In this document: positions 1 to 61,035 of the stretch, in pieces
Numbering within the stretch: the first letter of the stretch is position 1
Layout: each line of letters begins with the position of its first letter
Assembly: GCF_900168265.1 (NCBI RefSeq)
Contig: NZ_FVZF01000025.1
Location: 1 to 61,035, forward strand
Length of the DNA stretch: 61,035 nucleotides
Direction of reading: 5' to 3'
DNA from: Salegentibacter salarius
Lineage (GTDB): Bacteria > Bacteroidota > Bacteroidia > Flavobacteriales > Flavobacteriaceae
Made by a program: the position numbers and the translations under genes
Notes under the pieces: generated by a model
Seen by the model: the letters and a program-made list of their open reading frames with translations, nothing else
What the model was told of the DNA's origin: nothing
Database searches by the model: none

Positions 1-271
1 GCAAGGCATTTTTTAAAAAATCATTCTCCACTTTAAGCTCCCCAATGACTTTAAGAAGCTGGTCTTTCTTTTCCTCTGCTTCCGATTTTTTTGATTTTTC
101 ACCCTTGGAAAAAACAGTATCGGCCTCCTTAAGGAAATCGCGTTTCCAGGCACCTATTTGCTGAGGGGTGATTTCAAATTTTTGTGCAAGCTCCTTGACA
201 GTTTGCCGCTCCTTCAAGGCTTCAAGGACTACTTTCGTTTTAAACTTGGATGTGAATTTTCTTCGTGTCAT
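1..271 (-). CDS. IS3-family transposase OrfA (partial)
   Basis: This is the N-terminal part of the small helix-turn-helix protein that, with OrfB by frameshifting, forms the IS3-family transposase. The frame begins MTRRKFTSKFKTKVVLEALK and stays open to the window edge, giving about 90 residues. Residues 5 to 55 form the HTH_Tnp_1-type domain (KERQTVKELAQKFEITPQQI, then GAW). From about residue 60 the protein turns highly charged (EAEEKKDQLLKVIGELKVEN), as expected for the leucine-zipper linker. The C-terminus, the frameshift site and OrfB lie outside the window. I am confident of the family but not of the subgroup. Confidence 0.88.
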   Translation of the reverse strand, partial: MTRRKFTSKFKTKVVLEALKERQTVKELAQKFEITPQQIGAWKRDFLKEADTVFSKGEKSKKSEAEEKKDQLLKVIGELKVENDFLKNAL

Positions 272-335
272 AATACAGTAAAATTAAGGTTATTTTTGAA
301 CTTAACTTACTGTCCTAATTTTTGGGGGATGATCA
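1..335 (-). mobile_element. IS3-family insertion sequence, partial (orfA end)
   Basis: This is the 5' end of an IS3-type element running off the left edge. Seen: a transposase orfA reading leftward, preceded by an end that on the minus strand begins TGATCATCCCCC and contains AATTAGGACAG. IS3-family ends normally start with TG and finish with CA, so I place the boundary at about position 335, where the plus strand reads GATGATCA. Only one end is present, so neither the inverted-repeat partner nor the target duplication can be checked. To the right the sequence becomes an open frame that looks like the broken 3' end of a host gene. Confidence 0.75.
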
Positions 336-477
336 TTCGCCCCAGGCCGGCAGCGATATGCTAAATAATATGGTGGCTTCTTTTACGGCTTCTAACCAGA
401 TTGGAGAAGCTATGCGTAAGAAAAACGAAGAAATTGAACAGGAGAAAAAGAATCAGGATGATTCGAAAAGGAAATAA
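336..477 (+). pseudogene. 3' fragment of a host gene cut by the IS3 element
   Basis: An open plus-strand frame starts at the IS end with no start codon of its own and ends at TAA. It encodes about 46 residues (core SDMLNNMVASFTASNQIGEA, then a lysine/glutamate-rich tail). The hydrophilic, helical end looks like a genuine C-terminus and not like random sequence, so I read it as the remnant of a gene interrupted by the insertion. I do not recognise the family. An internal ATG could start a 39-residue peptide, but nothing suggests it is expressed. Confidence 0.5.
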
Positions 478-534
478 TTAAAACCTATTCCTGTGTAAAT
501 AAAAAAAGGTTTGAAGGTTTATTTTCTATCTGCG

Positions 535-623
535 CCAACCTGAACTAACTTGTTTCAGAACCTGTTCCGAAATTTGTTCGGAGTTCTAAAATGTTAGATT
601 CTGAAATAAATTCAGAATGACGT
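535..623. repeat. Dispersed inverted repeat, family A (copy 1)
   Basis: This imperfect palindrome has arms resembling CTGAACTTGTTTCAG and CTGAAATAAATTCAG with a shorter inner palindrome (TCCGAAATTTGTTCGGA) between them. A nearly identical copy lies at 13059-13145, a diverged one at 56517-56597 and half copies at 39532-39561 and 40908-40935. All copies are intergenic. It has no coding capacity and looks like a small non-autonomous or REP-like element. Here it sits between the disrupted gene and the YtxH operon. Confidence 0.75.
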
Positions 624-676
624 TTGATTTAAAAAACAAACTTTCAAACCCTTATAATATATTTATAAGAAGTCTT

Positions 677-910
677 TTAGCCTTTTACTTTAGCAGTTAC
701 CTTTTTTAAACCGGTAAGCTTTGTTACAGCTTTAAGGATAAAGGCTTTTTGTAAAATTGATCCTACCATACTTCCGGCAAGAGATAATGGCGATAAAGCG
801 CTTTTAGTCCGCTCCACATTTAATTTTATCTCTTCCTGGTCGATTTTAGTTTGAAGTTTCAGGATTTTTAGATCCCTATCTATTTCTTTAAATGAACTGT
901 ATTCCTTCAT
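677..910 (-). CDS. Small conserved envelope-operon protein (DUF6327-like)
   Basis: A 77-residue protein, last gene of a three-gene minus-strand operon behind the holin-like and YtxH genes. Residues 1 to 38 are charged and helical (KEIDRDLKILKLQTKIDQEE). Residues 40 to 65 are mildly hydrophobic (SLAGSMVGSILQKAFILKAV), and the tail is basic. From memory such proteins are annotated DUF6327 in flavobacteria; the function is unknown. The 5-base gap to the upstream gene indicates co-translation. A membrane-associated stress or envelope role is inference from the neighbours only. Confidence 0.6.
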   Translation of the reverse strand: MKEYSSFKEIDRDLKILKLQTKIDQEEIKLNVERTKSALSPLSLAGSMVGSILQKAFILKAVTKLTGLKKVTAKVKG

Positions 911-915
911 AGTGA

Positions 916-1266
916 TTAGTCGTTAAAAAATTTTCTTGAAACTTTTACCAAAAGTAACTTTTCAATGGGTTTTTTTCCGAAAATAAGAACAAGGAGGAAT
1001 AGTAAAAAATAGAATCCACCAACAATAAAGTAACCTGAAGACGGCGTACCTATAGCCTCGCTAATAACAATAGCCAGGGCTACAGAGACCAATATTAAAG
1101 CAAAAATGAAAAATATACCCAACAATAAACCCTGAACGAGACCAATGGCCCCCTTCATAGCAGATTTAAAGAATTGGAGTTTATAATATTCGGTATTGCT
1201 GTGGGCGAATGCCTTTAAATTATAATTTAACTCATCAATACTCCTGGATAATTTTTCAAATGCCAT
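916..1266 (-). CDS. Holin-like membrane protein (Phage_holin_3_6 type)
   Basis: A 116-residue membrane protein with a soluble helical N-terminus (about 1 to 38), two adjacent transmembrane segments (about 40 to 68 and 75 to 98) and a short basic C-terminus (KKPIEKLLLVKVSRKFFND). Proteins of this layout are annotated phage holin family protein, but in Bacteroidota they normally sit in a chromosomal operon with YtxH proteins, as here, and not in prophages. No phage genes are nearby. It probably acts in the cytoplasmic membrane as part of an envelope-associated module; the exact role is unknown. Confidence 0.7.
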   Translation of the reverse strand: MAFEKLSRSIDELNYNLKAFAHSNTEYYKLQFFKSAMKGAIGLVQGLLLGIFFIFALILVSVALAIVISEAIGTPSSGYFIVGGFYFLLFLLVLIFGKKPIEKLLLVKVSRKFFND

Positions 1267-1276
1267 AAATATGTTT

Positions 1277-1648
1277 CTATACTACTGCTTTGTTAGGTTT
1301 ACCTTTGTCTCCGCTATCGCCTTCTTTTTGTAGTTTGGCGTTCTGCTTTCTAAGCTCTTCCAATTTCGTTTCCATTGCAGTAAGGATATCATCTGCCTTG
1401 TGGCTGGCTGAAGAAAGTGTTTCTTCTAAACGTGTTTCAAAATCTACACGAGCTTGCTTAGCTTTTTCAGTTAAATTAGAAGAAGTTTCAGTATACTTTT
1501 TATTCAATTTATCCTGAGCCTTTTTAGACTCATCTTTTAATTTTTTACGGGTTTTTTCACCGCTATCTGGAGCATATAATAAACCTACTCCTGCTCCAAT
1601 TGCAGCTCCGGTAATTAATGCTAATAGTGTACTTCCTGTATTCGCCAT
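1277..1648 (-). CDS. YtxH domain-containing protein
   Basis: A 123-residue protein and the first gene of the YtxH/holin-like/small-protein operon. The N-terminus (about 5 to 30) has the glycine-rich hydrophobic YtxH signature, ALITGAAIGAGVGLLYAPDS, followed by GEKTRKKL. The rest is a long charged amphipathic helix or coiled coil (about 32 to 105) with a hydrophilic tail. YtxH-family proteins are membrane-anchored, often general-stress proteins of unknown biochemical function. The ATG follows an AT-rich leader; I see no convincing promoter. Confidence 0.8.
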   Translation of the reverse strand: MANTGSTLLALITGAAIGAGVGLLYAPDSGEKTRKKLKDESKKAQDKLNKKYTETSSNLTEKAKQARVDFETRLEETLSSASHKADDILTAMETKLEELRKQNAKLQKEGDSGDKGKPNKAVV

Positions 1649-1787
1649 AATAGTTTTTATTAGTTAAGTTAATACTAAATCCAAATATACAAGATGGATT
1701 AAGGGTATGCTGTTAATAACCGGTTAATATGTTAAAATCCTTTACTAAAATATTCTTAAAAAGCCACTTAACCAAATGAAGAACAGC

Positions 1788-3464
1788 TTATTTCTTCTTT
1801 GCCCAGGAATCCCTTAGTGTTACCGTACGATTAAATATAGGTTGTCCCTCTTTAGATTCTTTATCTACACAGAAATATCCTATGCGTTGAAACTGAAATT
1901 TATCCTGAACTCCTGCCGATTTTAAACTTGGTTCAACATATCCTGTAATCACTTCTAAAGACTCTGGGTTTACAAATTCCATATAGTCCTTTTCCTTATC
2001 TCCATCCGGATTTTCTACGCTAAATAAGCGATCGTAAAGCCTTATTTCGGTTTCCAAAGCGTGTTTAGCAGATACCCAGTGTAAGGTTCCTTTCACTTTT
2101 CGCATAGATTCTTCGGTACCGCTTCCACTCTTACTTTTAGGATCGTAAGTACAATGGATTTCGGTAATATTTCCTTCGGAATCCTTTACTACTTCTTCCC
2201 CTTTAATAATATAAGCGTTCTTTAATCTCACTTCTTTCCCCAGGGTTAACCTGAAAAATTTTCTGTTGGCGCTTTCCTTAAAATCTTCCTTTTCAATATA
2301 AAGTTCCCTTGAAAATGGGATTTCTCTACTGCCAGCTGATTCATCTTCCGGGTTATTTTCTGCTTCTAACCACTCTTCTTTTCCTTCTTCGTAATTGGTA
2401 ATCACCAATTTTACAGGATCTAAAACGCCCATAACTCTTGGAGCTGTTTTATTAAGATCTTCCCGGGCGCAAAATTCTAAATGCGCAACGTCTATCATAT
2501 TCTCTCGTTTCCCAACTCCTATAGAATCGGCAAATTTCCTTATAGCATTAGGAGTATAACCTCTTCGTCTAAGACCGGAAATTGTAGGCATTCTGGGATC
2601 GTCCCAGGAATTAACCACGCCTTTCTCCACCAGTTGCATCAGTTTACGTTTACTAACTACAGTATGGCTTAAGTTTCTACGGGCAAATTCACGTTGTTTT
2701 GGCTTTAATTCGCCTTCCTTACTTACCTTTTCTACAAACCAGTTATATAATTCACGGTGCGGTAAAAATTCAAGCGTACAGAAAGAATGTGAAATACTTT
2801 CTATAAAATCACTTTCGCCATGCGCCCAATCGTACATTGGGTAAATCTTCCAGTTATCTTTGGTGCGGTGGTGACTCTTGTGTAAACAGCGATACATAAC
2901 AGGATCCCGCATAAGCATATTTGGAGATTCCATATTTATTTTAGCTCTCAAAACGTGTCCACGTTCTGGAGTTTCCCCGTTTTTCATCTTCTCAAACAGG
3001 TCCAGGTTTTCTTCTACAGAACGTTTTCTATACGGGCTTTCCTTTCCGGGTTCGGTAGGAGTTCCTTTTTGCATAGCTATTTCTTCTGAAGTTTGGCTGT
3101 CTACATAAGCATCTCCATTCTTAATCATTTCCACGGCCCAGTCGTACAACTGCTGAAAATAATCTGAAGCATAACATTCCTTTTCCCATTTAAAGCCAAG
3201 CCATAAAACGTCTTCTTTAATGGCATCTACAAATTCCTGCTCTTCTTTTATAGGATTTGTATCGTCAAATCGAAGATTTACAGGTGCATTATATTTTTCT
3301 CCCAAACCAAAATTGAGACAAATAGAAGAGGCGTGCCCAATATGCAGGTAACCATTAGGTTCTGGCGGGAACCTGAATTTTAATTCTTCCCTTTTGTGGG
3401 TATTTTGAAGGTCTTCTTCTATAATTTGCTCAATAAAATTGAGTGGTCTTTTTTCTTCAGCCAT
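1788..3464 (-). CDS. glnS: Glutaminyl-tRNA synthetase
   Basis: A class I aminoacyl-tRNA synthetase that charges tRNA-Gln in the cytoplasm. At 558 residues it matches the bacterial GlnRS length. The HIGH signature is at 41-44 (PPEPNGYLHIGHASS) and the KMSKS-equivalent loop is VVSKRK at about 269-274. The region from about 340 is the beta-barrel anticodon-binding part. A leader of roughly 100 bases precedes the ATG, with a TAACTTTG -7 box on the minus strand. It stands alone, divergent from the ZIP transporter. GluRS is excluded by the N-terminal pattern (FRFPPEPNGYLHIGH) and the GlnRS-type C-terminus. Confidence 0.96.
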   Translation of the reverse strand: MAEEKRPLNFIEQIIEEDLQNTHKREELKFRFPPEPNGYLHIGHASSICLNFGLGEKYNAPVNLRFDDTNPIKEEQEFVDAIKEDVLWLGFKWEKECYASDYFQQLYDWAVEMIKNGDAYVDSQTSEEIAMQKGTPTEPGKESPYRKRSVEENLDLFEKMKNGETPERGHVLRAKINMESPNMLMRDPVMYRCLHKSHHRTKDNWKIYPMYDWAHGESDFIESISHSFCTLEFLPHRELYNWFVEKVSKEGELKPKQREFARRNLSHTVVSKRKLMQLVEKGVVNSWDDPRMPTISGLRRRGYTPNAIRKFADSIGVGKRENMIDVAHLEFCAREDLNKTAPRVMGVLDPVKLVITNYEEGKEEWLEAENNPEDESAGSREIPFSRELYIEKEDFKESANRKFFRLTLGKEVRLKNAYIIKGEEVVKDSEGNITEIHCTYDPKSKSGSGTEESMRKVKGTLHWVSAKHALETEIRLYDRLFSVENPDGDKEKDYMEFVNPESLEVITGYVEPSLKSAGVQDKFQFQRIGYFCVDKESKEGQPIFNRTVTLRDSWAKKK

Positions 3465-3567
3465 AATTTAATATATCAAGAACCTCCAGGATTAGAAGGT
3501 TAAAATCAGACAATTATTTATAAATTCGAATATTTTGGATTATTCCCCATTTTACAGGAATAAAGCG

Positions 3568-3575
3568 CAAAGTTA
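3568..3575 (-). promoter_or_regulatory. Putative -7 promoter element for glnS
   Basis: The minus strand reads TAACTTTG, matching the Bacteroidota -7 consensus TAnnTTTG. A TTG lies about 22 bases upstream, slightly farther than the usual 19 to 20. It would give a glnS leader of just under 100 bases. Confidence 0.5.
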
Positions 3576-3660
3576 CCAAAAATTAGATCGCATAGCCCAA
3601 GCTTTCCAAAACAAGAAATAATATATTTATCTTTCATAATATATCAGCTAAAAATCTATT

Positions 3661-4377
3661 ATGCCAGAAGTTCTTTTAATTATACTTTACTCTGCTTTTT
3701 CAGGAATTACCGTATTTTTTGGTGGATTATTATCTTATTTCTTCGGAAAAGAATTTAGCGGAAATAAACACAAAAAGGAAATTAATCATTTTGTAATTGC
3801 CTTTGGTGGCGGTATTATTCTTGCCGCACTTGCCCTGGTTTTGATTCCTAAGGGCATTGAAGAATTGGAGCTTTTACCGTTAATGTTGTGTTTCGCTGCA
3901 GGAACCTTGATTTTCTTCTTTTTGGATAAGAAAATAGAAAAATCGGGCAGTAAATATTCACAGCTTATAGCGATGTTACTTGATTTTATTCCTGAAGCAC
4001 TTGCGCTGGGAGCTATTTTTGCCACCGATAGAAAAACCGGAATTCTACTGGCTGTTTTTATCGGGCTCCAAAATCTACCGGAATCTTTTAATTCTTACCA
4101 GGATCTAACCGCTAATACATTTAAACCAAAAAAAGCACTTAGCATCCTGTTTTTATTAAGTTTTATGGGTATAATTGGTGCTACTACCGGCTTCTATTTG
4201 CTTAGTGATTTGCCCCAGGTCACCGCAGGAATTATGACTTTTGCCAGTGGTGGAATTTTGTACCTTATTTTCCAGGATATTGCACCAAGTGTAAAGCTGA
4301 AAAAGACCTGGCTACCGGCATTAGGGGCAAACCTGGGATTTTTAATAGGAATTATTGGCGATAAACTTATTCATTAA
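3661..4377 (+). CDS. ZIP-family metal transporter with an altered metal site
   Basis: A 238-residue inner-membrane protein with about eight predicted transmembrane segments, matching the ZIP (Zrt/Irt-like) family that moves divalent metals into the cytoplasm. The two signature helices are recognisable, but the usual metal-binding histidines are replaced. The helix IV motif HNxPEG reads DFIPEA around residue 108, and the helix V motif HExPxE reads QNLPES around 137. The cytoplasmic loop is short and lacks a histidine-rich stretch. Substrate and direction are therefore uncertain. It is divergent from glnS and precedes folB with a separate promoter between them. Confidence 0.75.
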   Translation: MPEVLLIILYSAFSGITVFFGGLLSYFFGKEFSGNKHKKEINHFVIAFGGGIILAALALVLIPKGIEELELLPLMLCFAAGTLIFFFLDKKIEKSGSKYSQLIAMLLDFIPEALALGAIFATDRKTGILLAVFIGLQNLPESFNSYQDLTANTFKPKKALSILFLLSFMGIIGATTGFYLLSDLPQVTAGIMTFASGGILYLIFQDIAPSVKLKKTWLPALGANLGFLIGIIGDKLIH

Positions 4378-4381
4378 TAAA

Positions 4382-4412
4382 TTGAAATAAAGAACCTGCA
4401 AACCTATCTTTG
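4382..4412 (+). promoter_or_regulatory. Bacteroidota-type promoter upstream of folB
   Basis: TTG at 4382-4384, a 20-base spacer and TATCTTTG at 4405-4412 match the TTG-N19/20-TAnnTTTG consensus. Transcription would start near 4419, giving a leader of about 70 bases that contains the CTCGATTATCGAG palindrome. Confidence 0.65.
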
Positions 4413-4459
4413 TAAACTATCCTGGAGTAAGTTTCCAAGATATTACAGAACATACAAAT

Positions 4460-4472
4460 CTCGATTATCGAG
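4460..4472 (+). repeat. Family B palindrome CTCGATTATCGAG (copy 1)
   Basis: A perfect 13-base palindrome flanked by AAT and TAAA, 15 bases before the folB start. The same core recurs at 12535, 15105, 16924, 25097 and 36973, nearly always just upstream of a start codon. Only the palindromic end of the larger repeat is obvious here. Within a transcript it could form a small hairpin close to the ribosome entry site. Confidence 0.8.
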
Positions 4473-4487
4473 TAAAAAAACAATCTT

Positions 4488-4844
4488 TTGGGAAATATAA
4501 AATTAAAAAATATCAAGGTTTTTGCCTATCACGGTTGTCTTGATGAAGAAGGCAAAATAGGAAGCGATTATCGTGTAAACCTTAAAGTTAAAGGAGATCT
4601 GTCTCACTCTGCCAAAACAGATGCGCTGGCAGATACCATAGATTATGTGCATTTAAACAAAATTGTAAAGGAAGAAATGGCTATTAGGTCTAAACTTCTG
4701 GAAGCTGTTGCCGAACGTATCCTAAAACGGGTTTTAGATGAAATAATTTTAGTTCAAAAGGTTAAAGTTGAAGTATCTAAGATTAATCCGCCTATTGGTG
4801 GAAACGTGGCTATGGTTAGCGTTATTAGAAGTAAATCACGCTAA
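4488..4844 (+). CDS. folB: Dihydroneopterin aldolase
   Basis: Folate biosynthesis enzyme that converts 7,8-dihydroneopterin to 6-hydroxymethyl-dihydropterin and glycolaldehyde. At 118 residues it fits the family. Family features are VFAYHGCLDEEGKIGSDYRV near the N-terminus, the ADTIDYVHL segment, LLEAVAERI (binding-pocket glutamate) and a C-terminal KINPPIGGNVAMVSV. The start must be TTG: the frame is closed by TAA at 4473-4475 and no ATG, GTG or other TTG lies between. The start is only 15 bases from the repeat palindrome, so the repeat may have replaced the original start region. Confidence 0.93.
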   Translation: MGNIKLKNIKVFAYHGCLDEEGKIGSDYRVNLKVKGDLSHSAKTDALADTIDYVHLNKIVKEEMAIRSKLLEAVAERILKRVLDEIILVQKVKVEVSKINPPIGGNVAMVSVIRSKSR

Positions 4845-4900
4845 AACTTAAAATCATAAATTGCTGCAAGTCTTTTATTTTTTAAAGCTAAATTTTTTAT

Positions 4901-4908
4901 TACATTTG
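4901..4908 (+). promoter_or_regulatory. Putative -7 element for tRNA-Cys
   Basis: TACATTTG matches TAnnTTTG and lies 15 bases before the tRNA. The -33 position holds TTT instead of TTG. Confidence 0.5.
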
Positions 4909-4923
4909 CCAACCCCAAAATAG

Positions 4924-4994
4924 GGCATCGTGGCCGAGTGGCTAGGCAGAGGTCTGCAAAACCTTGTACAGCGGTTCGAATCCGCTCGATGCCT
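4924..4994 (+). tRNA. tRNA-Cys (GCA)
   Basis: A 71-base cloverleaf. The acceptor arms are GGCATCG and CGATGCC, the anticodon loop is CTGCAAA with GCA at 4956-4958, and the T arm contains GGTTCGAATCC. The discriminator base is T, as expected for tRNA-Cys. The terminal CCA is not encoded. A strong terminator follows directly. Confidence 0.96.
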
Positions 4995-4995
4995 C

Positions 4996-5026
4996 AAAAA
5001 GCTCCTTTTTTAAAGGGGCTTTTTTT
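4996..5026 (+). terminator. Rho-independent terminator after tRNA-Cys
   Basis: Stem AAAAAGCTCC / GGGGCTTTTT with a T-rich run after it, two bases beyond the tRNA. Confidence 0.85.
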
Positions 5027-5129
5027 ATGCGTTAAATTCAAGGTTTATATTATTTAAAAACTGAATAGTGTCTCAGGTCTCCTGAAGTTTCAGGAACCCC
5101 ATATAACTTTAATACTTTTAAATTTTTGC

Positions 5130-5828
5130 TTAATTCTTAATGGTATCGTTGGGAGTGATCGTTTCAATTTGATCTTTAATTCCATCAACCTGGTTAGGAA
5201 AGACTCCCTGGAAAATTAGCATTCCGCCAAAAACGATAAGCATTATACTTATTCCCTTTTTCATAAGATAGATTCGGTTTGGGGTAAGTTTTCGGTTCAA
5301 TTTTTTGGCGAGTAAAATTTTAAAAACATCTAAAACGAGATAAGTTCCTAAAACACTTCCGAAGAAAACCATTATTCTATCCTGTTCCATATCCAGTTTT
5401 GGGCCGAAAACAATAATTAATCCCAGCCAGAAACCAAGTACGCCAATATTGATAAAATTCAGTAGAAAACCTTTTACCGCTAATCCAAAATAATCGCTTT
5501 TGCTGAGCTTTCTAATCTCTGGGGTGTCATCGTCCTGCCTAAGCACTTTTTTAGTCTGTACAAAGCTCATAACACCGTATGTAGCCAGAATCATTCCGCC
5601 AAATAGAAACAAAGCAGGATCGTCTTTAATACGGGAAAGTAATTTTGTGGTACTTAAATAAGCAATAAAAAGAAATATAATATCTGCGAGGATCACTCCA
5701 AGATCGAAAGCAAAAGCAGCTCTAAATCCTTTTATAGCAGCGGTTTCCAGTAATACGAAGAAAACCGGACCTAATAAAAAAGCTAAAAAAAGACCTAGTG
5801 GTAGGGCTGCTAATACATCCTGAAACAT
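5130..5828 (-). CDS. LysE-family exporter
   Basis: A 232-residue inner-membrane protein with about six transmembrane helices, matching the LysE/RhtB family of amino-acid exporters. The N-terminus contains the family pattern (GLFLAFLLGPVFFVLLETAA) followed by a conserved GFRAAFAFDLGVILADI segment. A cytoplasmic loop lies at about 90 to 110 (KVLRQDDDTPEIRKLSK). The C-terminal tail is hydrophilic. Substrate cannot be told from sequence. It follows the GIN-domain gene on the same strand after a 30-base gap, so co-transcription with rnr and that gene is possible. Confidence 0.82.
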   Translation of the reverse strand: MFQDVLAALPLGLFLAFLLGPVFFVLLETAAIKGFRAAFAFDLGVILADIIFLFIAYLSTTKLLSRIKDDPALFLFGGMILATYGVMSFVQTKKVLRQDDDTPEIRKLSKSDYFGLAVKGFLLNFINIGVLGFWLGLIIVFGPKLDMEQDRIMVFFGSVLGTYLVLDVFKILLAKKLNRKLTPNRIYLMKKGISIMLIVFGGMLIFQGVFPNQVDGIKDQIETITPNDTIKN

Positions 5829-5858
5829 ACAATTGTATTATTTTACAAATGTAGACTT

Positions 5859-6530
5859 TTAGTTTTTTCTAATTACTTTGCCGCCAAACAGGGTATTTTG
5901 GTCTAAGGTCTTAGGATTGCCATAAACATTTACGGTGCCCCCGGCCCTAACCTTTGCTTCTACCCTACCATTAGCTGTAATATCGGCAACTCCGCCTGCT
6001 TTTATGCTAATTATAGTATTTGTAGATTTTAGATTTTTAGCGAATAATTTTCCGCCGGTATTGATACTTATTTCCTGGTCTTCCGTTTTTCCTTCTACTT
6101 CTATTTCGGCGCCTGTATTAGCATCTACATAAAGATTACTAAGATTTACATCAGCAAAAATATCGGCTCCTTCAGAAGCATTTAAATGCAGAGATTCCTG
6201 CTTAAGTTTAGAATCCACCTTAATAGAAGCATTTTGGCGGGCATCAATTTTATCAAGTTTTATAAACTGAATAGTGATTTGAGTATTATCATTATCGAGA
6301 ATTTCATCAATGCTCATTCTCACTTTTAGAACTCCATTATCCATCTTAAATTTTACATCGGTTCTATTTTCACCGGTAACTATGGCTTTATTTTGATTAG
6401 CTTCCTTTAAAATTACATCTAAACCATTATAAACCTTAATTTCGTTGAAGTCACCCAAATCCTGAGTTAATTCCTGAGCGCTAAGCATTCCCACACTCAT
6501 TAAAAACAGTGCAAAAAAATATTTTTTCAT
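5859..6530 (-). CDS. GIN-domain (DUF2807) exported protein
   Basis: A 223-residue exported protein of the head GIN domain family, widespread in Bacteroidota and of unknown function. I start at the ATG encoding MKKYFFALFLMSVGMLSAQ, a clear Sec signal peptide. An in-frame start 14 codons earlier would overlap the end of rnr and bury that signal. The mature part (about 22 to 215) is a repetitive beta-helix-like structure (TQDLGDFNEIKVYNGLDVIL and later GGVADITANG). It begins 22 bases after the rnr stop, so the two are probably co-transcribed. Confidence 0.85.
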   Translation of the reverse strand: MKKYFFALFLMSVGMLSAQELTQDLGDFNEIKVYNGLDVILKEANQNKAIVTGENRTDVKFKMDNGVLKVRMSIDEILDNDNTQITIQFIKLDKIDARQNASIKVDSKLKQESLHLNASEGADIFADVNLSNLYVDANTGAEIEVEGKTEDQEISINTGGKLFAKNLKSTNTIISIKAGGVADITANGRVEAKVRAGGTVNVYGNPKTLDQNTLFGGKVIRKN

Positions 6531-6552
6531 CTCTAATTGATTTAAAAAGTTC

Positions 6553-8739
6553 TTAATCTTCCTTTTTACCAATCAAGGTAAAATCTAAGTGTCTTTTCAC
6601 TAAATCGGCATTCTTCACTTTTACAATTACCTCGTCACCAAGCTGATAAACCTTTTTAGTTTTTCTACCTACAATGGCATAATTATCAGCATCAAAATCA
6701 TAATGATCGCCTTTAATATCTCGCAGGCGAATCATTCCTTCACATTTATTCTCTACAATTTCCACAAAAATTCCGAAATCTGTTACCCCGGAAATCACCC
6801 CAATAAATTCTCTATCCTGGTGATCTTGCATAAATTTTACCTGCATGTACTTAATAGAATCCCTTTCGGCATTAGTAGAAAGATTTTCCATTTCACTACT
6901 GTGGTGACATTTTTCGTCGTATTCATCTTCTTTAGCTGAAGGCTGTCCATCCAGATAACGCTGCAATAATCTATGTACCATAACATCTGGATATCTTCTA
7001 ATTGGCGAGGTAAAATGCGAGTAATAATCGAAAGCTAAACCGTAGTGTCCAATATTCTCGGTGCCGTAATAAGCTTTGCTCATCGTTCTAATGGCTAGCG
7101 TATCTACTAAATTCTGTTCCTTTTTTCCCTGAACATCCTGTAGTAATTGATTTAAAGATGAAGATACGGTTTTCCGGTTTTTAAGATTTAAACCGTGGCC
7201 AAACCTGGAAACAAGACTGTTTAAAGAAACCAGTTTTTCTTCATCAGGTTCATCGTGACAACGATAAATAAAAGTCTTCTTTTCATCTTTTTTTCCTATA
7301 AATTCAGCCACTTTTCGGTTAGCTAAAAGCATAAACTCTTCAATAAGTTTATTGGCATCTTTAGCTGTTTTAAAGTAAACACCAACAGGTTCGTTTTCTT
7401 CATCTAATTGAAATTTAACTTCCACTTTATCAAAAGAAATCGCACCCTGACGCATCCTGGTAGAACGCATCTTTTTAGCCATTGAATTCATAGTTAAAAC
7501 AGCATCAACAATTTCATCTTTAGCCGTATAAGCTTTATTCTGGATAGAAATATCTTCAGGAATATCACCTTTTTCAGTCTCAATTATTTGCTGAGCTTCT
7601 TCGTAAGCGAATCTCGCATCAGAATAAGTAACCGTTCTCCCGAACCACTCATTCACCACTTTGGTATTTTTATCGATTTCAAAAACTGCTGAAAAGGTAT
7701 ATTTTTCTTCATTAGGCCTTAAAGAACAGGCATTATTAGAAAGAACCTCCGGTAACATTGGTACCACCCGATCTACTAAATAAACTGAAGTTGCGCGTTC
7801 GTAAGCCTCGTCGTCCAGCACTGTCCCGGGTTGCAGGTAATGTGAAACATCGGCAATATGGATCCCGACTTCTACATTTCCGTTTTCCAGTTTTTGAAAA
7901 CTTAAAGCATCATCAAAATCTTTAGCATCTGCAGGATCTATGGTAAAAGTCAAAACATCGCGCATATCACGACGTTTTTTAATTTCTTCAGGCTGGATAG
8001 AAGTATCAATTTGATTCGCAAAATCTTCTATTTCCTGCGGAAATTCATGCGGCAAACCGTATTGAGCCAGAATAGAATGAATCTCGGTATGATGTTCACC
8101 CGGGGTACCAAGAACCTGTATAATTTTACCAAAAGGAGAATCGGCTTTTTCCGGCCATTCTTCTAATTCAACAACAACTTTATCGCCATCTTTTGCTTCT
8201 CCCATTTTGTTCTTCTGAACAAAAATATCGGTATACATTTTTGGATCTCCAATAACCACAAAACCAAAATCCTTCTGCATATCAAGAACCCCAACAAATT
8301 CGGTTCTTTTTCTATTTAAAATTTTAGTTACTTCTCCTTCAGATTTTTTATTGCGCTTGCGGTTGTAGATATAAATTTCTACTTCGTCTCCATTAAAAGC
8401 GGTATTTAGATCTCTTGGTGAGATAAAAACATCGTCTTCTAATTCGTCTACCATCGCATAAGCATAACCTTTGGTAGTCATATCTATTACTGCGCGGTAA
8501 TAATCGTTGCTTTTAACTATTTTAAATTTTCCGCGGCCCTCTTCTTCAATTTGCTTTTTTGCAGCTAATTGGGCTAATTTTTTAATAATATTATTTCTAC
8601 TATTAGCATCATTAACGCCAAGCTTAGCGGCAATTTGCTTATGATTAAAGGTTTTACCCGCGTCCTTTCTAAGGATATCTAAAATACTTTTGGAAAGATT
8701 ACCCTGGTGTTGGGATTTATTTTTATTCTTTTTACTCAT
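6553..8739 (-). CDS. rnr: Ribonuclease R
   Basis: A processive 3'-5' exoribonuclease acting on structured RNA in mRNA and rRNA turnover. 728 residues. An N-terminal winged-helix region (about 14 to 75) is followed by two cold-shock domains (about 80 to 225). The RNB catalytic domain (about 255 to 590) has the metal-binding motif DPADAKDFDDAL at 268-279. A C-terminal S1 domain (about 640 to 722) completes it (FIGVISGVTDFGIFVEIVEN). All catalytic aspartates are present. A short inverted repeat (GGCTTC/GAAGCC, 8765-8786) lies just upstream. The gene heads away from the candidate origin. Confidence 0.96.
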   Translation of the reverse strand: MSKKNKNKSQHQGNLSKSILDILRKDAGKTFNHKQIAAKLGVNDANSRNNIIKKLAQLAAKKQIEEEGRGKFKIVKSNDYYRAVIDMTTKGYAYAMVDELEDDVFISPRDLNTAFNGDEVEIYIYNRKRNKKSEGEVTKILNRKRTEFVGVLDMQKDFGFVVIGDPKMYTDIFVQKNKMGEAKDGDKVVVELEEWPEKADSPFGKIIQVLGTPGEHHTEIHSILAQYGLPHEFPQEIEDFANQIDTSIQPEEIKKRRDMRDVLTFTIDPADAKDFDDALSFQKLENGNVEVGIHIADVSHYLQPGTVLDDEAYERATSVYLVDRVVPMLPEVLSNNACSLRPNEEKYTFSAVFEIDKNTKVVNEWFGRTVTYSDARFAYEEAQQIIETEKGDIPEDISIQNKAYTAKDEIVDAVLTMNSMAKKMRSTRMRQGAISFDKVEVKFQLDEENEPVGVYFKTAKDANKLIEEFMLLANRKVAEFIGKKDEKKTFIYRCHDEPDEEKLVSLNSLVSRFGHGLNLKNRKTVSSSLNQLLQDVQGKKEQNLVDTLAIRTMSKAYYGTENIGHYGLAFDYYSHFTSPIRRYPDVMVHRLLQRYLDGQPSAKEDEYDEKCHHSSEMENLSTNAERDSIKYMQVKFMQDHQDREFIGVISGVTDFGIFVEIVENKCEGMIRLRDIKGDHYDFDADNYAIVGRKTKKVYQLGDEVIVKVKNADLVKRHLDFTLIGKKED

Positions 8740-9003
8740 TTCAATATTTAAAGTATAAAATTACGGCTTCTGCATTACATGAAGCCTATTTGCGATTAAA
8801 GTTTTGTTAAGCGTCCTGAAAATTATCTGCTTATAAAATATTTTAACATTTACTTAACATTATTTTAGCGCTGGGGGAAAACCCTTCTTTTTTGGTTCTC
8901 AGCCATTAAGAAAACATCTAATTCTTAATTTTTTCTTAATTTTAATTTAAGGTTCATAGAATCCTTTATTTCCATCTTTGTAATACTTGATAATCTGAGT
9001 ACT

Positions 9004-9186
9004 ATGGATAAAGCTAAAAAAATATCGCTTCTTTTTTTTCTTATTTTCCTTTTTGGATTAATAGGTTTTATCGCATCTATAAACTCTTCTTTAAATAAGA
9101 AAAGCCAGGTAAATGTAAAGTCTGCTCAGTTATATATGGATCACACACTAAGTTATTCAGAAGAAACAATTTATTATTTAAATTAA
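9004..9186 (+). CDS. Possible 60-residue membrane peptide
   Basis: A short ORF beginning with ATG, with a basic N-terminus (MDKAKK), one strong transmembrane segment at about 8 to 26 (SLLFFLIFLFGLIGFIASI) and a hydrophilic tail with several tyrosines. I do not recognise it. It lies in an AT-rich, otherwise gene-free region, where such hydrophobic frames can arise by chance. A terminator-like AAAATACTG/CAGTATTTT inverted repeat follows its stop. Conservation in related genomes would decide. Confidence 0.4.
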   Translation: MDKAKKISLLFFLIFLFGLIGFIASINSSLNKKSQVNVKSAQLYMDHTLSYSEETIYYLN

Positions 9187-9189
9187 CTT

Positions 9190-9800
9190 AAAATACTGTT
9201 TTTCAGTATTTTAATTTTCTTATTTTTTATTTAAAGATCTATAATCCCGAATTTATTCATTCTCAGCCCTTTAGTTTTTTTACGATTCTAATTTAAAAAT
9301 CTAAGCCTCAAATTTCAATTTTAAAAGATATCAGTCAATGTTATTAACACTATATATAATTATCTTTTTTTCTTCTTTTTATAAAAATTAAAACTGATGG
9401 TTATTATAGCTTGTTAACTTGTAGAACAATTTTTTTAAGCTTTTCTTGGTTTTTAAGTTAGCTTAGTTTGATAACAACTTATTAACATACTTCTAAAGTT
9501 CTAAAAGACTGGAAATCTTAGTATTTTAATATTTACTTAACAAAAGTTGATAACCGAATCTTAATATCTAATCGGGATAATTAGAAAATAATTTAGTGTT
9601 CACAACCTGTTTTTATATGCTGATAACTTCTCTAAAAATAACAGACTTATAATTTGATTTACTCGCAGATATTTTGCTATTGAAATTTAAATCCAATACC
9701 ACAAATAAGTTTCTCAGTTTCTCATCAATGCTTATCCACAATGCTATGTCAATACTAAAGCCTTGATTTATAAGCTTATTTAAAAAGTAATTAACAATTG
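9190..9800. other. Candidate chromosomal replication origin (oriC)
   Basis: An AT-rich gap of several hundred bases between divergent rnr and rpiB without a credible gene. It contains a perfect DnaA box TTATCCACA (9732-9740) and near matches: TTATTAACA (9341-9349 and 9479-9487), TTATCAAAC, TTATCAACT and TTATCAGCA on the minus strand (9466-9474, 9545-9553, 9618-9626). A very AT-rich tract at 9350-9395 could be the unwinding element. rnpA, an origin neighbour in many bacteria, is 3 kb away. dnaA is not in the window, and one perfect box alone is weak evidence. Confidence 0.45.
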
Positions 9801-9829
9801 AAAATAGCAATGTTACTAAGTGGTTTTTT

Positions 9830-9837
9830 TACCTTTG
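9830..9837 (+). promoter_or_regulatory. Putative -7 element of rpiB
   Basis: TACCTTTG matches TAnnTTTG and lies 20 bases before the ATG. Because it falls downstream of the alternative TTG at 9798, it supports the shorter rpiB start. Confidence 0.55.
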
Positions 9838-9857
9838 CTGCAGCTAAAACCTTAATT

Positions 9858-10292
9858 ATGAAAATTGCAATAGGAAACGATCACGCCGGTACCGGATACA
9901 AGAAAAAAGTTGTTGATTACCTGAAAAACAAGGGTATAGAAGTTATTAATTATGGTACTAACAGTGATGATAGTGTAGATTATCCAGATTTTGTGCATCC
10001 CGTAGCCGATGATGTTGAAAACCAAAAGGTAGATTTTGGAATTATAATTTGTGGTAGTGGGAATGGTGCAAATATGACCGCTAATAAACACCAGGGTGTG
10101 CGTTCTGCTTTATGCTGGACAGGTGAGATCACTAAACTGGCTAGAGAACACAACAATGCTAATGTATTAAGTATTCCAGCTCGTTTTGTTTCAGAACACC
10201 AGGCAGTAGATATGGTTAAAATCTTTCTTGAAACTTCTTTTGAAGGTGGAAGACATCAAAAAAGAGTAGATAAGATTCCGGTTGAAAATTAG
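9858..10292 (+). CDS. rpiB: Ribose-5-phosphate isomerase B
   Basis: Interconverts ribose 5-phosphate and ribulose 5-phosphate in the pentose phosphate pathway. 144 residues, the usual RpiB length. The start is the ATG encoding MKIAIGNDHAGTGYKKKVVD: the family begins here, and a -7 box lies just upstream. A frame extension from a TTG 60 bases earlier has no family similarity. The nucleotide-like phosphate pocket and catalytic cysteine are seen in IIICGSGNG (Cys65), and HNNANVLSIPARF is the other conserved block. A strong bidirectional terminator follows. Confidence 0.94.
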   Translation: MKIAIGNDHAGTGYKKKVVDYLKNKGIEVINYGTNSDDSVDYPDFVHPVADDVENQKVDFGIIICGSGNGANMTANKHQGVRSALCWTGEITKLAREHNNANVLSIPARFVSEHQAVDMVKIFLETSFEGGRHQKRVDKIPVEN

Positions 10293-10306
10293 AGATATTA
10301 TCAATG

Positions 10307-10349
10307 TATATAAAAGACTGTTTAAAACATTTTAAACAGTCTTTTATAT
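10307..10349. terminator. Strong symmetric terminator after rpiB
   Basis: A long near-perfect hairpin (TATAAAAGACTGTTTAAAA / TTTTAAACAGTCTTTTATA) with T-rich arms, just after the rpiB stop. It could work in both directions. Confidence 0.8.
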
Positions 10350-10382
10350 TATTATTTCTGAACAAATATTCATTAGAAAAAT

Positions 10383-10820
10383 ATGGAAATCCTTATTAAA
10401 AATTTCAATGAACTTAGTCTTGAAGAGCTTTACCAGGTTTTACAACTTCGGTCTGAAGTTTTTGTGGTAGAACAGGACTGTGTTTACCAGGATATAGATG
10501 GTAAAGATCAAAATGCATTACACATTTTAGGCGTTAAGGATGGAAAAGTAATTGCCTACACTCGCTGCTTTGATAAAGGATTCTATTTTGACGAAGCCGC
10601 TATTGGGCGGGTTGTGGTGAAAGAATCTGAACGTAAAAATGCTTATGGCCATCTTATTCTAAAAGCTTCTGTAGAAGCTATTAAAGAGCGTTTTAAAACC
10701 GATAATATCAAACTTTCTGCTCAACAATATTTAACCGATTTCTACGAAAGCCATGGCTTTATGCAAATAGGCGAAGGCTATCTAGAAGATGGAATTCCGC
10801 ATATTGCAATGGTTAAATAA
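10383..10820 (+). CDS. GNAT-family N-acetyltransferase (ElaA-like)
   Basis: A 145-residue acetyltransferase of the ElaA branch of the GNAT fold. Seen: the N-terminal block LYQVLQLRSEVFVVEQDCVY followed by QDIDGKD, which is typical of ElaA, then the acetyl-CoA loop region IGRVVVKESERKNAYGHLIL (equivalent of the R/Q-x-x-G-x-G/A signature) and a C-terminal YLEDGIPHIAM. The substrate is unknown for the family. Separated from rpiB by a terminator, so it probably has its own promoter. Convergent with the S41 peptidase gene. Confidence 0.85.
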   Translation: MEILIKNFNELSLEELYQVLQLRSEVFVVEQDCVYQDIDGKDQNALHILGVKDGKVIAYTRCFDKGFYFDEAAIGRVVVKESERKNAYGHLILKASVEAIKERFKTDNIKLSAQQYLTDFYESHGFMQIGEGYLEDGIPHIAMVK

Positions 10821-10884
10821 GAATAGATATAAAGATTGAATTTTACTTCCGAAGCATTTAAAAGCCTTTAAAATGCGGGATATA

Positions 10885-12519
10885 CTACCTCAAAATTTCT
10901 GAATAACGCTGGCTATCGTTTAAAATAGATTTAGCCTCTAATATTTCAGGATTGTTTTCAACGTAGTATTCATACAAGCCTTCTTTATAGAAATAGCGTT
11001 TAATAATCTCATCGGTTAAAATGCTTACTATTTTGTGTTTCTTTTCGTCTAATTCTTTTTTCTTCTGAATTTCAATTTCAGTGGAAATACTTTTATAATG
11101 ACCTAGAATATCCTGTTCATAACCTTCTTTTGAAGCAATGGTAAGGAGTTCTTCAAGTTCCTGTTCTGTAGCGGTTTTATAGTCGAAATTAGAGGTTTTC
11201 AAGAAGGATTTGAAATTGTTGAAATCTACATCGGTGAACTCGAATGATTCAGGATCTTTCAAGTCATTTTTATAATAATATTCTGTAGCAAAATTAAAAA
11301 TAGCATTCTGTGCGAGTAGCGCATTGGTAATATTACTGTATTCTGAGGTTTCCAGTTTAACATCGGGAGAAATTCCGCCGCCATCAAAAACGCTACGTCC
11401 ATTTCGGGTTTTAAACTCGTTATAATCTTCTACAGCTCTTTTTATCGCTTTCCCATCTTCATCTCTTTCGGCATAATTTAAAGCCTGAATACACCTTCCA
11501 CTTGGTGTATAATAACGGGAAATAGTAATCTTAAGCTGGGTACCATAAGCGAGTTCTTTTGGTCGCTGTACCAGGCCTTTTCCAAAGCTTCTGGCACCTA
11601 CAACCACTCCTCTATCCAAATCCTGAATAGCACCAGCTACAATTTCACTGGCAGAAGCACTCCGTCCGTTGATTAAAACCACCAAGGGAATTTGCGTATC
11701 TATAGGTTCTTTTTGGGTTTGGTATGCTTTGTTATATTTTTCTATAACCGATTTGGTGGTTGTGATCAATTCGCCTTTTGGTAGGAAAATATTGCTCACG
11801 TTTATAGCTTCAGTTAATAAACCACCGGGATTTCCTCTAAGATCCAGAATAATTTCCTCTGCACCCTGGTTTTTTAAATCTTTTAGCGCCCTTATTGTTT
11901 CTGAAGAAGCTTTAGCGTTAAAGCGAGAAAGCACTATATACCCGGTTTTTTCGTCTAAAAGTTCATAAAAAGGGACTGCTTTTAATTGAATAGCACTCCT
12001 TGTAAGTTGGGTTGTTTTTATTTCTCCCTGGCGTTTATATTTTAAATTGATCTGAGAATCTGGTGAGCCATTTAGTAATTCTCCAACATCATCGGTATAA
12101 TCGGCTACTTTTATTCCTTCGACTTCAATAATTTCGTCCCCGGCCTTTAATCCGGCTTTATCAGCGGGATAATTTTTATAAGGTTCCATAATAAGCAAAG
12201 TATTATCAACAACCTGCACGGTAGCACCAATGCCGCTGTATTCTCCGGAATTATTGATTCTTGCGGCTTCTACATCCTGTTCGTTCCAGTAATTGGTATA
12301 TGGATCCAAATCTGCCAGCATGGCTTTAATCGCGGTATCCATTAAAGCGGCGGGATTGATTTCTTCAACATAATTCATGTTGATTTCCTTAAAAAGCGTG
12401 GTAAAGATTTCAATTTGTTTGGCGATCTCAAAGAAATCAGATTTAAAGCCAAAACTGCTGAATATTAGCGTGCCACCCAGACAAATTACCGCAATTTTTT
12501 TGATGAGTTTCTTTTTCAT
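10885..12519 (-). CDS. S41-family C-terminal processing peptidase
   Basis: A 544-residue periplasmic serine protease of the CtpA/Prc family, which cleaves exported proteins near their C-termini. Residues 5 to 23 form a signal peptide or membrane anchor. A PDZ domain follows at about 85 to 170, then the S41 catalytic domain at about 185 to 370. The Ser-Lys dyad is Ser289 in NGRSASASEI and Lys314 in SFGKG, with the normal 25-residue spacing. The C-terminal 160 residues are helical and charged. It starts 15 bases after a family B palindrome and is followed by no co-directional gene in an operon. Confidence 0.92.
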   Translation of the reverse strand: MKKKLIKKIAVICLGGTLIFSSFGFKSDFFEIAKQIEIFTTLFKEINMNYVEEINPAALMDTAIKAMLADLDPYTNYWNEQDVEAARINNSGEYSGIGATVQVVDNTLLIMEPYKNYPADKAGLKAGDEIIEVEGIKVADYTDDVGELLNGSPDSQINLKYKRQGEIKTTQLTRSAIQLKAVPFYELLDEKTGYIVLSRFNAKASSETIRALKDLKNQGAEEIILDLRGNPGGLLTEAINVSNIFLPKGELITTTKSVIEKYNKAYQTQKEPIDTQIPLVVLINGRSASASEIVAGAIQDLDRGVVVGARSFGKGLVQRPKELAYGTQLKITISRYYTPSGRCIQALNYAERDEDGKAIKRAVEDYNEFKTRNGRSVFDGGGISPDVKLETSEYSNITNALLAQNAIFNFATEYYYKNDLKDPESFEFTDVDFNNFKSFLKTSNFDYKTATEQELEELLTIASKEGYEQDILGHYKSISTEIEIQKKKELDEKKHKIVSILTDEIIKRYFYKEGLYEYYVENNPEILEAKSILNDSQRYSEILR

Positions 12520-12534
12520 TTTTCAGTATTTTTG

Positions 12535-12547
12535 CTCGATAACCGAG
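12535..12547 (-). repeat. Family B palindrome (copy 2) before the S41 peptidase
   Basis: CTCGATAACCGAG on the plus strand differs by one base from the family core. On the minus strand it reads CTCGGTTATCGAG followed by CAAA, in the same orientation relative to the gene as the other copies, and ends 15 bases before the start codon. Confidence 0.65.
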
Positions 12548-12587
12548 ATTAAATTTTCTGAGGTGATTTAAGCCGATTTATAGAAAT

Positions 12588-12968
12588 TCAGCTTGTTTTA
12601 TTTTCCGATTCATTAAACTTCTCCATTACTTTTATCATTGCTTTATTTAGGTTTTCCAGACTAATTTCTTCTCTGGAAATGTAGATAAACATTAAAGCAT
12701 AAGGTTGTGTGAAGTTGCTGGTTACAAGATACTTATTTTTTCTGAAAGCTTCCCGCATCAAACGTTTAATACGGTTGCGGCCAACAGCAGTTTTTACCAG
12801 TTTTTTAGGGACAGAAACTCCGGTTTTAAAATGCTTGATTTCAGGATTGGTAATGGGAAGATAGATGAGTTTTAGCGGATATTTTTTAACCGATTTTCCT
12901 TCCTGAAATAATATATCTATGAGCTTTTTGCTCTTTAATTTTTCGTCTTTTCCAAAACTTTCATCCAT
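12588..12968 (-). CDS. rnpA: Ribonuclease P protein component
   Basis: The protein subunit of RNase P, which binds the catalytic RNA and helps mature tRNA 5' ends. 126 residues. The family signature KTAVGRNRIKRLMREAFRKN, the basic RNR helix, spans about 60 to 80. The N-terminus has the usual KLKSKKLIDILFQEGKSVKK. rpmH, its common partner, is not next to it. A TACTTTTG -7 box ends only four bases before the ATG, so the transcript may be leaderless. Confidence 0.94.
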   Translation of the reverse strand: MDESFGKDEKLKSKKLIDILFQEGKSVKKYPLKLIYLPITNPEIKHFKTGVSVPKKLVKTAVGRNRIKRLMREAFRKNKYLVTSNFTQPYALMFIYISREEISLENLNKAMIKVMEKFNESENKTS

Positions 12969-12972
12969 AGTT

Positions 12973-12980
12973 CAAAAGTA
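12973..12980 (-). promoter_or_regulatory. -7 element abutting the rnpA start codon
   Basis: The minus strand reads TACTTTTG, then AACT, then the ATG. With this box centred at -7, transcription would start at or next to the A of the start codon, implying a leaderless mRNA. No clear TTG is seen at -33. Confidence 0.5.
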
Positions 12981-13058
12981 AGCATAGTTTTAAGTTCTTT
13001 ATGAAAAATTTAAGCGGAAATAAATGGAATTAATAAGCTATAGGAGTTGAATTATATA

Positions 13059-13145
13059 CGTCAACCTGAACTTGTTTCAGAGCCTGCTCCGAAATTTGTT
13101 CGGAGTTCTAACAGGCTTAGATTCTGAAATAAATTCAGAATAACG
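13059..13145. repeat. Dispersed inverted repeat, family A (copy 2)
   Basis: Nearly identical to copy 1 at 535-623, including the inner palindrome TCCGAAATTTGTTCGGA and the arms CTGAACTTGTTTCAG and CTGAAATAAATTCAG. It lies between rnpA and the M1 peptidase terminator. Confidence 0.8.
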
Positions 13146-13162
13146 ATTTTAAAAATTGTTAT

Positions 13163-13201
13163 AAAAAAAGACCTCACAGGTTTCAAAAACCTGTGAGGTC
13201 T
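13163..13201 (-). terminator. Terminator of the M1 peptidase gene
   Basis: A 13-base-pair stem (AGACCTCACAGGT / ACCTGTGAGGTCT) with a T run on the minus strand, 22 bases past the stop. The hairpin arms are almost the same as those at 40951-40987, which suggests a dispersed terminator cassette. Confidence 0.8.
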
Positions 13202-13223
13202 AAATGCTAATTTTAAAAGAATA

Positions 13224-15074
13224 TTACTCCTGTCCTTCTTCTTCTGAAGGTTCTTCGGCAGTATAAAGATTGTTATCTCTTTTCACATCTGCCATTAGTT
13301 GAGATTCGTCTATTTCTATACTTTCTATCTCGCTAAGTGGTTTATCTATGTTTAACTCGTAGGTTGGATAGGCCCAGGCCCAATCTTCTGCTACGGTCCA
13401 GTTCTCGTGTTCTGCCGGCTTTTCCCAACGCATTATTTGCAAAGGAACATAGATCATTTCTTCTTCCCCGTTGCTGTAACGCACGGTGATATCTATAGGC
13501 ATTGGCATCAAATTTTTACGTTCTAAAGTTACTTTAGTTGAATTTTCATCTGCTTCGGTAACTTCTTTAATATCATAATCAATAGAAGCGGTAGTACGTG
13601 TCCAGTCGTTTAAATACCAGTCTAGTTCTGCTCCCGAAACTTTTTCAGCAATTCTAATAAAGTCGTTTGGGGTAGGATGTTTAAATTTCCATTCATCATA
13701 ATAACGCTTTAAAGTTTTATCAAGATTATCCTTTCCGATAATATACCCTAACTGAGCTAAAAATACAGCCCCTTTAGAATAAGCAGCGGCTCCATAAGCA
13801 GCATTTAAATTATAACGATCTGCCTGAGTAGTTTGTGGTTGCTCAACGCCAGAGTTTGCCAATTGTATATATCCGCGGTAAGATCCTGTATGAGGGTTTT
13901 CAGCATAAGTTTCCATCACCTGGTTCATTGCAACACTAGAAATATAACTGGTAAAACCTTCGTCCATCCACTCGTGTTTACTTTCGTTTGTAGCCATTAA
14001 ATGCTGAAACCAGGCGTGAGCCAATTCGTGTGCAGTAACACCCACAAGACTTCCAAAGTTACGTTCTCCTGTGATTAAGGTTAGCATGGCATATTCCATA
14101 CCGCCATCACCACCTTGTGCCACGGTATATTGATCCCATGGATATGGGCCGATATTTTCGTTGAAAAACAACAATAAATCTTCGGTTTTTTCCTGAAGAT
14201 TTTTCCAGTTCTCCTTTATCTCATCATTGTCTTTATAGAAAAAGTGAAGTACGGTTCCGTCTTCAGCAGTTCTTTTATCGTGAATATATTCAGGATCTGC
14301 AGCCCAGGTAAAATCGTGCACTTTTGGTGCTACAAAATGCCAGGTATGTGTATCGCCTTCAGCCTGTACTTCTTCATCAGAATAACCATGTCCAATTTCA
14401 TCAGGATTTTGAAGGTATCCTGAAGCGGCAACGGTATAGTCTTTATCAATGGTAAGTTTTATGTCAAAATCGCCCCAAACCCCGTGAAATTCACGACCAA
14501 TGTAAGGCGCTGCGTGCCATCCTTCAAAATCATATTCTGCCATTTTAGGAAACCACTGGCTCATAGAAAGCGCTACACCTTCTGAGCTGTTTCTTCCTGA
14601 TCGGCGAATTTGTTCTGGCACCTGGCCTTCAAATTCCATATTAAAAGTGGCTTTTTCTCCAGGTAAAATAGGCTCATCAAGCTCAACCTCCAGCACAGTA
14701 CCAACTTCTTCATAAGAAAGTTCGTTACCGTTTTGATCCAGGCTAGACACTCTTAAATATCCCTGTTCTTCTTCGGTTAATTTAGAAATACGGTCTCCTA
14801 CTCTCCTATCCGGGTCTTTTATGGTTAAGGAACGTACGTCCATTTCACTTCCCGGTTGAAAAGCATTGAAATACAAATGGTAAAAAACACGGTCTAAAGT
14901 ATCAGGTGAATTGTTGGTATATATCAATTCCTGGGAACCGGTATATTGAAAATTTTCAACATTCATATCTACCTCCATCTTATAGTCTACGTGCTGTTGC
15001 CAGTAGCTGGTGTTGTTTTGGGCACTGGCCAGGGAGGTTGCAACAAGGGCCAGACTTAAAAATAATTTCTTCAT
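13224..15074 (-). CDS. M1-family metallopeptidase (exported)
   Basis: A 616-residue zinc aminopeptidase-type protein with a Sec signal peptide (MKKLFLSLALVATSLASAQ). The N-terminal beta domain (about 25 to 260) precedes a thermolysin-like catalytic domain. The zinc site is complete: HELAHAW with His349 and His353, and Glu372 in WMDEGFTSY. The exopeptidase motif appears as GGMEY (about 324-328) in place of GAMEN, which suggests altered handling of the substrate N-terminus. The C-terminus is acidic. It likely acts in the periplasm or outside the cell. A family B repeat lies directly upstream. Confidence 0.92.
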   Translation of the reverse strand: MKKLFLSLALVATSLASAQNNTSYWQQHVDYKMEVDMNVENFQYTGSQELIYTNNSPDTLDRVFYHLYFNAFQPGSEMDVRSLTIKDPDRRVGDRISKLTEEEQGYLRVSSLDQNGNELSYEEVGTVLEVELDEPILPGEKATFNMEFEGQVPEQIRRSGRNSSEGVALSMSQWFPKMAEYDFEGWHAAPYIGREFHGVWGDFDIKLTIDKDYTVAASGYLQNPDEIGHGYSDEEVQAEGDTHTWHFVAPKVHDFTWAADPEYIHDKRTAEDGTVLHFFYKDNDEIKENWKNLQEKTEDLLLFFNENIGPYPWDQYTVAQGGDGGMEYAMLTLITGERNFGSLVGVTAHELAHAWFQHLMATNESKHEWMDEGFTSYISSVAMNQVMETYAENPHTGSYRGYIQLANSGVEQPQTTQADRYNLNAAYGAAAYSKGAVFLAQLGYIIGKDNLDKTLKRYYDEWKFKHPTPNDFIRIAEKVSGAELDWYLNDWTRTTASIDYDIKEVTEADENSTKVTLERKNLMPMPIDITVRYSNGEEEMIYVPLQIMRWEKPAEHENWTVAEDWAWAYPTYELNIDKPLSEIESIEIDESQLMADVKRDNNLYTAEEPSEEEGQE

Positions 15075-15104
15075 TTAATTGTGGTTTTTATGATCAAAAT
15101 ATTA

Positions 15105-15212
15105 CTCGATAATCGAGATTTAAATGCTCCGTCCCGAAGCATCGGGATGCCTCGAAATTAAAATATTTTTTTCTATTTATGCCTCGTGGCTTGCACAGAG
15201 GTAGTTTACTTG
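15105..15212 (-). repeat. Family B repeat (copy 3), full length, before the M1 gene
   Basis: Read on the minus strand, it runs from AAGTAAACTACCTC through an inverted CGAGGCA region to the end palindrome CTCGATTATCGAG, 30 bases before the start codon. Parts are shared with copies at 16922-17020, 25021-25113 and 36901-36990. Confidence 0.75.
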
Positions 15213-15216
15213 AATT

Positions 15217-16890
15217 CTATTTGGTTTGTGAGGCTAAAATAAGCGCATTGTAAAGATTTACCATTTTCCCCGAAGTAGATAATTCTTTAAAATCCTGTGT
15301 ATTGTTTCTATCGCCGCCTACAATAACATCGGCATTGGTGGTTAAACCGCTATCCATAATTACCTGTTTAACCTGAGCAGCGCTTAATTTTGGGTAAAAA
15401 GAACGAATAATAGCTGCCACACCTGCAACTGCTGGAGCCGCCATAGAGGTTCCCTGTAGGTATTCGTACTCGTTATTTGGTGTGGTAGACCAAATCTTAG
15501 TTCCGGGAGCAAAAACATCAACATTTGTTTTTCCGTAGTTGGAGAAATCGGCTACTAATTGAGCACCATAATCGTAATTAAGAGCACCAACAGTTAAAAA
15601 ATTATCAGCAATTTCTTGTGGAGCCTCAGGATTTTGATCGTTAGGATAAACGGTATTTTCGTCTAAATTAAGGCCTTCATTTCCTCCGGCATTAACAATT
15701 AGCACATCGTTCTTTTCAGCATATCTAATAGCTTCCGTAACCCATTCCGGGTTTGGAGAAAAATACTTCCCAAAACTGGTATTGATCACTTTTGCACCAT
15801 TATCTACAGCATAACGAATAGCCAGGGCAATATCTTTGTCGTATTCGTCTCCATCTGGCACAGCGCGTAAAACCATAATTTCAGCATTATTTGCTACACC
15901 ATTTATGCCCATGTTATTATTTCTTTCGGCAGCGATAATTCCGGCTACGTGGGTACCGTGTTTAAGATCTTCTTTATCTTCTGATGGTCCCATCACATTG
16001 GCGTTTCCGTAATCAGTATCTGTAATATCATAAGGATCGTCACCTACGGGTGCACGTCCATCCAACTCCAGGTTAAAATGAGTCTCCAGCCTGTTTGCAT
16101 AATATTCTATGCCTTCATCCAGTTCTTCAAGCGCTTCCGGAATATTTTCATTTACGTTATTCTGAATTTGCTGCAGCATTCCTTTGTATTGGGCCATCTG
16201 GCCTGAAGCTTCCATTTTATTAAGCTCTTCTTTGGTATAATTTTCTTTACCAAGTTGTGAAGAAACAGCCTGGTGCGCAGCTACCAGTTGCTTTTTGATC
16301 TGCTCATACTGATTTCTATTCTGAACGGTTTCTTCATATTCTTTTTCGTATTCTTCTTTTGCTTCCTGGTAATAGATAAATTCAGCACGATCTGCAGTGC
16401 TTATAGAGCTTGCAGTTTTACCTTCATATTTCGGCTTTAAGCGCTTATAAATACGGGTATACTCTAAATTTTCTTCTACTGCATCGCCAAGGAAATTCCA
16501 GCCGTGCATATCGTCTATATAACCATTGTTATCGTCGTCTTTCCCGTTACCGGGGATTTCATCTGAATTTGTCCAGATAACGCCGTCAAGGTCTTCGTGT
16601 TCAATATCAACGCCGCTATCTATCACGGCAACAATAGTTTTTTGACCTTTATTGTTTTTAATTATTTCTGAATATGCTTTCTCAACGCTCATACCGGGGA
16701 TGGTATCTGTCATAAGATCGGCACCGCCCCAACCTTTTAACTGGGTTTCAGAGAGATCTGTAATTTTAAGCGGAATAGAATCTATGTTGGCTATTGGCGT
16801 AGAAACTATTTTTGGGGAACCACTTCCGCAGGAAGCTAATATAAGTGCGCTTCCCATAACTAGCGCGGGTTTTAAAAAAGGTATCTTCAT
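15217..16890 (-). CDS. S8-family serine peptidase, lipoprotein
   Basis: A 557-residue subtilisin-type protease. The N-terminus is a lipoprotein signal (SALILASCGSGS, acylated Cys21), so it is probably anchored in the outer or inner membrane. The catalytic triad is Asp91 (VAVIDSGVDIEHEDL), His311 (KHGTHVAGII) and Ser482 (GTSMAAPA). About 130 charged, probably helical residues (about 145 to 275) are inserted between Asp and His, which is unusual and may form a coiled-coil arm. It lies between the M1 peptidase and the MBL hydrolase, all on one strand, each with its own upstream sequence. Confidence 0.92.
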   Translation of the reverse strand: MKIPFLKPALVMGSALILASCGSGSPKIVSTPIANIDSIPLKITDLSETQLKGWGGADLMTDTIPGMSVEKAYSEIIKNNKGQKTIVAVIDSGVDIEHEDLDGVIWTNSDEIPGNGKDDDNNGYIDDMHGWNFLGDAVEENLEYTRIYKRLKPKYEGKTASSISTADRAEFIYYQEAKEEYEKEYEETVQNRNQYEQIKKQLVAAHQAVSSQLGKENYTKEELNKMEASGQMAQYKGMLQQIQNNVNENIPEALEELDEGIEYYANRLETHFNLELDGRAPVGDDPYDITDTDYGNANVMGPSEDKEDLKHGTHVAGIIAAERNNNMGINGVANNAEIMVLRAVPDGDEYDKDIALAIRYAVDNGAKVINTSFGKYFSPNPEWVTEAIRYAEKNDVLIVNAGGNEGLNLDENTVYPNDQNPEAPQEIADNFLTVGALNYDYGAQLVADFSNYGKTNVDVFAPGTKIWSTTPNNEYEYLQGTSMAAPAVAGVAAIIRSFYPKLSAAQVKQVIMDSGLTTNADVIVGGDRNNTQDFKELSTSGKMVNLYNALILASQTK

Positions 16891-16921
16891 TATTTTTATA
16901 AATTACTTTTGAAAAATTATT

Positions 16922-17020
16922 TACTCAATAATCGAGATTTAATGCAGCAAGGCTGGCCACGAAATTAAAAATATTATTTTTTATGAATGTCTCGTGAGCT
17001 TGCTCCGAGGTAGTTTACTT
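16922..17020 (-). repeat. Family B repeat (copy 4) before the S8 gene
   Basis: Same layout and orientation as copy 3. The end palindrome is CTCAATAATCGAG on the plus strand at 16924-16936, 33 bases before the start codon. The outer end again reads AAGTAAACTACCTC on the minus strand. Confidence 0.72.
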
Positions 17021-17030
17021 AATTTATTTT

Positions 17031-17894
17031 TTAATTGAAAAGTTCGTTAAAAGTAAAGGTTTTGTCTAACCTAACTCCCTTTTCAGTGTTTTTTAAGGTG
17101 ATAATTTCGTTGTGGGCATCGTGCTCCAGGAACAAATAATAACCTTCATCTGCCGCTTTCTTTAAGAATTTTTCTTTTTCAGTTAAAGTGAGCAACGGCC
17201 TGGTATCAAAACCCATTACGTAAGGTAAAGGAATATGGCCGGCGGTTGGCAGCAAATCTGCCATAAACACGAGGGTTTTATCTTTATATTGAATATGCGG
17301 AATCATTTGTTTATCGGTATGTCCATCTACAAACAATACGCCAAAATCAAATTCTTTAGCCTGAGTGTAAATTTCGTTCTCTTTACGATCTAGAAATTGA
17401 AGTTTCCCGCTTTCTTCCATAGGCAGAATATTTTCAGGGAGAAACGAGGCTTTTTCGCGGGCATTAGGTTCTGTAGCCCACTTCCAGTGATCTTTATTGC
17501 TCCAAAATTTAGCATTTTTAAAAGCCGGTTCATAACCGGTTCTATCTTTATTCCATTTTATAGCGCCTCCCACGTGATCAAAATGCAGGTGGGTTAGAAA
17601 AATATCGGTAATATCATCTCGGTGAAATCCGTGTTTTTCCAGTGATTTATCTATAGAATGTTCGCCCCAGGGATAATAAAAACCGAAGAATTTATCGCTT
17701 TGCTTGTCGCCCATCCCGGTGTCTACAAGCGTAAGTTTATCTCCATCTTCAATTAAAAGGCAGCGAGCCGCCATATCTATCATATTGTTAGAATCGGCAG
17801 GATTAGTTCTATTCCAAAGGCTTTTAGGAACCACGCCGAACATTGCGCCGCCATCCAGTTTAAAATTTCCTGATTCTATGGGATATAATTTCAT
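17031..17894 (-). CDS. MBL-fold metallo-hydrolase
   Basis: A 287-residue metallo-beta-lactamase-fold enzyme without a signal peptide. The dinuclear metal motif THLHFDHVGG lies at about 106 to 115, preceded by a conserved LTLVDTGMGDKQ block. Further ligands are likely in DGHTDKQMIPH, the aspartate in FMADLLPT and the C-terminal histidines in EHDAHNE. The arrangement resembles lactonase/hydrolase members of the family, but the substrate cannot be assigned. I take the ATG beginning MKLYPIE; an in-frame TTG three codons earlier is possible but less likely. Confidence 0.85.
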   Translation of the reverse strand: MKLYPIESGNFKLDGGAMFGVVPKSLWNRTNPADSNNMIDMAARCLLIEDGDKLTLVDTGMGDKQSDKFFGFYYPWGEHSIDKSLEKHGFHRDDITDIFLTHLHFDHVGGAIKWNKDRTGYEPAFKNAKFWSNKDHWKWATEPNAREKASFLPENILPMEESGKLQFLDRKENEIYTQAKEFDFGVLFVDGHTDKQMIPHIQYKDKTLVFMADLLPTAGHIPLPYVMGFDTRPLLTLTEKEKFLKKAADEGYYLFLEHDAHNEIITLKNTEKGVRLDKTFTFNELFN

Positions 17895-17994
17895 AAGATT
17901 CAATTTAGTTTCTGCAAATTACTAAAAGCAAAAAACATGCACTGCTAAAATTCTGTTAGTAGGCATGTTTTAAAACTTCAACTGTAAAAAGTTT

Positions 17995-19779
17995 CTACTC
18001 CAGGTAAATTACTTTTTCACCCTCGGCTATGGTATCGTTGTAATGGAATGGTCTTATAATTCCTTCAGTATTAATTATAAAAAACGGTAAAATTGAATTT
18101 TTATCTCCTTTATGCTCTTTTACCCATTCCCGGGTGGAGATCTCTTCTTTAATAGTGAGTGTATTTTCTTTAAAATCTCCATTACTAATTTTAGAGGCCC
18201 AGGGTTCTAATTCGGTTTTATTAGCGAAAAGCGAAGTAGCATTAATTTTATCGAGCATATTTACATCTGCCCCGGTCTCACTGGGCGATACCAATACAAT
18301 TTTGTTAGGTATATAGAAAGCGTCTTCGGCAAGTTGTGCGGCAAGGAAGTTTATCTCATTATTACCCGTAAGTCCAATAAAAGTGCCTTTTTCTATGGCT
18401 TTTGCATCTTCCATGGTTTCTTCTTTTAAAATATTCCCGTACATACTGTTGAAACCTTGTTTTTTAGCTTCAGCCACCATTTCGCGGTTCGCATCTATAA
18501 TAATCACCTCATTTTTATCCTGAAGTTTTTTCGCCATGTATAAACCAAGCGGATTGGCACCTAAAATGATATAACCACTCTTGGACTCCTGGTGAACCAA
18601 TTCGTTTCTTTTTCTTAGCCAGTTTGTGGTCCAGGTTAAAAGAAATGGTACTGTTAACGTCGTGAAAATGGCCATAAAAACCAGGATAGAAAAGATCTCA
18701 TTAGTAATTATCCCCATTTGCAAACCAATACCCGCAATAATAATTTCTACCGCTCCCCGTCCATTCATTCCGGTTCCTACGGCGATACCTTCGCGCCAGC
18801 CGTAACCACTTGGAAGATAGAATAAGGCCGTACCAAAAATTTTCCCTACCATCGCCACCAATGTAACTACAATAAGCATCACCAGATCTGTTTGAAATAC
18901 CTCCAGAGTTACATTAAATCCTGCGGAAACGAAGAAAATAGGCGCTAAAAATCCGATAGAAATATCGTGAAATATATTGTTTATATCTTTAGAAATTTGC
19001 CGATTAAAAACGCCATCTCTAATAAATAATCCTGCCATAAAAGCTCCTAAAATACTATGTAAACCGGCTACTTCAGCTAATTCTGAAAAGCCCAGCACGA
19101 TAATAAGAATTAAAGTGAAATGAAGGGTGCGGCTGTTAATTTTAGACTTCATTAAAAACCTACCCAATAATGGCAATAGATAAATTCCCGCCAGGGCGGT
19201 AAAAACAAAAAACAAGATAGCTTTTCCGGCAACCCAGGCTAAACCAAGAGTATCAATACTTCCGGCATCTACATAACTTATAATTCCTGCGAAAATAACC
19301 AGCGCGAGGGTATCCGAAATAAGGGCACCGGCCATAAGTACATAAGCTATTCTGGTATTGAGCAACTTTAGGTCTACCAAAATCCTGCTTTTGGTGGCGA
19401 GAGAGGTTACAGCTACAGCAATAGCCACAAAAATTGCAGCCATTTGGGTCCCTCCAAAATAAATTATCGTGTAATAACCCAGTGCAAACGGAACTATAAA
19501 ACCCCCAATCGCGGCTAAAAGTCCCGGCCAGGAAGCTTTCCCAAGGTCTCGAAAATTGATCTCCATTCCTATGTAAACCATAAGCAGGATGATGCCTACT
19601 TCTGCCAACACATTAATCATTTCTGAAGTTTCAAGGAATGCAAGTAGCGCAGGACCAAGTAAAATTCCTATGATTAATTCTCCCAGGATGGCCGGATAGC
19701 CCAACCTTTTGGCGGCCGATCCTCCTAACCAGGCACTGGTTAAGATGATTAACAAATTAAGGATATTTAATTCTTCCAT
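17995..19779 (-). CDS. Cation:proton antiporter, CPA2 (Kef-like) with TrkA-N domain
   Basis: A 594-residue inner-membrane protein with about 12 to 13 transmembrane helices (residues 1 to 390), matching the CPA2 Na+/H+ or K+/H+ exchanger family (GELIIGILLGPALLAFLETS near the start, GMNGRGAVEIIIAGIGLQMG late). A cytoplasmic TrkA-N (RCK) nucleotide-binding domain follows at about 400 to 515 (SGYIILGANPLGLYMAKKLQ, then VIIIDANREMV). The last 70 residues resemble a TrkA-C module. It probably controls cation or pH balance under nucleotide control. Divergent from a CPA1-type antiporter 190 bases away. Confidence 0.9.
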   Translation of the reverse strand: MEELNILNLLIILTSAWLGGSAAKRLGYPAILGELIIGILLGPALLAFLETSEMINVLAEVGIILLMVYIGMEINFRDLGKASWPGLLAAIGGFIVPFALGYYTIIYFGGTQMAAIFVAIAVAVTSLATKSRILVDLKLLNTRIAYVLMAGALISDTLALVIFAGIISYVDAGSIDTLGLAWVAGKAILFFVFTALAGIYLLPLLGRFLMKSKINSRTLHFTLILIIVLGFSELAEVAGLHSILGAFMAGLFIRDGVFNRQISKDINNIFHDISIGFLAPIFFVSAGFNVTLEVFQTDLVMLIVVTLVAMVGKIFGTALFYLPSGYGWREGIAVGTGMNGRGAVEIIIAGIGLQMGIITNEIFSILVFMAIFTTLTVPFLLTWTTNWLRKRNELVHQESKSGYIILGANPLGLYMAKKLQDKNEVIIIDANREMVAEAKKQGFNSMYGNILKEETMEDAKAIEKGTFIGLTGNNEINFLAAQLAEDAFYIPNKIVLVSPSETGADVNMLDKINATSLFANKTELEPWASKISNGDFKENTLTIKEEISTREWVKEHKGDKNSILPFFIINTEGIIRPFHYNDTIAEGEKVIYLE

Positions 19780-19968
19780 AATTAATAATTTGGCTAATTA
19801 ACATACAAAATATTACTAATTTCAGAATATATATGCAAATAGATAAAATAAATGTAGTTTACAATAAAAATTTCTTTTTTTATTTCAAAATAACTGAATT
19901 CCTTATATACTTGCGGTTAAATCGAGGTATTTTTGTAAATAGCAATTTATAGCTAAAATGACGTACGC

Positions 19969-21888
19969 ATGTTAGAACTGGCAAGTTTGATAATATTGGG
20001 GATCCTGGCCCAATGGTTGGCCTGGAAAATTAAAACTCCTGCAATTTTACCACTTATATTAATAGGGCTTTTAGTTGGACCTATTTCAACATTAATTAGT
20101 GAAGATGGAACCAAATGGGTAGAACCTATTTGGAATGGCTCTGAAGGTTTATTTCCGGGCGAAAGTCTTTTCTACTTTGTATCACTGGCAATTTCGGTAA
20201 TTCTTTTTGAAGGTGGTTTAACCCTTAGAAAAGGGGAAGTTGGTAATATTGGCCCTGTAATTTTAAAATTAATAAGTGTTGGTACTATCGTCACTTTTCT
20301 GGGAGCCGGTCTTGCAGCGCATTTTATTTTTGACCTTACCTGGCAGATTTCCTTTTTATTTTCAGCATTAATTATCGTAACCGGGCCCACGGTTATTACG
20401 CCAATTCTGCGAAATATTCCATTAAAGACTCACGTTTCTTCTATTCTTAAATGGGAAGGAATTCTTATAGACCCTATTGGGGCACTTATTTCTGTATTGA
20501 TGTTTGAATTCATTAGGGTAGAAGGCGGACAGGATTTTACGCAAACTGCACTAATTGAATTCGGTAAGATCTTACTTTTTGGATTTACCTTCGGATTTAC
20601 ATTCGCTCATTTATTAGCTTTTCTGATTAAAAAACAAATAATTCCACACTATTTATTGAATGTTTTCACCCTTGCAACCGTACTGGGTGTCTTTGTTATG
20701 GCAGACATGTTTGCCCATGAAAGCGGACTTTTAGCTGTGGTAATTATGGGAATGGTAATGGGAAATAAGGATCTACCTAACATTAAGGAGTTACTGTATT
20801 TTAAAGAGTCACTTAGTGTTTTATTGATCTCCATTCTGTTTATATTATTGGCGGCCAATATTGAAGTTGAAGAACTTTTACTGGTCTTTAACTGGAATTC
20901 ACTTATTCTTTTTGGAATTGTTGCTTTACTGGTAAGACCAATTGGGGTGATCTTAAGTTCACTCGGTTCTGGCTTAAAGGTGAACGAAGTAGCTTTTATA
21001 AGCTGGGTTGGACCGCGAGGTATTGTTGCTGCAGGTATCGCCTCTTTATTTGGCTTGCGTTTGGCTCGTGAAGGTATTGAAGGTGCCGAATATATTACGC
21101 CGCTTGTTTTTATGATCGTGCTTTGTTCGGTTTTACTAAATGCCGCTACAGCCAGGGTTTTTGCCCGCTTGGTAGGCGTATTTATTAAAGATTCTCAGGG
21201 AATTTTAATCATTGGCGCTTCCTCAATTTCAAGATTAATAGGAAAATACTTACACGATAACAAGCGTCATGTAGTGCTTTTAGATAACAATTCTGATAAT
21301 GTAAAAAAGGCCCGAAAATTGGGAATTGATGCTATTGAAGGAAGTGTATATGCAGATGATTTAATGAATAATATTGAATTGAATGATATTGGTTACCTGA
21401 TGGCTATGACCGGAAATAGCGATATCAACAAAACCGCCATCTCAAAGTTTAAAAAGCAATTTGGTGAAAATGGATCATTCAGGGTTATTACTGCAGACGA
21501 AATGAATAATCCGGAGAAGAATCCAACTGAAGGTTTATTCTCTCATACAGACGATTATATAAAACTTACAGACGTTTCCAGAAACTATCCTAAGATCCAC
21601 GAGATTACGCTTAACAGTAAAGAGCATTATGAAGGTCTAATAGAGATTTCAAAAACCGATACCGATATTATCCCGCTTTTTGTGAAAAGTAAAGATGGAG
21701 ATTTAATTATAATTCCTTCACACAGTTCTGAAGTTGAAATTGAAGAGGATTATCAACTGGTTTATCTTGGGAAGAAAATTCAACGGGAAGAAAAAGCTGA
21801 AGAAGATTATGATGAAACCATAGATAAAGAAGAGGCAGAACAAGATATAAAAGAAAAAAAAGAGCAGGAGCAGGAAGAAGATAATTAA
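19969..21888 (+). CDS. Cation:proton antiporter, CPA1 (NhaP-like) with TrkA-N domain
   Basis: A 639-residue inner-membrane protein. About 12 transmembrane helices (1 to 400) carry CPA1 features (LFEGGLTLRKGEVGN, TGPTVITPILRNIPLKTHV and FISWVGPRGIVAAGIASLFG). A TrkA-N domain follows at about 405 to 520 (GILIIGASSISRLIGKYLHD), then a C-terminal part ending in a lysine/glutamate-rich tail. It probably exchanges Na+ or K+ for protons. Its stop codon overlaps that of the convergent yebC by three bases. Confidence 0.9.
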   Translation: MLELASLIILGILAQWLAWKIKTPAILPLILIGLLVGPISTLISEDGTKWVEPIWNGSEGLFPGESLFYFVSLAISVILFEGGLTLRKGEVGNIGPVILKLISVGTIVTFLGAGLAAHFIFDLTWQISFLFSALIIVTGPTVITPILRNIPLKTHVSSILKWEGILIDPIGALISVLMFEFIRVEGGQDFTQTALIEFGKILLFGFTFGFTFAHLLAFLIKKQIIPHYLLNVFTLATVLGVFVMADMFAHESGLLAVVIMGMVMGNKDLPNIKELLYFKESLSVLLISILFILLAANIEVEELLLVFNWNSLILFGIVALLVRPIGVILSSLGSGLKVNEVAFISWVGPRGIVAAGIASLFGLRLAREGIEGAEYITPLVFMIVLCSVLLNAATARVFARLVGVFIKDSQGILIIGASSISRLIGKYLHDNKRHVVLLDNNSDNVKKARKLGIDAIEGSVYADDLMNNIELNDIGYLMAMTGNSDINKTAISKFKKQFGENGSFRVITADEMNNPEKNPTEGLFSHTDDYIKLTDVSRNYPKIHEITLNSKEHYEGLIEISKTDTDIIPLFVKSKDGDLIIIPSHSSEVEIEEDYQLVYLGKKIQREEKAEEDYDETIDKEEAEQDIKEKKEQEQEEDN

Positions 21889-22646
21889 TCTTCGTGCTCC
21901 ATTTCTGCTACCAATTCGTCGGTGATTTCCATATTGTGATAAACATTCTGAACATCATCGTCGTCCTCAAATTTATCTACCAGGTTGAGTATTTTTTTGG
22001 CATCTTCAACCGGTAATTCTACAGTATTTAATGGAATACGCTGAACTTCAGAAGATTTAACTTCAATTTCCAGTTCTTCTAATTTTGTAGACATTAGTCC
22101 AAAATCAGTAAAATTGGTGTAGATGGTGATAAAGTCTTCTTCTTTCTCAATTTTTGAGGCTCCACCTTCAATAAGTTCAAGTTCAAATTCCTCCAGGTTC
22201 ATTTCTATCTTTTCCCTTTCTATGGTAAAAACTCCTTTTTTATCAAAAAGAAACTCCAGGGAACCATTCGTGCCTAAATTTCCGCCGTTTTTAGAAAAAG
22301 TAGAGCGAACTGATGCTACGGTTCTATTTGTGTTATCGGTAGTACATTCAATAAAGAAAGCTATTCCGTTGGGTCCATAGCCTTCAAAAGTTACCAGTTC
22401 ATAATTATCGGCATCAGCTCCACTGGCCTTCTTTATAGCGCGTTCTATGGTGTCTTTGGGCATATTCACACCCTTGGCATTAGAAATTGCATTACGTAGC
22501 GTAGGATTGGTTTCAGGATCTGCGCCGCCACCTTCTTTTACCGCAACGCTAATCTCTTTTATTGCTCGGGTAAACTGCTTTGCACGTTTTTTATCCTGCG
22601 CACCTTTTCGGTGTTTAATATTTGCCCATTTACTATGTCCGGCCAT
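21885..22646 (-). CDS. YebC/PmpR-family protein
   Basis: A 253-residue cytoplasmic protein with the family's unmistakable start (MAGHSKWANIKHRKGAQDKK) and the GVNMPKDTIERAIKKA segment. YebC-family proteins were first described as transcription regulators. More recent work ties some members to translation of proline-rich stretches; which applies here cannot be told. The acidic C-terminus (KFEDDDDVQNVYHNME) is standard. The gene shares its terminal bases with the convergent antiporter gene. A TAAATTTG -7-like box occurs about 65 bases upstream of the ATG. Confidence 0.93.
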   Translation of the reverse strand: MAGHSKWANIKHRKGAQDKKRAKQFTRAIKEISVAVKEGGGADPETNPTLRNAISNAKGVNMPKDTIERAIKKASGADADNYELVTFEGYGPNGIAFFIECTTDNTNRTVASVRSTFSKNGGNLGTNGSLEFLFDKKGVFTIEREKIEMNLEEFELELIEGGASKIEKEEDFITIYTNFTDFGLMSTKLEELEIEVKSSEVQRIPLNTVELPVEDAKKILNLVDKFEDDDDVQNVYHNMEITDELVAEMEHED

Positions 22647-22650
22647 TTTT

Positions 22651-22680
22651 TTAGTCTTTAGTCATTAGGCGGTAGACCTT
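22651..22680. repeat. Inverted flank of the four-helix bundle gene (left)
   Basis: Contains AGTCTTTAGTC and CGGTAGAC; its reverse complement shares GACTAAAGACT and GTCTACCG with the segment at 23164-23190 on the other side of the gene. Confidence 0.5.
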
Positions 22681-22790
22681 AGAAAAAGCTACCCCTGAAT
22701 TTAATTCACCACAAATTTAAAAAATGAACTACAAGTTAAGAAATGATATGAAAATGTTTATCCAATGAAAGATTTTATATATTTAGATAA

Positions 22791-23156
22791 ATGGAAATGG
22801 AAAAATTTAATTTTGAGGAACTTAAGGTTTACCAAAAGTCTTTGATTTTGATTGATAGGATTTATGCGGAAACCAAAGAATTTCCCAAAGAAGAAGTTTA
22901 TGGACTAACTTCACAATTTCGAAGAGCTGCCATTTCTATAGCCCTTAATATTGCAGAAGGCTCAGGTAGTTCAAATCCTGAATTTCGCCGTTATCTTCAA
23001 ATATCTTTGAATTCAGTTAAAGAATGTGTCGTTTGCGTAGAGATTGCACAGCGTCAAAAATATCTTCGACTAGAAGAATATAATCATTATAGAAAAGATC
23101 TTGCAGAACTATCTAAAATGATCACCTCTTTAATGAAATATCTGACCAGGAAATAA
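22791..23156 (+). CDS. Four-helix bundle protein (S23/IVS family)
   Basis: A 121-residue all-helical protein of the family first seen in 23S rRNA intervening sequences (FEELKVYQKSLILIDRIYAE, VYGLTSQFRRAAISIALNIA, then EGSGSSN). These proteins form pentameric bundles; the diversity-generating-retroelement accessory protein Avd is a relative. Here there is no reverse transcriptase or rRNA, so the role is unknown. Short repeated motifs (GACTAAAGACT, GTCTACCG) occur on both sides in opposite orientation, hinting that the gene moves or is maintained as a unit. Start could be the first ATG or the one two codons later. Confidence 0.85.
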   Translation: MEMEKFNFEELKVYQKSLILIDRIYAETKEFPKEEVYGLTSQFRRAAISIALNIAEGSGSSNPEFRRYLQISLNSVKECVVCVEIAQRQKYLRLEEYNHYRKDLAELSKMITSLMKYLTRK

Positions 23157-23163
23157 ATACTAA

Positions 23164-23190
23164 CGTCTAAAGACTAAAGTCTACCGACTA
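23164..23190. repeat. Inverted flank of the four-helix bundle gene (right)
   Basis: Contains CTAAAGACTAAAGTCTACCG, the counterpart of the left flank. The match is interrupted, so the pair may be old or may belong to a dispersed repeat class. Confidence 0.5.
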
Positions 23191-23191
23191 A

Positions 23192-24988
23192 CTAATCATT
23201 CAACTTAAGTACCGCCATAAAGGCTTCTTGCGGAATTTCAACATTTCCTACCTGGCGCATACGTTTTTTACCTTTTTTCTGTTTTTCCAGCAGTTTTCTT
23301 TTACGTGAAATATCACCACCATAACATTTGGCGGTAACGTCTTTTCTTAGTGCTTTTACGGTTTCACGCGCAATAATTTTAGCACCAATTGCCGCCTGTA
23401 TTGGAATATCAAATTGTTGCCTTGGAATTAATTCCTTCAACTTTTCACACATTTTCTTTCCAATATCGTAAGCGTTGTCTACGTGGAGTAGGGCAGAAAG
23501 GGCATCTACAATATTCCCGTTAAGTAAAACATCTACTTTAACCAGTTTAGACTCGCGCATTCCTATAGGTGAATAATCGAAGGAAGCGTAACCTCTGGAA
23601 ACGGTTTTTAATCTATCGTAAAAGTCAAAAACAATTTCAGCTAAAGGCATATCAAAACTTAGCTCCACCCTTTCAGGAGTTAAATACACCTGGTTGGTGA
23701 TTTCCCCTCTTTTTTCTATACAAAGCGACATAACATTCCCAACATAATCGGCTTTAGTAATAATGGTAGCTTTAATAAAAGGTTCTTCTACGCGGTTTAA
23801 AGAAGAAGGTTCCGGTAAATCTGAAGGGTTATTAACCAAAATCAGATCATCTGGATTTTTATTGGTGAAGGCATTATAAGATACGTTAGGTACGGTGGTA
23901 ATTACCGTCATATCAAATTCACGTTCCAATCGTTCCTGAATAATTTCCAGGTGAAGCATTCCTAAAAATCCACAACGAAAACCAAAACCTAATGCAGCAG
24001 AACTTTCCGGTAAAAATACCAAAGAGGCGTCATTAAGCTGAAGTTTCTCCATAGAACTTCTAAGTTCTTCATAATCTTCTGTATCTACTGGATAAATACC
24101 GGCAAAAACCATAGGCTTTACATCCTCAAACCCGGCTACAGCTTCAGTAGTAGGATTTTTAGCATCGGTAATAGTATCCCCAACTTTTACTTCGCGGGCA
24201 TCCTTAATTCCTGTGATTAGGTAACCAACATCACCCGTTTTTATTTCCTGCCGCGGGAATTGCTTTAAACGCAAAGTTCCTACTTCATCGGCGAAATAAT
24301 TTTTCTGGGTAGCTACGAATTTAATATTCTGGCCTTTTTTAATCGACCCGTTAATAACTCTAAAATAGGTTTCAACACCTCTAAAAGGATTGTAAACCGA
24401 ATCAAAAATAAGTGCTCTTAAAGGAGCATCTACTTTTCCGCTTGGTGCCGGAACTCTGGTTATTATAGCTTTCAGAATTTCCTCTATTCCCAGTCCTGTT
24501 TTTGCACTTGCAGGAATAATATCTTCATATTCACATCCCAGAAGATCTACAATATCATCGCTTACCACTTCTGGGTTTGCACTTGGTAAATCTACCTTGT
24601 TAAGCACCGGAATTATCTCAAGGTCGTTTTCCAGGGCTAAATAAAGGTTAGAAATAGTTTGTGCCTGTATACTTTGAGCGGCATCCACTACCAATAAAGC
24701 ACCTTCACAAGCCGCGATAGAACGGGAAACTTCGTAAGAAAAGTCTACGTGTCCCGGTGTGTCAATTAGGTTTAAAACATACTTTTCGCCTTCATATTCA
24801 TAATCCATCTGTATGGCGTGACTTTTAATGGTAATGCCACGTTCGCGTTCCAAATCCATACTGTCAAGGAGTTGTTCCTGTTTTTCACGATCTGTTACCG
24901 AACCTGTAAAGTCTAGTAAACGATCTGCCAGGGTACTTTTTCCGTGGTCAATATGGGCGATTATACAGAAGTTTCTTATATGTTTCAT
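23192..24988 (-). CDS. lepA: Elongation factor 4 (LepA)
   Basis: A 598-residue translational GTPase that acts on ribosomes, close to the family length. The G1 motif is [10 protein letters not shown] (about 10 to 19), the G3 motif DTPGH follows at about 76 to 80, and NKVD (G4) is present. The LepA-specific C-terminal block is clear ([20 protein letters not shown]). A domain structure of GTPase, beta-barrel, two EF-G-like domains and the unique C-terminal domain is seen in order. A family B repeat lies upstream, here in the opposite orientation to the gene. Confidence 0.96.
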
Positions 24989-25020
24989 TAGGTAATTTTA
25001 ATTATTGAATTCCATCAAAA

Positions 25021-25113
25021 AACTTCGGGGGCAAGCCCGAGAAATATGAATTGGAAGTCTCATTTTCAAATCGAGGCAAGCCTCGGCGTATTTAATCTCG
25101 ATTATCGAGTAAA
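25021..25113 (+). repeat. Family B repeat (copy 5) between lepA and the sugar permease gene
   Basis: Begins TTCGGGGGCAAGCCCGA, contains TCGAGGCAAGCCTCGG and ends with CTCGATTATCGAGTAAAA (core 25097-25109). It is oriented towards the MFS permease gene 290 bases away and not towards lepA, the only copy not directly next to the start it points at. Confidence 0.75.
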
Positions 25114-25401
25114 AGGTAATCAACAAATTTAAGTTTACAAATATAGTTTATTTCATAGTCCTAAAAAGAAAGATAGAATATAAGAATTGCAAGAAATTCT
25201 AATCCTTAAGTATTGCTCTTTGGAAATCATTTAAATAAAAAAATGACTTATCTTTTAGTTATTTATAAAAAAACTTACCTAAGTATACGTTGGTTATAAA
25301 AAAGTTTCCTTTTTTTGTAAGGAACATTTTTGTTATAATTTTCTAAAAAGGCATTAAGTTTAACCAGAATTAAATATTAACTATACTTAAGATATACATT
25401 T
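25114..25401. promoter_or_regulatory. Leader region of the amino-sugar operon
   Basis: A 288-base AT-rich non-coding stretch before the MFS permease gene. I see an inverted repeat TTCCTTTTTTTGTAAGGAA near 25308-25327 but no convincing TAnnTTTG box. It presumably holds the promoter and operator of the operon that runs to murQ. Confidence 0.35.
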
Positions 25402-26667
25402 ATGGCTGCTGAAACCGCAACTAATCAGAACAACACCAGTAGATCTATTGTTATTATAGGCGTGTTATTTTTCATCTTCGGCTTTGTAACCTGGTTAAAT
25501 TCTGTACTTATACCATTTTTAAAAACTGCCAGCCAGTTAAATAACTTTGAATCTTATTTAGTAGCCTTTGCTTCTTATATTTCATATTTCGTAATGGCTA
25601 TCCCTTCAGCCTGGGTATTAAAAAGAACCGGTTTTAAAAACGGAATGTCACTAGGCCTGGTTGTAATGGCGATAGGTGCTTTAATTTTTATACCGGCTGC
25701 GATGTCCAGAACTTACGCGATGTTCCTATTCGGGTTGTTTGTTCAGGGAACCGGTTTGGCTTTGCTACAATCGGCAGCTAATCCCTATATCACTATTCTT
25801 GGGCCTATTGAAAGTGCCGCCAAACGAATTAGTATTATGGGTATTTGCAATAAGGTCGCTGGTGCATTAGCTCCTATTATCTTTGGTTCCATACTTCTGA
25901 AGAATATGGATTCTGAAGAAGCGAAATTGGCAGGATTAAATGTTATAGAAAAAGCAGCAGCCCTGGATGAACTTTCTAACCGGGTGATCACACCATATAT
26001 AATTATGGCGGTAATTTTGGTAGGTCTTTCAGTGCTTATTTATTATTCAGCTTTACCTGAAATTGAAACCGATGGAGAAGATGAGACCCTTGCTGCTGCG
26101 AATAAAAGTAAAACCAGCGTGCTTCAGTTCCCAAATTTACTATTAGGAACCCTGGCTATGTTTTTATACGTTGGAGTAGAGGTAATTGCCGGAGATACGG
26201 TGATAAGTTATGCTCGCGATGGACAGAATATTGATACAGATATCGCTAAATATTTCACTACGTATACCTTAATTGCCATGATTGTGGGGTATTTAATTGG
26301 TACGGTAACTATTCCAAAATATATAAGTCAGCAAAAAGCATTACAGATCTCAGGTATTTTGGGAATTATACTTGGGCTTTGTGCAATCTTTACCGATGGC
26401 TATATTTCAGTGCTTTGTATATCGCTCTTAGGTTTAGCAAATGCTTTGGTATTCCCTGCAATTTGGCCTTTAGCACTTAATGGATTGGGTAGATTTACTA
26501 AAATAGGTTCTTCCTTCCTAATTATGGCACTGGCCGGTGGAGCTATTTTACCACTAATCTACGGATATTTAGCCGATACTTTTGATCCTCAATCGGCCTA
26601 CTGGATAGTAATTCCAAGTTATTTGTATATCTGGTTTTTCGCAGCAAAAGGACACAAAATAAAATAA
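25402..26667 (+). CDS. MFS sugar permease, probably for N-acetylglucosamine (NagP-like)
   Basis: A 421-residue inner-membrane transporter with 12 predicted helices, of the fucose/glucose-galactose branch of the major facilitator superfamily. Seen: GVLFFIFGFVTWLNSVLIPF in helix 1, the mid-protein GVEVIAGDTVISYA block and a hydrophilic central loop (about 215 to 235). In Bacteroidota and marine Gammaproteobacteria, relatives beside hexosaminidase and nag genes are NagP, the GlcNAc permease. The next gene, a GH20 hexosaminidase, begins 10 bases downstream, so a GlcNAc or MurNAc substrate is likely by context. Exact specificity is inference. Confidence 0.8.
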   Translation: MAAETATNQNNTSRSIVIIGVLFFIFGFVTWLNSVLIPFLKTASQLNNFESYLVAFASYISYFVMAIPSAWVLKRTGFKNGMSLGLVVMAIGALIFIPAAMSRTYAMFLFGLFVQGTGLALLQSAANPYITILGPIESAAKRISIMGICNKVAGALAPIIFGSILLKNMDSEEAKLAGLNVIEKAAALDELSNRVITPYIIMAVILVGLSVLIYYSALPEIETDGEDETLAAANKSKTSVLQFPNLLLGTLAMFLYVGVEVIAGDTVISYARDGQNIDTDIAKYFTTYTLIAMIVGYLIGTVTIPKYISQQKALQISGILGIILGLCAIFTDGYISVLCISLLGLANALVFPAIWPLALNGLGRFTKIGSSFLIMALAGGAILPLIYGYLADTFDPQSAYWIVIPSYLYIWFFAAKGHKIK

Positions 26668-26677
26668 AGATTTTAGA

Positions 26678-28249
26678 ATGAAAAGTTTAAGTTTCAAGTT
26701 AGGTTTAGTTTTAGTGTTTTTTCAACTGGGTTTATCCGCACAAGAACCCGAAGTTGAAAAACCAGCAATCATACCGCAGCCAGCAGAAATTGAGTGGAAA
26801 GACGAGTTCTTTACACTACAGGAAAGAACAGTGGTTTGTTTTAATTCCGGTGCAGAAGCATCGGCTGCCTGGCTGCAGCGATTGCTGAGTAATACTTATA
26901 CACAAAGCTATGAGATGCGGGGAGAAAATTGTAACGGTTTTAACCTTAATATTGATCCAGAACTAGAAGAAACTCTTGGTAAAGAAGGTTACAATTTAGA
27001 TATTACTTCAAGTACCGTTAGTTTAGAAGCGGCAACTGAAGCCGGACTATTTTATGCTATCCAAACCTTGCGGCAAATGTTTCCACCGGAAATTGAAAAT
27101 GAAAAAATTTCGGAAGAAATAAAACTTTCCCAGGTATCTATCACCGACAGTCCACGATTTGAATGGCGCGGGTCTATGCTGGATATTGCTCGTAGTTTTT
27201 TCGGTCCAAATTATATTAAAAAGCATTTAGACCGAATGGCTTTTTACAAATTAAACAGACTTCATTTGCACCTAACCGATGATCAGGGGTGGCGTATAGA
27301 AATAAAACAAAAACCTAAATTAACCGAATTAGGTAGTAAAGGTGCCGTTAAAGGCGGTAGGTCTGGGTATTTAACCCAGGAAGAATATAAAGAAATCCAG
27401 GAATATGCTGCGGCGAGAAATATTGTAATTGTTCCTGAAATTGATATGCCAGGACATATTTATTCAGCCTTAATGGCTTATCCAGAATTAAATTGTGACG
27501 ATTTTAGCAATATAGAACCCAGGATGGCGACTCCACCGGAGTTATTTCACGAATACAAAGTAGGATGGAGTAAACTATGTTTAGATAAGCCTGAAATTTA
27601 TGATTTTGTAGCTACAGTTTTAGGGGAAATGGCAGAGATCACTACCGGAGATTATTTACATATTGGAGGTGATGAGATTGAAGACGAACGTTACAAAGAA
27701 TTTGTGGTGAAAGCCGATTCTATTGTTCAAAATCTTGGCAAAACAACTGTAGGTTGGGAAGAAGTAACTCAGGCAGTAGTAGACACTACTTTTATTAGTC
27801 AGCGTTGGAATGGGAAAACCAAAAGTGTAGTGAATACGCCTATAATAGAATCTATTTGTTCGAGTTTTTATTATGATCACGCCAACGTACCGGGACAGGA
27901 AATGACCAATAATTGGTGCAAGGAAGATGGAGTTTCTTTAAAAGATGCTTATACCTTTAAGGTGAAAAGTCCGAATACCATAGGGGTAGAGGCTCCGGTT
28001 TGGACCGAGATGGTACTTTCTAACGAAGCTGCAGACGATAGGTTCTGGCCAAGAACAATAGCCATGGCAGAAGTGGGTTGGACTAAGGCAGAGAAAAAAG
28101 ATTATAAGAACTTTATAAAACGTCTGGGAGAACAAGGTTTAAGACTTGATCTTATGGATGTAAATTATTTTAGAAGCCCAGAAGTAGATTGGAATAGCAA
28201 CCCTAAAAAAGGGATTTTTTCAGAATTTATGCCTAAATCTAAATTTTAA
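26678..28249 (+). CDS. GH20 beta-N-acetylhexosaminidase
   Basis: A 523-residue exported glycosidase that removes terminal beta-linked GlcNAc or GalNAc by substrate-assisted catalysis. A Sec signal peptide ends near residue 21. A GH20b-type N-domain covers about 30 to 155, followed by the catalytic barrel (about 160 to 500). The acid/base pair Asp332-Glu333 lies in HIGGDEIED. Other conserved blocks are HLHLTDDQGWRIEIK and DMPGHIYSALMAYPEL. It lies between the permease and murQ, implying it frees sugars from wall or chitin fragments in the periplasm. Chitin as the substrate remains possible. Confidence 0.93.
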   Translation: MKSLSFKLGLVLVFFQLGLSAQEPEVEKPAIIPQPAEIEWKDEFFTLQERTVVCFNSGAEASAAWLQRLLSNTYTQSYEMRGENCNGFNLNIDPELEETLGKEGYNLDITSSTVSLEAATEAGLFYAIQTLRQMFPPEIENEKISEEIKLSQVSITDSPRFEWRGSMLDIARSFFGPNYIKKHLDRMAFYKLNRLHLHLTDDQGWRIEIKQKPKLTELGSKGAVKGGRSGYLTQEEYKEIQEYAAARNIVIVPEIDMPGHIYSALMAYPELNCDDFSNIEPRMATPPELFHEYKVGWSKLCLDKPEIYDFVATVLGEMAEITTGDYLHIGGDEIEDERYKEFVVKADSIVQNLGKTTVGWEEVTQAVVDTTFISQRWNGKTKSVVNTPIIESICSSFYYDHANVPGQEMTNNWCKEDGVSLKDAYTFKVKSPNTIGVEAPVWTEMVLSNEAADDRFWPRTIAMAEVGWTKAEKKDYKNFIKRLGEQGLRLDLMDVNYFRSPEVDWNSNPKKGIFSEFMPKSKF

Positions 28250-28282
28250 ATTATTTTAGATATTTTATTGAAAACATTTCTC

Positions 28283-28296
28283 CTCGAGTTATTGAG
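28283..28296 (+). repeat. Degenerate family B-like palindrome before murQ
   Basis: CTCGAGTTATTGAG resembles the family core with one extra base and one change, and ends 27 bases before the murQ start. It may instead be an unrelated hairpin (TCTCCTC/GAGGGAGA). Confidence 0.35.
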
Positions 28297-28323
28297 GGAG
28301 ATATATTATAATTAAACTTAAAA

Positions 28324-29139
28324 ATGGAGAATAATAATCCCGATACCGAAAAAACTTCGAAGTATAATGATTTAGAGAAAATGAGTACTTCAACTCTGCT
28401 TCATAATATAAACAAGGAAGATAAAACCGTTCCAGAAAGTGTTGAAAAAGAGCTTCCGGCCATTGAAAAATTGGTTGATGCCATAGCACCTAAAATGGAA
28501 GCTGGTGGCCGATTATTTTATATTGGCGCTGGAACAAGTGGAAGACTGGGGGTTTTAGATGCTTCTGAGTGTCCTCCTACTTTTGGGGTATCAGATGAAT
28601 TAGTTATAGGCTTAATTGCCGGTGGTGATATTGCATTAAGAAATGCGGTAGAAAATGCCGAAGATGACACCAACCAGGCCTGGAAAGATCTTCAAAAATT
28701 TGAAGTTTCAGAAAAAGACGTGGTGGTAGGGATTGCTGCATCAGGAACTACTCCATACGTTATTGGCGGAATTAAAGATGCACGATCTAAAGGAATAGTG
28801 ACGGGTTGCGTAACTTGTAGTTCTGGCAGTCCTTTGGCCGCAGCAAGCGAATTCCCTATAGAGGTGGTTACCGGACCCGAGTTTGTAACTGGTAGTACAA
28901 GAATGAAAGCCGGAACTGCGCAAAAACTGGTATTGAATATGATCTCAACCAGTGTAATGATAAAACTAGGCAGGGTAAAAGGCAATAAAATGGTAGATAT
29001 GCAACTTTCCAATAAGAAATTGGTAGGCCGCGGTACCAGGATGATTATGGAAGAGTTAAATGTAGATGAAGCTGAAGCCGCACGATTGCTTGAAACATAT
29101 AAAAGTGTAAGAAATGTACTGGCAAAATATGAAAGTTAA
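28324..29139 (+). CDS. murQ: N-acetylmuramic acid 6-phosphate etherase
   Basis: Cleaves the D-lactyl ether of MurNAc 6-phosphate to give GlcNAc 6-phosphate and D-lactate, the key step of peptidoglycan sugar recovery in the cytoplasm. 271 residues, slightly shorter than the enterobacterial enzyme at the C-terminus. The SIS-domain active site is intact: FYIGAGTSGRLGVLDASECP (about 61 to 80), then VGIAASGTTPYV and TGSTRMKAGTAQKLVLNMIS. The first 20 residues are hydrophilic. It is the last gene of the permease-GH20-murQ set and convergent with the DeoR-type gene. No MurNAc kinase is adjacent. Confidence 0.94.
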   Translation: MENNNPDTEKTSKYNDLEKMSTSTLLHNINKEDKTVPESVEKELPAIEKLVDAIAPKMEAGGRLFYIGAGTSGRLGVLDASECPPTFGVSDELVIGLIAGGDIALRNAVENAEDDTNQAWKDLQKFEVSEKDVVVGIAASGTTPYVIGGIKDARSKGIVTGCVTCSSGSPLAAASEFPIEVVTGPEFVTGSTRMKAGTAQKLVLNMISTSVMIKLGRVKGNKMVDMQLSNKKLVGRGTRMIMEELNVDEAEAARLLETYKSVRNVLAKYES

Positions 29140-29217
29140 TATTCTGCCGAATATCGTGGTATTACCTTTCTGAAGTGGCATCACCTAATTTTCAGGCATT
29201 ATTTTTTATAAATAATT

Positions 29218-29973
29218 CTATAATAAATTCAGGCCTATATTTCTATATTTTTGTAGCTCTGGTGAGTTAGGTTCTAACTCTGTAATTAGTGTATCTACAG
29301 CAATCGCGTCACAAACTTTAAAACGGTTATAGGTGTTGAGCTTTTTAGAAATGGTAAGTGAAACCAATTTTTTGGAAGATTTAACCATGGCTTTTTTCAT
29401 TTGCGCAACCTCCCAATCCAGTTCGGTAACACCTTTTGCAATATCCATATAACCGGTACCTAAAAAGCAGATATCGGCTGTGATTTCCGATAAAAGATTA
29501 ATAGCACTTCCACCTGCCGCAAGTTGCGATCCTCTTGATAATTTTCCTCCTATAAGATGTACCTCATCATTTTTAGAGGCGTTGTTAAGCAGTTCTACAG
29601 CCATAGGGAGACTTGGAGTAAAGAAAGTTAAATTCATTTTTCTGGGAAGTAATTTTGCAAGTTCTAAATTAGTAGACCCACCACTAATAAGTACCACGTC
29701 ACCATGGTTTAGAAGTTCTACTCCCTTCTTAGCAATAATAGATTTGTTTTCATATTCGTACACCTCCCGGGTATTATCGGAATGAATATTAAATCCATTT
29801 GAAACCGCTCCGCCGTGAACTTTTTTAAGGCGTTTTAATTTATCCAATTCCATGAGATCCCTTCGCACAGTATCCATAGATACGTTAAGAGTTCTGGTTA
29901 AGTCGCTTAGTAACACTCTGTTATGTAGATGTACTTCGTCAAGAATAATTTGATGGCGCTCAGTTTTTTTCAT
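29218..29973 (-). CDS. DeoR/GlpR-family transcriptional regulator
   Basis: A 251-residue DNA-binding regulator. The N-terminal winged helix (about 1 to 57) has the DeoR signature (LSDLTRTLNVSMDTVRRDLM, then ELDKLKRLKKVHGGAV). The C-terminal sensor domain (about 75 to 240) has the sugar-phosphate-isomerase-like fold of the family (DVVLISGGSTNLELAKLLPR, CFLGTGYMDIAKGVTELDWE). Members usually repress sugar operons and respond to a phosphosugar; MurNAc 6-phosphate or GlcN 6-phosphate is a reasonable guess. It is divergent from susC (270-base gap) and convergent with murQ, so either could be a target. Confidence 0.88.
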   Translation of the reverse strand: MKKTERHQIILDEVHLHNRVLLSDLTRTLNVSMDTVRRDLMELDKLKRLKKVHGGAVSNGFNIHSDNTREVYEYENKSIIAKKGVELLNHGDVVLISGGSTNLELAKLLPRKMNLTFFTPSLPMAVELLNNASKNDEVHLIGGKLSRGSQLAAGGSAINLLSEITADICFLGTGYMDIAKGVTELDWEVAQMKKAMVKSSKKLVSLTISKKLNTYNRFKVCDAIAVDTLITELEPNSPELQKYRNIGLNLL

Positions 29974-30080
29974 ATTAAATTTTTGGAACTGGTTTTTGGG
30001 TTAAAGACAGTATATAACAAAATTAACTCGAATCAAATTAATATGTTAAAATTTTTGAATTATGATTTTTAAAGTAAGTC

Positions 30081-30163
30081 TACTGTTTTTTTATTAAAAT
30101 TCTATTTATGCAATTAAAAATAGCAAAAAATAGACTAGTAGCGCAAAAAAACAGCAAAATAAG
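30081..30163. promoter_or_regulatory. Candidate operator: A-tract repeats upstream of susC
   Basis: CTGTTTTTTT (30083-30092) and AAAAAAACAG (30145-30154) are exact inverted copies. Between and beyond them are related A-tracts spaced about 15 to 20 bases apart (AGCAAAAAATAG, AGCGCAAAAAAACAG, AGCAAAATAAG). The cluster sits in the susC-deoR gap, upstream of the susC -33 element, and could be bound by the DeoR-type regulator. In DNA this AT-rich, such runs can also occur by chance. Confidence 0.35.
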
Positions 30164-30183
30164 TAAATTATTGCAAGTTTTTA

Positions 30184-30214
30184 TTGCTATTAATTAATTT
30201 ATATGATATGTTTG
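30184..30214 (+). promoter_or_regulatory. Bacteroidota-type promoter of susC
   Basis: TTG at 30184-30186, 20-base spacer, TATGTTTG at 30207-30214: a full consensus match 28 bases before the start codon. Confidence 0.7.
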
Positions 30215-30242
30215 TTTCATAATCAATTGTTAATGTATTATT

Positions 30243-33200
30243 ATGGGAAAACGTTTTCGTAAATCTATTTTAGTGTTGCTCTGCCTATTTTCAATTCAGG
30301 TGTGGGCACAGGAGAGAGAAGTTTCGGGAGAAATCTTTGATACGGATGGAATGCCTCTACCAGGGGTGAACGTATTTATAGAGAATACATCCAAAGGAAC
30401 TGTAAGTAATTTTGATGGGGAATTTTCTCTAAGTATTCCAGATGAAAACAGTACAGTGCTGGTTTTTTCATCTTTAGGATTCCAGGAACAGAAGATTACT
30501 GTGGGGAATCAAAACAATTTCACTATTACTATGCAAACCGATACTGAAGGTTTGGATGAAGTAGTGGTAGTTGGGTATGGTAGTCAAAAACGGAGTAATG
30601 TAACCAGTTCAATCTCTACGATAGATACAGAAGTTTTGGATTCAAGACCAATTACCGATGTTGCACGTGGTTTGCAAGGTGCAAGTCCCGGGATAACGAT
30701 TACATCTCCTACCGGGCAGATTGGTCAGGACCCAACTATAAGATTGCGTGGTAATGTAGGAACTTTAAGCCCGGGAGGTGGCGGTGCTCAACCCTTAATT
30801 TTGGTAGACAACGTTGAGGTTTCCAGCCTGCAATCTATAAACCCGCAGGATATTGAAGATATTTCAGTATTAAAAGATGCAGCATCTACTTCTATTTATG
30901 GAGCCAGAGCTGCCTGGGGTGTGATTTTGGTGACTACTAAAAATGGTAGACGAAGCCAGGCACCAACCGTTAACTACTCGAATAACATTTCATGGTCTAC
31001 TCCAACCAATACTCCTACAGTTGCACCAGCAGCAGACGGAGCCGAGATGGCTTTTGCGGCTGTGAGAAGAAGAATTCCTTCTTTAGATGCATTTGGATTG
31101 GTGAATATGTACTTAGATGATACCGCGATTGAAAGAATGCGAGAATGGGAAGAACTATATGGAGATCAGAATTTAAGTGATGAAATGGTTCTTGGCCGTG
31201 ATTTTGAAATAAGAGATGGAAGATTGTTTTTCTATCGTCCGTGGAATCCTGAAGATAAGTTCGTAAAAGAATGGGCGCCACAGCAAAAACACGATCTTTC
31301 TGTTTCAGGAGGAAGTGAAAAAACTAACTACTATGTTGGTCTTGGTTACCTGGAACAAGGTGGAGTTTATAAAGCAAACCCAGATGAATTTGAAAGATAT
31401 AACCTTAACTTAAGTGTTAATACTTCTATTACAGACTGGATGGATGTTCGAGCCAAAGTATTATATACCAATACAAAAACAACAGAACCTTTTGCTTTTG
31501 GATCTGCTACTTATGATGCTTGGTATTATACCACCAGATGGCCGGCATATTATCCTTACGGAACTTACGAAGGAAATCCTTTTAGAAGTCACGTAAACGA
31601 AGTGGCCCAGGCAAAGATGAACCAAAATGATAGGGCTCTAACCAGAATTAATTTAGGTACCACTATCAATCCTATTGAAAATCTAGATATTAATTTTGAT
31701 TATACTTTTGACGGTGTAGATAGACACGAACACCAGGTTGGTGGATCGGTTTCGGCTTACAATTTCTGGGCTACCGGGCCAGATCTAGTTTACGAGCCAT
31801 ATACCAGCCCAGCGTATGATAGGGTGGTTTACAATTCTTCCTGGAGTAGAAGAAACACCGCAAAAGCTTTTGCGACTTACGATCTTAATATAGCTGATGA
31901 TCATCAATTTGAAGTTACTGTTGGTGGTGATGCCGAAGAGTTTGAATTATGGGCACAATCTTCTCAAAGAAGAGATTTATTAAACCCAGATCAGGGAGAG
32001 TTAGACCTGGCTACAGGAGATCAGTTCGTTGGAGGTGATAGAGAAAATTGGACCACTTTAGGTGCTTTTGCTCGAATTAACTATTCATATAAAGAAAAGT
32101 ATCTACTTAACGTAAATGGTAGATATGATGGTTCTTCCAGACTTTCAGCAGATGAGAAGTGGGCATTTTTCCCATCTATGTCGGCTGGTTGGATTGTTAC
32201 CAAAGAAGATTTTATGGATGCTGTAAAGCCAACTTTGTCTTTCCTAAAGTTAAGAGGGTCTTATGGATCTGTAGGAAACCAAAATGCGCTAATCTCTAAC
32301 ATTTATAGAACAATGTCGTCCTACAATACCGGATGGTTAATAGATGGTGAAAACCAGTTAACTACAGGAACTCCTGGAGCTTTACCGGCAGATCTTACCT
32401 GGGAAACTGTTACCACCTTAGATTTAGGTTTCGATGCTCGTTTCTTTAAAGATAAATTAGGAGCTAGTTTTAGCTGGTACGAGAGAACAATTAGCGATAT
32501 GCATAGTGCAGGGGTAACTTTGCCTAATTCTTTTGGTACTTCAGCTCCAATTAGAAATTTTGGTGAGATTCAAACCAAAGGTTGGGAGCTTGAACTTGAT
32601 TTTAGCCATACTTTTGATAACGGACTTAGCATAAACACTAAAGGTAACTTAAGTGACTTTAAAGAGAGAGTAACGAAATTTGCAAATACTACCGAGGGAA
32701 TTAATTCTTATTATGAAGGGAAACAATTGGGAGAAATTTGGGGATATGAAACCGATAGATTTTTTACTGAAGCCGATTTTGATTCCGACGGTAACTTAGC
32801 GGAAGGCATTCCTTCTCAGGAAATCTTCGAAACAAATGGATGGTTTCAGTACGGTCCCGGAGATATAAAATACAAAGACTTAAATGGTGATGGTGTTGTA
32901 GATTTTGGATCTAGAACAGTAGGTGATTCCGGAGATATGAAAAGAATTGGTAACTCCACACCTCGTTACCAATATGGATTGCAAATAGGAGCAAACTGGA
33001 AAGGTTTTGATTTTAACATGTTTATGCAGGGTGTTGGAAAACGTGATTTCTGGGCAAACGGGCCGGTATTTATTCCTGGCTATCGTTATGGAGAAGCCTG
33101 GTATGAGCACCAGTTAGACTACTGGACTCCAGAAAATCCAAACGCATATTATCCAAGACCTAACGACCAGCAACAATCTAATAATGCGATGAACTTTTTA

Positions 33201-33473
33201 CCGCAATCAAAATATTTATTAGACATGTCTTATTTGAGAATGAAGAACATCACCTTAGGATATACTATTCCAACTTCTCTAACAGAAAAATTTCAGGTAG
33301 AAAGGTTTAGAATTTATGCCAGTGGTGAGAATCTTTTCGAATTCACAGGTGCACAGGTTCCTGTAGATCCTGAAGTAGACTATACCTCAGCCGGTTTAAA
33401 TGACACCTCAACCTTTGGACGTGTTTACCCATTTAGAAGATCATTTTCTTTAGGAGTTCAGGTAACACTATAA
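30243..33473 (+). CDS. SusC/RagA-type TonB-linked outer-membrane transporter
   Basis: A 1076-residue outer-membrane protein that forms the barrel of a SusCD pair importing oligomers with TonB energy. After the signal peptide (ending VWAQ, about 23), a carboxypeptidase-regulatory-like domain spans about 27 to 100 (DTDGMPLPGVNVFIENTSKG). The TonB/plug segment (DEVVVVGYGSQKRSNVTSSI) begins near 105, and the 22-strand barrel ends in RSFSLGVQVTL with the usual terminal aromatic/hydrophobic pattern. SusD follows after 19 bases. Its place beside murQ, GH20 and wall hydrolases suggests it takes up peptidoglycan glycan or muropeptides, but this is inference. Confidence 0.95.
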   Translation: MGKRFRKSILVLLCLFSIQVWAQEREVSGEIFDTDGMPLPGVNVFIENTSKGTVSNFDGEFSLSIPDENSTVLVFSSLGFQEQKITVGNQNNFTITMQTDTEGLDEVVVVGYGSQKRSNVTSSISTIDTEVLDSRPITDVARGLQGASPGITITSPTGQIGQDPTIRLRGNVGTLSPGGGGAQPLILVDNVEVSSLQSINPQDIEDISVLKDAASTSIYGARAAWGVILVTTKNGRRSQAPTVNYSNNISWSTPTNTPTVAPAADGAEMAFAAVRRRIPSLDAFGLVNMYLDDTAIERMREWEELYGDQNLSDEMVLGRDFEIRDGRLFFYRPWNPEDKFVKEWAPQQKHDLSVSGGSEKTNYYVGLGYLEQGGVYKANPDEFERYNLNLSVNTSITDWMDVRAKVLYTNTKTTEPFAFGSATYDAWYYTTRWPAYYPYGTYEGNPFRSHVNEVAQAKMNQNDRALTRINLGTTINPIENLDINFDYTFDGVDRHEHQVGGSVSAYNFWATGPDLVYEPYTSPAYDRVVYNSSWSRRNTAKAFATYDLNIADDHQFEVTVGGDAEEFELWAQSSQRRDLLNPDQGELDLATGDQFVGGDRENWTTLGAFARINYSYKEKYLLNVNGRYDGSSRLSADEKWAFFPSMSAGWIVTKEDFMDAVKPTLSFLKLRGSYGSVGNQNALISNIYRTMSSYNTGWLIDGENQLTTGTPGALPADLTWETVTTLDLGFDARFFKDKLGASFSWYERTISDMHSAGVTLPNSFGTSAPIRNFGEIQTKGWELELDFSHTFDNGLSINTKGNLSDFKERVTKFANTTEGINSYYEGKQLGEIWGYETDRFFTEADFDSDGNLAEGIPSQEIFETNGWFQYGPGDIKYKDLNGDGVVDFGSRTVGDSGDMKRIGNSTPRYQYGLQIGANWKGFDFNMFMQGVGKRDFWANGPVFIPGYRYGEAWYEHQLDYWTPENPNAYYPRPNDQQQSNNAMNFLPQSKYLLDMSYLRMKNITLGYTIPTSLTEKFQVERFRIYASGENLFEFTGAQVPVDPEVDYTSAGLNDTSTFGRVYPFRRSFSLGVQVTL

Positions 33474-33492
33474 TTTTAAAAATCTAGTTATT

Positions 33493-35208
33493 ATGAAAGT
33501 AACAAACAAAATATTTATTCTTTTCTTTCTTGCCTTAGGTGTTGCAAGTTGTGAAAAAGATTTCCTGGACACTCCACCACAGGATGTCCTGGTAGACGAA
33601 ACGTATTGGTCTAGCGAAGTAAACGTAAAAACCTTTGCTTACGGTTTTTATACAGCATATTTTTCGGGATATGGCTCAGGTTTTTCCTGGGGGAAATATT
33701 TCTCTGGCCAAAGCTTAAACGATGATTTTGCACCTACAAACCCTCCAAGATTCACACTACAGGTTCCTACTTCAGGTGGCGGATGGAGCTTTGCCTGGGT
33801 GCGTAAAGCAAATATCTTTATAGACAGGGTGCAGGGGGTAGATATGGAAGAAGAAGCCATAAACCACTGGACAGGTATTGGAAGATTTTTTAGAGCTTTA
33901 GAATATCATGATTTGGTAAAAGCTTTTGGTGACGTTCCTTATTACGACCAGGAACTTGCTGAAAATGATCAGGAAATGTTATACAAAAAACGCGACGATA
34001 GAACTTTTGTAATGGACCGTGTTCTGGAAGATTTTCGCTTTGCGGCAGAAAATGTTAGAGACAATGTTGAAAATGAAGGCTTAGAAGTAGATAGAAGCGT
34101 GGTTCTTGGTTTTATGTCTAGAGTTTTCCTTTACGAAGGTACCTGGCAAAAATATCACGAAAATAATAATGAGAAAGCAGCCGAATATCTTGAGGCGGCA
34201 AAATGGGCTGCTCAAGAAGTAATTGAGTCTGGTAATTTTTCATTAGGAAATTATAGAGAGGTATTTAATTCCCTGGATCTATCTGGAAATCCGGAAGTAT
34301 TACTATACCGTGAGTATGAAGAAGGAATGGTTACTCACTCCCTCAACAGTTATAACAATAAAGAACCTCAAACAGGAGTGTCTAAAGACGGAATTGAATC
34401 TTATTTGGCTGAAGATGGTCTGCCTATTGGAATATCAGACTTGTACCAGGGAGATAAAGGAATTGAGAACTTAATGGCAAACCGTGATCCTAGAATCTAT
34501 GAAACTTTCGTTTCAAATGAATTAAGAATTAACGGGGTAGATCCTAACTATTCAACCACAGGAATTGCTACGCATAAGTTCTTAAATGAAGAAATTGCCG
34601 ATGAGCCAAGAGGAAATTCTAACTTAAACCCTACAGATGCGCCGGTAATTAGGTACGGCGAGATTTTGGTTAATTATGCAGAGGCGGCTTATGAACTATC
34701 TACAGTAGGTGGTCCCGCTTTTACACAAGAAGATCTTAATAAATCTATTAATGTATTAAGAGACAGGCCTGAGATTAACCTTCCATACCTGGAAGTTTCT
34801 GGAGACCAGCCTGCGGTTAACGGGCAAACCTATGATGATCCACAAAGAGATCCAGATGTAGCTCCAATCTTATGGGAAATTCGTCGTGAGAGAAGAGTTG
34901 AGTTAATGTTTGAAGGATTTAGATTAGACGATTTAAAACGTTGGAAGAAACTGGAGTATTCAGATATGGTTCAGTATCCAGATATTAACAGAGGTGCGTG
35001 GATAGATAAATCAGATTATCCCGATGCTAATTTGGAGAATCTTGCTGTTACCGGTGGAGGAGAAGAAGGTTATTTAATTCCGGCATCTGCTGAAGAATCG
35101 TTAAGAACTTTTGATGATCCCAGAGTTTATCTTCAACCTATTCCTTTAGATCAAATTACCCTGTATAGAGATCAGGGAGTAGAATTGGAACAAAATCCAG
35201 GTTGGTAA
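33493..35208 (+). CDS. SusD/RagB-type surface lipoprotein
   Basis: A 571-residue glycan-binding lipoprotein that caps the SusC barrel. The lipoprotein signal ends at Cys20 (ALGVASCEKDFLDTPP), the classical SusD start. Tetratricopeptide-like helices lie at about 40 to 330. The conserved C-terminal block EIRRERRVELMFEGFRLDDL precedes KRWKK at about 465 to 490, and the end (YLQPIPLDQITLYRDQGVEL) is standard. Co-transcribed with susC. Ligand identity cannot be read from sequence. A terminator-like hairpin separates it from the DigH-like gene. Confidence 0.94.
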   Translation: MKVTNKIFILFFLALGVASCEKDFLDTPPQDVLVDETYWSSEVNVKTFAYGFYTAYFSGYGSGFSWGKYFSGQSLNDDFAPTNPPRFTLQVPTSGGGWSFAWVRKANIFIDRVQGVDMEEEAINHWTGIGRFFRALEYHDLVKAFGDVPYYDQELAENDQEMLYKKRDDRTFVMDRVLEDFRFAAENVRDNVENEGLEVDRSVVLGFMSRVFLYEGTWQKYHENNNEKAAEYLEAAKWAAQEVIESGNFSLGNYREVFNSLDLSGNPEVLLYREYEEGMVTHSLNSYNNKEPQTGVSKDGIESYLAEDGLPIGISDLYQGDKGIENLMANRDPRIYETFVSNELRINGVDPNYSTTGIATHKFLNEEIADEPRGNSNLNPTDAPVIRYGEILVNYAEAAYELSTVGGPAFTQEDLNKSINVLRDRPEINLPYLEVSGDQPAVNGQTYDDPQRDPDVAPILWEIRRERRVELMFEGFRLDDLKRWKKLEYSDMVQYPDINRGAWIDKSDYPDANLENLAVTGGGEEGYLIPASAEESLRTFDDPRVYLQPIPLDQITLYRDQGVELEQNPGW

Positions 35209-35239
35209 TTATATTTATATTTACAGGTGAGTTAGCTAT

Positions 35240-35270
35240 AAGTCCTTCAGAATTTTTCTGAAGGACTTTT
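35240..35270 (+). terminator. Terminator or attenuator after susD
   Basis: Stem AAGTCCTTCAGA / TCTGAAGGACTT followed by TTCTTT. It lies within the locus, 32 bases after the susD stop, and would lower expression of the genes beyond. Confidence 0.7.
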
Positions 35271-35299
35271 CTTTAATTTACTCCCAGAATCTTCAAACT

Positions 35300-36901
35300 A
35301 TGAAAAAAACAATTCTTTCCTTATTTGCTGTCCTCTTGTTTTTTTACTCCTGTAAAACAACCCAGGAAGTACAGCAAAAACCAGAAACACCAGTGAAGCC
35401 AGAACCTGAAAAAGTAGTTGAAGAAATCCCTACAGAGATTGATGTTCCTGAAAAAACTCCAAAAGAAGAAGTAGTATGGAATCCAAATACTCCAAAAAAT
35501 ATTGAGGAATTCCGGGCGGCCTGGGTTGCCACTGTTGCTAATATCAACTGGCCCAGTAAGCCGGGTCTTTCTACTTCTGCTCAACAGCAAGAAGCGCTGG
35601 AACTTTTAGATTTTTTAGAAGCACATAATTTTAATGCGGTAATCTTTCAGGTTCGTCCGCAGGCTGATGCCCTTTATAATAGTGAAATAGAACCCTGGTC
35701 TTATTATCTCACCGGAGAACAGGGAAAAGCTCCCGACCCTTATTACGATCCGCTTAAATTTTGGATCAATGCTGCTCACCAGCGCGGACTCGAATTGCAT
35801 GTTTGGTTAAATCCTTATCGCGCTCATCATACCTCCGGGAAAGAAATTAGTGAAGAATCTGTGATCAAAACCAATCCAGATTTAGTGGTAGAATTGGAAA
35901 ATGGGATGTGGTGGATGGATCCTGCCCAAAAAGGAACTCAAGATCGTTCTTCGGCAGTAGTGATGGATATTGTAAAGCGTTACGATGTTGACGGTATTCA
36001 TTTTGACGATTATTTTTATCCTTACGATTCTTATAATAACGGTAAAGACTTTCCAGACGATTTAAGTTGGAGGGCCTACCAGGCTGCCGGTGGCGAACTT
36101 TCACGTGGCGATTGGCGTAGGGAAAGCGTAAACGTTTTTATCAAAAGAATTTATGAGGAAATTAAAGTGGAAAAGCCGCATGTAAAATTCGGCTTAAGTC
36201 CTTTTGGAATTTGGCGCCCGGGTTATCCTGAATCTGTTCAGGGTTATGACCAGTATGATAAATTATATGCCGATGCTAAACTATGGCTAAACGAAGGTTG
36301 GATAGATTATTACACCCCGCAGTTGTATTGGAAAATAAGTCAGTTAGGACAGAGTTTTCCTGAGTTATTGGGCTGGTGGCAAAGTGAAAACACCAAACAA
36401 CGCCATTTATGGCCGGGAATGAATGTTGGCGGTGAAGGAGATGAAATGCATATTACCGAAGTGATCAATCAAATTATGATTACCCGCGGAATGCTTCCGC
36501 AAAGTAAAGGTGCGGTGCATTGGAGTATTGGTCCCTTGTTGAAAAATAAGGAATTGGCAAAAGCGATAAAAGAAGGACCTTACAGAAAGAAAACCCTGGT
36601 TCCGCCAAGTCCCTGGTTAGATAACACCCCACCGGAAATTCCAAACGTTACTGTGAATGAAAACCTTGATAAGATTGAAATGACCTGGGGAGTTGAAAAT
36701 GATGAAGATATTCACAAATGGGTGCTATACTTTAAATACGAAACTGGAAATTGGGATTATAAAATTTTAAATTCCGAAAAAAGAAGTCAGGATTTACAGA
36801 AAGAAGTAGGAGAAAAGAAGACTAAACTTCAGAAAATTGGGATTACCTCGGTAGATCGTACCGGGAATCAGAGTGAGTTTATAGAAATTAAAGTAAATTA
36901 A
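35300..36901 (+). CDS. DigH-like glycosyl hydrolase lipoprotein (GHL10/DUF187)
   Basis: A 533-residue lipoprotein (signal ends at Cys18, LLFFYSCKTT). After a proline/glutamate-rich linker (20 to 65), the GHL10 barrel spans about 70 to 390: EFRAAWVATVANINWPSKPG, NAVIFQVRPQADALY, DGIHFDDYFYPY (likely catalytic acids) and VKFGLSPFGIWRPG. A C-terminal fibronectin-III-like domain (about 430 to 533) follows. E. coli DigH (formerly YddW), of this family, is a lipoprotein that cuts peptidoglycan glycan strands lacking stem peptides. The two amidase genes downstream would make such strands, so the same role is likely here. Confidence 0.85.
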   Translation: MKKTILSLFAVLLFFYSCKTTQEVQQKPETPVKPEPEKVVEEIPTEIDVPEKTPKEEVVWNPNTPKNIEEFRAAWVATVANINWPSKPGLSTSAQQQEALELLDFLEAHNFNAVIFQVRPQADALYNSEIEPWSYYLTGEQGKAPDPYYDPLKFWINAAHQRGLELHVWLNPYRAHHTSGKEISEESVIKTNPDLVVELENGMWWMDPAQKGTQDRSSAVVMDIVKRYDVDGIHFDDYFYPYDSYNNGKDFPDDLSWRAYQAAGGELSRGDWRRESVNVFIKRIYEEIKVEKPHVKFGLSPFGIWRPGYPESVQGYDQYDKLYADAKLWLNEGWIDYYTPQLYWKISQLGQSFPELLGWWQSENTKQRHLWPGMNVGGEGDEMHITEVINQIMITRGMLPQSKGAVHWSIGPLLKNKELAKAIKEGPYRKKTLVPPSPWLDNTPPEIPNVTVNENLDKIEMTWGVENDEDIHKWVLYFKYETGNWDYKILNSEKRSQDLQKEVGEKKTKLQKIGITSVDRTGNQSEFIEIKVN

Positions 36902-36990
36902 TTCGGGGCAAGCCCACGATGTAAAAAATGAAAAGTATTTTAGATTTCGAGGCATGCCTCGGAACAATAAATCTCGATTATCGAGTAAAT
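36901..36990 (+). repeat. Family B repeat (copy 6) before the SSS transporter
   Basis: Begins TTCGGGGCAAGCCCACGATG, contains TTCGAGGCATGCCTCGGA and ends CTCGATTATCGAGTAAATT (core 36973-36985), 14 bases before the start codon. It fills almost the whole gap between two genes of the locus. Confidence 0.78.
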
Positions 36991-36999
36991 TAATCATAT

Positions 37000-38457
37000 A
37001 TGAGCCCTATTCTCGTTTTTGGTGTAATAGCCGGTTATTTTCTTTTATTACTGGCTATTAGTCATTTTACTTCAAAACAAGCCGATAACAATACCTTTTT
37101 TACCGCAAACAGGCAATCGCCCTGGTTCCTGGTAGCCTACGGAATGGTTGGCGCAACCCTTTCTGGTGTTACTTTTATTTCGGTTCCCGGGGAAGTTGGT
37201 AACTCCAACTGGACCTATTTGCAATTTGTGATGGGGAATATGGTGGGATACGCGGTGATTGCCCTTGTTTTAATTCCGTTGTTCTATAAACTGAAATTAA
37301 TTTCAATTTATGAATATTTAAAAGATCGCTTCGGGCAAAATTCTTATTATGCAGGAGCTTCGTTTTTTCTTATTTCCCAAACTGTAGGTGCTTCTTTTCG
37401 ATTATTTTTAGCGGCTTTAGTCTTGCAAATCGCCTTTTTTGATGCCTTTGGAATTCCGTTTTGGGTTACGGTAATGATCACCATTGCTCTAATATGGTTA
37501 TATACATTCCGCGGAGGAATTAAAACTATTGTTTGGACAGATACCCTGCAAACCACTTTCTTATTGTTAGCTGTGGTGATCAGTATTTTTATGATTGTAG
37601 ACCATATGGGACTTGAATTTACCGACGTATTCACAACGGTAGCCAACAGTGAAAAATCCACAATTTTTGACTGGAATTGGCGCTCTAATAATGCATTTTT
37701 TAAGAGTTTTCTGGCGGGAATCTTTATTACCATCGCCATGAACGGACTTGACCAAAACGTAATGCAGAAAAATTTAACCTGTAAAAGTAAAGGCGAGGCA
37801 CAAAAGAATATTTTTTGGTTTTCTATCGTGTTTTTCTTTTCTACCGTGCTTTTTTTAGCTCTGGGAGTTTTGCTTTACAAATACGCGATGGACCAGGGAA
37901 TCGCCATTCCTGAAAGAACAGACGATCTTTATCCATTACTGGCATTAAATCACTTTGGAATTCTCGCTGGTGTTGTTTTCTTATTAGGAATTACCGCCGC
38001 CGCATTTTCCAGTGCAGATTCAGCATTAACGGCGCTCACTACTTCTTTTTGCGTAGATATTTTAGATATTCAGAAAAAAGAAAAAAATCAAAAAAAGACA
38101 AGATTACTGGTTCATATTGGGTTTACCATTTTAATGTTCGTGGTAATTATAGTCTTTAATTCCCTAAATGATAGCAGCGTGGTAAGCGCTGTATTTAAAG
38201 TTGCCGGCTTTACCTATGGCCCGCTTTTAGGTTTATTTGCTTATGGTTTGTTGAGTAAAAATCCGGTTAGGGATAAATGGGTGCCCGTGGTATGCATTTT
38301 ATCACCGGTAATTTCAGTAATTTTAGATTTCAATTCTGAAGCCTGGTTAAACGGCTATCAGTTTGGTTTTGAAATTTTGTTGGTTAACGCCGCAATTACG
38401 ATGTTAGGTCTTTTCGCCTTGTACAGAGCTAAAACCGATGAGGTTTCTATTGACTAA
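37000..38457 (+). CDS. Sodium:solute symporter (SSS family)
   Basis: A 485-residue inner-membrane protein with about 13 helices of the SSS family, which couples Na+ entry to solute uptake. Seen: SKQADNNTFFTANRQSPWFL near the N-terminus, YGMVGATLSGVTFISVPGE and a late AAAFSSADSALTALTTSF block carrying sodium-site serines. Members beside epimerase and wall-hydrolase genes in Bacteroidota have no proven substrate; MurNAc, anhydro-MurNAc or muropeptide dipeptides are plausible. The next gene, the epimerase, starts 12 bases after its stop, so they are co-expressed. Confidence 0.87.
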   Translation: MSPILVFGVIAGYFLLLLAISHFTSKQADNNTFFTANRQSPWFLVAYGMVGATLSGVTFISVPGEVGNSNWTYLQFVMGNMVGYAVIALVLIPLFYKLKLISIYEYLKDRFGQNSYYAGASFFLISQTVGASFRLFLAALVLQIAFFDAFGIPFWVTVMITIALIWLYTFRGGIKTIVWTDTLQTTFLLLAVVISIFMIVDHMGLEFTDVFTTVANSEKSTIFDWNWRSNNAFFKSFLAGIFITIAMNGLDQNVMQKNLTCKSKGEAQKNIFWFSIVFFFSTVLFLALGVLLYKYAMDQGIAIPERTDDLYPLLALNHFGILAGVVFLLGITAAAFSSADSALTALTTSFCVDILDIQKKEKNQKKTRLLVHIGFTILMFVVIIVFNSLNDSSVVSAVFKVAGFTYGPLLGLFAYGLLSKNPVRDKWVPVVCILSPVISVILDFNSEAWLNGYQFGFEILLVNAAITMLGLFALYRAKTDEVSID

Positions 38458-38469
38458 AATTCTAAGAAA

Positions 38470-39486
38470 ATGGAGCTAAAATTTCATCCGTATAACCTGG
38501 AACTAAAAAACACTTTTACCATAAGTCATGGTTCAAGAGATGTTCAGCCCACTTTAATCGTTTCCTTAAGCGACCGCGGCTTTACAGGTTATGGAGAAGC
38601 TACGGCAACTTCTTATTACGGAGTTACGATTAAGAAAATGCAAGCCGATATTCTTAATATTGAAGACTTAATTGCTGAAAATATCCTGTTAGAACCTGAG
38701 GAACTTTGGGAATTAACTTATCCGCATTTAAAAGAAAATCCATTTGCGCTATGTGCACTGGATATGGCGATGCATGATCTCCACGGAAAAAGAAATCGGC
38801 AACCGCTTTATCAATTATGGGGGCTCGATTTAAAGAACATTCCGCTTACCAATTATACCATCGGGATAGATTCCGTGGAAAAAATGGTTCAGAAAATTAA
38901 AGAATTTCCGTGGCCACTTTACAAAATAAAACTGGGAACCAAAGATGATGTAGCTATTGTTAGAGAACTTCGAAAGCATACAAACTCTGTTTTTCGGGTG
39001 GATGCTAATGCCGCCTGGACGGTAGATCAGGCTATAGAAAATGCCAAAGCTTTAAAAGAATTGAATGTTGAATTCCTGGAACAGCCTTTAAAAGCAAATG
39101 ATTGGGAAGGAATGGAAAAACTTTATAAAGAATCGGTTTTGCCACTTATTGCCGATGAAAGTTGTATTGAAGAAAGCGATGTTGAAAAGTGCGCAGGCTA
39201 TTTCCACGGCATAAACATTAAACTCACAAAATGCGGCGGACTAACGCCCGGAAAAAGAATGATTTTAAAAGGAAAATCCCTTGGGTTAAAAGTAATGGTG
39301 GGTTGTATGACCGAATCTACTGTGGGAATTTCAGCCATAGCACAATTATTGCCGCTCTTGGATTATGTAGATATGGATGGCGGACTTTTAATTAAAAATG
39401 ATATCGCCGATGGCGTAAAAGTCTATGACGAAAAAGTACATTTTCCTAAAAGAAATGGCACCGGAGTTGAATTGTATGAAAATTAA
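38470..39486 (+). CDS. Dipeptide epimerase, probably L-Ala-D/L-Glu epimerase
   Basis: A 338-residue enolase-superfamily enzyme that would turn L-Ala-D-Glu, the start of the wall stem peptide, into L-Ala-L-Glu for ordinary peptidases. Acid/base lysines are Lys152/Lys154 (YKIKLGT) and Lys251 (NIKLTK). Metal ligands are Asp178 (VDANAAW), Glu204 (FLEQPL) and Asp229 (ADES). The DMDG motif at 301-304 is typical of dipeptide epimerases and binds the substrate amino group. Muconate cycloisomerase or o-succinylbenzoate synthase is less likely, given that motif and the wall-related neighbours. Confidence 0.9.
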   Translation: MELKFHPYNLELKNTFTISHGSRDVQPTLIVSLSDRGFTGYGEATATSYYGVTIKKMQADILNIEDLIAENILLEPEELWELTYPHLKENPFALCALDMAMHDLHGKRNRQPLYQLWGLDLKNIPLTNYTIGIDSVEKMVQKIKEFPWPLYKIKLGTKDDVAIVRELRKHTNSVFRVDANAAWTVDQAIENAKALKELNVEFLEQPLKANDWEGMEKLYKESVLPLIADESCIEESDVEKCAGYFHGINIKLTKCGGLTPGKRMILKGKSLGLKVMVGCMTESTVGISAIAQLLPLLDYVDMDGGLLIKNDIADGVKVYDEKVHFPKRNGTGVELYEN

Positions 39487-39531
39487 AAGCAGGCCACGAA
39501 TTCACTAATTTTGAATTTGTAATTATTTATT

Positions 39532-39561
39532 ACGTCATACTGAACTTGTTTCAGGATCTAT
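39532..39561. repeat. Half copy of family A repeat
   Basis: TACGTCATACTGAACTTG then TTTCAGGATCTATG: one arm of the family A palindrome, in the gap before the NlpC/P60 gene. A short ACGAATTCACTAATTTT motif shared with 57684-57700 lies just before it. Confidence 0.6.
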
Positions 39562-39626
39562 GCTGTTGAAAAAAGTAAAAATCATTCTTGAATTTGTGGC
39601 GAAAACAAGAAACTAAAATTGAAATA

Positions 39627-40853
39627 ATGAATTTAATAAAACCCTATTTACCCTTTTTACTAACGCTTTTCTTGTTCACTTCCTGCGAGGAGAAAGAAGA
39701 AAAAAAAGAGGAGAAACCGCTTCAAAATCAAATAGTAGAAGTACAAAAAAACTACGCGCCAGATGGCCGGGTAGCCCTCTTTGAAGTTACAGCCGAAAAA
39801 AATGGAGAAACTTATATTCTTAAAGGAGAATCTAACGATCCTGAAGCGGTAGATTCATTAAAAGAAAAGCTAAAATCAGAAAATATCAAGTTTATCGATA
39901 GCATTCAGGTACTTCCAGATACTGAAGCTTTGGAAGATAAGATTCGTGGAGTTGTAAAAATTTCAGTGGCAAATCTAAGAGATGAGCCTAAACATTCGGC
40001 ACAATTGGTAACTCAGGCTACGCTGGGAATGCCGCTTAAAGTTTATAAAAAAGAAGGAAGTTGGTATTATGTTCAAACTCCGGAGGGTTATTTAGCCTGG
40101 GTAGATTACGGTGGAATTGAAAATATGACCGAAGAAGAATTTTCTGCCTGGAAATCTCAGGATAAATTAATTTTTACCGAGCCAACGGGTAATTCTTATT
40201 CCGAAGCAAATTCAGACGCTCAAACAGTTTCAGATCTTGTTGCCGGGAACGTTTTAGAGCTTATAAGCGAGGAAAATAATTTTTATAGGGTAAAATATCC
40301 AAATGGGAAAGAAGCCTTTGTAGAGAAAGCCTATGCGCAGCCATATAATGAATGGGTGTCATCCCTGGAACAAAACAAAGAAGACCTGGTAGCCACGGCG
40401 CATAAATTAATGGGATTACCTTATTTATGGGGCGGTACTTCTCCTAAAGGAGTGGATTGCAGTGGTTACACCAAAACCGTTTATTTTTTAAACGGAATGG
40501 TAATTCCGCGGGATGCTTCCCAGCAAATTCATACCGGGGATGTTGTTGATACCGATAAGAACTTCGAAAATCTTGAAAAAGGCGACTTACTTTTCTTTGG
40601 AAAACCGGCAACCGATTCTACTTCAGAGCGCGTAATTCACGTAGGAATGTGGATTGGGGACAACAAGTTTATCCATTCTATGGGCGAGGTTCACGTTAGT
40701 AATTTTGATACCGAAGCCGAAGATTTTGATGAGTATAACTACAATCGTTACTTACGAACCAAGCGAATATTAAACAAAGAAGATAAAGGTTTAATCTATC
40801 TTAAAAATACCGATCTTTTTACTACTTCTGAAGTTGAAGAAGTGAAAATGTAG
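39627..40853 (+). CDS. NlpC/P60 (C40) peptidase lipoprotein with SH3 domains
   Basis: A 408-residue cysteine peptidase that probably trims wall peptides, like Bacillus YkfC (gamma-D-Glu-diamino acid endopeptidase). I use the ATG that gives a lipoprotein signal (LLTLFLFTSCEEKE, Cys20), not the in-frame start 13 codons earlier. Two SH3-like domains lie at about 105 to 250 (KISVANLRDEPKHSAQLVTQ is typical). The NlpC domain spans about 265 to 395 with Cys278 (GVDCSGYTKTV) and His338 (VIHVGMW). It would release L-Ala-D-Glu, the substrate of the epimerase encoded just upstream. Confidence 0.9.
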   Translation: MNLIKPYLPFLLTLFLFTSCEEKEEKKEEKPLQNQIVEVQKNYAPDGRVALFEVTAEKNGETYILKGESNDPEAVDSLKEKLKSENIKFIDSIQVLPDTEALEDKIRGVVKISVANLRDEPKHSAQLVTQATLGMPLKVYKKEGSWYYVQTPEGYLAWVDYGGIENMTEEEFSAWKSQDKLIFTEPTGNSYSEANSDAQTVSDLVAGNVLELISEENNFYRVKYPNGKEAFVEKAYAQPYNEWVSSLEQNKEDLVATAHKLMGLPYLWGGTSPKGVDCSGYTKTVYFLNGMVIPRDASQQIHTGDVVDTDKNFENLEKGDLLFFGKPATDSTSERVIHVGMWIGDNKFIHSMGEVHVSNFDTEAEDFDEYNYNRYLRTKRILNKEDKGLIYLKNTDLFTTSEVEEVKM

Positions 40854-40907
40854 TTTATAGAAAAAGCTTATACTATTAGAAAGGAATTGTGCTTGTGTTA
40901 TTGCAAC

Positions 40908-40935
40908 CGTCATCCTGAACTCGTTTCAGGATCTA
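40908..40935. repeat. Half copy of family A repeat
   Basis: CGTCATCCTGAACTCG then TTTCAGGATCTA: a short palindromic arm next to the shared terminator hairpin. Confidence 0.6.
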
Positions 40936-40950
40936 GGATGTTAATTACTC

Positions 40951-40987
40951 AAACCTCACAGGTTTCCAAAACCTGTGAGGTTTTTTT
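40951..40987 (+). terminator. Terminator between convergent NlpC/P60 and glycosidase genes
   Basis: Stem AAACCTCACAGGTTT / AACCTGTGAGGTTT followed by a T run. The core arms CCTCACAGGT/ACCTGTGAGG are identical to the hairpin at 13163-13201. Confidence 0.82.
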
Positions 40988-40990
40988 ATG

Positions 40991-43900
40991 CTATTTTTCA
41001 ACCTTTTCGAATAAGTAATAACCGCCACCTTTATCCCAGCTGCAGAAAATTATAGTATTCCCATTTTTTGAAACTCCTATGCCCCGAGGCTCTGCACCAT
41101 TAACCTCAGGTAATTCTAAAGTCCACATTTGCTGTTTTTCTTCATTTCTATAGTGAATACTCGAAGGCGAAATTCCGCTAGAACGTACAGCGGCATAAAT
41201 GGCATTATCTACAACCTGTATTGCACTAGAGCCTGCAGAAATGCTGGTAATATCCTCCTTCTTAGTATAGTCTTTAGCATTTTCGCTGCTATAAACCTGG
41301 ATCTTAGGGCTGCCAGGATCGGGGAAAAAGAGTGTTTTGCCATCCTGAGTCATATCAAAAGTTCGCGATAAATTTCTATCTTTTAGCTCAAGAATTCTTA
41401 GCAGTTTAAAAGTTTCTCCTTGCTGTTTTAGTACATAGTTTGGATCTTCTCCAAAGAGCGACATCGCGTATATTTCTCCATTTTTAGCTGCGCGTGGTGC
41501 TGTAATTGCTCGTGCGCCTTTAGGTGCTTCCCAAACAGCAAGCCCTTTCCCGGTTTTCGCATCAATCTTAATTAATCTGCGGTTAATTCCCGCTAAAATA
41601 TTTCCGTCTAAATCTACTCCAATTCCGTTGACAGGATTTAGATTATAGACTTCGCCATTTATCTCTACTGAAGTTAAGGGTGAAAAATCTGTTTCTTTAT
41701 TATTTGAATCTTGAATAATCAACCCACGGTTGTAATCAGCCAGCCATAGTTTGCCTTCGTGATCCCATTCGGCGCCATAGCCAGCACCAGATTCAGCTAT
41801 TTTTCCTTTAAAGGTATATTTCGGAGCGGGTATTTGCGCAAGATCATCTAAGGCTTCATTAGTTTTCATCAAATTTAATGCAGTAGGAGCAGAGTAGGAA
41901 AAATTGCTACCGTCACTTGCCAACACACGATGGTAAAAGCTTACCTGTTCACCAATTTCAGAATCTTCAAGGAGGTCATACCATTGTTTTTCTGTCATTT
42001 TCAAACTGGTTTCCCTACCTGTTTTTTTTTGAAGAATTATTTCTGAAAAATTCTTATTAGGTGAAAGTTGATAGATATAACTTACAAAATCCCCGTTTTC
42101 ATCTAAGGCCTGGCTCCATTTTATTTCGTAGAGTGCCTCAATATCGCGTACTGCATAGGTGTTCTTCGAGTAATGAGAAGTGATTTGGGCAGGTTCTGGT
42201 AATTTATTTTGAACCGGTAATAATTGCGCTCTCAAACTTCCTTTTTCGGTATCTATTTGAATATAGATACCACCAAAATTCAGATAGCTCTTAATTTCTT
42301 CAGTAAGTTTTAGTTCAGCAGAAAAGTCACCACTTCCGGAAGAAGATGCTTTGAACTTCACTTCTTTCAGCAATTCGCCCTTTTCGGTATGCCTTCCCTT
42401 ATAAATACCTATGGGTTTTTCATCAGAAAATTTAGAAGTTATATTGAAATAACTTCCTGAAATTTGAAGTTTATTGTTTTTAATTTTAGCTTCCACCTGG
42501 GCTATACCGGCAACATCTTGAACTTTAGAATTTAAAGAAGATAGGAAAGCTTTAAATTTTTGACTATCCGGGATATCCCTGCGCAACATGTAGCCATTTA
42601 CACCTATCATTGCAGAAGGTAAAGTCTTTTCTTCAAATAAGCTCATCTCTGCAGCTTTGTCTTTTTTTATATCATAAGTACTATAAACAATAGAATCTTT
42701 TGAATTAAAAATATCCATAATCGTTATAGTATTTACGGGTTCTCGGCTCTGGGTTAACCAGGAACGAGGGCCGGAACCGGCAGCACCCGTGTTTAAGAAT
42801 TCCACTTTTCCTCTTTTCCCCGGGTAATAAGCATGCTGGTGCCCGCTTATATAGGTCTTCACCTTGTATTTTTCAAGAAGATGCTGGAGTTCTTTAGCAT
42901 TTTCGAGTACATTACCTTTTGAATCTCTTTCCTGGGCTACGCTGTAAAGTGGCATATGGCCTATTAGAAATCTATTTGGTGCATTCTTAGCTTCAGGGGT
43001 TTGAAATTGTTCTTTCAGCCATTCAAGGTTTTCTTCGGTGATCTTTGAAGAAGAAGCCTCCCAGGAAACAAAAAAGTTGTTTTTGGCTATAAACGAATAG
43101 TAGTTCGGGAAATTAGAATCATCTATGAAATGCAGACCCGTTTTATCAATATTTTCTTTCCAAAAATTTTTGGCAAATTTATGTTCTACAGGATAGCTTC
43201 TAGGGCCGTCATGATTGCCCAGGGTAAAAGCAAAGGGAATTTTTTCTTTATGAAGGGGATCTATAATATGTTCTTTAAAACCATCCCACATTTTTTGTAG
43301 TTGAGTTGTTTCAGAAACTCCCATTCCCGCTACCATATCGCCACCACAGATCACTAAATCTGGTTGCCAAATCTTTGGAATTCTATTTATTATGCTATCT
43401 ACCTGCCACTCGTAATTGGCAGCGCCCAACCCGGAATTTAAATCTGAAATTACAGCGATACGTAAATCTCCGCGTTTGGGTAGTACTGGAGAATCTTTTT
43501 TAGCGACTAATCTTATAGCATCTGCTATAAATTTTCCTTTAGTAGCTCCAATAATCTCCAGGGTATCTCTGGGGCCAATTTCAAAATTGTCCAATACATT
43601 CCATTTTCCTAAATTATTGAGAGATTTTTGATTAATGCTAAGGGTATCGCTTTTGCCTTCGGTATGTAGAATGTAATTTACACGTTCAGAATTATTTTGA
43701 GTGTTTACGGTGAACCAGGAGGCTAGTTGGTAATTATTTCGCTCAATACCTTCAAAAGTATAGAATGCCTTATTTATTTTGTTTGAAGTGGCTACCCGGG
43801 AGGCGCTCTCGCCATAATAATTAACCTGGTTCGAGCTGTTCCAAATTCCTGTTTCAGAATAATTCCTGTCTTCGGTATCAAAGATGATTGGTTTTGGACG

Positions 43901-44785
43901 TTGCGGCACCTGGGTTTCAGCGATTACTAAAGCTCCCGCATTCTTCCTTAAACTATTCCGATTTCCGCCGGTAATATCTGCAGGAATATTTACCACCTCG
44001 TTGGCAGCAACCATAGCCGAAGATCCACCACCATCTAGATTTACTGCATCTTTAGCACCAACATCTAACATTAATTGCGCTAATTCGCCTAAACTTACCC
44101 CGGTACTGGCTTCCTGCCGCCCATCAACCACCATCATAATTAGGGTGTTTTTGTCTTTGTAGCCAATGGCACTTCGCGGATGCCGGTCTAAATGGCTTCC
44201 TTTAAACCCTTCTTCTTTATCGGTTACATTTATTTTTCCGTTTTTCAATAAAACCGGCCCGCCACCAACTGCCTGACTTACATTCCAAATTTCTGAAGCT
44301 GAATTAATATCTGGTGAGACCAATTTCATTGGAATATTATTTTTCCCTGAATTCACCCAGGCGATCTCCGGTTCTCCGTTTTTCATTCCAAATGCACCCC
44401 GGGAAATTTTACCGTTCGGTCCCGGCGCAATAACCTCCCCATCCTGAATAATAGTGCTTACCGAAGAGTTTGAAGCAAAATATCCGCCGTTTATAGCCAA
44501 AATCCCATTTCCTCTGTTATAAGTTTCTTTAGTAGTTTCCCTAATGGTATTACTGCCAATAGAGCGTAATTTTAGATTTTCGTCACTTAAGTCTATGAGA
44601 GCATACATTGCTCTTACGGGCTTATTATCGAGTAAAGTTCCATAAGCGTCATAAATCTTTATGGATGCCGGTAGGTTAATGTTTAGATCTTTTCTTGGCT
44701 GCCAGTTAAGGTTTATTTCCTGGGCTTGCAGGGGTAAAAAAAGTAAAAGACCTAAAATGCTAATGATTAATTTAGGTGCTTTCAT
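40991..44785 (-). CDS. Giant multidomain phosphodiester glycosidase/metallophosphoesterase
   Basis: A 1264-residue exported protein (signal ending LPLQAQ, about 22). Domains in order: NAGPA/DUF2233 phosphodiester glycosidase (about 30 to 295; GILAINGGYFA and VNLDGGGSSAMV); a golvesin/xanthan-lyase-like beta domain (about 300 to 430); calcineurin-like metallophosphoesterase (about 440 to 690; SDLN, GGDMV, LGNHDG, GHMPLY, SGHQHAYYPG); a CHRD-like domain (about 735 to 860); fibronectin III (about 865 to 975); a C-terminal beta-propeller (about 985 to 1264). The first enzyme class removes sugars linked by phosphodiester bonds; the second could then take the phosphate. Wall teichoic acid or phospho-modified glycan is a plausible target. 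The domain assignments beyond the two enzymes are tentative. Confidence 0.82.
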   Translation of the reverse strand: MKAPKLIISILGLLLFLPLQAQEINLNWQPRKDLNINLPASIKIYDAYGTLLDNKPVRAMYALIDLSDENLKLRSIGSNTIRETTKETYNRGNGILAINGGYFASNSSVSTIIQDGEVIAPGPNGKISRGAFGMKNGEPEIAWVNSGKNNIPMKLVSPDINSASEIWNVSQAVGGGPVLLKNGKINVTDKEEGFKGSHLDRHPRSAIGYKDKNTLIMMVVDGRQEASTGVSLGELAQLMLDVGAKDAVNLDGGGSSAMVAANEVVNIPADITGGNRNSLRKNAGALVIAETQVPQRPKPIIFDTEDRNYSETGIWNSSNQVNYYGESASRVATSNKINKAFYTFEGIERNNYQLASWFTVNTQNNSERVNYILHTEGKSDTLSINQKSLNNLGKWNVLDNFEIGPRDTLEIIGATKGKFIADAIRLVAKKDSPVLPKRGDLRIAVISDLNSGLGAANYEWQVDSIINRIPKIWQPDLVICGGDMVAGMGVSETTQLQKMWDGFKEHIIDPLHKEKIPFAFTLGNHDGPRSYPVEHKFAKNFWKENIDKTGLHFIDDSNFPNYYSFIAKNNFFVSWEASSSKITEENLEWLKEQFQTPEAKNAPNRFLIGHMPLYSVAQERDSKGNVLENAKELQHLLEKYKVKTYISGHQHAYYPGKRGKVEFLNTGAAGSGPRSWLTQSREPVNTITIMDIFNSKDSIVYSTYDIKKDKAAEMSLFEEKTLPSAMIGVNGYMLRRDIPDSQKFKAFLSSLNSKVQDVAGIAQVEAKIKNNKLQISGSYFNITSKFSDEKPIGIYKGRHTEKGELLKEVKFKASSSGSGDFSAELKLTEEIKSYLNFGGIYIQIDTEKGSLRAQLLPVQNKLPEPAQITSHYSKNTYAVRDIEALYEIKWSQALDENGDFVSYIYQLSPNKNFSEIILQKKTGRETSLKMTEKQWYDLLEDSEIGEQVSFYHRVLASDGSNFSYSAPTALNLMKTNEALDDLAQIPAPKYTFKGKIAESGAGYGAEWDHEGKLWLADYNRGLIIQDSNNKETDFSPLTSVEINGEVYNLNPVNGIGVDLDGNILAGINRRLIKIDAKTGKGLAVWEAPKGARAITAPRAAKNGEIYAMSLFGEDPNYVLKQQGETFKLLRILELKDRNLSRTFDMTQDGKTLFFPDPGSPKIQVYSSENAKDYTKKEDITSISAGSSAIQVVDNAIYAAVRSSGISPSSIHYRNEEKQQMWTLELPEVNGAEPRGIGVSKNGNTIIFCSWDKGGGYYLFEKVEK

Positions 44786-44804
44786 AACGATAAAATTTAG
44801 GAGG

Positions 44805-45392
44805 TTATCTTAATTGAGGTAATTTTTGATATAGGTTGCTACCGGGACAACTGGTCTCGGCCTGGTCTTTATGGCCGCTAATTGTGTTACGGGAAATATC
44901 GTATTCGCTAGAAATATAGGAGATAAGCTCTTTTAAACTTTCCCATTGTTGAGGTAGTACTTTTTCGTTGTTAAAATCCCCTTCTACTACAATTAGTACG
45001 TGACCTTCAAGGTTGTAATCAGTATTAGAATTCCCCTGGAAGTTTATATTCCTTCCTTCAGCAATTTTACCATTGGTTGCGATATAAAAATGGTAAGGAA
45101 CATCTGCCCAGGCTTTTTTAATGCTCCCATCGGCCATCGGAGAATCTTTTTGAGAGAAATTTTGCAATGCCTGCAGTTTCTTTTCGATAGAAAGCTGCGG
45201 TTTTTGAGGCATCCCGGTATGGTGAATAGTTATGAATTGCGGTTTATGCGACTTCATTTCCATAACTGGTTTTTTTGCATTCCAATCTTCTCTTTGAAGC
45301 ATAGCTAATTCATTTTCAGAATTTTGTTGAGCAAAAAGTGAAAAGCTACTGAAAATCAAAACAAGTAAAATGAACTTACCTATATGACTCAT
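44805..45392 (-). CDS. N-acetylmuramoyl-L-alanine amidase, PGRP/T7-lysozyme type
   Basis: A 195-residue exported zinc amidase (signal ending LFAQ, about 22) that cuts between MurNAc and L-Ala. Zinc ligands are the first histidine in IHHTG, the histidine in SGHKDQAE and the cysteine in TSCPGSNLYQKL, the His-His-Cys set of peptidoglycan-recognition proteins and T7 lysozyme. The tyrosine in DVPYHFYIATNGKIAEG is the usual active-site residue. It is the middle gene of a minus-strand run ending with the giant glycosidase (19-base gap). It would create denuded glycan for the DigH-like enzyme. Confidence 0.9.
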   Translation of the reverse strand: MSHIGKFILLVLIFSSFSLFAQQNSENELAMLQREDWNAKKPVMEMKSHKPQFITIHHTGMPQKPQLSIEKKLQALQNFSQKDSPMADGSIKKAWADVPYHFYIATNGKIAEGRNINFQGNSNTDYNLEGHVLIVVEGDFNNEKVLPQQWESLKELISYISSEYDISRNTISGHKDQAETSCPGSNLYQKLPQLR

Positions 45393-45440
45393 AAGATTGC
45401 CTTATTTAATTTTTAAATCCTTTTTTCTGAAAAAAAGTGC

Positions 45441-46379
45441 TTACAAATACTTCTTATGCAATTGGTAAAGCACTTTTAGATTGTGCTTACCAAAAGGCTG
45501 TTCTAAATCTTCCTGGATAAAATGAAGTTTAAAGGCGCTCTTTGCAGCTTCAAGATCTGAAGTGTCATAACCTATAATTTTAAGGGCATTTTCAATATTG
45601 AAATCGGCCGGAATTACTTCAGGAAAAACCAATTTATCTATAAAAGGAATTCGGGTATTTAGCCGGCTGTTGAGGTGAATCGCCAAAGGATTCGGATTAA
45701 AAAATTCGGCTTCCAGTTTTAAATTTTCTACTTCTGCCTCATCATACCATAGCCCAAAACCTTCTTCGGCCAGCCGTTTCCAGGGGAAGTTTGCATTGGG
45801 ATCTACTTTTCTTGATGGTGCAATATCAGAATGGCCTATAAAATTTTCGGCGGGAATATTGTATTTTTCTTTAATTTCGCTTAGCAATTCTACCAGGCTA
45901 ATAATCTGTAATTCGGTAAATTCTTCTTTACCATTATTATCAATTTCGATCCCCAGAGAAGAAGAATTTAAATCGGTATTGTTGCCCCATTTGCCAATAC
46001 CACCGTGCCAGGCCCTAAGGTAATCGTTAAGCATATGATAGATTTCGCCATTTTTGGCGATCACGTAATGTGAGCTTACTTGTGTTCTAGGCAGGGTAAA
46101 AGTATTTAAAGTTTGCCCTACAGAATCTTGCGCAGTGTGATGTATAACCACATAATTTGGCTTGCGCATATTAAAATTAGTAGTTCCTACCCAGTATTCA
46201 CCATAATTGAGTGCGGATTCGTTTTGGTTTTCCCGGGTAGGGAACTGCTGTAACTGTTTACTATAATTTTTTACCTGCTTTTTATAGACCCTATTGGTTT
46301 TAGCGTAAGGGTTAGAACTACAGGAAGTAATTATACTTCCTATTAACAGCATTATATAAAGCGGGTAAAGACTTCTCAT
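45441..46379 (-). CDS. N-acetylmuramoyl-L-alanine amidase lipoprotein, AmiD/AmpD type
   Basis: A 312-residue lipoprotein (IGSIITSCSSN, acylated Cys20) with an Amidase_2 domain at about 70 to 230. Zinc ligands are in VIHHTAQ, IGHSDIAP and the aspartate of SRKVDPNANFPW, the His-His-Asp set of AmpD and AmiD. SSLGIEIDNNG is also conserved. The C-terminus (about 230 to 312) is a helical peptidoglycan-binding-like region as in AmiD. AmiD of E. coli is an outer-membrane lipoprotein that trims muropeptides. It starts two bases after the nagB-like stop, so co-transcription is nearly certain. Confidence 0.92.
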   Translation of the reverse strand: MRSLYPLYIMLLIGSIITSCSSNPYAKTNRVYKKQVKNYSKQLQQFPTRENQNESALNYGEYWVGTTNFNMRKPNYVVIHHTAQDSVGQTLNTFTLPRTQVSSHYVIAKNGEIYHMLNDYLRAWHGGIGKWGNNTDLNSSSLGIEIDNNGKEEFTELQIISLVELLSEIKEKYNIPAENFIGHSDIAPSRKVDPNANFPWKRLAEEGFGLWYDEAEVENLKLEAEFFNPNPLAIHLNSRLNTRIPFIDKLVFPEVIPADFNIENALKIIGYDTSDLEAAKSAFKLHFIQEDLEQPFGKHNLKVLYQLHKKYL

Positions 46380-46381
46380 TT

Positions 46382-48304
46382 TTAATCAAATTTCCATTTT
46401 ACGAAAGCTTCCATAGCTTCATAGTTTGCTAGTCCCAAAGAGTGGTAGCTCTCTGCGGTTTCGCGATTTCTTTCTTCTGCACGTACCCAAAATTCCCTTT
46501 CATCATCACCGGGAAATACAGGTCTGTCTTTTTGTGATTGATGCTGATAAATAGCATGTCTTTTACGCTGAACCTCCATAGGGGAAAGCGGTACGGCCAT
46601 TTCTATTTCATGAACATCAAATTCCTGCCATGCGCCGCGGTACATCCATAACCAGCAGTCTTTAGTCCAGGATTCGGTTTTTCTAAGTCTTTTCATAGCT
46701 TCCAGGATTATTCGGAAACATACGATATGGGTACCGTGAGGATCGGCAAAATCACCTGCAGCAAAAACCTGGTGTGGTTTTACTTCTTTTAAAAGCTCCA
46801 TTGTAAGTTCCACATCCTTCTCGGTAACCGGGCTTTTTACACGCTTTCCGGTTTCGTAGAATGGCAAAGCCATAAAATGGATGTTCTTATCTTTTAATCC
46901 GGCGTAACGAGCTCCTGCGATCGCTTCAGATTTTCTAATAAAAGCTTTTACGTCCCTTATTTCATCTAAGTCTATATCGTTTGGTTCTTTTTTCTCAATA
47001 AAAGCCCGCATTTTCTCATAAGTAGCTTCTAGGCTTTCGGTGTCTTCTCCTGTACTTTTCTTAAAATCTATGGCAAATTCTACATACCGAAGAACATCTG
47101 TATCCCAAACGGCCGTGTTTCCCGAAGTTTGGTAAGCCACATGAACATCGTGTCCCTGGTCTACAAGCCTAATAAAAGTTCCTCCCATAGAGATTACATC
47201 ATCATCTGGGTGTGGAGAGAAAATAATAGAACGTTTTTTTGCAGGGCTTTTTCGCTCCGGGCGTTGAGAATCGTCGGCATTTGGTTTTCCTCCTGGCCAA
47301 CCAGTTATACTGTGCTGTAACTGGTTAAAGACATCTATATTAATATCGTAGGCAGGACCTTGCTCGGTGGCAAGTTGCGCCATTCCGTTATTGTTATAAT
47401 CTTCATCGGTAAGCTTAAGGATAGATTTTCCTACTTCTGAAGAAAGCCAGATTACCGCTTTTTTAATCAGTGCTTTATCCCAGGTGCAATCTTTTACTAA
47501 CCATGGTGTATCAAACCTTGTTAATTCTGAAGCAGCATCTTCATCCAAAATAAATTCAACATTATCTGAAAGTTGAAGATAAGTTGCAGGGACATTACCA
47601 GACATTTCTCCTTCCACAGCTTTTTTAATGATAGGAGCTTTTTTCTTACTCCAGGCCATCAAAATAATTTCGCGTGCTTTAAAAATGGTACCAATTCCCA
47701 TAGTTATGGCTTTGGTAGGCACATTTTCTTTACCACCAAAGTCTCTAGATGCATCACGGCGGGTTAGATCGTCTAAAGTAACCAGTCGCGTACCAGAATT
47801 TGGAGCAGATCCCGGCTCGTTAAAACCAATATGACCGGTTCTACCAATTCCAAGTAACTGTAGATCTAATCCACCAACGGCGCCAATTTTATTTTCGTAA
47901 GCAAGGCAATAATCAGTAATTTCTTCCTTGGCAAGCGTACCGTCTGGAATATGAATATTATCTCTTTTTATATCTATATGATTAAAAAGATTTTCATCCA
48001 TAAACTTCACATAACTCTGCTTGGCATCCGGTAGCATTGGATAATACTCATCCAGGTTAAAAGTGATCACGTTTTTAAAACTCAATCCTTCTTCCTTATG
48101 CATTCTAATTAGTTCTTCATATACTTCTACAGGAGTTGCTCCCGTAGCAAGCCCAAGCACGGCATTTTCATGATTTTCCTGCTTGCGGCGAATTAGATCT
48201 GCAATTCGTTTAGCTACCTTTTTGGAAGCAATATGTTCATCTTCATAAACTTTTACCGGTAGTTTTTCAAAACGTGTTTCTTCTAAAAGATTTAATCTTG
48301 CCAT
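46382..48304 (-). CDS. nagB: Glucosamine-6-phosphate deaminase fused to a PIG-L domain
   Basis: A 640-residue cytoplasmic fusion. Residues 1 to about 275 are NagB, which turns GlcN 6-phosphate into fructose 6-phosphate and ammonia: LGLATGATPVEVY, TFNLDEYYP (general base region) and GIGRTGHIGFNEPGS. Residues about 355 to 640 are a PIG-L/LmbE deacetylase domain with an intact metal motif, HPDDD (His365, Asp367, Asp368), and a downstream DPHGTH. The fusion is known in Bacteroidota. The second domain might remove the acetyl group of GlcNAc 6-phosphate, replacing a missing NagA, but this is inference. The gene follows the ROK regulator by 29 bases. Confidence 0.92.
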   Translation of the reverse strand: MARLNLLEETRFEKLPVKVYEDEHIASKKVAKRIADLIRRKQENHENAVLGLATGATPVEVYEELIRMHKEEGLSFKNVITFNLDEYYPMLPDAKQSYVKFMDENLFNHIDIKRDNIHIPDGTLAKEEITDYCLAYENKIGAVGGLDLQLLGIGRTGHIGFNEPGSAPNSGTRLVTLDDLTRRDASRDFGGKENVPTKAITMGIGTIFKAREIILMAWSKKKAPIIKKAVEGEMSGNVPATYLQLSDNVEFILDEDAASELTRFDTPWLVKDCTWDKALIKKAVIWLSSEVGKSILKLTDEDYNNNGMAQLATEQGPAYDINIDVFNQLQHSITGWPGGKPNADDSQRPERKSPAKKRSIIFSPHPDDDVISMGGTFIRLVDQGHDVHVAYQTSGNTAVWDTDVLRYVEFAIDFKKSTGEDTESLEATYEKMRAFIEKKEPNDIDLDEIRDVKAFIRKSEAIAGARYAGLKDKNIHFMALPFYETGKRVKSPVTEKDVELTMELLKEVKPHQVFAAGDFADPHGTHIVCFRIILEAMKRLRKTESWTKDCWLWMYRGAWQEFDVHEIEMAVPLSPMEVQRKRHAIYQHQSQKDRPVFPGDDEREFWVRAEERNRETAESYHSLGLANYEAMEAFVKWKFD

Positions 48305-48333
48305 AGTTTTTAGCTGATTATTGATTTTATTAT

Positions 48334-49620
48334 TTAGCTGATATGCGATTTCACCAGGCTCACCTGGTCTTTAAAAATATCGTCCATAACTGCAATAGTG
48401 CCGCCGTATAAGCTGGAATTCGCTCCAAGGGTAGAAAGTTCTATTTGGGTGCGTTCCTTAAGTTGCATCATGCAGTAGGTATTCATAGATTGCTGAATTG
48501 GGGTGGTGATAAACTGTTTTGCTTCGGCTATTTTCCCTTCTAAAATCACCAATTCAGGGTTAAATATTTGGATTAGAATGGCGATGCCTTTTCCGAGTTT
48601 AATTCCTATTTCAGAAAGCACGTTTATCGCAAATTGATCTCCGCGATTTGCGGCATCTATAATAGTTTCTGGCTCCAGTTTTTCTAATTCTTCTTTTTTA
48701 AGACTATTTAAAACCGAAGTTTGCCCGGCTTTTAAACCTTCTTTTGTTTTTCTAACCAGTGCGAGTCCCGAAGCTTCTGTTTCCAGGCAACCGCGTTTTC
48801 CGCAGTGGCAAAGCAATCCGTCTTCGGTCATGGGGATATGCCCAAATTCGCCGGCAAATCCAGATTCTCCCGAGTGCATTCTTCCGCCCATAATAATGCC
48901 CAGGCCAATACCCCAATCCATAGAGATTACCAGGACGTTGTTTTTATTTTTGGCAGTACCAAATCGGAATTCTGCTAAACAGGCACTCTTAGCATCATTT
49001 AAAATGGCCACCGGTTTTTTAAATTTTTTCTCGAACTTTAATTTAAGCGATTCTGGTTCCTGTTCACTTAAATAATAGGTGAAGTTTTTACCCGCTTCGG
49101 CCGAAACCAATCCCGGCATGCTAATGCCTACACCCATAACCTGGTCTAGCTTTATTTTTGCTTCTTTAAGCAATTCCTGGCTCCATTCATATAAAAGATC
49201 TACAATATTAGAATCTGTAGAAATTTCTGATGGCCACGATTTTTCGTGAAGTATGGTGTGATTATTATCAATAATTGCCAACTTAATCCTAAAACGTTCT
49301 ATATGAATGCTCACCACAAAAAATGAGTTTTCAATCAATCCGTAAAGATCTGGTTTCCTGCCTCCTTCAGACTTCCCTCGGCCCTTTTTTATGACTATGC
49401 CTTCTTCAATAAGTTGATTTAAAAGCGCCATGGAAGTGGGTAAGCTTACATTAAAACGTTGGCAAACTTCAGCGTTTGAAGTCTCTCCATTCAGAAATAG
49501 ATGTTTGATGATCTTTAATTTCTGAAGGAATTTTTTTCGCTCTACATTATTAATTTTAGAGAGTTTCTTTTCATCTATAAAAAAATCATGTAGATCTGTA
49601 GGCATAGTGTGAGTTGTCAT
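48334..49620 (-). CDS. ROK-family transcriptional regulator (NagC-like)
   Basis: A 428-residue repressor. An N-terminal winged helix (about 20 to 90; GETSNAEVCQRFNVSLPTSM) precedes a ROK sugar-binding domain. The zinc motif CHCGKRGCLE begins at Cys271. The ATP-binding DxGxT motif expected near residue 110 is replaced by SIHIERFRIKLAIID, so it is a regulator and not a sugar kinase. The ligand is probably GlcNAc or GlcNAc 6-phosphate, as in NagC. It is upstream of the NagB fusion in the same operon and divergent from the NagX-like gene, and probably controls both. Confidence 0.9.
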   Translation of the reverse strand: MTTHTMPTDLHDFFIDEKKLSKINNVERKKFLQKLKIIKHLFLNGETSNAEVCQRFNVSLPTSMALLNQLIEEGIVIKKGRGKSEGGRKPDLYGLIENSFFVVSIHIERFRIKLAIIDNNHTILHEKSWPSEISTDSNIVDLLYEWSQELLKEAKIKLDQVMGVGISMPGLVSAEAGKNFTYYLSEQEPESLKLKFEKKFKKPVAILNDAKSACLAEFRFGTAKNKNNVLVISMDWGIGLGIIMGGRMHSGESGFAGEFGHIPMTEDGLLCHCGKRGCLETEASGLALVRKTKEGLKAGQTSVLNSLKKEELEKLEPETIIDAANRGDQFAINVLSEIGIKLGKGIAILIQIFNPELVILEGKIAEAKQFITTPIQQSMNTYCMMQLKERTQIELSTLGANSSLYGGTIAVMDDIFKDQVSLVKSHIS

Positions 49621-49630
49621 AATTTAAAAT

Positions 49631-49660
49631 AAAAGCATTAACAGTTAAATTTAAGCTTTT
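49631..49660. promoter_or_regulatory. Candidate ROK operator in the divergent gap
   Basis: An interrupted inverted repeat AAAAGC..TTAA / TTTAAGCTTTT, 11 bases upstream of the ROK start, in the 216-base gap shared with the NagX-like gene. The sequence is AT-rich, so chance symmetry is possible. Confidence 0.35.
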
Positions 49661-49836
49661 AAAAAAATGAATTTATTTTGAATTTAAAAGTATATAAAAA
49701 AATTATTTTCAGAAATACTTTTTCTATTTTTTTATAAAAGATTGATTATTTAATCGAAATTTATATTTTTATGGAATAATTAAGAAGTCTAATTTTTATA
49801 TCCAGCAACCTAAATTTAGGATTACTCTAAACGAAG

Positions 49837-50994
49837 ATGACTGAAGCCACCAAATTATTTAAGGGAGCAAAATCGCTAAAAAATGAGCGTTATCTTGCGT
49901 TGGATGTATTACGCGGACTTACCGTAGCCTTAATGATATTGGTAAATACACCGGGAAGCTGGTCGCATATCTATGCACCGTTTAAACATGCTCTCTGGCA
50001 TGGTTTTACCCCAACCGATTGGGTTTTTCCTTCCTTCTTATTTGTAATTGGCAACGCTATGAGCTTTAGTCTACGCAAATATGAAAGCATTTCTGAAAGC
50101 GCATTTTTTAAAAAGGTCTTTAAACGGGCGTCATTTATTTTTCTTATCGGATTGTTTTTGAGCGCGTTTCCTTTCGTATTTAGACAGGAAGGGGAACTGG
50201 TTTTTAAGAATTTAGCGAATATGCGAATTATGGGTGTTTTGCAGCGTATTGCTCTTTGCTATCTTTTTGCCTCGCTAATTCTTCATTATTTAAAACTGAA
50301 AAAATCTATTATTCTTGGAAGCCTAATTTTACTTGGATATTGGGCAATTATGTGGTTTTTTGGCGATCAGCCCAATCCGCTTTCTTTAGAGCATAATGCC
50401 GCGCTGAAGTTTGATCAATTAATATTTAATGATGCCAATCTTTATAAAGGTTATGGTCTTCCGTTTGATCCTGAAGGTTTATTAAGTACACTTCCCGCAA
50501 TTGTAAATGTAATTGCAGGCTATGTTGCTGGCGTTTTTATTCAAGGATCAGGGAATAATATTTCTACGATAACCAAGTTAAGTATTTATGGAGTCCTGCT
50601 ATTGGTTGTAGCGCAAATTTGGGATATTTGGTTTCCTATAAATAAACCTATTTGGAGCAGCTCTTATGTTTTATATAGCACAGGCTGGACGCTTTTGGTG
50701 CTTTCAGCATTAATTTTGATCATAGAAATTTTCAATTTTAAGAAGTGGACGACTTTCTTCGAGGCTTTCGGAAAGAACCCTTTATTTGTTTTTGTAATGT
50801 CTGGCCTGGTAGTAATGCTTATGAACATAATTTATGTTAACGGGCAGGCCTTAAAACCCTGGCTTTATGAAAACTTATATCTTAGCTGGCTAAACAATTA
50901 TAACGCCTCGCTGCTGTTTGCCATTTCTTATATGCTGCTTATGTGGCTGCTTGGTTACTGGTTACACAAAAAACGTATCTATATTAAAGTATAA
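49837..50994 (+). CDS. NagX-like membrane protein (heparan-glucosaminide acetyltransferase family)
   Basis: A 385-residue inner-membrane protein with about ten helices. The N-terminus is diagnostic for the DUF5009/HGSNAT group (RYLALDVLRGLTVALMILVN, then TPGSWSHIYAPF). The conserved histidines of HALWHGFTPTDWVFP probably relate to acetyl transfer. Family members called NagX sit in GlcNAc-use loci; the proposed role is acetylation of glucosamine-type sugars across the membrane, with little proof. The GH3 fusion gene follows by 16 bases, so both are one operon. Confidence 0.85.
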   Translation: MTEATKLFKGAKSLKNERYLALDVLRGLTVALMILVNTPGSWSHIYAPFKHALWHGFTPTDWVFPSFLFVIGNAMSFSLRKYESISESAFFKKVFKRASFIFLIGLFLSAFPFVFRQEGELVFKNLANMRIMGVLQRIALCYLFASLILHYLKLKKSIILGSLILLGYWAIMWFFGDQPNPLSLEHNAALKFDQLIFNDANLYKGYGLPFDPEGLLSTLPAIVNVIAGYVAGVFIQGSGNNISTITKLSIYGVLLLVVAQIWDIWFPINKPIWSSSYVLYSTGWTLLVLSALILIIEIFNFKKWTTFFEAFGKNPLFVFVMSGLVVMLMNIIYVNGQALKPWLYENLYLSWLNNYNASLLFAISYMLLMWLLGYWLHKKRIYIKV

Positions 50995-51010
50995 ATTCAA
51001 TTGCTGAATA

Positions 51011-53962
51011 ATGAGAAATAAAATATCACGCTTATTCATTTTTTCTATGGCCTTTTTTGGCTTAACACTTCAGGCCCAGGAAGAGCTTAAAAAATCACCC
51101 GAATTTCTTCAGTACACCAATAGCAAATGGGTAGACTCTATAATGAAAGAGCTTACACCAAAAGAGCGAATTGCTCAGCTTATTATGGTGGCAGCTTATT
51201 CTAATCGGGATAATGAGCATAAGGAGGAAATTCTGAAACTGATTAACGAACAAAAAATTGGCGGATTAATATTTTTCCAGGGTGATCCTGAAACACAATT
51301 AAAGTTGATGAACGATTACCAGTTAGCTTCTGAAGTTCCTTTATTGGGTGCCATTGACGCCGAATGGGGATTGGGAATGCGATTGGATAATACCATTAGT
51401 TATCCTTATCAAATGGCGCTGGGTGCAATTCGGGACGATAGTTTGGTGTACGATTTAGGGCAGGAAGTGGCCCGCCAAATAAAGCGTACGGGGCTTCATC
51501 TTAATTTCGCACCCGTAGTAGATGTAAATAACAATCCTAACAATCCGGTGATTAATTACCGCTCTTTTGGGGAAAATAAAGGAAATGTTTCCGCAAAAGG
51601 AATCGCCTATATGCGTGGGATGCAGGATGCGAATTTGCTAACCACCGCAAAACATTTTCCCGGCCACGGTGATACCGATACCGATTCTCATTACGCGCTT
51701 CCGCAGATAAATCATCCTTTTGAAAGGTTAGATTCTTTAGAAATGTACCCGTTTAAAGAGCTTATAGACGCCGGAATTGGTGGCGTGATGGTAGCGCATT
51801 TAAATATTCCCGCACTGGATTCAACCGGAGTGCCTTCCACCTTATCAAAATCTATCATCACCGGAATTTTAAAAGATAGTCTTGGTTTTAAAGGTTTAAT
51901 CGTGACCGATGCGATGAATATGAAAGGCGTAACCAAAGGAAACGAACCCGGAATTGTTGATAAAGACGCCATTTTAGCAGGTAACGATCTCTTAGAGTTT
52001 ACAGAAGATGTTCCAAAAGCTATTGAGGAAGTAAGCAAAGCCATTAAGCAGGGATTAATTTCTCAAAAACAGTTAGATGAACGAGTAAGAAAGATCCTGG
52101 CGGTAAAACAGTGGGTTGGTTTAAATCAATTTAAAGCGCAAAGCCCCAAAAATATATTGAAAGAGATCAATACCGCTGATGCGAAATTCTTAAACAGGAA
52201 ACTGGTAGAAGCCTCGCTTACCGTACTAAAAAATGAAAATAGCATTTTACCAATTAGGAAGCTGGATACTTTAAAGATCGCTTCAATTTCTTTTGGAGCT
52301 TCCAAGCAAACCGAATTTCAGAAAACCTTAAACCTATATACCGAAGTAAAAAACTTTCAGTTAAAAGCTGATGCGAAAGCTTCAGACATAGAGAAGATCA
52401 AAGAGAAACTTTCAGCATACAATCTTGTAATTGGTGGGATTCACGACGATAGCCGTTTCCCGAGAAATACGATGAAATTTTCTAAACCCATACAGGATTT
52501 TATCGCGGAACTTGCCGAAAAAGAACATACGATTTTCAGCTATTTTAAAAATCCATATTCTATAAATAAACTGGATAAGATTGAAAATGCAGCCGGTTTA
52601 ATTTTAACCTACCAGGATAGCAAAACTACGCAAGACCTTGCCGCGCAGCTTATTTTTGGCGGCGTAGGAGCAAACGGAAGACTTCCTGTGAGTATTGGTG
52701 AGAAATTCAAGTCGGGAGACGGGATGGATGTAAAAGGAAAAATTAGATTTAAATATACCCTGCCCGAAGACGCCGGGATGAATTCTGAAAAACTTTATGG
52801 CGGTGTGGATTCCTTAATGCACGAAGCTATTAAAAAAAAAGCGACGCCGGGAGGGCAAATTCTAGTCGCTAAAGATGGGAAAATAGTCTTACACAAAGCT
52901 TACGGTTACCATGAATACAGCGATACCATAAAAGTTAAGAAAACCGATTTGTATGATCTGGCTTCAGTAACAAAAATTTCTTCGGCTTTACCGGCTTTAA
53001 TGAAGTTGCACGACGAAGGCAAGTTTAAGCTTGATGCCGGGATAGACGACTACTTACCGTATTTTAAAAACTCGAATAAAGCGGGAGTTCCTTTTCGGCA
53101 AATTCTAACGCACCAGGCAAGGTTTAAGCCCTGGATCCCATACTGGAAAAATACACTGCGCAAAAACGGAAGCTACAAATGGTTTACGTTTAAAAAAGAT
53201 TCTTCCAGGCGCTTTCCTGTAAAAGTAAGTGGAGATCTATGGTTACATCGCAATTATCAAAATAAGATGTTTAAAGCCATCAAGAAATCTGAGCTGGAAG
53301 ACGAGGCAAAATATAAATATTCTGGCCTGGTTTTTTACTTGTTACCTTCTATTGTAGAAGAGATTTCCGGGGAAGATTTCAGAAAATATATCAATGAAAA
53401 TTTTTACGATAAACTGGGTGCTACAACTTTAGGTTATAATCCGCTGGAACGTGTTGAAAAAAGCCGAATTGTACCTACAGAACACGATTATTTATTCCGA
53501 AAAAAACCTATTCACGGGATGGTGCACGATGAAGGAGCGATTATGATGGGTGGAGTATCGGCTAATGCCGGGCTTTTTTCTAATGCCAACGACCTGGCAA
53601 AACTGATGCAAATGTACCTAAATATGGGCGAATATGCCGGAGACCGCTATATTGAAGAAGAAACCTTAAAAGAATGGAGTACCGCGCAGTTTCCCGAGAA
53701 TGACAATCGCAGGGGAATAGGATTTGATAAACCCTCTTTAGAATATGAAGGTGAAAGTAGTAACACGGCAAAAGACGCGAGCAAGGCGAGTTTTGGCCAT
53801 ACAGGTTTTACCGGAATTTACGCCTGGGTAGATCCTAAAGAAGATTTGCTTTACCTGTTTCTTTCTAACCGCGTTTTGCCTTCCAGAGAAAATACAAGGC
53901 TATATCAATTAAATACAAGAACAAATATTCAACAGGTTTTGTATGATTCTATAGAAAAATAA
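51011..53962 (+). CDS. GH3 NagZ-type hexosaminidase fused to a serine hydrolase
   Basis: A 983-residue exported fusion (signal ends near 22, LQAQ). Residues about 40 to 380 are the GH3 barrel with the NagZ signature KHFPGHGDTDTDSH (214-227; Asp225-His227 dyad) and nucleophile Asp300 (IVTDAMNMKG). A GH3 C-terminal domain follows (about 395 to 570). From about 595 a beta-lactamase/penicillin-binding-type domain has SxxK at Ser652-Lys655 (ASVTK), YSG at 770-772 in place of YxN, and HTG for KTG. NagZ cuts GlcNAc from muropeptides; the second half could act on wall peptides or esters. Such fusions are known in Bacteroidota. Confidence 0.92.
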   Translation: MRNKISRLFIFSMAFFGLTLQAQEELKKSPEFLQYTNSKWVDSIMKELTPKERIAQLIMVAAYSNRDNEHKEEILKLINEQKIGGLIFFQGDPETQLKLMNDYQLASEVPLLGAIDAEWGLGMRLDNTISYPYQMALGAIRDDSLVYDLGQEVARQIKRTGLHLNFAPVVDVNNNPNNPVINYRSFGENKGNVSAKGIAYMRGMQDANLLTTAKHFPGHGDTDTDSHYALPQINHPFERLDSLEMYPFKELIDAGIGGVMVAHLNIPALDSTGVPSTLSKSIITGILKDSLGFKGLIVTDAMNMKGVTKGNEPGIVDKDAILAGNDLLEFTEDVPKAIEEVSKAIKQGLISQKQLDERVRKILAVKQWVGLNQFKAQSPKNILKEINTADAKFLNRKLVEASLTVLKNENSILPIRKLDTLKIASISFGASKQTEFQKTLNLYTEVKNFQLKADAKASDIEKIKEKLSAYNLVIGGIHDDSRFPRNTMKFSKPIQDFIAELAEKEHTIFSYFKNPYSINKLDKIENAAGLILTYQDSKTTQDLAAQLIFGGVGANGRLPVSIGEKFKSGDGMDVKGKIRFKYTLPEDAGMNSEKLYGGVDSLMHEAIKKKATPGGQILVAKDGKIVLHKAYGYHEYSDTIKVKKTDLYDLASVTKISSALPALMKLHDEGKFKLDAGIDDYLPYFKNSNKAGVPFRQILTHQARFKPWIPYWKNTLRKNGSYKWFTFKKDSSRRFPVKVSGDLWLHRNYQNKMFKAIKKSELEDEAKYKYSGLVFYLLPSIVEEISGEDFRKYINENFYDKLGATTLGYNPLERVEKSRIVPTEHDYLFRKKPIHGMVHDEGAIMMGGVSANAGLFSNANDLAKLMQMYLNMGEYAGDRYIEEETLKEWSTAQFPENDNRRGIGFDKPSLEYEGESSNTAKDASKASFGHTGFTGIYAWVDPKEDLLYLFLSNRVLPSRENTRLYQLNTRTNIQQVLYDSIEK

Positions 53963-54049
53963 AAGATAGGTTTTTAGCAGTATTATTAATTATTATTCTG
54001 AATAAGCGAATAGATTCCCTAAAAATTTCACAGCTTATATTAGAAAGTA

Positions 54050-54057
54050 TATATTTG
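54050..54057 (+). promoter_or_regulatory. Putative -7 element of the TonB-dependent receptor gene
   Basis: TATATTTG matches TAnnTTTG, 32 bases before the ATG. The -33 position holds TTC with a 20-base spacer, a weaker match. Confidence 0.5.
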
Positions 54058-54089
54058 TTTGATTTTTCCATAAAAACCATTCAAAATAT

Positions 54090-56495
54090 ATGATCAGAAA
54101 TTACCCTCCGATTCTTTTTACCCTACTATTTCTATTTACTAATTCTTTATTTGCACAACATACTATAAAAGGAAAATTGGTTACCGAAACCAATAATCCG
54201 GTGGCATTTGCCAATGTTATTTTATTAGACGCACAGGATTCCACTTCAGTTTATAAGGGCACAATTTCGGAGGATAGCGGTGAGTTTTTGCTGGAAGAAA
54301 TTGCCTCTAACGATTATCTTTTAAAAGTGAGTTTTGTAGGCTACGAGGAATATCTTCAGCAAATTTCAGTCAATTCAGATAAAAAAATAAGAAAGATCAC
54401 CTTAAAGGAAGGTGCTTCAAATTTAGATGAAGTAACCATTAATGCCCGTAAGCCTAAAATTACCCGTAGTATAGACCGCATTACCTTCGACGTAGAAAAT
54501 TCTACGCTTTCCAGTGGTAGTAGTTGGGATATTTTGCGTCAAACTCCCGGAGTAATTATGAGCCAGGGACAACTGCAGGTGCGAAATTCTAATGTTACGG
54601 TTTATATTAACGATCGTAAAGTACAACTTACCGAGAGTGAATTGCAAACCCTTTTACAAAGTTATTCGGCCGAAAATATTAAATCTATTGAAGTGATCAC
54701 CAATCCGCCGGCACGTTACGAAGCCGAAGGTGGGGCTATTTTAAATATTAATACCACTTCAGCTATTTCTCCCGGTTACAAGGGAAGTATTGAGGGTGCC
54801 TATACACAGGGAATTGTTCCCAAATACCGCATAGGAACCAGTCATTACTGGAAAGGCGATAAATTAAATGTATTTGCCAATTATAGTTTCACCCCAAGAA
54901 AGGAAATAAAACGAGACGATAGTTATATCAATTTTAGTCCAAATGAAGAGTTTGGTCAAAGATGGCAAACCGATTTTGAACGGGTTACCCGCTCACAAGC
55001 ACATAATGCGAATGTGATTTTGGATTATGATTTTGATGAAAAGAATAAGCTAAGCTTTTCTTCTAATCTCCTATTCTCTCCCGATAAGACGTTTGATAAT
55101 TCGGTGCGAACCGATATTGAATCACCGGGAAATACGCCTTTTTCAAATTTTATGACCGATAGTGAAGTTGTTACCGATGAACATAACATTGCTTTAGATC
55201 TAACTTATACCCATAATCTTGAAAATGGCGGCAGTTTTTCGGCTGCTACTCACTATACCAGGTTCACTCAGGACAGGGATCAAATGGTCGCGACCGATTA
55301 TTTTGATTCAGCAGGTGGGAATGTTCAAAATATCAATTTCAATACTTCCTCTGGACAAAATATAGAGATTTTTACCGGTCAACTGGATTTTAATAGTTCA
55401 ATAGGGGAGATGAGTTTTGACGCCGGGGCAAAGGTTTCAAATATAAATTCTAACAGTGGGATCAACTTTTCTAATGCTGAAAGCCTGGACGATCTGTATG
55501 ATAATCTTTCCGACGATTTTTATTATGACGAAACAGTTTCTGCGGCTTATATTAGTACATCCAGAGATTGGGAAAAATGGAGTGCAAAAGCCGGTTTGCG
55601 GGGAGAGTATACCGATCTTTTGGGAGTGTCTTTATCAACCTATCAGCGAAACCGTCAGGAATATTTTGAACTTTTTCCTACCGCTTATTTACAATATCGT
55701 GCTTCAGATAATCATAGTTTTACGCTGGATTATAGCCGAAGAATTGAACGCCCGCGTTATGAAAGTTTAAACCCATTTAGATATTTTCTGAATGAAAACG
55801 ATTTTAACGCCGGAAACCCGAATTTACGTGCGGCAATTAGCAATAATATCAATCTAAATTATACGCTGCTAGGGCAGTATTTTTTCGATGTTTATTATCG
55901 TGATAACGGAAGATCCCCGGCAAGTTTAGCTTTTCAGGATAATCAGAACTTAACCATTAGAAGATTGCAGGCCAATTTACTGGAAAGTAAAAGTTATGGA
56001 TTGAGTTTTTCTAACGGTCGCTCTATTACCGGTTGGTGGTATGCCCAGTTATATGCTGAATTTTTTCACGATGAAAACAAATTTTTAGCGGTAGAAAGCA
56101 ATAATGCTGAGGTTACCAATGAAGTTGATGCTGCACTTTTGCAATTGTATAATGGTTTTACGCTTTCTAAGGATGGTACTTTTTCAGGGAATCTAACCTT
56201 CTTGTACGTTTCAGATTATATTGCCGGTTCTTATAATTTCGATCCTTTTTCGACTTTAAGCCTTGGAGTAAGAAAAACACTTTGGAATAATCGCGCAGAA
56301 TTAAGCCTGAATATCAACGATATTTTTAACGAAACCAATACACGATTGACTTCCCAATATTTGAATCAGGATAATTCCTTTTTTGCACAGGAAGAAATGC
56401 GTTATGTGCAGGTAGGATTTAAATATAACTTCGGAAACTTTAGACTGGAAGACAACCAACGCAGTATAGACGCCGCTGAGAGGGATAGGTTGTAA
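54090..56495 (+). CDS. TonB-dependent receptor, outer-membrane beta-barrel family
   Basis: An 801-residue outer-membrane protein. After the signal peptide (TNSLFAQ, about 22) comes a carboxypeptidase-regulatory-like domain (about 25 to 110; TETNNPVAFANVILLDAQDS), a plug domain (about 120 to 220; SWDILRQTPGVIMSQGQLQV) and an OMP_b-brl_3-type barrel. There is no SusD partner and no SusC-type VVVVGYG motif, so this is not a SusCD system. Ligand unknown. It has its own promoter and lies next to the wall-utilisation locus; whether it belongs to it is open. Confidence 0.88.
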   Translation: MIRNYPPILFTLLFLFTNSLFAQHTIKGKLVTETNNPVAFANVILLDAQDSTSVYKGTISEDSGEFLLEEIASNDYLLKVSFVGYEEYLQQISVNSDKKIRKITLKEGASNLDEVTINARKPKITRSIDRITFDVENSTLSSGSSWDILRQTPGVIMSQGQLQVRNSNVTVYINDRKVQLTESELQTLLQSYSAENIKSIEVITNPPARYEAEGGAILNINTTSAISPGYKGSIEGAYTQGIVPKYRIGTSHYWKGDKLNVFANYSFTPRKEIKRDDSYINFSPNEEFGQRWQTDFERVTRSQAHNANVILDYDFDEKNKLSFSSNLLFSPDKTFDNSVRTDIESPGNTPFSNFMTDSEVVTDEHNIALDLTYTHNLENGGSFSAATHYTRFTQDRDQMVATDYFDSAGGNVQNINFNTSSGQNIEIFTGQLDFNSSIGEMSFDAGAKVSNINSNSGINFSNAESLDDLYDNLSDDFYYDETVSAAYISTSRDWEKWSAKAGLRGEYTDLLGVSLSTYQRNRQEYFELFPTAYLQYRASDNHSFTLDYSRRIERPRYESLNPFRYFLNENDFNAGNPNLRAAISNNINLNYTLLGQYFFDVYYRDNGRSPASLAFQDNQNLTIRRLQANLLESKSYGLSFSNGRSITGWWYAQLYAEFFHDENKFLAVESNNAEVTNEVDAALLQLYNGFTLSKDGTFSGNLTFLYVSDYIAGSYNFDPFSTLSLGVRKTLWNNRAELSLNINDIFNETNTRLTSQYLNQDNSFFAQEEMRYVQVGFKYNFGNFRLEDNQRSIDAAERDRL

Positions 56496-56516
56496 TAACC
56501 AGGGAATTCTTTATTC

Positions 56517-56597
56517 CGTCAAGCTGAACTTGTTTTAGCTTCTAAGCCTCTACTAAAATTATATCTTGTTAGATCCTGAAATAAATTCAGGATGACG
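56517..56597. repeat. Dispersed inverted repeat, family A (copy 3, diverged)
   Basis: Arms CCGTCAAGCTGAACTTG and GATCCTGAAATAAATTCAGG, with a different middle from copies 1 and 2. It lies between the receptor gene and the dus promoter. Confidence 0.7.
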
Positions 56598-56628
56598 ATT
56601 TATAGGAAAGCCGACTTAAATTAACCCT

Positions 56629-56659
56629 TTGTGGACAAGGTTGATTTTTAGTACTTTTG
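56629..56659 (+). promoter_or_regulatory. Bacteroidota-type promoter of the dus gene
   Basis: TTG at 56629-56631, 20-base spacer, TACTTTTG at 56652-56659. The leader would be only about 13 bases. Confidence 0.65.
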
Positions 56660-56678
56660 CACTCCAAAATAAACCGAA

Positions 56679-57671
56679 GTGGCAAAAATAGGAAACATAG
56701 ATGTAGGAGACTTCCCGTTGCTTTTAGCACCGATGGAAGATGTGAGTGACCCGCCATTCCGCGCGCTTTGCAAAGAGCATGGGGCAGATGTGGTATATAC
56801 CGAATTTATCTCTTCAGAAGGGCTTATTCGCGACGCAGCGAAAAGTACCATGAAACTTGATATTTACGAGAAAGAACGCCCGGTAGGCATCCAGATTTTT
56901 GGAGCCAACCTGGAATCTATGCTACAATCGGTAGAAATTGTAGAGAAATCTGGCCCCGATATTATTGATATTAATTTTGGATGCCCCGTTAAAAAAGTGG
57001 TTTCTAAAGGTGCCGGTGCCGGTATTCTAAAAAATATAGATCTCATGGTTTCCCTTACCGAAGCCATGGTAAAACATACCAATTTACCTGTAACCGTAAA
57101 AACTCGTTTGGGTTGGGATAACGATTCTATTAAAATCGTTGAGGTTGCAGAAAGACTTCAGGATGTGGGCTGTAAGGCTATTTCTATTCACGGGAGAACC
57201 CGTGTTCAAATGTATAAAGGCGAAGCTAACTGGGCGCCAATTGCCGAGGTAAAGAATAATTCACGAATGCATATCCCTGTTTTTGGAAACGGCGATGTTG
57301 ATACGCCCGAAAGAGCGGTAGAAATGCGTGATAAATTCGGACTTGATGGTGCGATGATTGGGCGTGCCAGTATTGGTTACCCCTGGTTTTTTAGAGAAGT
57401 AAAACATTACTTTGAAACCGGTGAGCATTTACCACCTCCAACAATGATGGAGCGTTTAGACGCTGCAAGACGACACCTGCAAATGGCGATTGATTGGAAA
57501 GGGGAGAAGCTGGGTGTTTTTGAAACCCGAAGACATTACACTAATTATTTTAAAGGAATTCCCCACTTCAAAGAATACCGAATGAAAATGGTAACCAGCG
57601 ACGATGCTGTAGATGTCTTTGCTGCATTTGATGAAGTAGAACGAGACTTTTCTGATTTTCAGTTTGCTTAA
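56679..57671 (+). CDS. dusB: tRNA-dihydrouridine synthase (DusB-type)
   Basis: An FMN enzyme that reduces uridines in tRNA D-loops. 330 residues. The start is GTG, encoding MAKIGNIDVGDFPLLLAPME, just after the promoter; no better ATG exists upstream. Seen: APMEDVSDPPFRALCKEHGA at the FMN site, DINFGCPVKKVVSKGAGAGI with the catalytic cysteine, TVKTRLGWD, ISIHGRTRVQMYKG and the FMN-phosphate loop region GNGDVDTP/GAMIGRASIGYPW. Its closest class is DusB/DusA-like; the exact U position is not read from sequence. Confidence 0.93.
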   Translation: MAKIGNIDVGDFPLLLAPMEDVSDPPFRALCKEHGADVVYTEFISSEGLIRDAAKSTMKLDIYEKERPVGIQIFGANLESMLQSVEIVEKSGPDIIDINFGCPVKKVVSKGAGAGILKNIDLMVSLTEAMVKHTNLPVTVKTRLGWDNDSIKIVEVAERLQDVGCKAISIHGRTRVQMYKGEANWAPIAEVKNNSRMHIPVFGNGDVDTPERAVEMRDKFGLDGAMIGRASIGYPWFFREVKHYFETGEHLPPPTMMERLDAARRHLQMAIDWKGEKLGVFETRRHYTNYFKGIPHFKEYRMKMVTSDDAVDVFAAFDEVERDFSDFQFA

Positions 57672-57677
57672 CCAATT

Positions 57678-57908
57678 TAAGCCTCGAATTCACGAATTTT
57701 ATATTTTTATGCTCCCCTCCTTTCCAAGGAGGGGAATGAATTCAGCTATGCTGAAGAAAAGGGATGGTTAAACACGTAACTTAAAAATATCTAATATAAA
57801 AATTCAAGAAAAACCCCTCCGGCCTTACGGCCACCTCCCCTTGAAAATAAGGGGAGGAGCTTTCATATATTTTTCAGAAAGAAAATATTCGTGAATACGC
57901 GGCAGGAA
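57678..57908. repeat. Composite palindromic intergenic repeat (families C and D)
   Basis: The 241-base gap after dus holds AAGCCTCGAATTCACGAATT near the left end and ATTCGTGAATACGCGGC near the right end, in opposite orientation. Inside are several hairpins: CTCCTTTCCAAGGAG, GGCCTTACGGCC and CTCCCCTTG/TAAGGGGAG. The outer pair GCTCCCCTCCTT/AAGGGGAGGAGC spans 57711-57860. A shorter CCCCTCC-type relative lies at 60339-60372. No gene is visible. Confidence 0.65.
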
Positions 57909-57912
57909 AATA

Positions 57913-59118
57913 TTACACCGCTTTTAAAGCTTTTCTACTACTTCCTGCAGCTATAAAAGAAGCGATAAGGCCCAGGATTCCTATGGTTAAGATCACAATA
58001 AGAATATTTTCTAAAGTGATAGCTACCGGATAGGGCAGGCTAGGCGTGATCATTACCAGGTCAAATTGCAGTTGCAAGTAGACTAATAAAATTGCTGCAA
58101 ATAATCCTATGGCGCCTCCAATAATCGTCATTAACATTCCCTGGGTAAAGAAAATTCGTTTGATCTGGCTTTCAGAAGCACCAAGATTGAACAGGGTTTT
58201 GATATTCTCTCGTTTATCCAGGATCACCATAATTATGGATCCGGCTACGTTAAAAAGGGCGATGATAAGCACCAGGGTGAAAATAAGATACACTGCGAGA
58301 TTTTCGGTATTGAGCATTTTATAGAGCATCTCGTTAAGTTGCGCGCGGTTTTTTACAATAATTTCATCACCAAAAAGTGCTTTAATTTTATCGGTAACCA
58401 CATCAGCGTCAGCTTCTGGAGTTATTTTAATTTCTACACCAGAAAAAGTAGTTTCATCTAATTCCAGAAGATTTCTTGCAAAATCAAGGTTGGAGAACAC
58501 ATATTTATCGTCCAGTTCTTCATTTACGCTGTAAATTCCGCTTACAATAACTTTTTCCTGGTTAAAAGCCTGCCCGGGATTTAGGCCTGTGATCTGGCCT
58601 TTTCCGGGCCGCGGCACCATTACATTTAGTAAATTCTGGTAATTAAAAATACTCAGTCCCAATTTCCTGGAAATGGTATTGCCAACCACCACCTGTGCTT
58701 CGCTACTGGTTAACCATGAACCGGCAATCGCGCTGTCAATTTGCGTAACCTGTTGGTAATTTTTATCTACACCTTTTATAAATGCCGTATGATTTTTATT
58801 GCGATAATCCAGAAAAATACGTTCCTCAATAATTTGGCTAAAACTTGAGATTCCTTCAATTTCAGCTAATTCTTCGGCTTTATTTTCCGGGAATTGGAAA
58901 GTTTTTCCGCTTGACGGCAATATTTTTAAATCGGGATCAAATTTATTGGAAAAAGAGAGGCTAAAATCCTTGAGTCCGGCGAAACCTGAGAGTACTATAA
59001 ATAAGGAAAAAGCCCCTGCAAAAACGCCAATGGCTGCAATAATGGTAATGATATTAATGGCATTATTGCTGCTTTTGCTAAAAAGATAGCGCTTGGCGAT
59101 GTAGAAGGGAAATTTCAA
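57913..59118 (-). CDS. FtsX-like ABC transporter permease (LolC/E-like)
   Basis: A 401-residue inner-membrane protein of the FtsX/MacB permease family. One N-terminal helix (about 20 to 45; NIITIIAAIGVFAGAFSLFI), a large periplasmic domain (about 50 to 270) and three C-terminal helices (about 275 to 390) match LolC/LolE lipoprotein-release permeases (AKRYLFSKSSNNAINIITII is typical). The ATPase partner is not nearby. It follows rbfA after a single base, so the two are co-expressed. Confidence 0.87.
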   Translation of the reverse strand: MKFPFYIAKRYLFSKSSNNAINIITIIAAIGVFAGAFSLFIVLSGFAGLKDFSLSFSNKFDPDLKILPSSGKTFQFPENKAEELAEIEGISSFSQIIEERIFLDYRNKNHTAFIKGVDKNYQQVTQIDSAIAGSWLTSSEAQVVVGNTISRKLGLSIFNYQNLLNVMVPRPGKGQITGLNPGQAFNQEKVIVSGIYSVNEELDDKYVFSNLDFARNLLELDETTFSGVEIKITPEADADVVTDKIKALFGDEIIVKNRAQLNEMLYKMLNTENLAVYLIFTLVLIIALFNVAGSIIMVILDKRENIKTLFNLGASESQIKRIFFTQGMLMTIIGGAIGLFAAILLVYLQLQFDLVMITPSLPYPVAITLENILIVILTIGILGLIASFIAAGSSRKALKAV

Positions 59119-59119
59119 A

Positions 59120-59515
59120 TTAAGATTTTTTCCGGCGCTCCAGCAAGTCGGGATCGGTTATTGGATTTTCTTCTCCTTTAATAGATTTTTCTATACCTTC
59201 TATATAATCAAGAGAATCGTCCAGGTAATAATTGATTTCCGGCATTTTTCGCAACTGGTTTTTAGTGCGCTGTGCCATTTCGTGCTTTATCTTAGACTTT
59301 CCAAGGTTTATTTCCTCTATAACTTCTTGCGCGTGTTTCTGCGGAAAAATACTGATATAAGCCTTCGCGATAGAAAGATCTGTAGTTACTTTTACTTTAG
59401 AGACCGAAATAATTACTCCTGTTCTCCCGGCATCTTTAAGGTTCTTTTGTAGGATATCGGCTAGATCGCGCTGCAAAACTCCTCCTATTTTCTTTTGTCT
59501 GTTTGTCTCTTCCAT
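59120..59515 (-). CDS. rbfA: Ribosome-binding factor A
   Basis: A 131-residue KH-fold factor that helps late 30S subunit maturation. Seen: RQKKIGGVLQRDLADILQKN at the N-terminus, SVSKVKVTTDLSIAKAYISI in the middle and a RKMPEINYYLDDSLDYIEGI segment near the end, all characteristic. Its -7 box (TATTTTTG) ends four bases before the ATG, so the message may be leaderless, as proposed for rnpA. The FtsX-like gene follows with a one-base gap. Confidence 0.92.
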   Translation of the reverse strand: MEETNRQKKIGGVLQRDLADILQKNLKDAGRTGVIISVSKVKVTTDLSIAKAYISIFPQKHAQEVIEEINLGKSKIKHEMAQRTKNQLRKMPEINYYLDDSLDYIEGIEKSIKGEENPITDPDLLERRKKS

Positions 59516-59519
59516 AAGG

Positions 59520-59527
59520 CAAAAATA
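59520..59527 (-). promoter_or_regulatory. -7 element abutting the rbfA start codon
   Basis: The minus strand reads TATTTTTG, then CCTT, then ATG, the same spacing as at rnpA. No TTG is visible at the expected -33 position. Confidence 0.45.
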
Positions 59528-59611
59528 CTATAATAAATTGGTATACTCCTAAATGTAAAAAACTATGCGTACAAGTCTTAATTTTGAATTATACTATTCT
59601 TAAATATTTGA

Positions 59612-59656
59612 CTTGTTCATTTTTTCCATTGATGAAAAAACGAACCAAAAAAATCT
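59612..59656. repeat. Hairpin repeat between rbfA and mce
   Basis: TTGTTCATTTTTTC and GAAAAAACGAACCAA are near-perfect inverted arms around TCCATTGATG. The rest of the 426-base gap holds a CCCGATAAAAATCGGG hairpin (59713-59728) and no gene I can support. Confidence 0.55.
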
Positions 59657-59941
59657 AGGTTTACGAATCTTTATCTAAATTTTATGCTCGTTTCCTGAAT
59701 TTTAGGAACTCTCCCGATAAAAATCGGGATCAAACAGTCTAAAATTTTACGGAAACTTCACTTCAAATTTCACGATAAATTTTCGATAGGCCAAAGTGAT
59801 CTTATTCCAAAGCAACCTAGGTAATACCGAACCTATTGGAGTAAAGATTTTGTGTTTTCTTTTTAAATTTATAGAAGTTTACCGATTTTGAATATATAGA
59901 ATTAGAAGTTTAACTTGCTGCATCTACTTAAAAATAGAAAA

Positions 59942-60382
59942 ATGAAAAAAATTGAACATATTGGGATTGCCGTAAGGGATCTTGAAGCTGCCAATGCTAC
60001 CTATAATGCGGTTTTGGGAAGTGAACAGTATAAAACCGAAACAGTAGAAAGTGAAGGTGTGAGTACGTCTTTCTTTAAAATTGGGGAGAGTAAGATTGAA
60101 TTGCTTGCCGCTACAAATCCTGATAGTCCTATCGCAAAGTTTATTGAAAAGCGTGGCGAGGGGATTCATCATATAGCCTTTGCGGTAGATGATATTAAAG
60201 CTGAAATTACCCGACTGGAAAAAGAAGGTTTTAAGCTGATAAATACCGAACCAAAAGACGGTGCCGATAATAAACTGGTGGCGTTTATGCATCCGAAAGG
60301 CGCTAACGGGGTTTTAGTAGAATTATGCCAGGAAAAAAGCCCCTCCCCAGCCCTCCCCGAAGGAGAGGGAGCGAGAAATTAA
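59942..60382 (+). CDS. mce: Methylmalonyl-CoA epimerase
   Basis: Interconverts (R)- and (S)-methylmalonyl-CoA in propionate metabolism; a vicinal-oxygen-chelate fold enzyme. 146 residues from the ATG encoding MKKIEHIGIAVRDLEAANAT; an earlier in-frame ATG adds nine residues that do not fit the family. Metal-binding residues are visible in HIGIAV, GIHHIAFAVDDI and the C-terminal LVELCQ. The last 13 to 15 residues (KSPSPALPEGEGARN) fall in a CCCCTCC-type palindromic repeat, so the natural stop was probably lost and the tail is repeat-derived. Confidence 0.92.
   Translation: MKKIEHIGIAVRDLEAANATYNAVLGSEQYKTETVESEGVSTSFFKIGESKIELLAATNPDSPIAKFIEKRGEGIHHIAFAVDDIKAEITRLEKEGFKLINTEPKDGADNKLVAFMHPKGANGVLVELCQEKSPSPALPEGEGARN
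60339..60372. repeat. Family D palindromic repeat inside the mce 3' end
   Basis: GCCCCTCCCCAGCCCTCCCC then GAAGGAGAGGGAGC forms an imperfect hairpin like the one at 57712-57736. It is translated as the mce C-terminal tail. Confidence 0.65.
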
Positions 60383-60398
60383 GAAATTGCATTTCACC

Positions 60399-60429
60399 TT
60401 GCAGGAGTTAAAAATATATCATAATATTG
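60399..60429 (+). promoter_or_regulatory. Bacteroidota-type promoter of the CAU tRNA
   Basis: TTG at 60399-60401, 20-base spacer, TAATATTG at 60422-60429 (one mismatch to TAnnTTTG), 38 bases before the tRNA. Confidence 0.55.
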
Positions 60430-60467
60430 CACTCCTAAAATTCGGGTATTGTTGAAATGCCAGAATT

Positions 60468-60541
60468 GGTCCTATAGCTCAGCTGGTTAGAGCACTTGAC
60501 TCATAATCAAGGGGTCCCTGGTTCGAGCCCAGGTGGGACCA
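60468..60541 (+). tRNA. tRNA with CAU anticodon, probably tRNA-Ile2
   Basis: A 74-base cloverleaf with acceptor arms GGTCCTA/TGGGACC, D arm AGCTCAGCTGGTTAGAGC, anticodon CAT at 60502-60504 in loop CTCATAA, T arm CTGGTTCGAGCCCAG and discriminator A. It has the C4-G69 and C5-G68 pairs that I recall as favouring the lysidine enzyme TilS, so Ile2 (reading AUA) is more likely than elongator Met. It lacks initiator features. CCA is not encoded. Confidence 0.85.
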
Positions 60542-60546
60542 CTTTT

Positions 60547-60589
60547 AAAAACCCTAACACTTTTATTAGCAAGGTGTTAGGGTTTTTTT
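60547..60589 (+). terminator. Terminator after the CAU tRNA
   Basis: Stem AAAACCCTAACAC / GTGTTAGGGTTTT with a T run, five bases beyond the tRNA. Confidence 0.85.
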
Positions 60590-60654
60590 GTTGTTTAAAA
60601 TGTACGATTATTGTATTGTTGATTAATCAATAGGATAAATTTAAATTTTGGGTA

Positions 60655-61035
60655 ACCCTTTTTCTTTAGTTAGTTTAGCTTTAATTTTAAAATTTTTCAA
60701 TGCTGAGATTAGAATGGATGAGCCGGTCAAAGTGAACCACGTGCGCCGGATGAAAGTGAGCATAGCAAACTAAGTGCTCAAAATCGATTCTATTGTGGTT
60801 AAATTTACTATTTATTTTTAAGTTTTTTCCTCATTGATTCCCCCTTGATATCTATTCTGTGAGCGGTATGAACTAAACGATCCAGTATGGCGTCTGCAAT
60901 GGTCTGTTCTCCGATAATCTCGTGCCAGGCCTCTACCGGTAACTGGGAGGCTATTATAGTAGATTTTTTTCCGTGCCTATCTTCAATAATTTCCATCAGG
61001 GAGTGTCTGTTAATATTATCCAGACCTTTAAGTCC
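60655..61035 (-). mobile_element. IS21-family insertion sequence, partial (istB end)
   Basis: The istB-side end of an IS21-type element that continues beyond the window. Seen: the C-terminus of IstB, then about 150 bases with repeated motifs (GGTCAAAGTGAACCACG and GGATGAAAGTGAGCA at about 60724-60763), as expected for the multiple transposase-binding repeats of IS21 ends. The exact outer boundary is uncertain; I place it after the tRNA terminator because the sequence changes character there. Confidence 0.7.
60808..61035 (-). CDS. IS21-family helper ATPase IstB (C-terminal part)
   Basis: The last 75 codons of IstB, the AAA+ ATPase that helps the IstA transposase choose and load onto target DNA. 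The frame is open at the window edge (GLKGLDNINRHSLMEIIEDR) and continues with the family's most conserved stretch, KKSTIIASQLPVEAWHEIIG and ADAILDRLVHTAHRIDIKGE, ending SMRKKLKNK. An internal ATG exists, but this is not an independent gene. DnaC-like replication proteins are excluded by the SQLPVEAWHE motif. Confidence 0.9.
   Translation of the reverse strand, partial: GLKGLDNINRHSLMEIIEDRHGKKSTIIASQLPVEAWHEIIGEQTIADAILDRLVHTAHRIDIKGESMRKKLKNK

Follow-up and report, generated by a model that had tools for sequence, protein, structure and literature searches.

We found that a gene cluster in the genome of Salegentibacter salarius is probably a peptidoglycan utilisation locus; its best reading is the use of exogenous wall fragments, perhaps merged with recycling of the cell's own wall. 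The cluster lies in the window, the whole 61,035-nucleotide stretch of DNA that was analysed, where 17 genes at 25402-53962 belong to named families with intact motifs and an outer-membrane protein gene follows. Peptidoglycan, the substrate proposed by the sequence-only reading, fits this gene set better than chitin does, and the proposal is strengthened by the MurQ tree and by NamZ and AnmK genes in sister loci.

Gene content of the locus

Pfam and NCBIfam profiles, together with motifs, confirmed the families that the sequence-only reading had named; its inventory had counted about 15 genes, omitted the one at 54090-56495, and left the beta-lactamase-like partner of the GH3 protein and the NAGPA-phosphoesterase undiscussed. 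Genes lie on the forward strand unless marked as reverse. The locus opens with an MFS sugar symporter of the GluP/NagP type (25402..26667), a GlcNAc permease candidate that scores 299 bits with TIGR01272 (cut-off 203) and 403 bits with the NagP profile, below its cut-off of 625. It is followed by a GH20 beta-hexosaminidase (26678..28249; PF00728, 1e-76; motif HIGGDE) and by MurQ, the MurNAc-6-P etherase (28324..29139; TIGR00274, 318 bits, cut-off 302). A DeoR-type regulator (29218..29973, reverse; PF08220/PF00455) forms a cassette with SusC, assigned to type A by its tree (30243..33473; TIGR04056, 859 bits), and type A SusD, a predicted lipoprotein with a lipobox (33493..35208; PF07980, 4e-34). 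Such a tandem susC-susD pair, here at 30243-35208, is a feature of a canonical Bacteroidetes polysaccharide utilisation locus (PUL). By the definition quoted in PMC10811738, a PUL has at least two CAZyme genes in a 10-gene window; GH20 and GHL10 lie no more than 10 genes from SusCD, with GH3 farther away, and GHL10 counts only if it is a CAZy family.

Downstream of SusCD, we found a GHL10 glycosidase of the DigH/Cwp19 kind (35300..36901; PF02638, 1e-60; sole PDB match Cwp19, 1e-70), lipoprotein-like by eye, and an SSF sodium symporter (37000..38457; PF00474). Next is an L-Ala-D/L-Glu-type dipeptide epimerase (38470..39486; MR_MLE; motifs KxK/DAN/DMD), whose best-scoring PDB match among those given, 3iji (4e-60), was deposited as a muconate cycloisomerase, and which also matches the dipeptide epimerase 3jva (8e-38); searched against plasmids, it returned 858 records with a top identity of 47%. 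An SH3-NlpC/P60 peptidase of the dipeptidyl-peptidase VI kind follows (39588..40853; PDB 3pvq, 3e-85; DCSG/HVG/HS); its TTG start at 39588 is a mechanical call, and an ATG 13 codons inside would open a signal that is lipoprotein-like by eye.

The next five genes are all in reverse. The first (40991..44785) joins a NAGPA phosphodiester glycosidase (PF09992, 2e-38; PDB entries named NAGPA, 6pku at 7e-10), golvesin_C and a calcineurin-like phosphoesterase (PF00149, 4e-20); a structure predicted without alignment for its C-terminal 565 residues had a mean pLDDT of 42.6 and was unusable. It is followed by the Amidase_2 protein Ami1 (44805..45392; PF01510; HHT), the AmpD/AmiD-type amidase Ami2, a predicted lipoprotein (45441..46379; PF01510, 4e-31; AmpDh2, 6e-28; lipobox; HHT), a NagB-PIG-L fusion of a deaminase and a possible GlcNAc-6-P deacetylase (46382..48304; NF002557, 1069 bits, cut-off 384; HPDD) and a ROK/NagC-type regulator (48334..49620; PF00480 and HTH_24). 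The locus ends with a NagX/HGSNAT-like membrane acetyltransferase (49837..50994; NF046061, 165 bits, below the cut-off of 480; PF07786, 8e-9) and a fusion of a NagZ-type GH3 with an AmiE/PBP4B-like beta-lactamase domain (51011..53962; PF00933, 3e-80; PF00144, 2e-44; PBP4B, 149 bits, below cut-off; YbbD structure, 8e-70), which carries the motifs KHFPGHGDTDTDSH and SVTK/HTG. The additional gene at 54090..56495 encodes a TonB-type outer-membrane protein (OMP_b-brl_3; PF14905, 7e-86), a weak candidate importer. The nearest PDB relatives of the GH3, NlpC/P60, GHL10 and amidase products include wall enzymes. We take the motifs of the GH3-beta-lactamase, NlpC, amidase, GH20, PIG-L and epimerase proteins to have the meaning usually given to them.

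The locus lacks NamZ, whose single copy in this genome lies elsewhere, on C16. A MurNAc kinase (MurK) was not found by Pfam among the locus proteins; a BadF-family kinase candidate (PF01869, below cut-off) lies on contig C5. That NamZ and a MurNAc kinase stand outside the locus, and that SusCD is missing from some congeneric slots, counts against a peptidoglycan reading. NagA-dependent deacetylation was set aside because no NagA above cut-off was found in this genome.

The enzyme core is conserved and the SusCD cassette is exchangeable

MurQ, GH20, GHL10, SSF and the epimerase occur together in all 14 congeneric loci examined; a fifteenth congeneric genome, 61% complete and with a weak epimerase match only, stands outside the 14. 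The outer-membrane protein gene adjoins the GH3 fusion in 10 of these loci. An amidase-NamZ fusion occupies the Ami1 slot inside the locus of G003 and, by coordinates, of G001.

The sequence-only reading had named a failure of relatives to keep the genes together as a refutation; for the enzyme core this refutation fails, but SusCD is not fixed. The slot between murQ and GHL10 contains type A in three congeneric loci, type B in four, both in one and neither in six, and DeoR is gone from the slot in the same six. The enzyme core is kept while the DeoR-SusCD module is exchanged, and we set aside SusCD as an obligatory part of the locus because it is missing in 6/14 slots and replaced by a distant pair in four. 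In the SusCD-less genomes searched, no type A SusD turned up at another position, and no SusD more than 43% identical to type A was found in 10 of 11 other Salegentibacter genomes searched, G004 and G006 excepted. In the SusC tree the type A clade comprises nine rows, with G170 as its next relative. Nine judgeable contigs of this clade and G170 (four of them from Salegentibacter, a further one being too short to judge) each have GHL10, NamZ, MurQ or epimerase no more than 10 kb away, and in G170 the order is DeoR-SusC-SusD-GHL10-NamZ-MurQ-SSF-GH3. Beyond the clade, SusD relatives stand with GH92 and sulfatases in G265, which counts against peptidoglycan as the substrate.

Upstream of susC, the palindrome GCNATTNNNAATNGC (30108..30126, no strand) is a candidate DeoR operator, proposed from exact matches across loci. 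It has 15 exact matches in 220 loci, nine of them elsewhere and six in Salegentibacter DeoR-SusC gaps, which are homologous on the DeoR side. The exact palindrome is missing from the gap of G011 (L042) and from those of the cassettes outside Salegentibacter (L150, L152, L154, L155 and L160), and a longer operator pattern in the window alone gave three matches against 1.05 expected, which is not significant.

SusCD-linked loci fall on one side of the MurQ tree

In a MurQ tree of 69 rows, all 22 SusCD-linked rows, including that of the window and with five from Salegentibacter, fall with seven unlinked rows on one side of a branch with 100/98 support; the 40 rows on the other side are all unlinked (SusCD-linked 0/40). 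The description "SusCD-linked" needs weakening for the locus, in which SusCD is not fixed.

We also compared 60 MurQ neighbourhoods, a non-random sample made up of L160-L179, the 20 next-highest identities to the window's MurQ after earlier ones (12/20 SusC-positive), and 40 hand-picked down the matches listed (3/40). Within this sample, SusC-positive loci differed from SusC-negative ones in NamZ (9/15 vs 1/45), GH3 (11/15 vs 1/45) and DeoR (10/15 vs 1/45); no significant tie to SusC was found for GHL10 (1/15 vs 0/45) or the epimerase (2/15 vs 0/45). L177, whose SusC fragment is cut at the stretch end, was scored SusC-negative, some panel proteins (GH3, GH18) were drawn from G209, itself among the 60 (L163), and neighbourhoods chosen by epimerase were kept out of the statistics. 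An FAD/4Fe-4S oxidase, presumably of the D-lactate-dehydrogenase type, was found by Pfam in seven of the 15 SusC-positive loci, all seven among those scanned for it. In two SusCD loci, L166 and L167, AnmK adjoins MurQ, and the window's SSF shares 50-54% identity with SSF proteins encoded next to MurQ at 15 further loci, of which 10 have a NamZ match. The retention of the core in 14/14 congeneric loci, and the NamZ and GH3 genes that accompany SusC in other MurQ neighbourhoods, indicate that the association is more than chance.

Relation to known systems

The Bacillus subtilis genes nagZ-amiE-namZ-murQ are rescue genes, and like the window they pair a GH3 NagZ with a beta-lactamase-family partner. 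The locus had been put forward as a candidate for an undescribed system. However, a 2023 paper drew a related murein-type PUL with two SusCD pairs in the Urechidicola symbiont of Idas mussels, giving annotation and some expression and terming the substrate unknown (PMC10199937); the system is not wholly undescribed, but we found no laboratory test of any such SusCD wall locus. As drawn there, that PUL shares with the window its family, Flavobacteriaceae, as well as SusCD, deoR, a sodium co-transporter, murQ, nagB, an MFS permease, the L-Ala-D/L-Glu epimerase, an AmpD-type amidase and GH3, so that all these members of the murein-type set are present here; its "GH10" is perhaps our GHL10. It alone has the second susCD pair, GH171 (NamZ), GH18, dacA, bioF and nhaC, whereas GH20, NlpC/P60, the NAGPA-phosphoesterase, the GH3-beta-lactamase fusion, NagX and ROK appear only in the window, with one SusCD. 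GH171, a mark of the murein type, is absent from the window locus and present in those of G001 and G003.

The ampG-ybbC-murT-murK-murQ operon of Tannerella forsythia likewise combines MurQ with a MurNAc importer, MurT, of the sodium symporter superfamily, and scavenges foreign wall sugar (PMC5388701, PMC5790795). By family match, the window's SSF may be a counterpart of MurT, with MurNAc as its proposed cargo. In contrast to our organism's locus, which has no MurK, AmpG or NamZ, the operon belongs to a MurNAc auxotroph, and PMC5388701 mentions neither SusC nor TonB in describing it. RmNag3 of Rhodothermus is a characterised GH3-beta-lactamase fusion, whose account, as far as it goes, draws no SusCD link, whereas the window's fusion stands in a SusCD locus (PMC6987092). 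The chitin PUL of Flavobacterium johnsoniae (PMC5127042) is another SusCD-linked amino-sugar locus of a flavobacterium, but the window's locus lacks a chitinase-family gene and has wall-peptide enzymes. Peptidoglycan families are described as under-represented in PULs, yet present in several predicted ones (PMC6499787), and a review reports that Bacillus cereus peptidoglycan boosts growth of F. johnsoniae by an enzyme and mechanism stated to be unknown (PMC6448482).

Discussion

Could the core simply salvage the cell's own turnover products, with SusCD or the outer-membrane protein recapturing fragments lost to the medium? MurQ and NamZ are ordinary genes in the family (282/299 and 283/299 genomes), the core is kept without SusCD in 6/14 congeneric loci, no AmpG above cut-off was found in the window genome, and that genome has a single MurQ. 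We nevertheless consider recycling an unlikely explanation of the whole: the window's MurQ lies outside the 40 stand-alone rows, G209 holds one MurQ of each kind (L163, L173), nine of the 299 genomes have two MurQ matches, the SusCD module differs between species as nutrient loci do, and recycling is not known to involve GH20, SusD or the NAGPA-phosphoesterase. That only the core serves peptidoglycan, while the SusCD cassettes bring in amino-sugar glycans of another kind, or peptides, for the same pathway, seems still harder to credit. Consistent with it, SusCD pairs whose SusCs are only 25-27% identical share the slot, accompanied by an orthologous DeoR in G005, G012 and G011 but by none in G003, and the type B SusD belongs to the SusD-like_2 group; however, wall-type genes also flank members of the type A clade from other genera, a locus of this kind outside the genus (G136) holds orthologues of type B (SusC 82%), and type B is the best match, at just 27-31%, for the SusCs of NamZ-MurQ loci.

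The MFS, GH20, NagX, ROK and NagB genes are all of GlcNAc type, as expected in a chitin or GlcNAc cluster, and this counts against peptidoglycan. A chitin/GlcNAc locus that merely happens to include wall genes is nonetheless very improbable: no GH18 or GH19 match was found by Pfam among the locus proteins, the whole genome has one GH18, and MurQ, two amidases, NlpC/P60, the epimerase and GHL10 have no evident role in chitin use. We set that reading aside on the wall genes and the absence of a chitinase-family match in the locus.

In the preferred reading, peptidoglycan utilisation, the predicted secreted or lipoprotein GHL10, NlpC/P60, AmpD/AmiD-type amidases, GH20 and GH3-AmiE-like fusion would cut wall, which we infer to come from outside, into glycan pieces and stem peptides. 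Type A SusCD, under presumed DeoR control and induction, would take the pieces across the outer membrane; the MurT-like SSF and the NagP-like MFS symporter would carry MurNAc and GlcNAc, respectively, across the inner membrane. After kinases encoded outside the locus had acted, MurQ and NagB-PIG-L would pass the sugars into glycolysis, and the epimerase would make L-Ala-D-Glu usable. Because the genome has no second MurQ, the core probably also takes part in recycling of the cell's own wall. More tentatively, and on the doubtful side, the locus may serve feeding on Gram-positive walls: the NAGPA-calcineurin phosphoesterase would strip wall teichoic acid at the GlcNAc-1-phosphate-6-MurNAc linkage, NagX would re-acetylate glucosamine that has lost its N-acetyl group, and cleaned muropeptides or denuded glycan would enter through an exchangeable SusCD (A or B, with one DeoR operator), the locus being one variant of family-wide SusCD-MurQ loci with their own MurQ lineage. 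The NAGPA gene is present in just 4/14 congeneric loci and encodes an unusual first metal motif, which counts against teichoic acid as a target.

Peptidoglycan is a common nitrogen-rich polymer, and SusCD systems are known chiefly for glycans from plants, algae, fungi and hosts. A locus family that recurs and whose MurQ lineage can be told apart offers named genes for deletion and testing, and the lineage could let metagenome studies separate wall feeding from recycling.

Gene content and conservation of the locus

In the window genome (3.33 Mb in 48 contigs), the interval between lepA (23192-24988) and dusB (56679-57671) holds the seventeen genes of the locus (25402-53962) and one further outer-membrane protein gene (54090-56495). 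Pfam and NCBIfam supported the gene families named in the sequence-only reading, and all motifs that we examined in the locus enzymes are intact. By sequence, the NlpC/P60 protein matches 3pvq and 3npf, both named dipeptidyl-peptidase VI, and the nearest solved relatives of the epimerase are 3iji and the dipeptide epimerase 3jva; those of the amidase Ami2 (45441-46379) are AmpDh2 and AmiD. The GH3 protein matches 6k5j and B. subtilis-type YbbD structures, and the only solved structure matched by the glycosidase GHL10 is Cwp19, a peptidoglycan-lytic enzyme.

We mapped the window proteins onto 13 other Salegentibacter genomes (epimerase 84-99% identical), giving 14 loci with the window; genome G008 (61% complete) was excluded for its weak epimerase match. 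MurQ, GH20, GHL10, the sodium symporter (SSF) and the epimerase form an enzyme core found in 14/14 loci, and NlpC is present in all 13 readable loci (that of G013 ends at a contig edge). The right half (Ami2, NagB-PIG-L, ROK, NagX and GH3-beta-lactamase) occurs in 11 of 13 readable loci, inverted in G011, and was not seen within the fetched stretch in G006 and G007. The outer-membrane protein at 54090-56495, present in 10/14 loci, may be a second importer, though its gene also adjoins the conserved dusB flank. In the slot of the other amidase, Ami1 (44805-45392), G003 carries a 587-residue Amidase_2-NamZ_N-NamZ_C fusion, and an equally long ORF in G001 spans both the Ami1 and NamZ matches; we took NamZ as an exo-beta-N-acetylmuramidase family from its Pfam name.

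In G003, the gap between SSF and the epimerase holds a GH9 gene (L035:17469-19280), and ORFs of similar length occupy it in G001 and G006. In S. salinarum, a second MurQ match (G009:C17 near 359586, stretch L031) is 94% identical to the window MurQ, versus 84% for the copy in its own locus, and a GH20 fragment lies at the edge of that stretch. Adjoining the epimerase half-locus of G006 is an ileS-like class I tRNA synthetase (L041:2829-6704) with a DUF559 domain matched between the synthetase parts. G006 also has a second NamZ match (G006:C29:104094-104699) some 100 kb away from its locus, within a 592-residue open frame that has the size of the amidase-NamZ fusion; the missing right half of G006 may be located near it.

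The NAGPA protein (40991-44785) occurs in four of the 14 loci (G000, G004, G014 and G005) and combines NAGPA, golvesin_C and a calcineurin-like phosphoesterase; the NAGPA domain matched several PDB entries, some of them named NAGPA. PMC11188070 describes a class that this architecture fits, calcineurin-like phosphoesterases at the cell surface, some of them joined to NAGPA or to PQQ propellers; one member, ShfP, is predicted there to act on (lipo)teichoic acid, DNA or lipid head groups. In all four aligned orthologues the first metal motif reads DLN where DxH is usual, so activity is not certain; the Christiangramia phosphoesterase has DTH at this position.

An exchangeable SusCD slot

The sequence-only reading had described the locus as SusCD-linked and had made joint conservation of its genes in relatives a test. 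The window does carry a SusCD pair (type A, 30243-35208), and the enzyme core is constant, but what fills the slot between murQ and GHL10 differs between congeneric loci. Type A occupies it in G000, G004 and G014, and a distant pair (SusC 25-27% identical to type A; SusD of the SusD-like_2 kind, as checked in G005 and G003) in G005, G012, G011 and G003. G006 has both types in tandem, with one DeoR each, and six loci (G010, G009, G002, G013, G007 and G001) have no SusCD there. Among 13 Salegentibacter genomes (G000-G012), G000, G004 and G006 alone have a type A SusD of at least 84% identity; in the others the best match is 43%. Since the DeoR of G005 and G012 is 92-94% identical to that of the window while SusC is 27%, it seems that the regulator stayed and its transporter was exchanged. 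A palindrome (30108-30126) common to the type A and type B (distant-pair) DeoR-SusC gaps in Salegentibacter is a candidate shared operator.

SusCD and MurQ neighbourhoods across the family

The whole locus recurs in Christiangramia bathymodioli (L071; SusC 70%, SusD 78% identical), with the NAGPA slot taken by a phosphoesterase-propeller protein and with extra creatininase-family and ROK-family genes. In Aureibaculum marinum, orthologous SusCD lies between an epimerase and a NamZ, with two further SusC-SusD pairs close by; another genus has it in two genomes, with GHL10 as the next gene. On the next branch of a SusC tree built by a quick method, G170 has the order DeoR-SusC-SusD-GHL10-NamZ-MurQ-SSF-GH3. 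Type B SusCD (82% and 78%) lies within an MFS-GH20-MurQ-DeoR-SusCD-GHL10-epimerase-NlpC locus in G136. More distant SusD relatives show no tie to wall genes, which counts against the wall reading: that of G265 neighbours GH92 and sulfatases, and those of G005:C15 and G285 had no wall-gene match among the window proteins. In L092, L132, L145 and similar stretches (Flagellimonas, Flavobacterium, Polaribacter and others), an epimerase and then a 340-348-residue ORF face a SusC pair, possibly a peptide-side wall import module.

MurQ and NamZ are near-ubiquitous in Flavobacteriaceae (282/299 and 283/299 genomes), so their mere presence is uninformative. We compared 60 MurQ neighbourhoods, about 10 kb either side, some ended by contig edges. 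SusC was found in 15: of the 20 neighbourhoods whose MurQ is most identical to that of the window, 12 have it, and of the remaining 40, 3 do. A SusD panel match was found in 10/15 SusC-positive versus 0/45 SusC-negative loci; Pfam added SusDs in L166, L167 and L169 and found none in L175. Also found with SusC were NamZ (9/15 versus 1/45), GH3 (11/15 versus 1/45), DeoR (10/15 versus 1/45), SSF (11/15 versus 8/45), NagX (6/15 versus 0/45), NagB-PIG-L (3/15 versus 0/45) and GH18 (3/15 versus 0/45). The differences for GHL10 (1/15 versus 0/45) and the epimerase (2/15 versus 0/45) are not significant.

In a MurQ tree of 69 rows (these neighbourhoods, the window and 8 rows from other loci; bootstrap not fully settled), a 100/98 branch separates all 22 SusCD-linked rows (5 Salegentibacter) and 7 unlinked ones from 40 rows, all of them unlinked. 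The linkage label changes 6 times, versus about 19 under shuffling.

MurQ releases D-lactate. An FAD-oxidase/4Fe-4S protein of 971-975 residues, found by Pfam in at least 7/15 SusC-positive loci (L162, L164-L168, and L163 via the overlapping L158), may oxidise it. AnmK adjoins MurQ in L166 and L167. A 762-aa DUF6259 protein lies between SSF and MurQ in G169 (L162:5585-7873), and G061 and G161 have similar-length ORFs there.

Proposed working of the locus

Most likely, lipoprotein and secreted enzymes would cut wall material: GHL10 would act on the glycan, the amidases would free stem peptides, and NlpC/P60 would release L-Ala-D-Glu. Trimming of sugars would fall to GH20 and the GH3-beta-lactamase fusion, with B. 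subtilis NagZ-AmiE as the model. Another such fusion, RmNag3, is active on acetyl-chitooligosaccharides according to PMC6987092. SusCD would then import wall pieces. The window SSF is 50-54% identical to the MurQ-adjacent SSF of 15 other loci, 14 of which have no epimerase match, and T. forsythia MurT belongs to the sodium symporter superfamily, as stated in PMC5790795; MurNAc is therefore a likelier cargo for SSF than a dipeptide. Cargoes and locations throughout this scheme are inferred.

The window genome contains AnmK and, below cut-off, a kinase candidate of the BadF family; neither NagA nor AmpG was found in it over cut-off. Among 13 Salegentibacter genomes, NagA exceeds the cut-off only in G001, with strong matches below it in G003 and G010. 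Given this enzyme complement, the PIG-L half of NagB-PIG-L (46382-48304) may be the missing GlcNAc-6-P deacetylase.

Among the 40 best-ranked of 399 open-licence papers that contain at least two of murQ, SusD, etherase and SusC as whole words, only PMC10199937 has more than two. In its text and the legend of Fig. 5B, that paper presents a murein-type PUL of a Urechidicola symbiont that carries two SusCD pairs; it gives expression from a single animal and no functional test, and calls the substrate unknown. The locus is not the first of its kind; it is well supported as a novel variant of a type of locus that had been glimpsed before.
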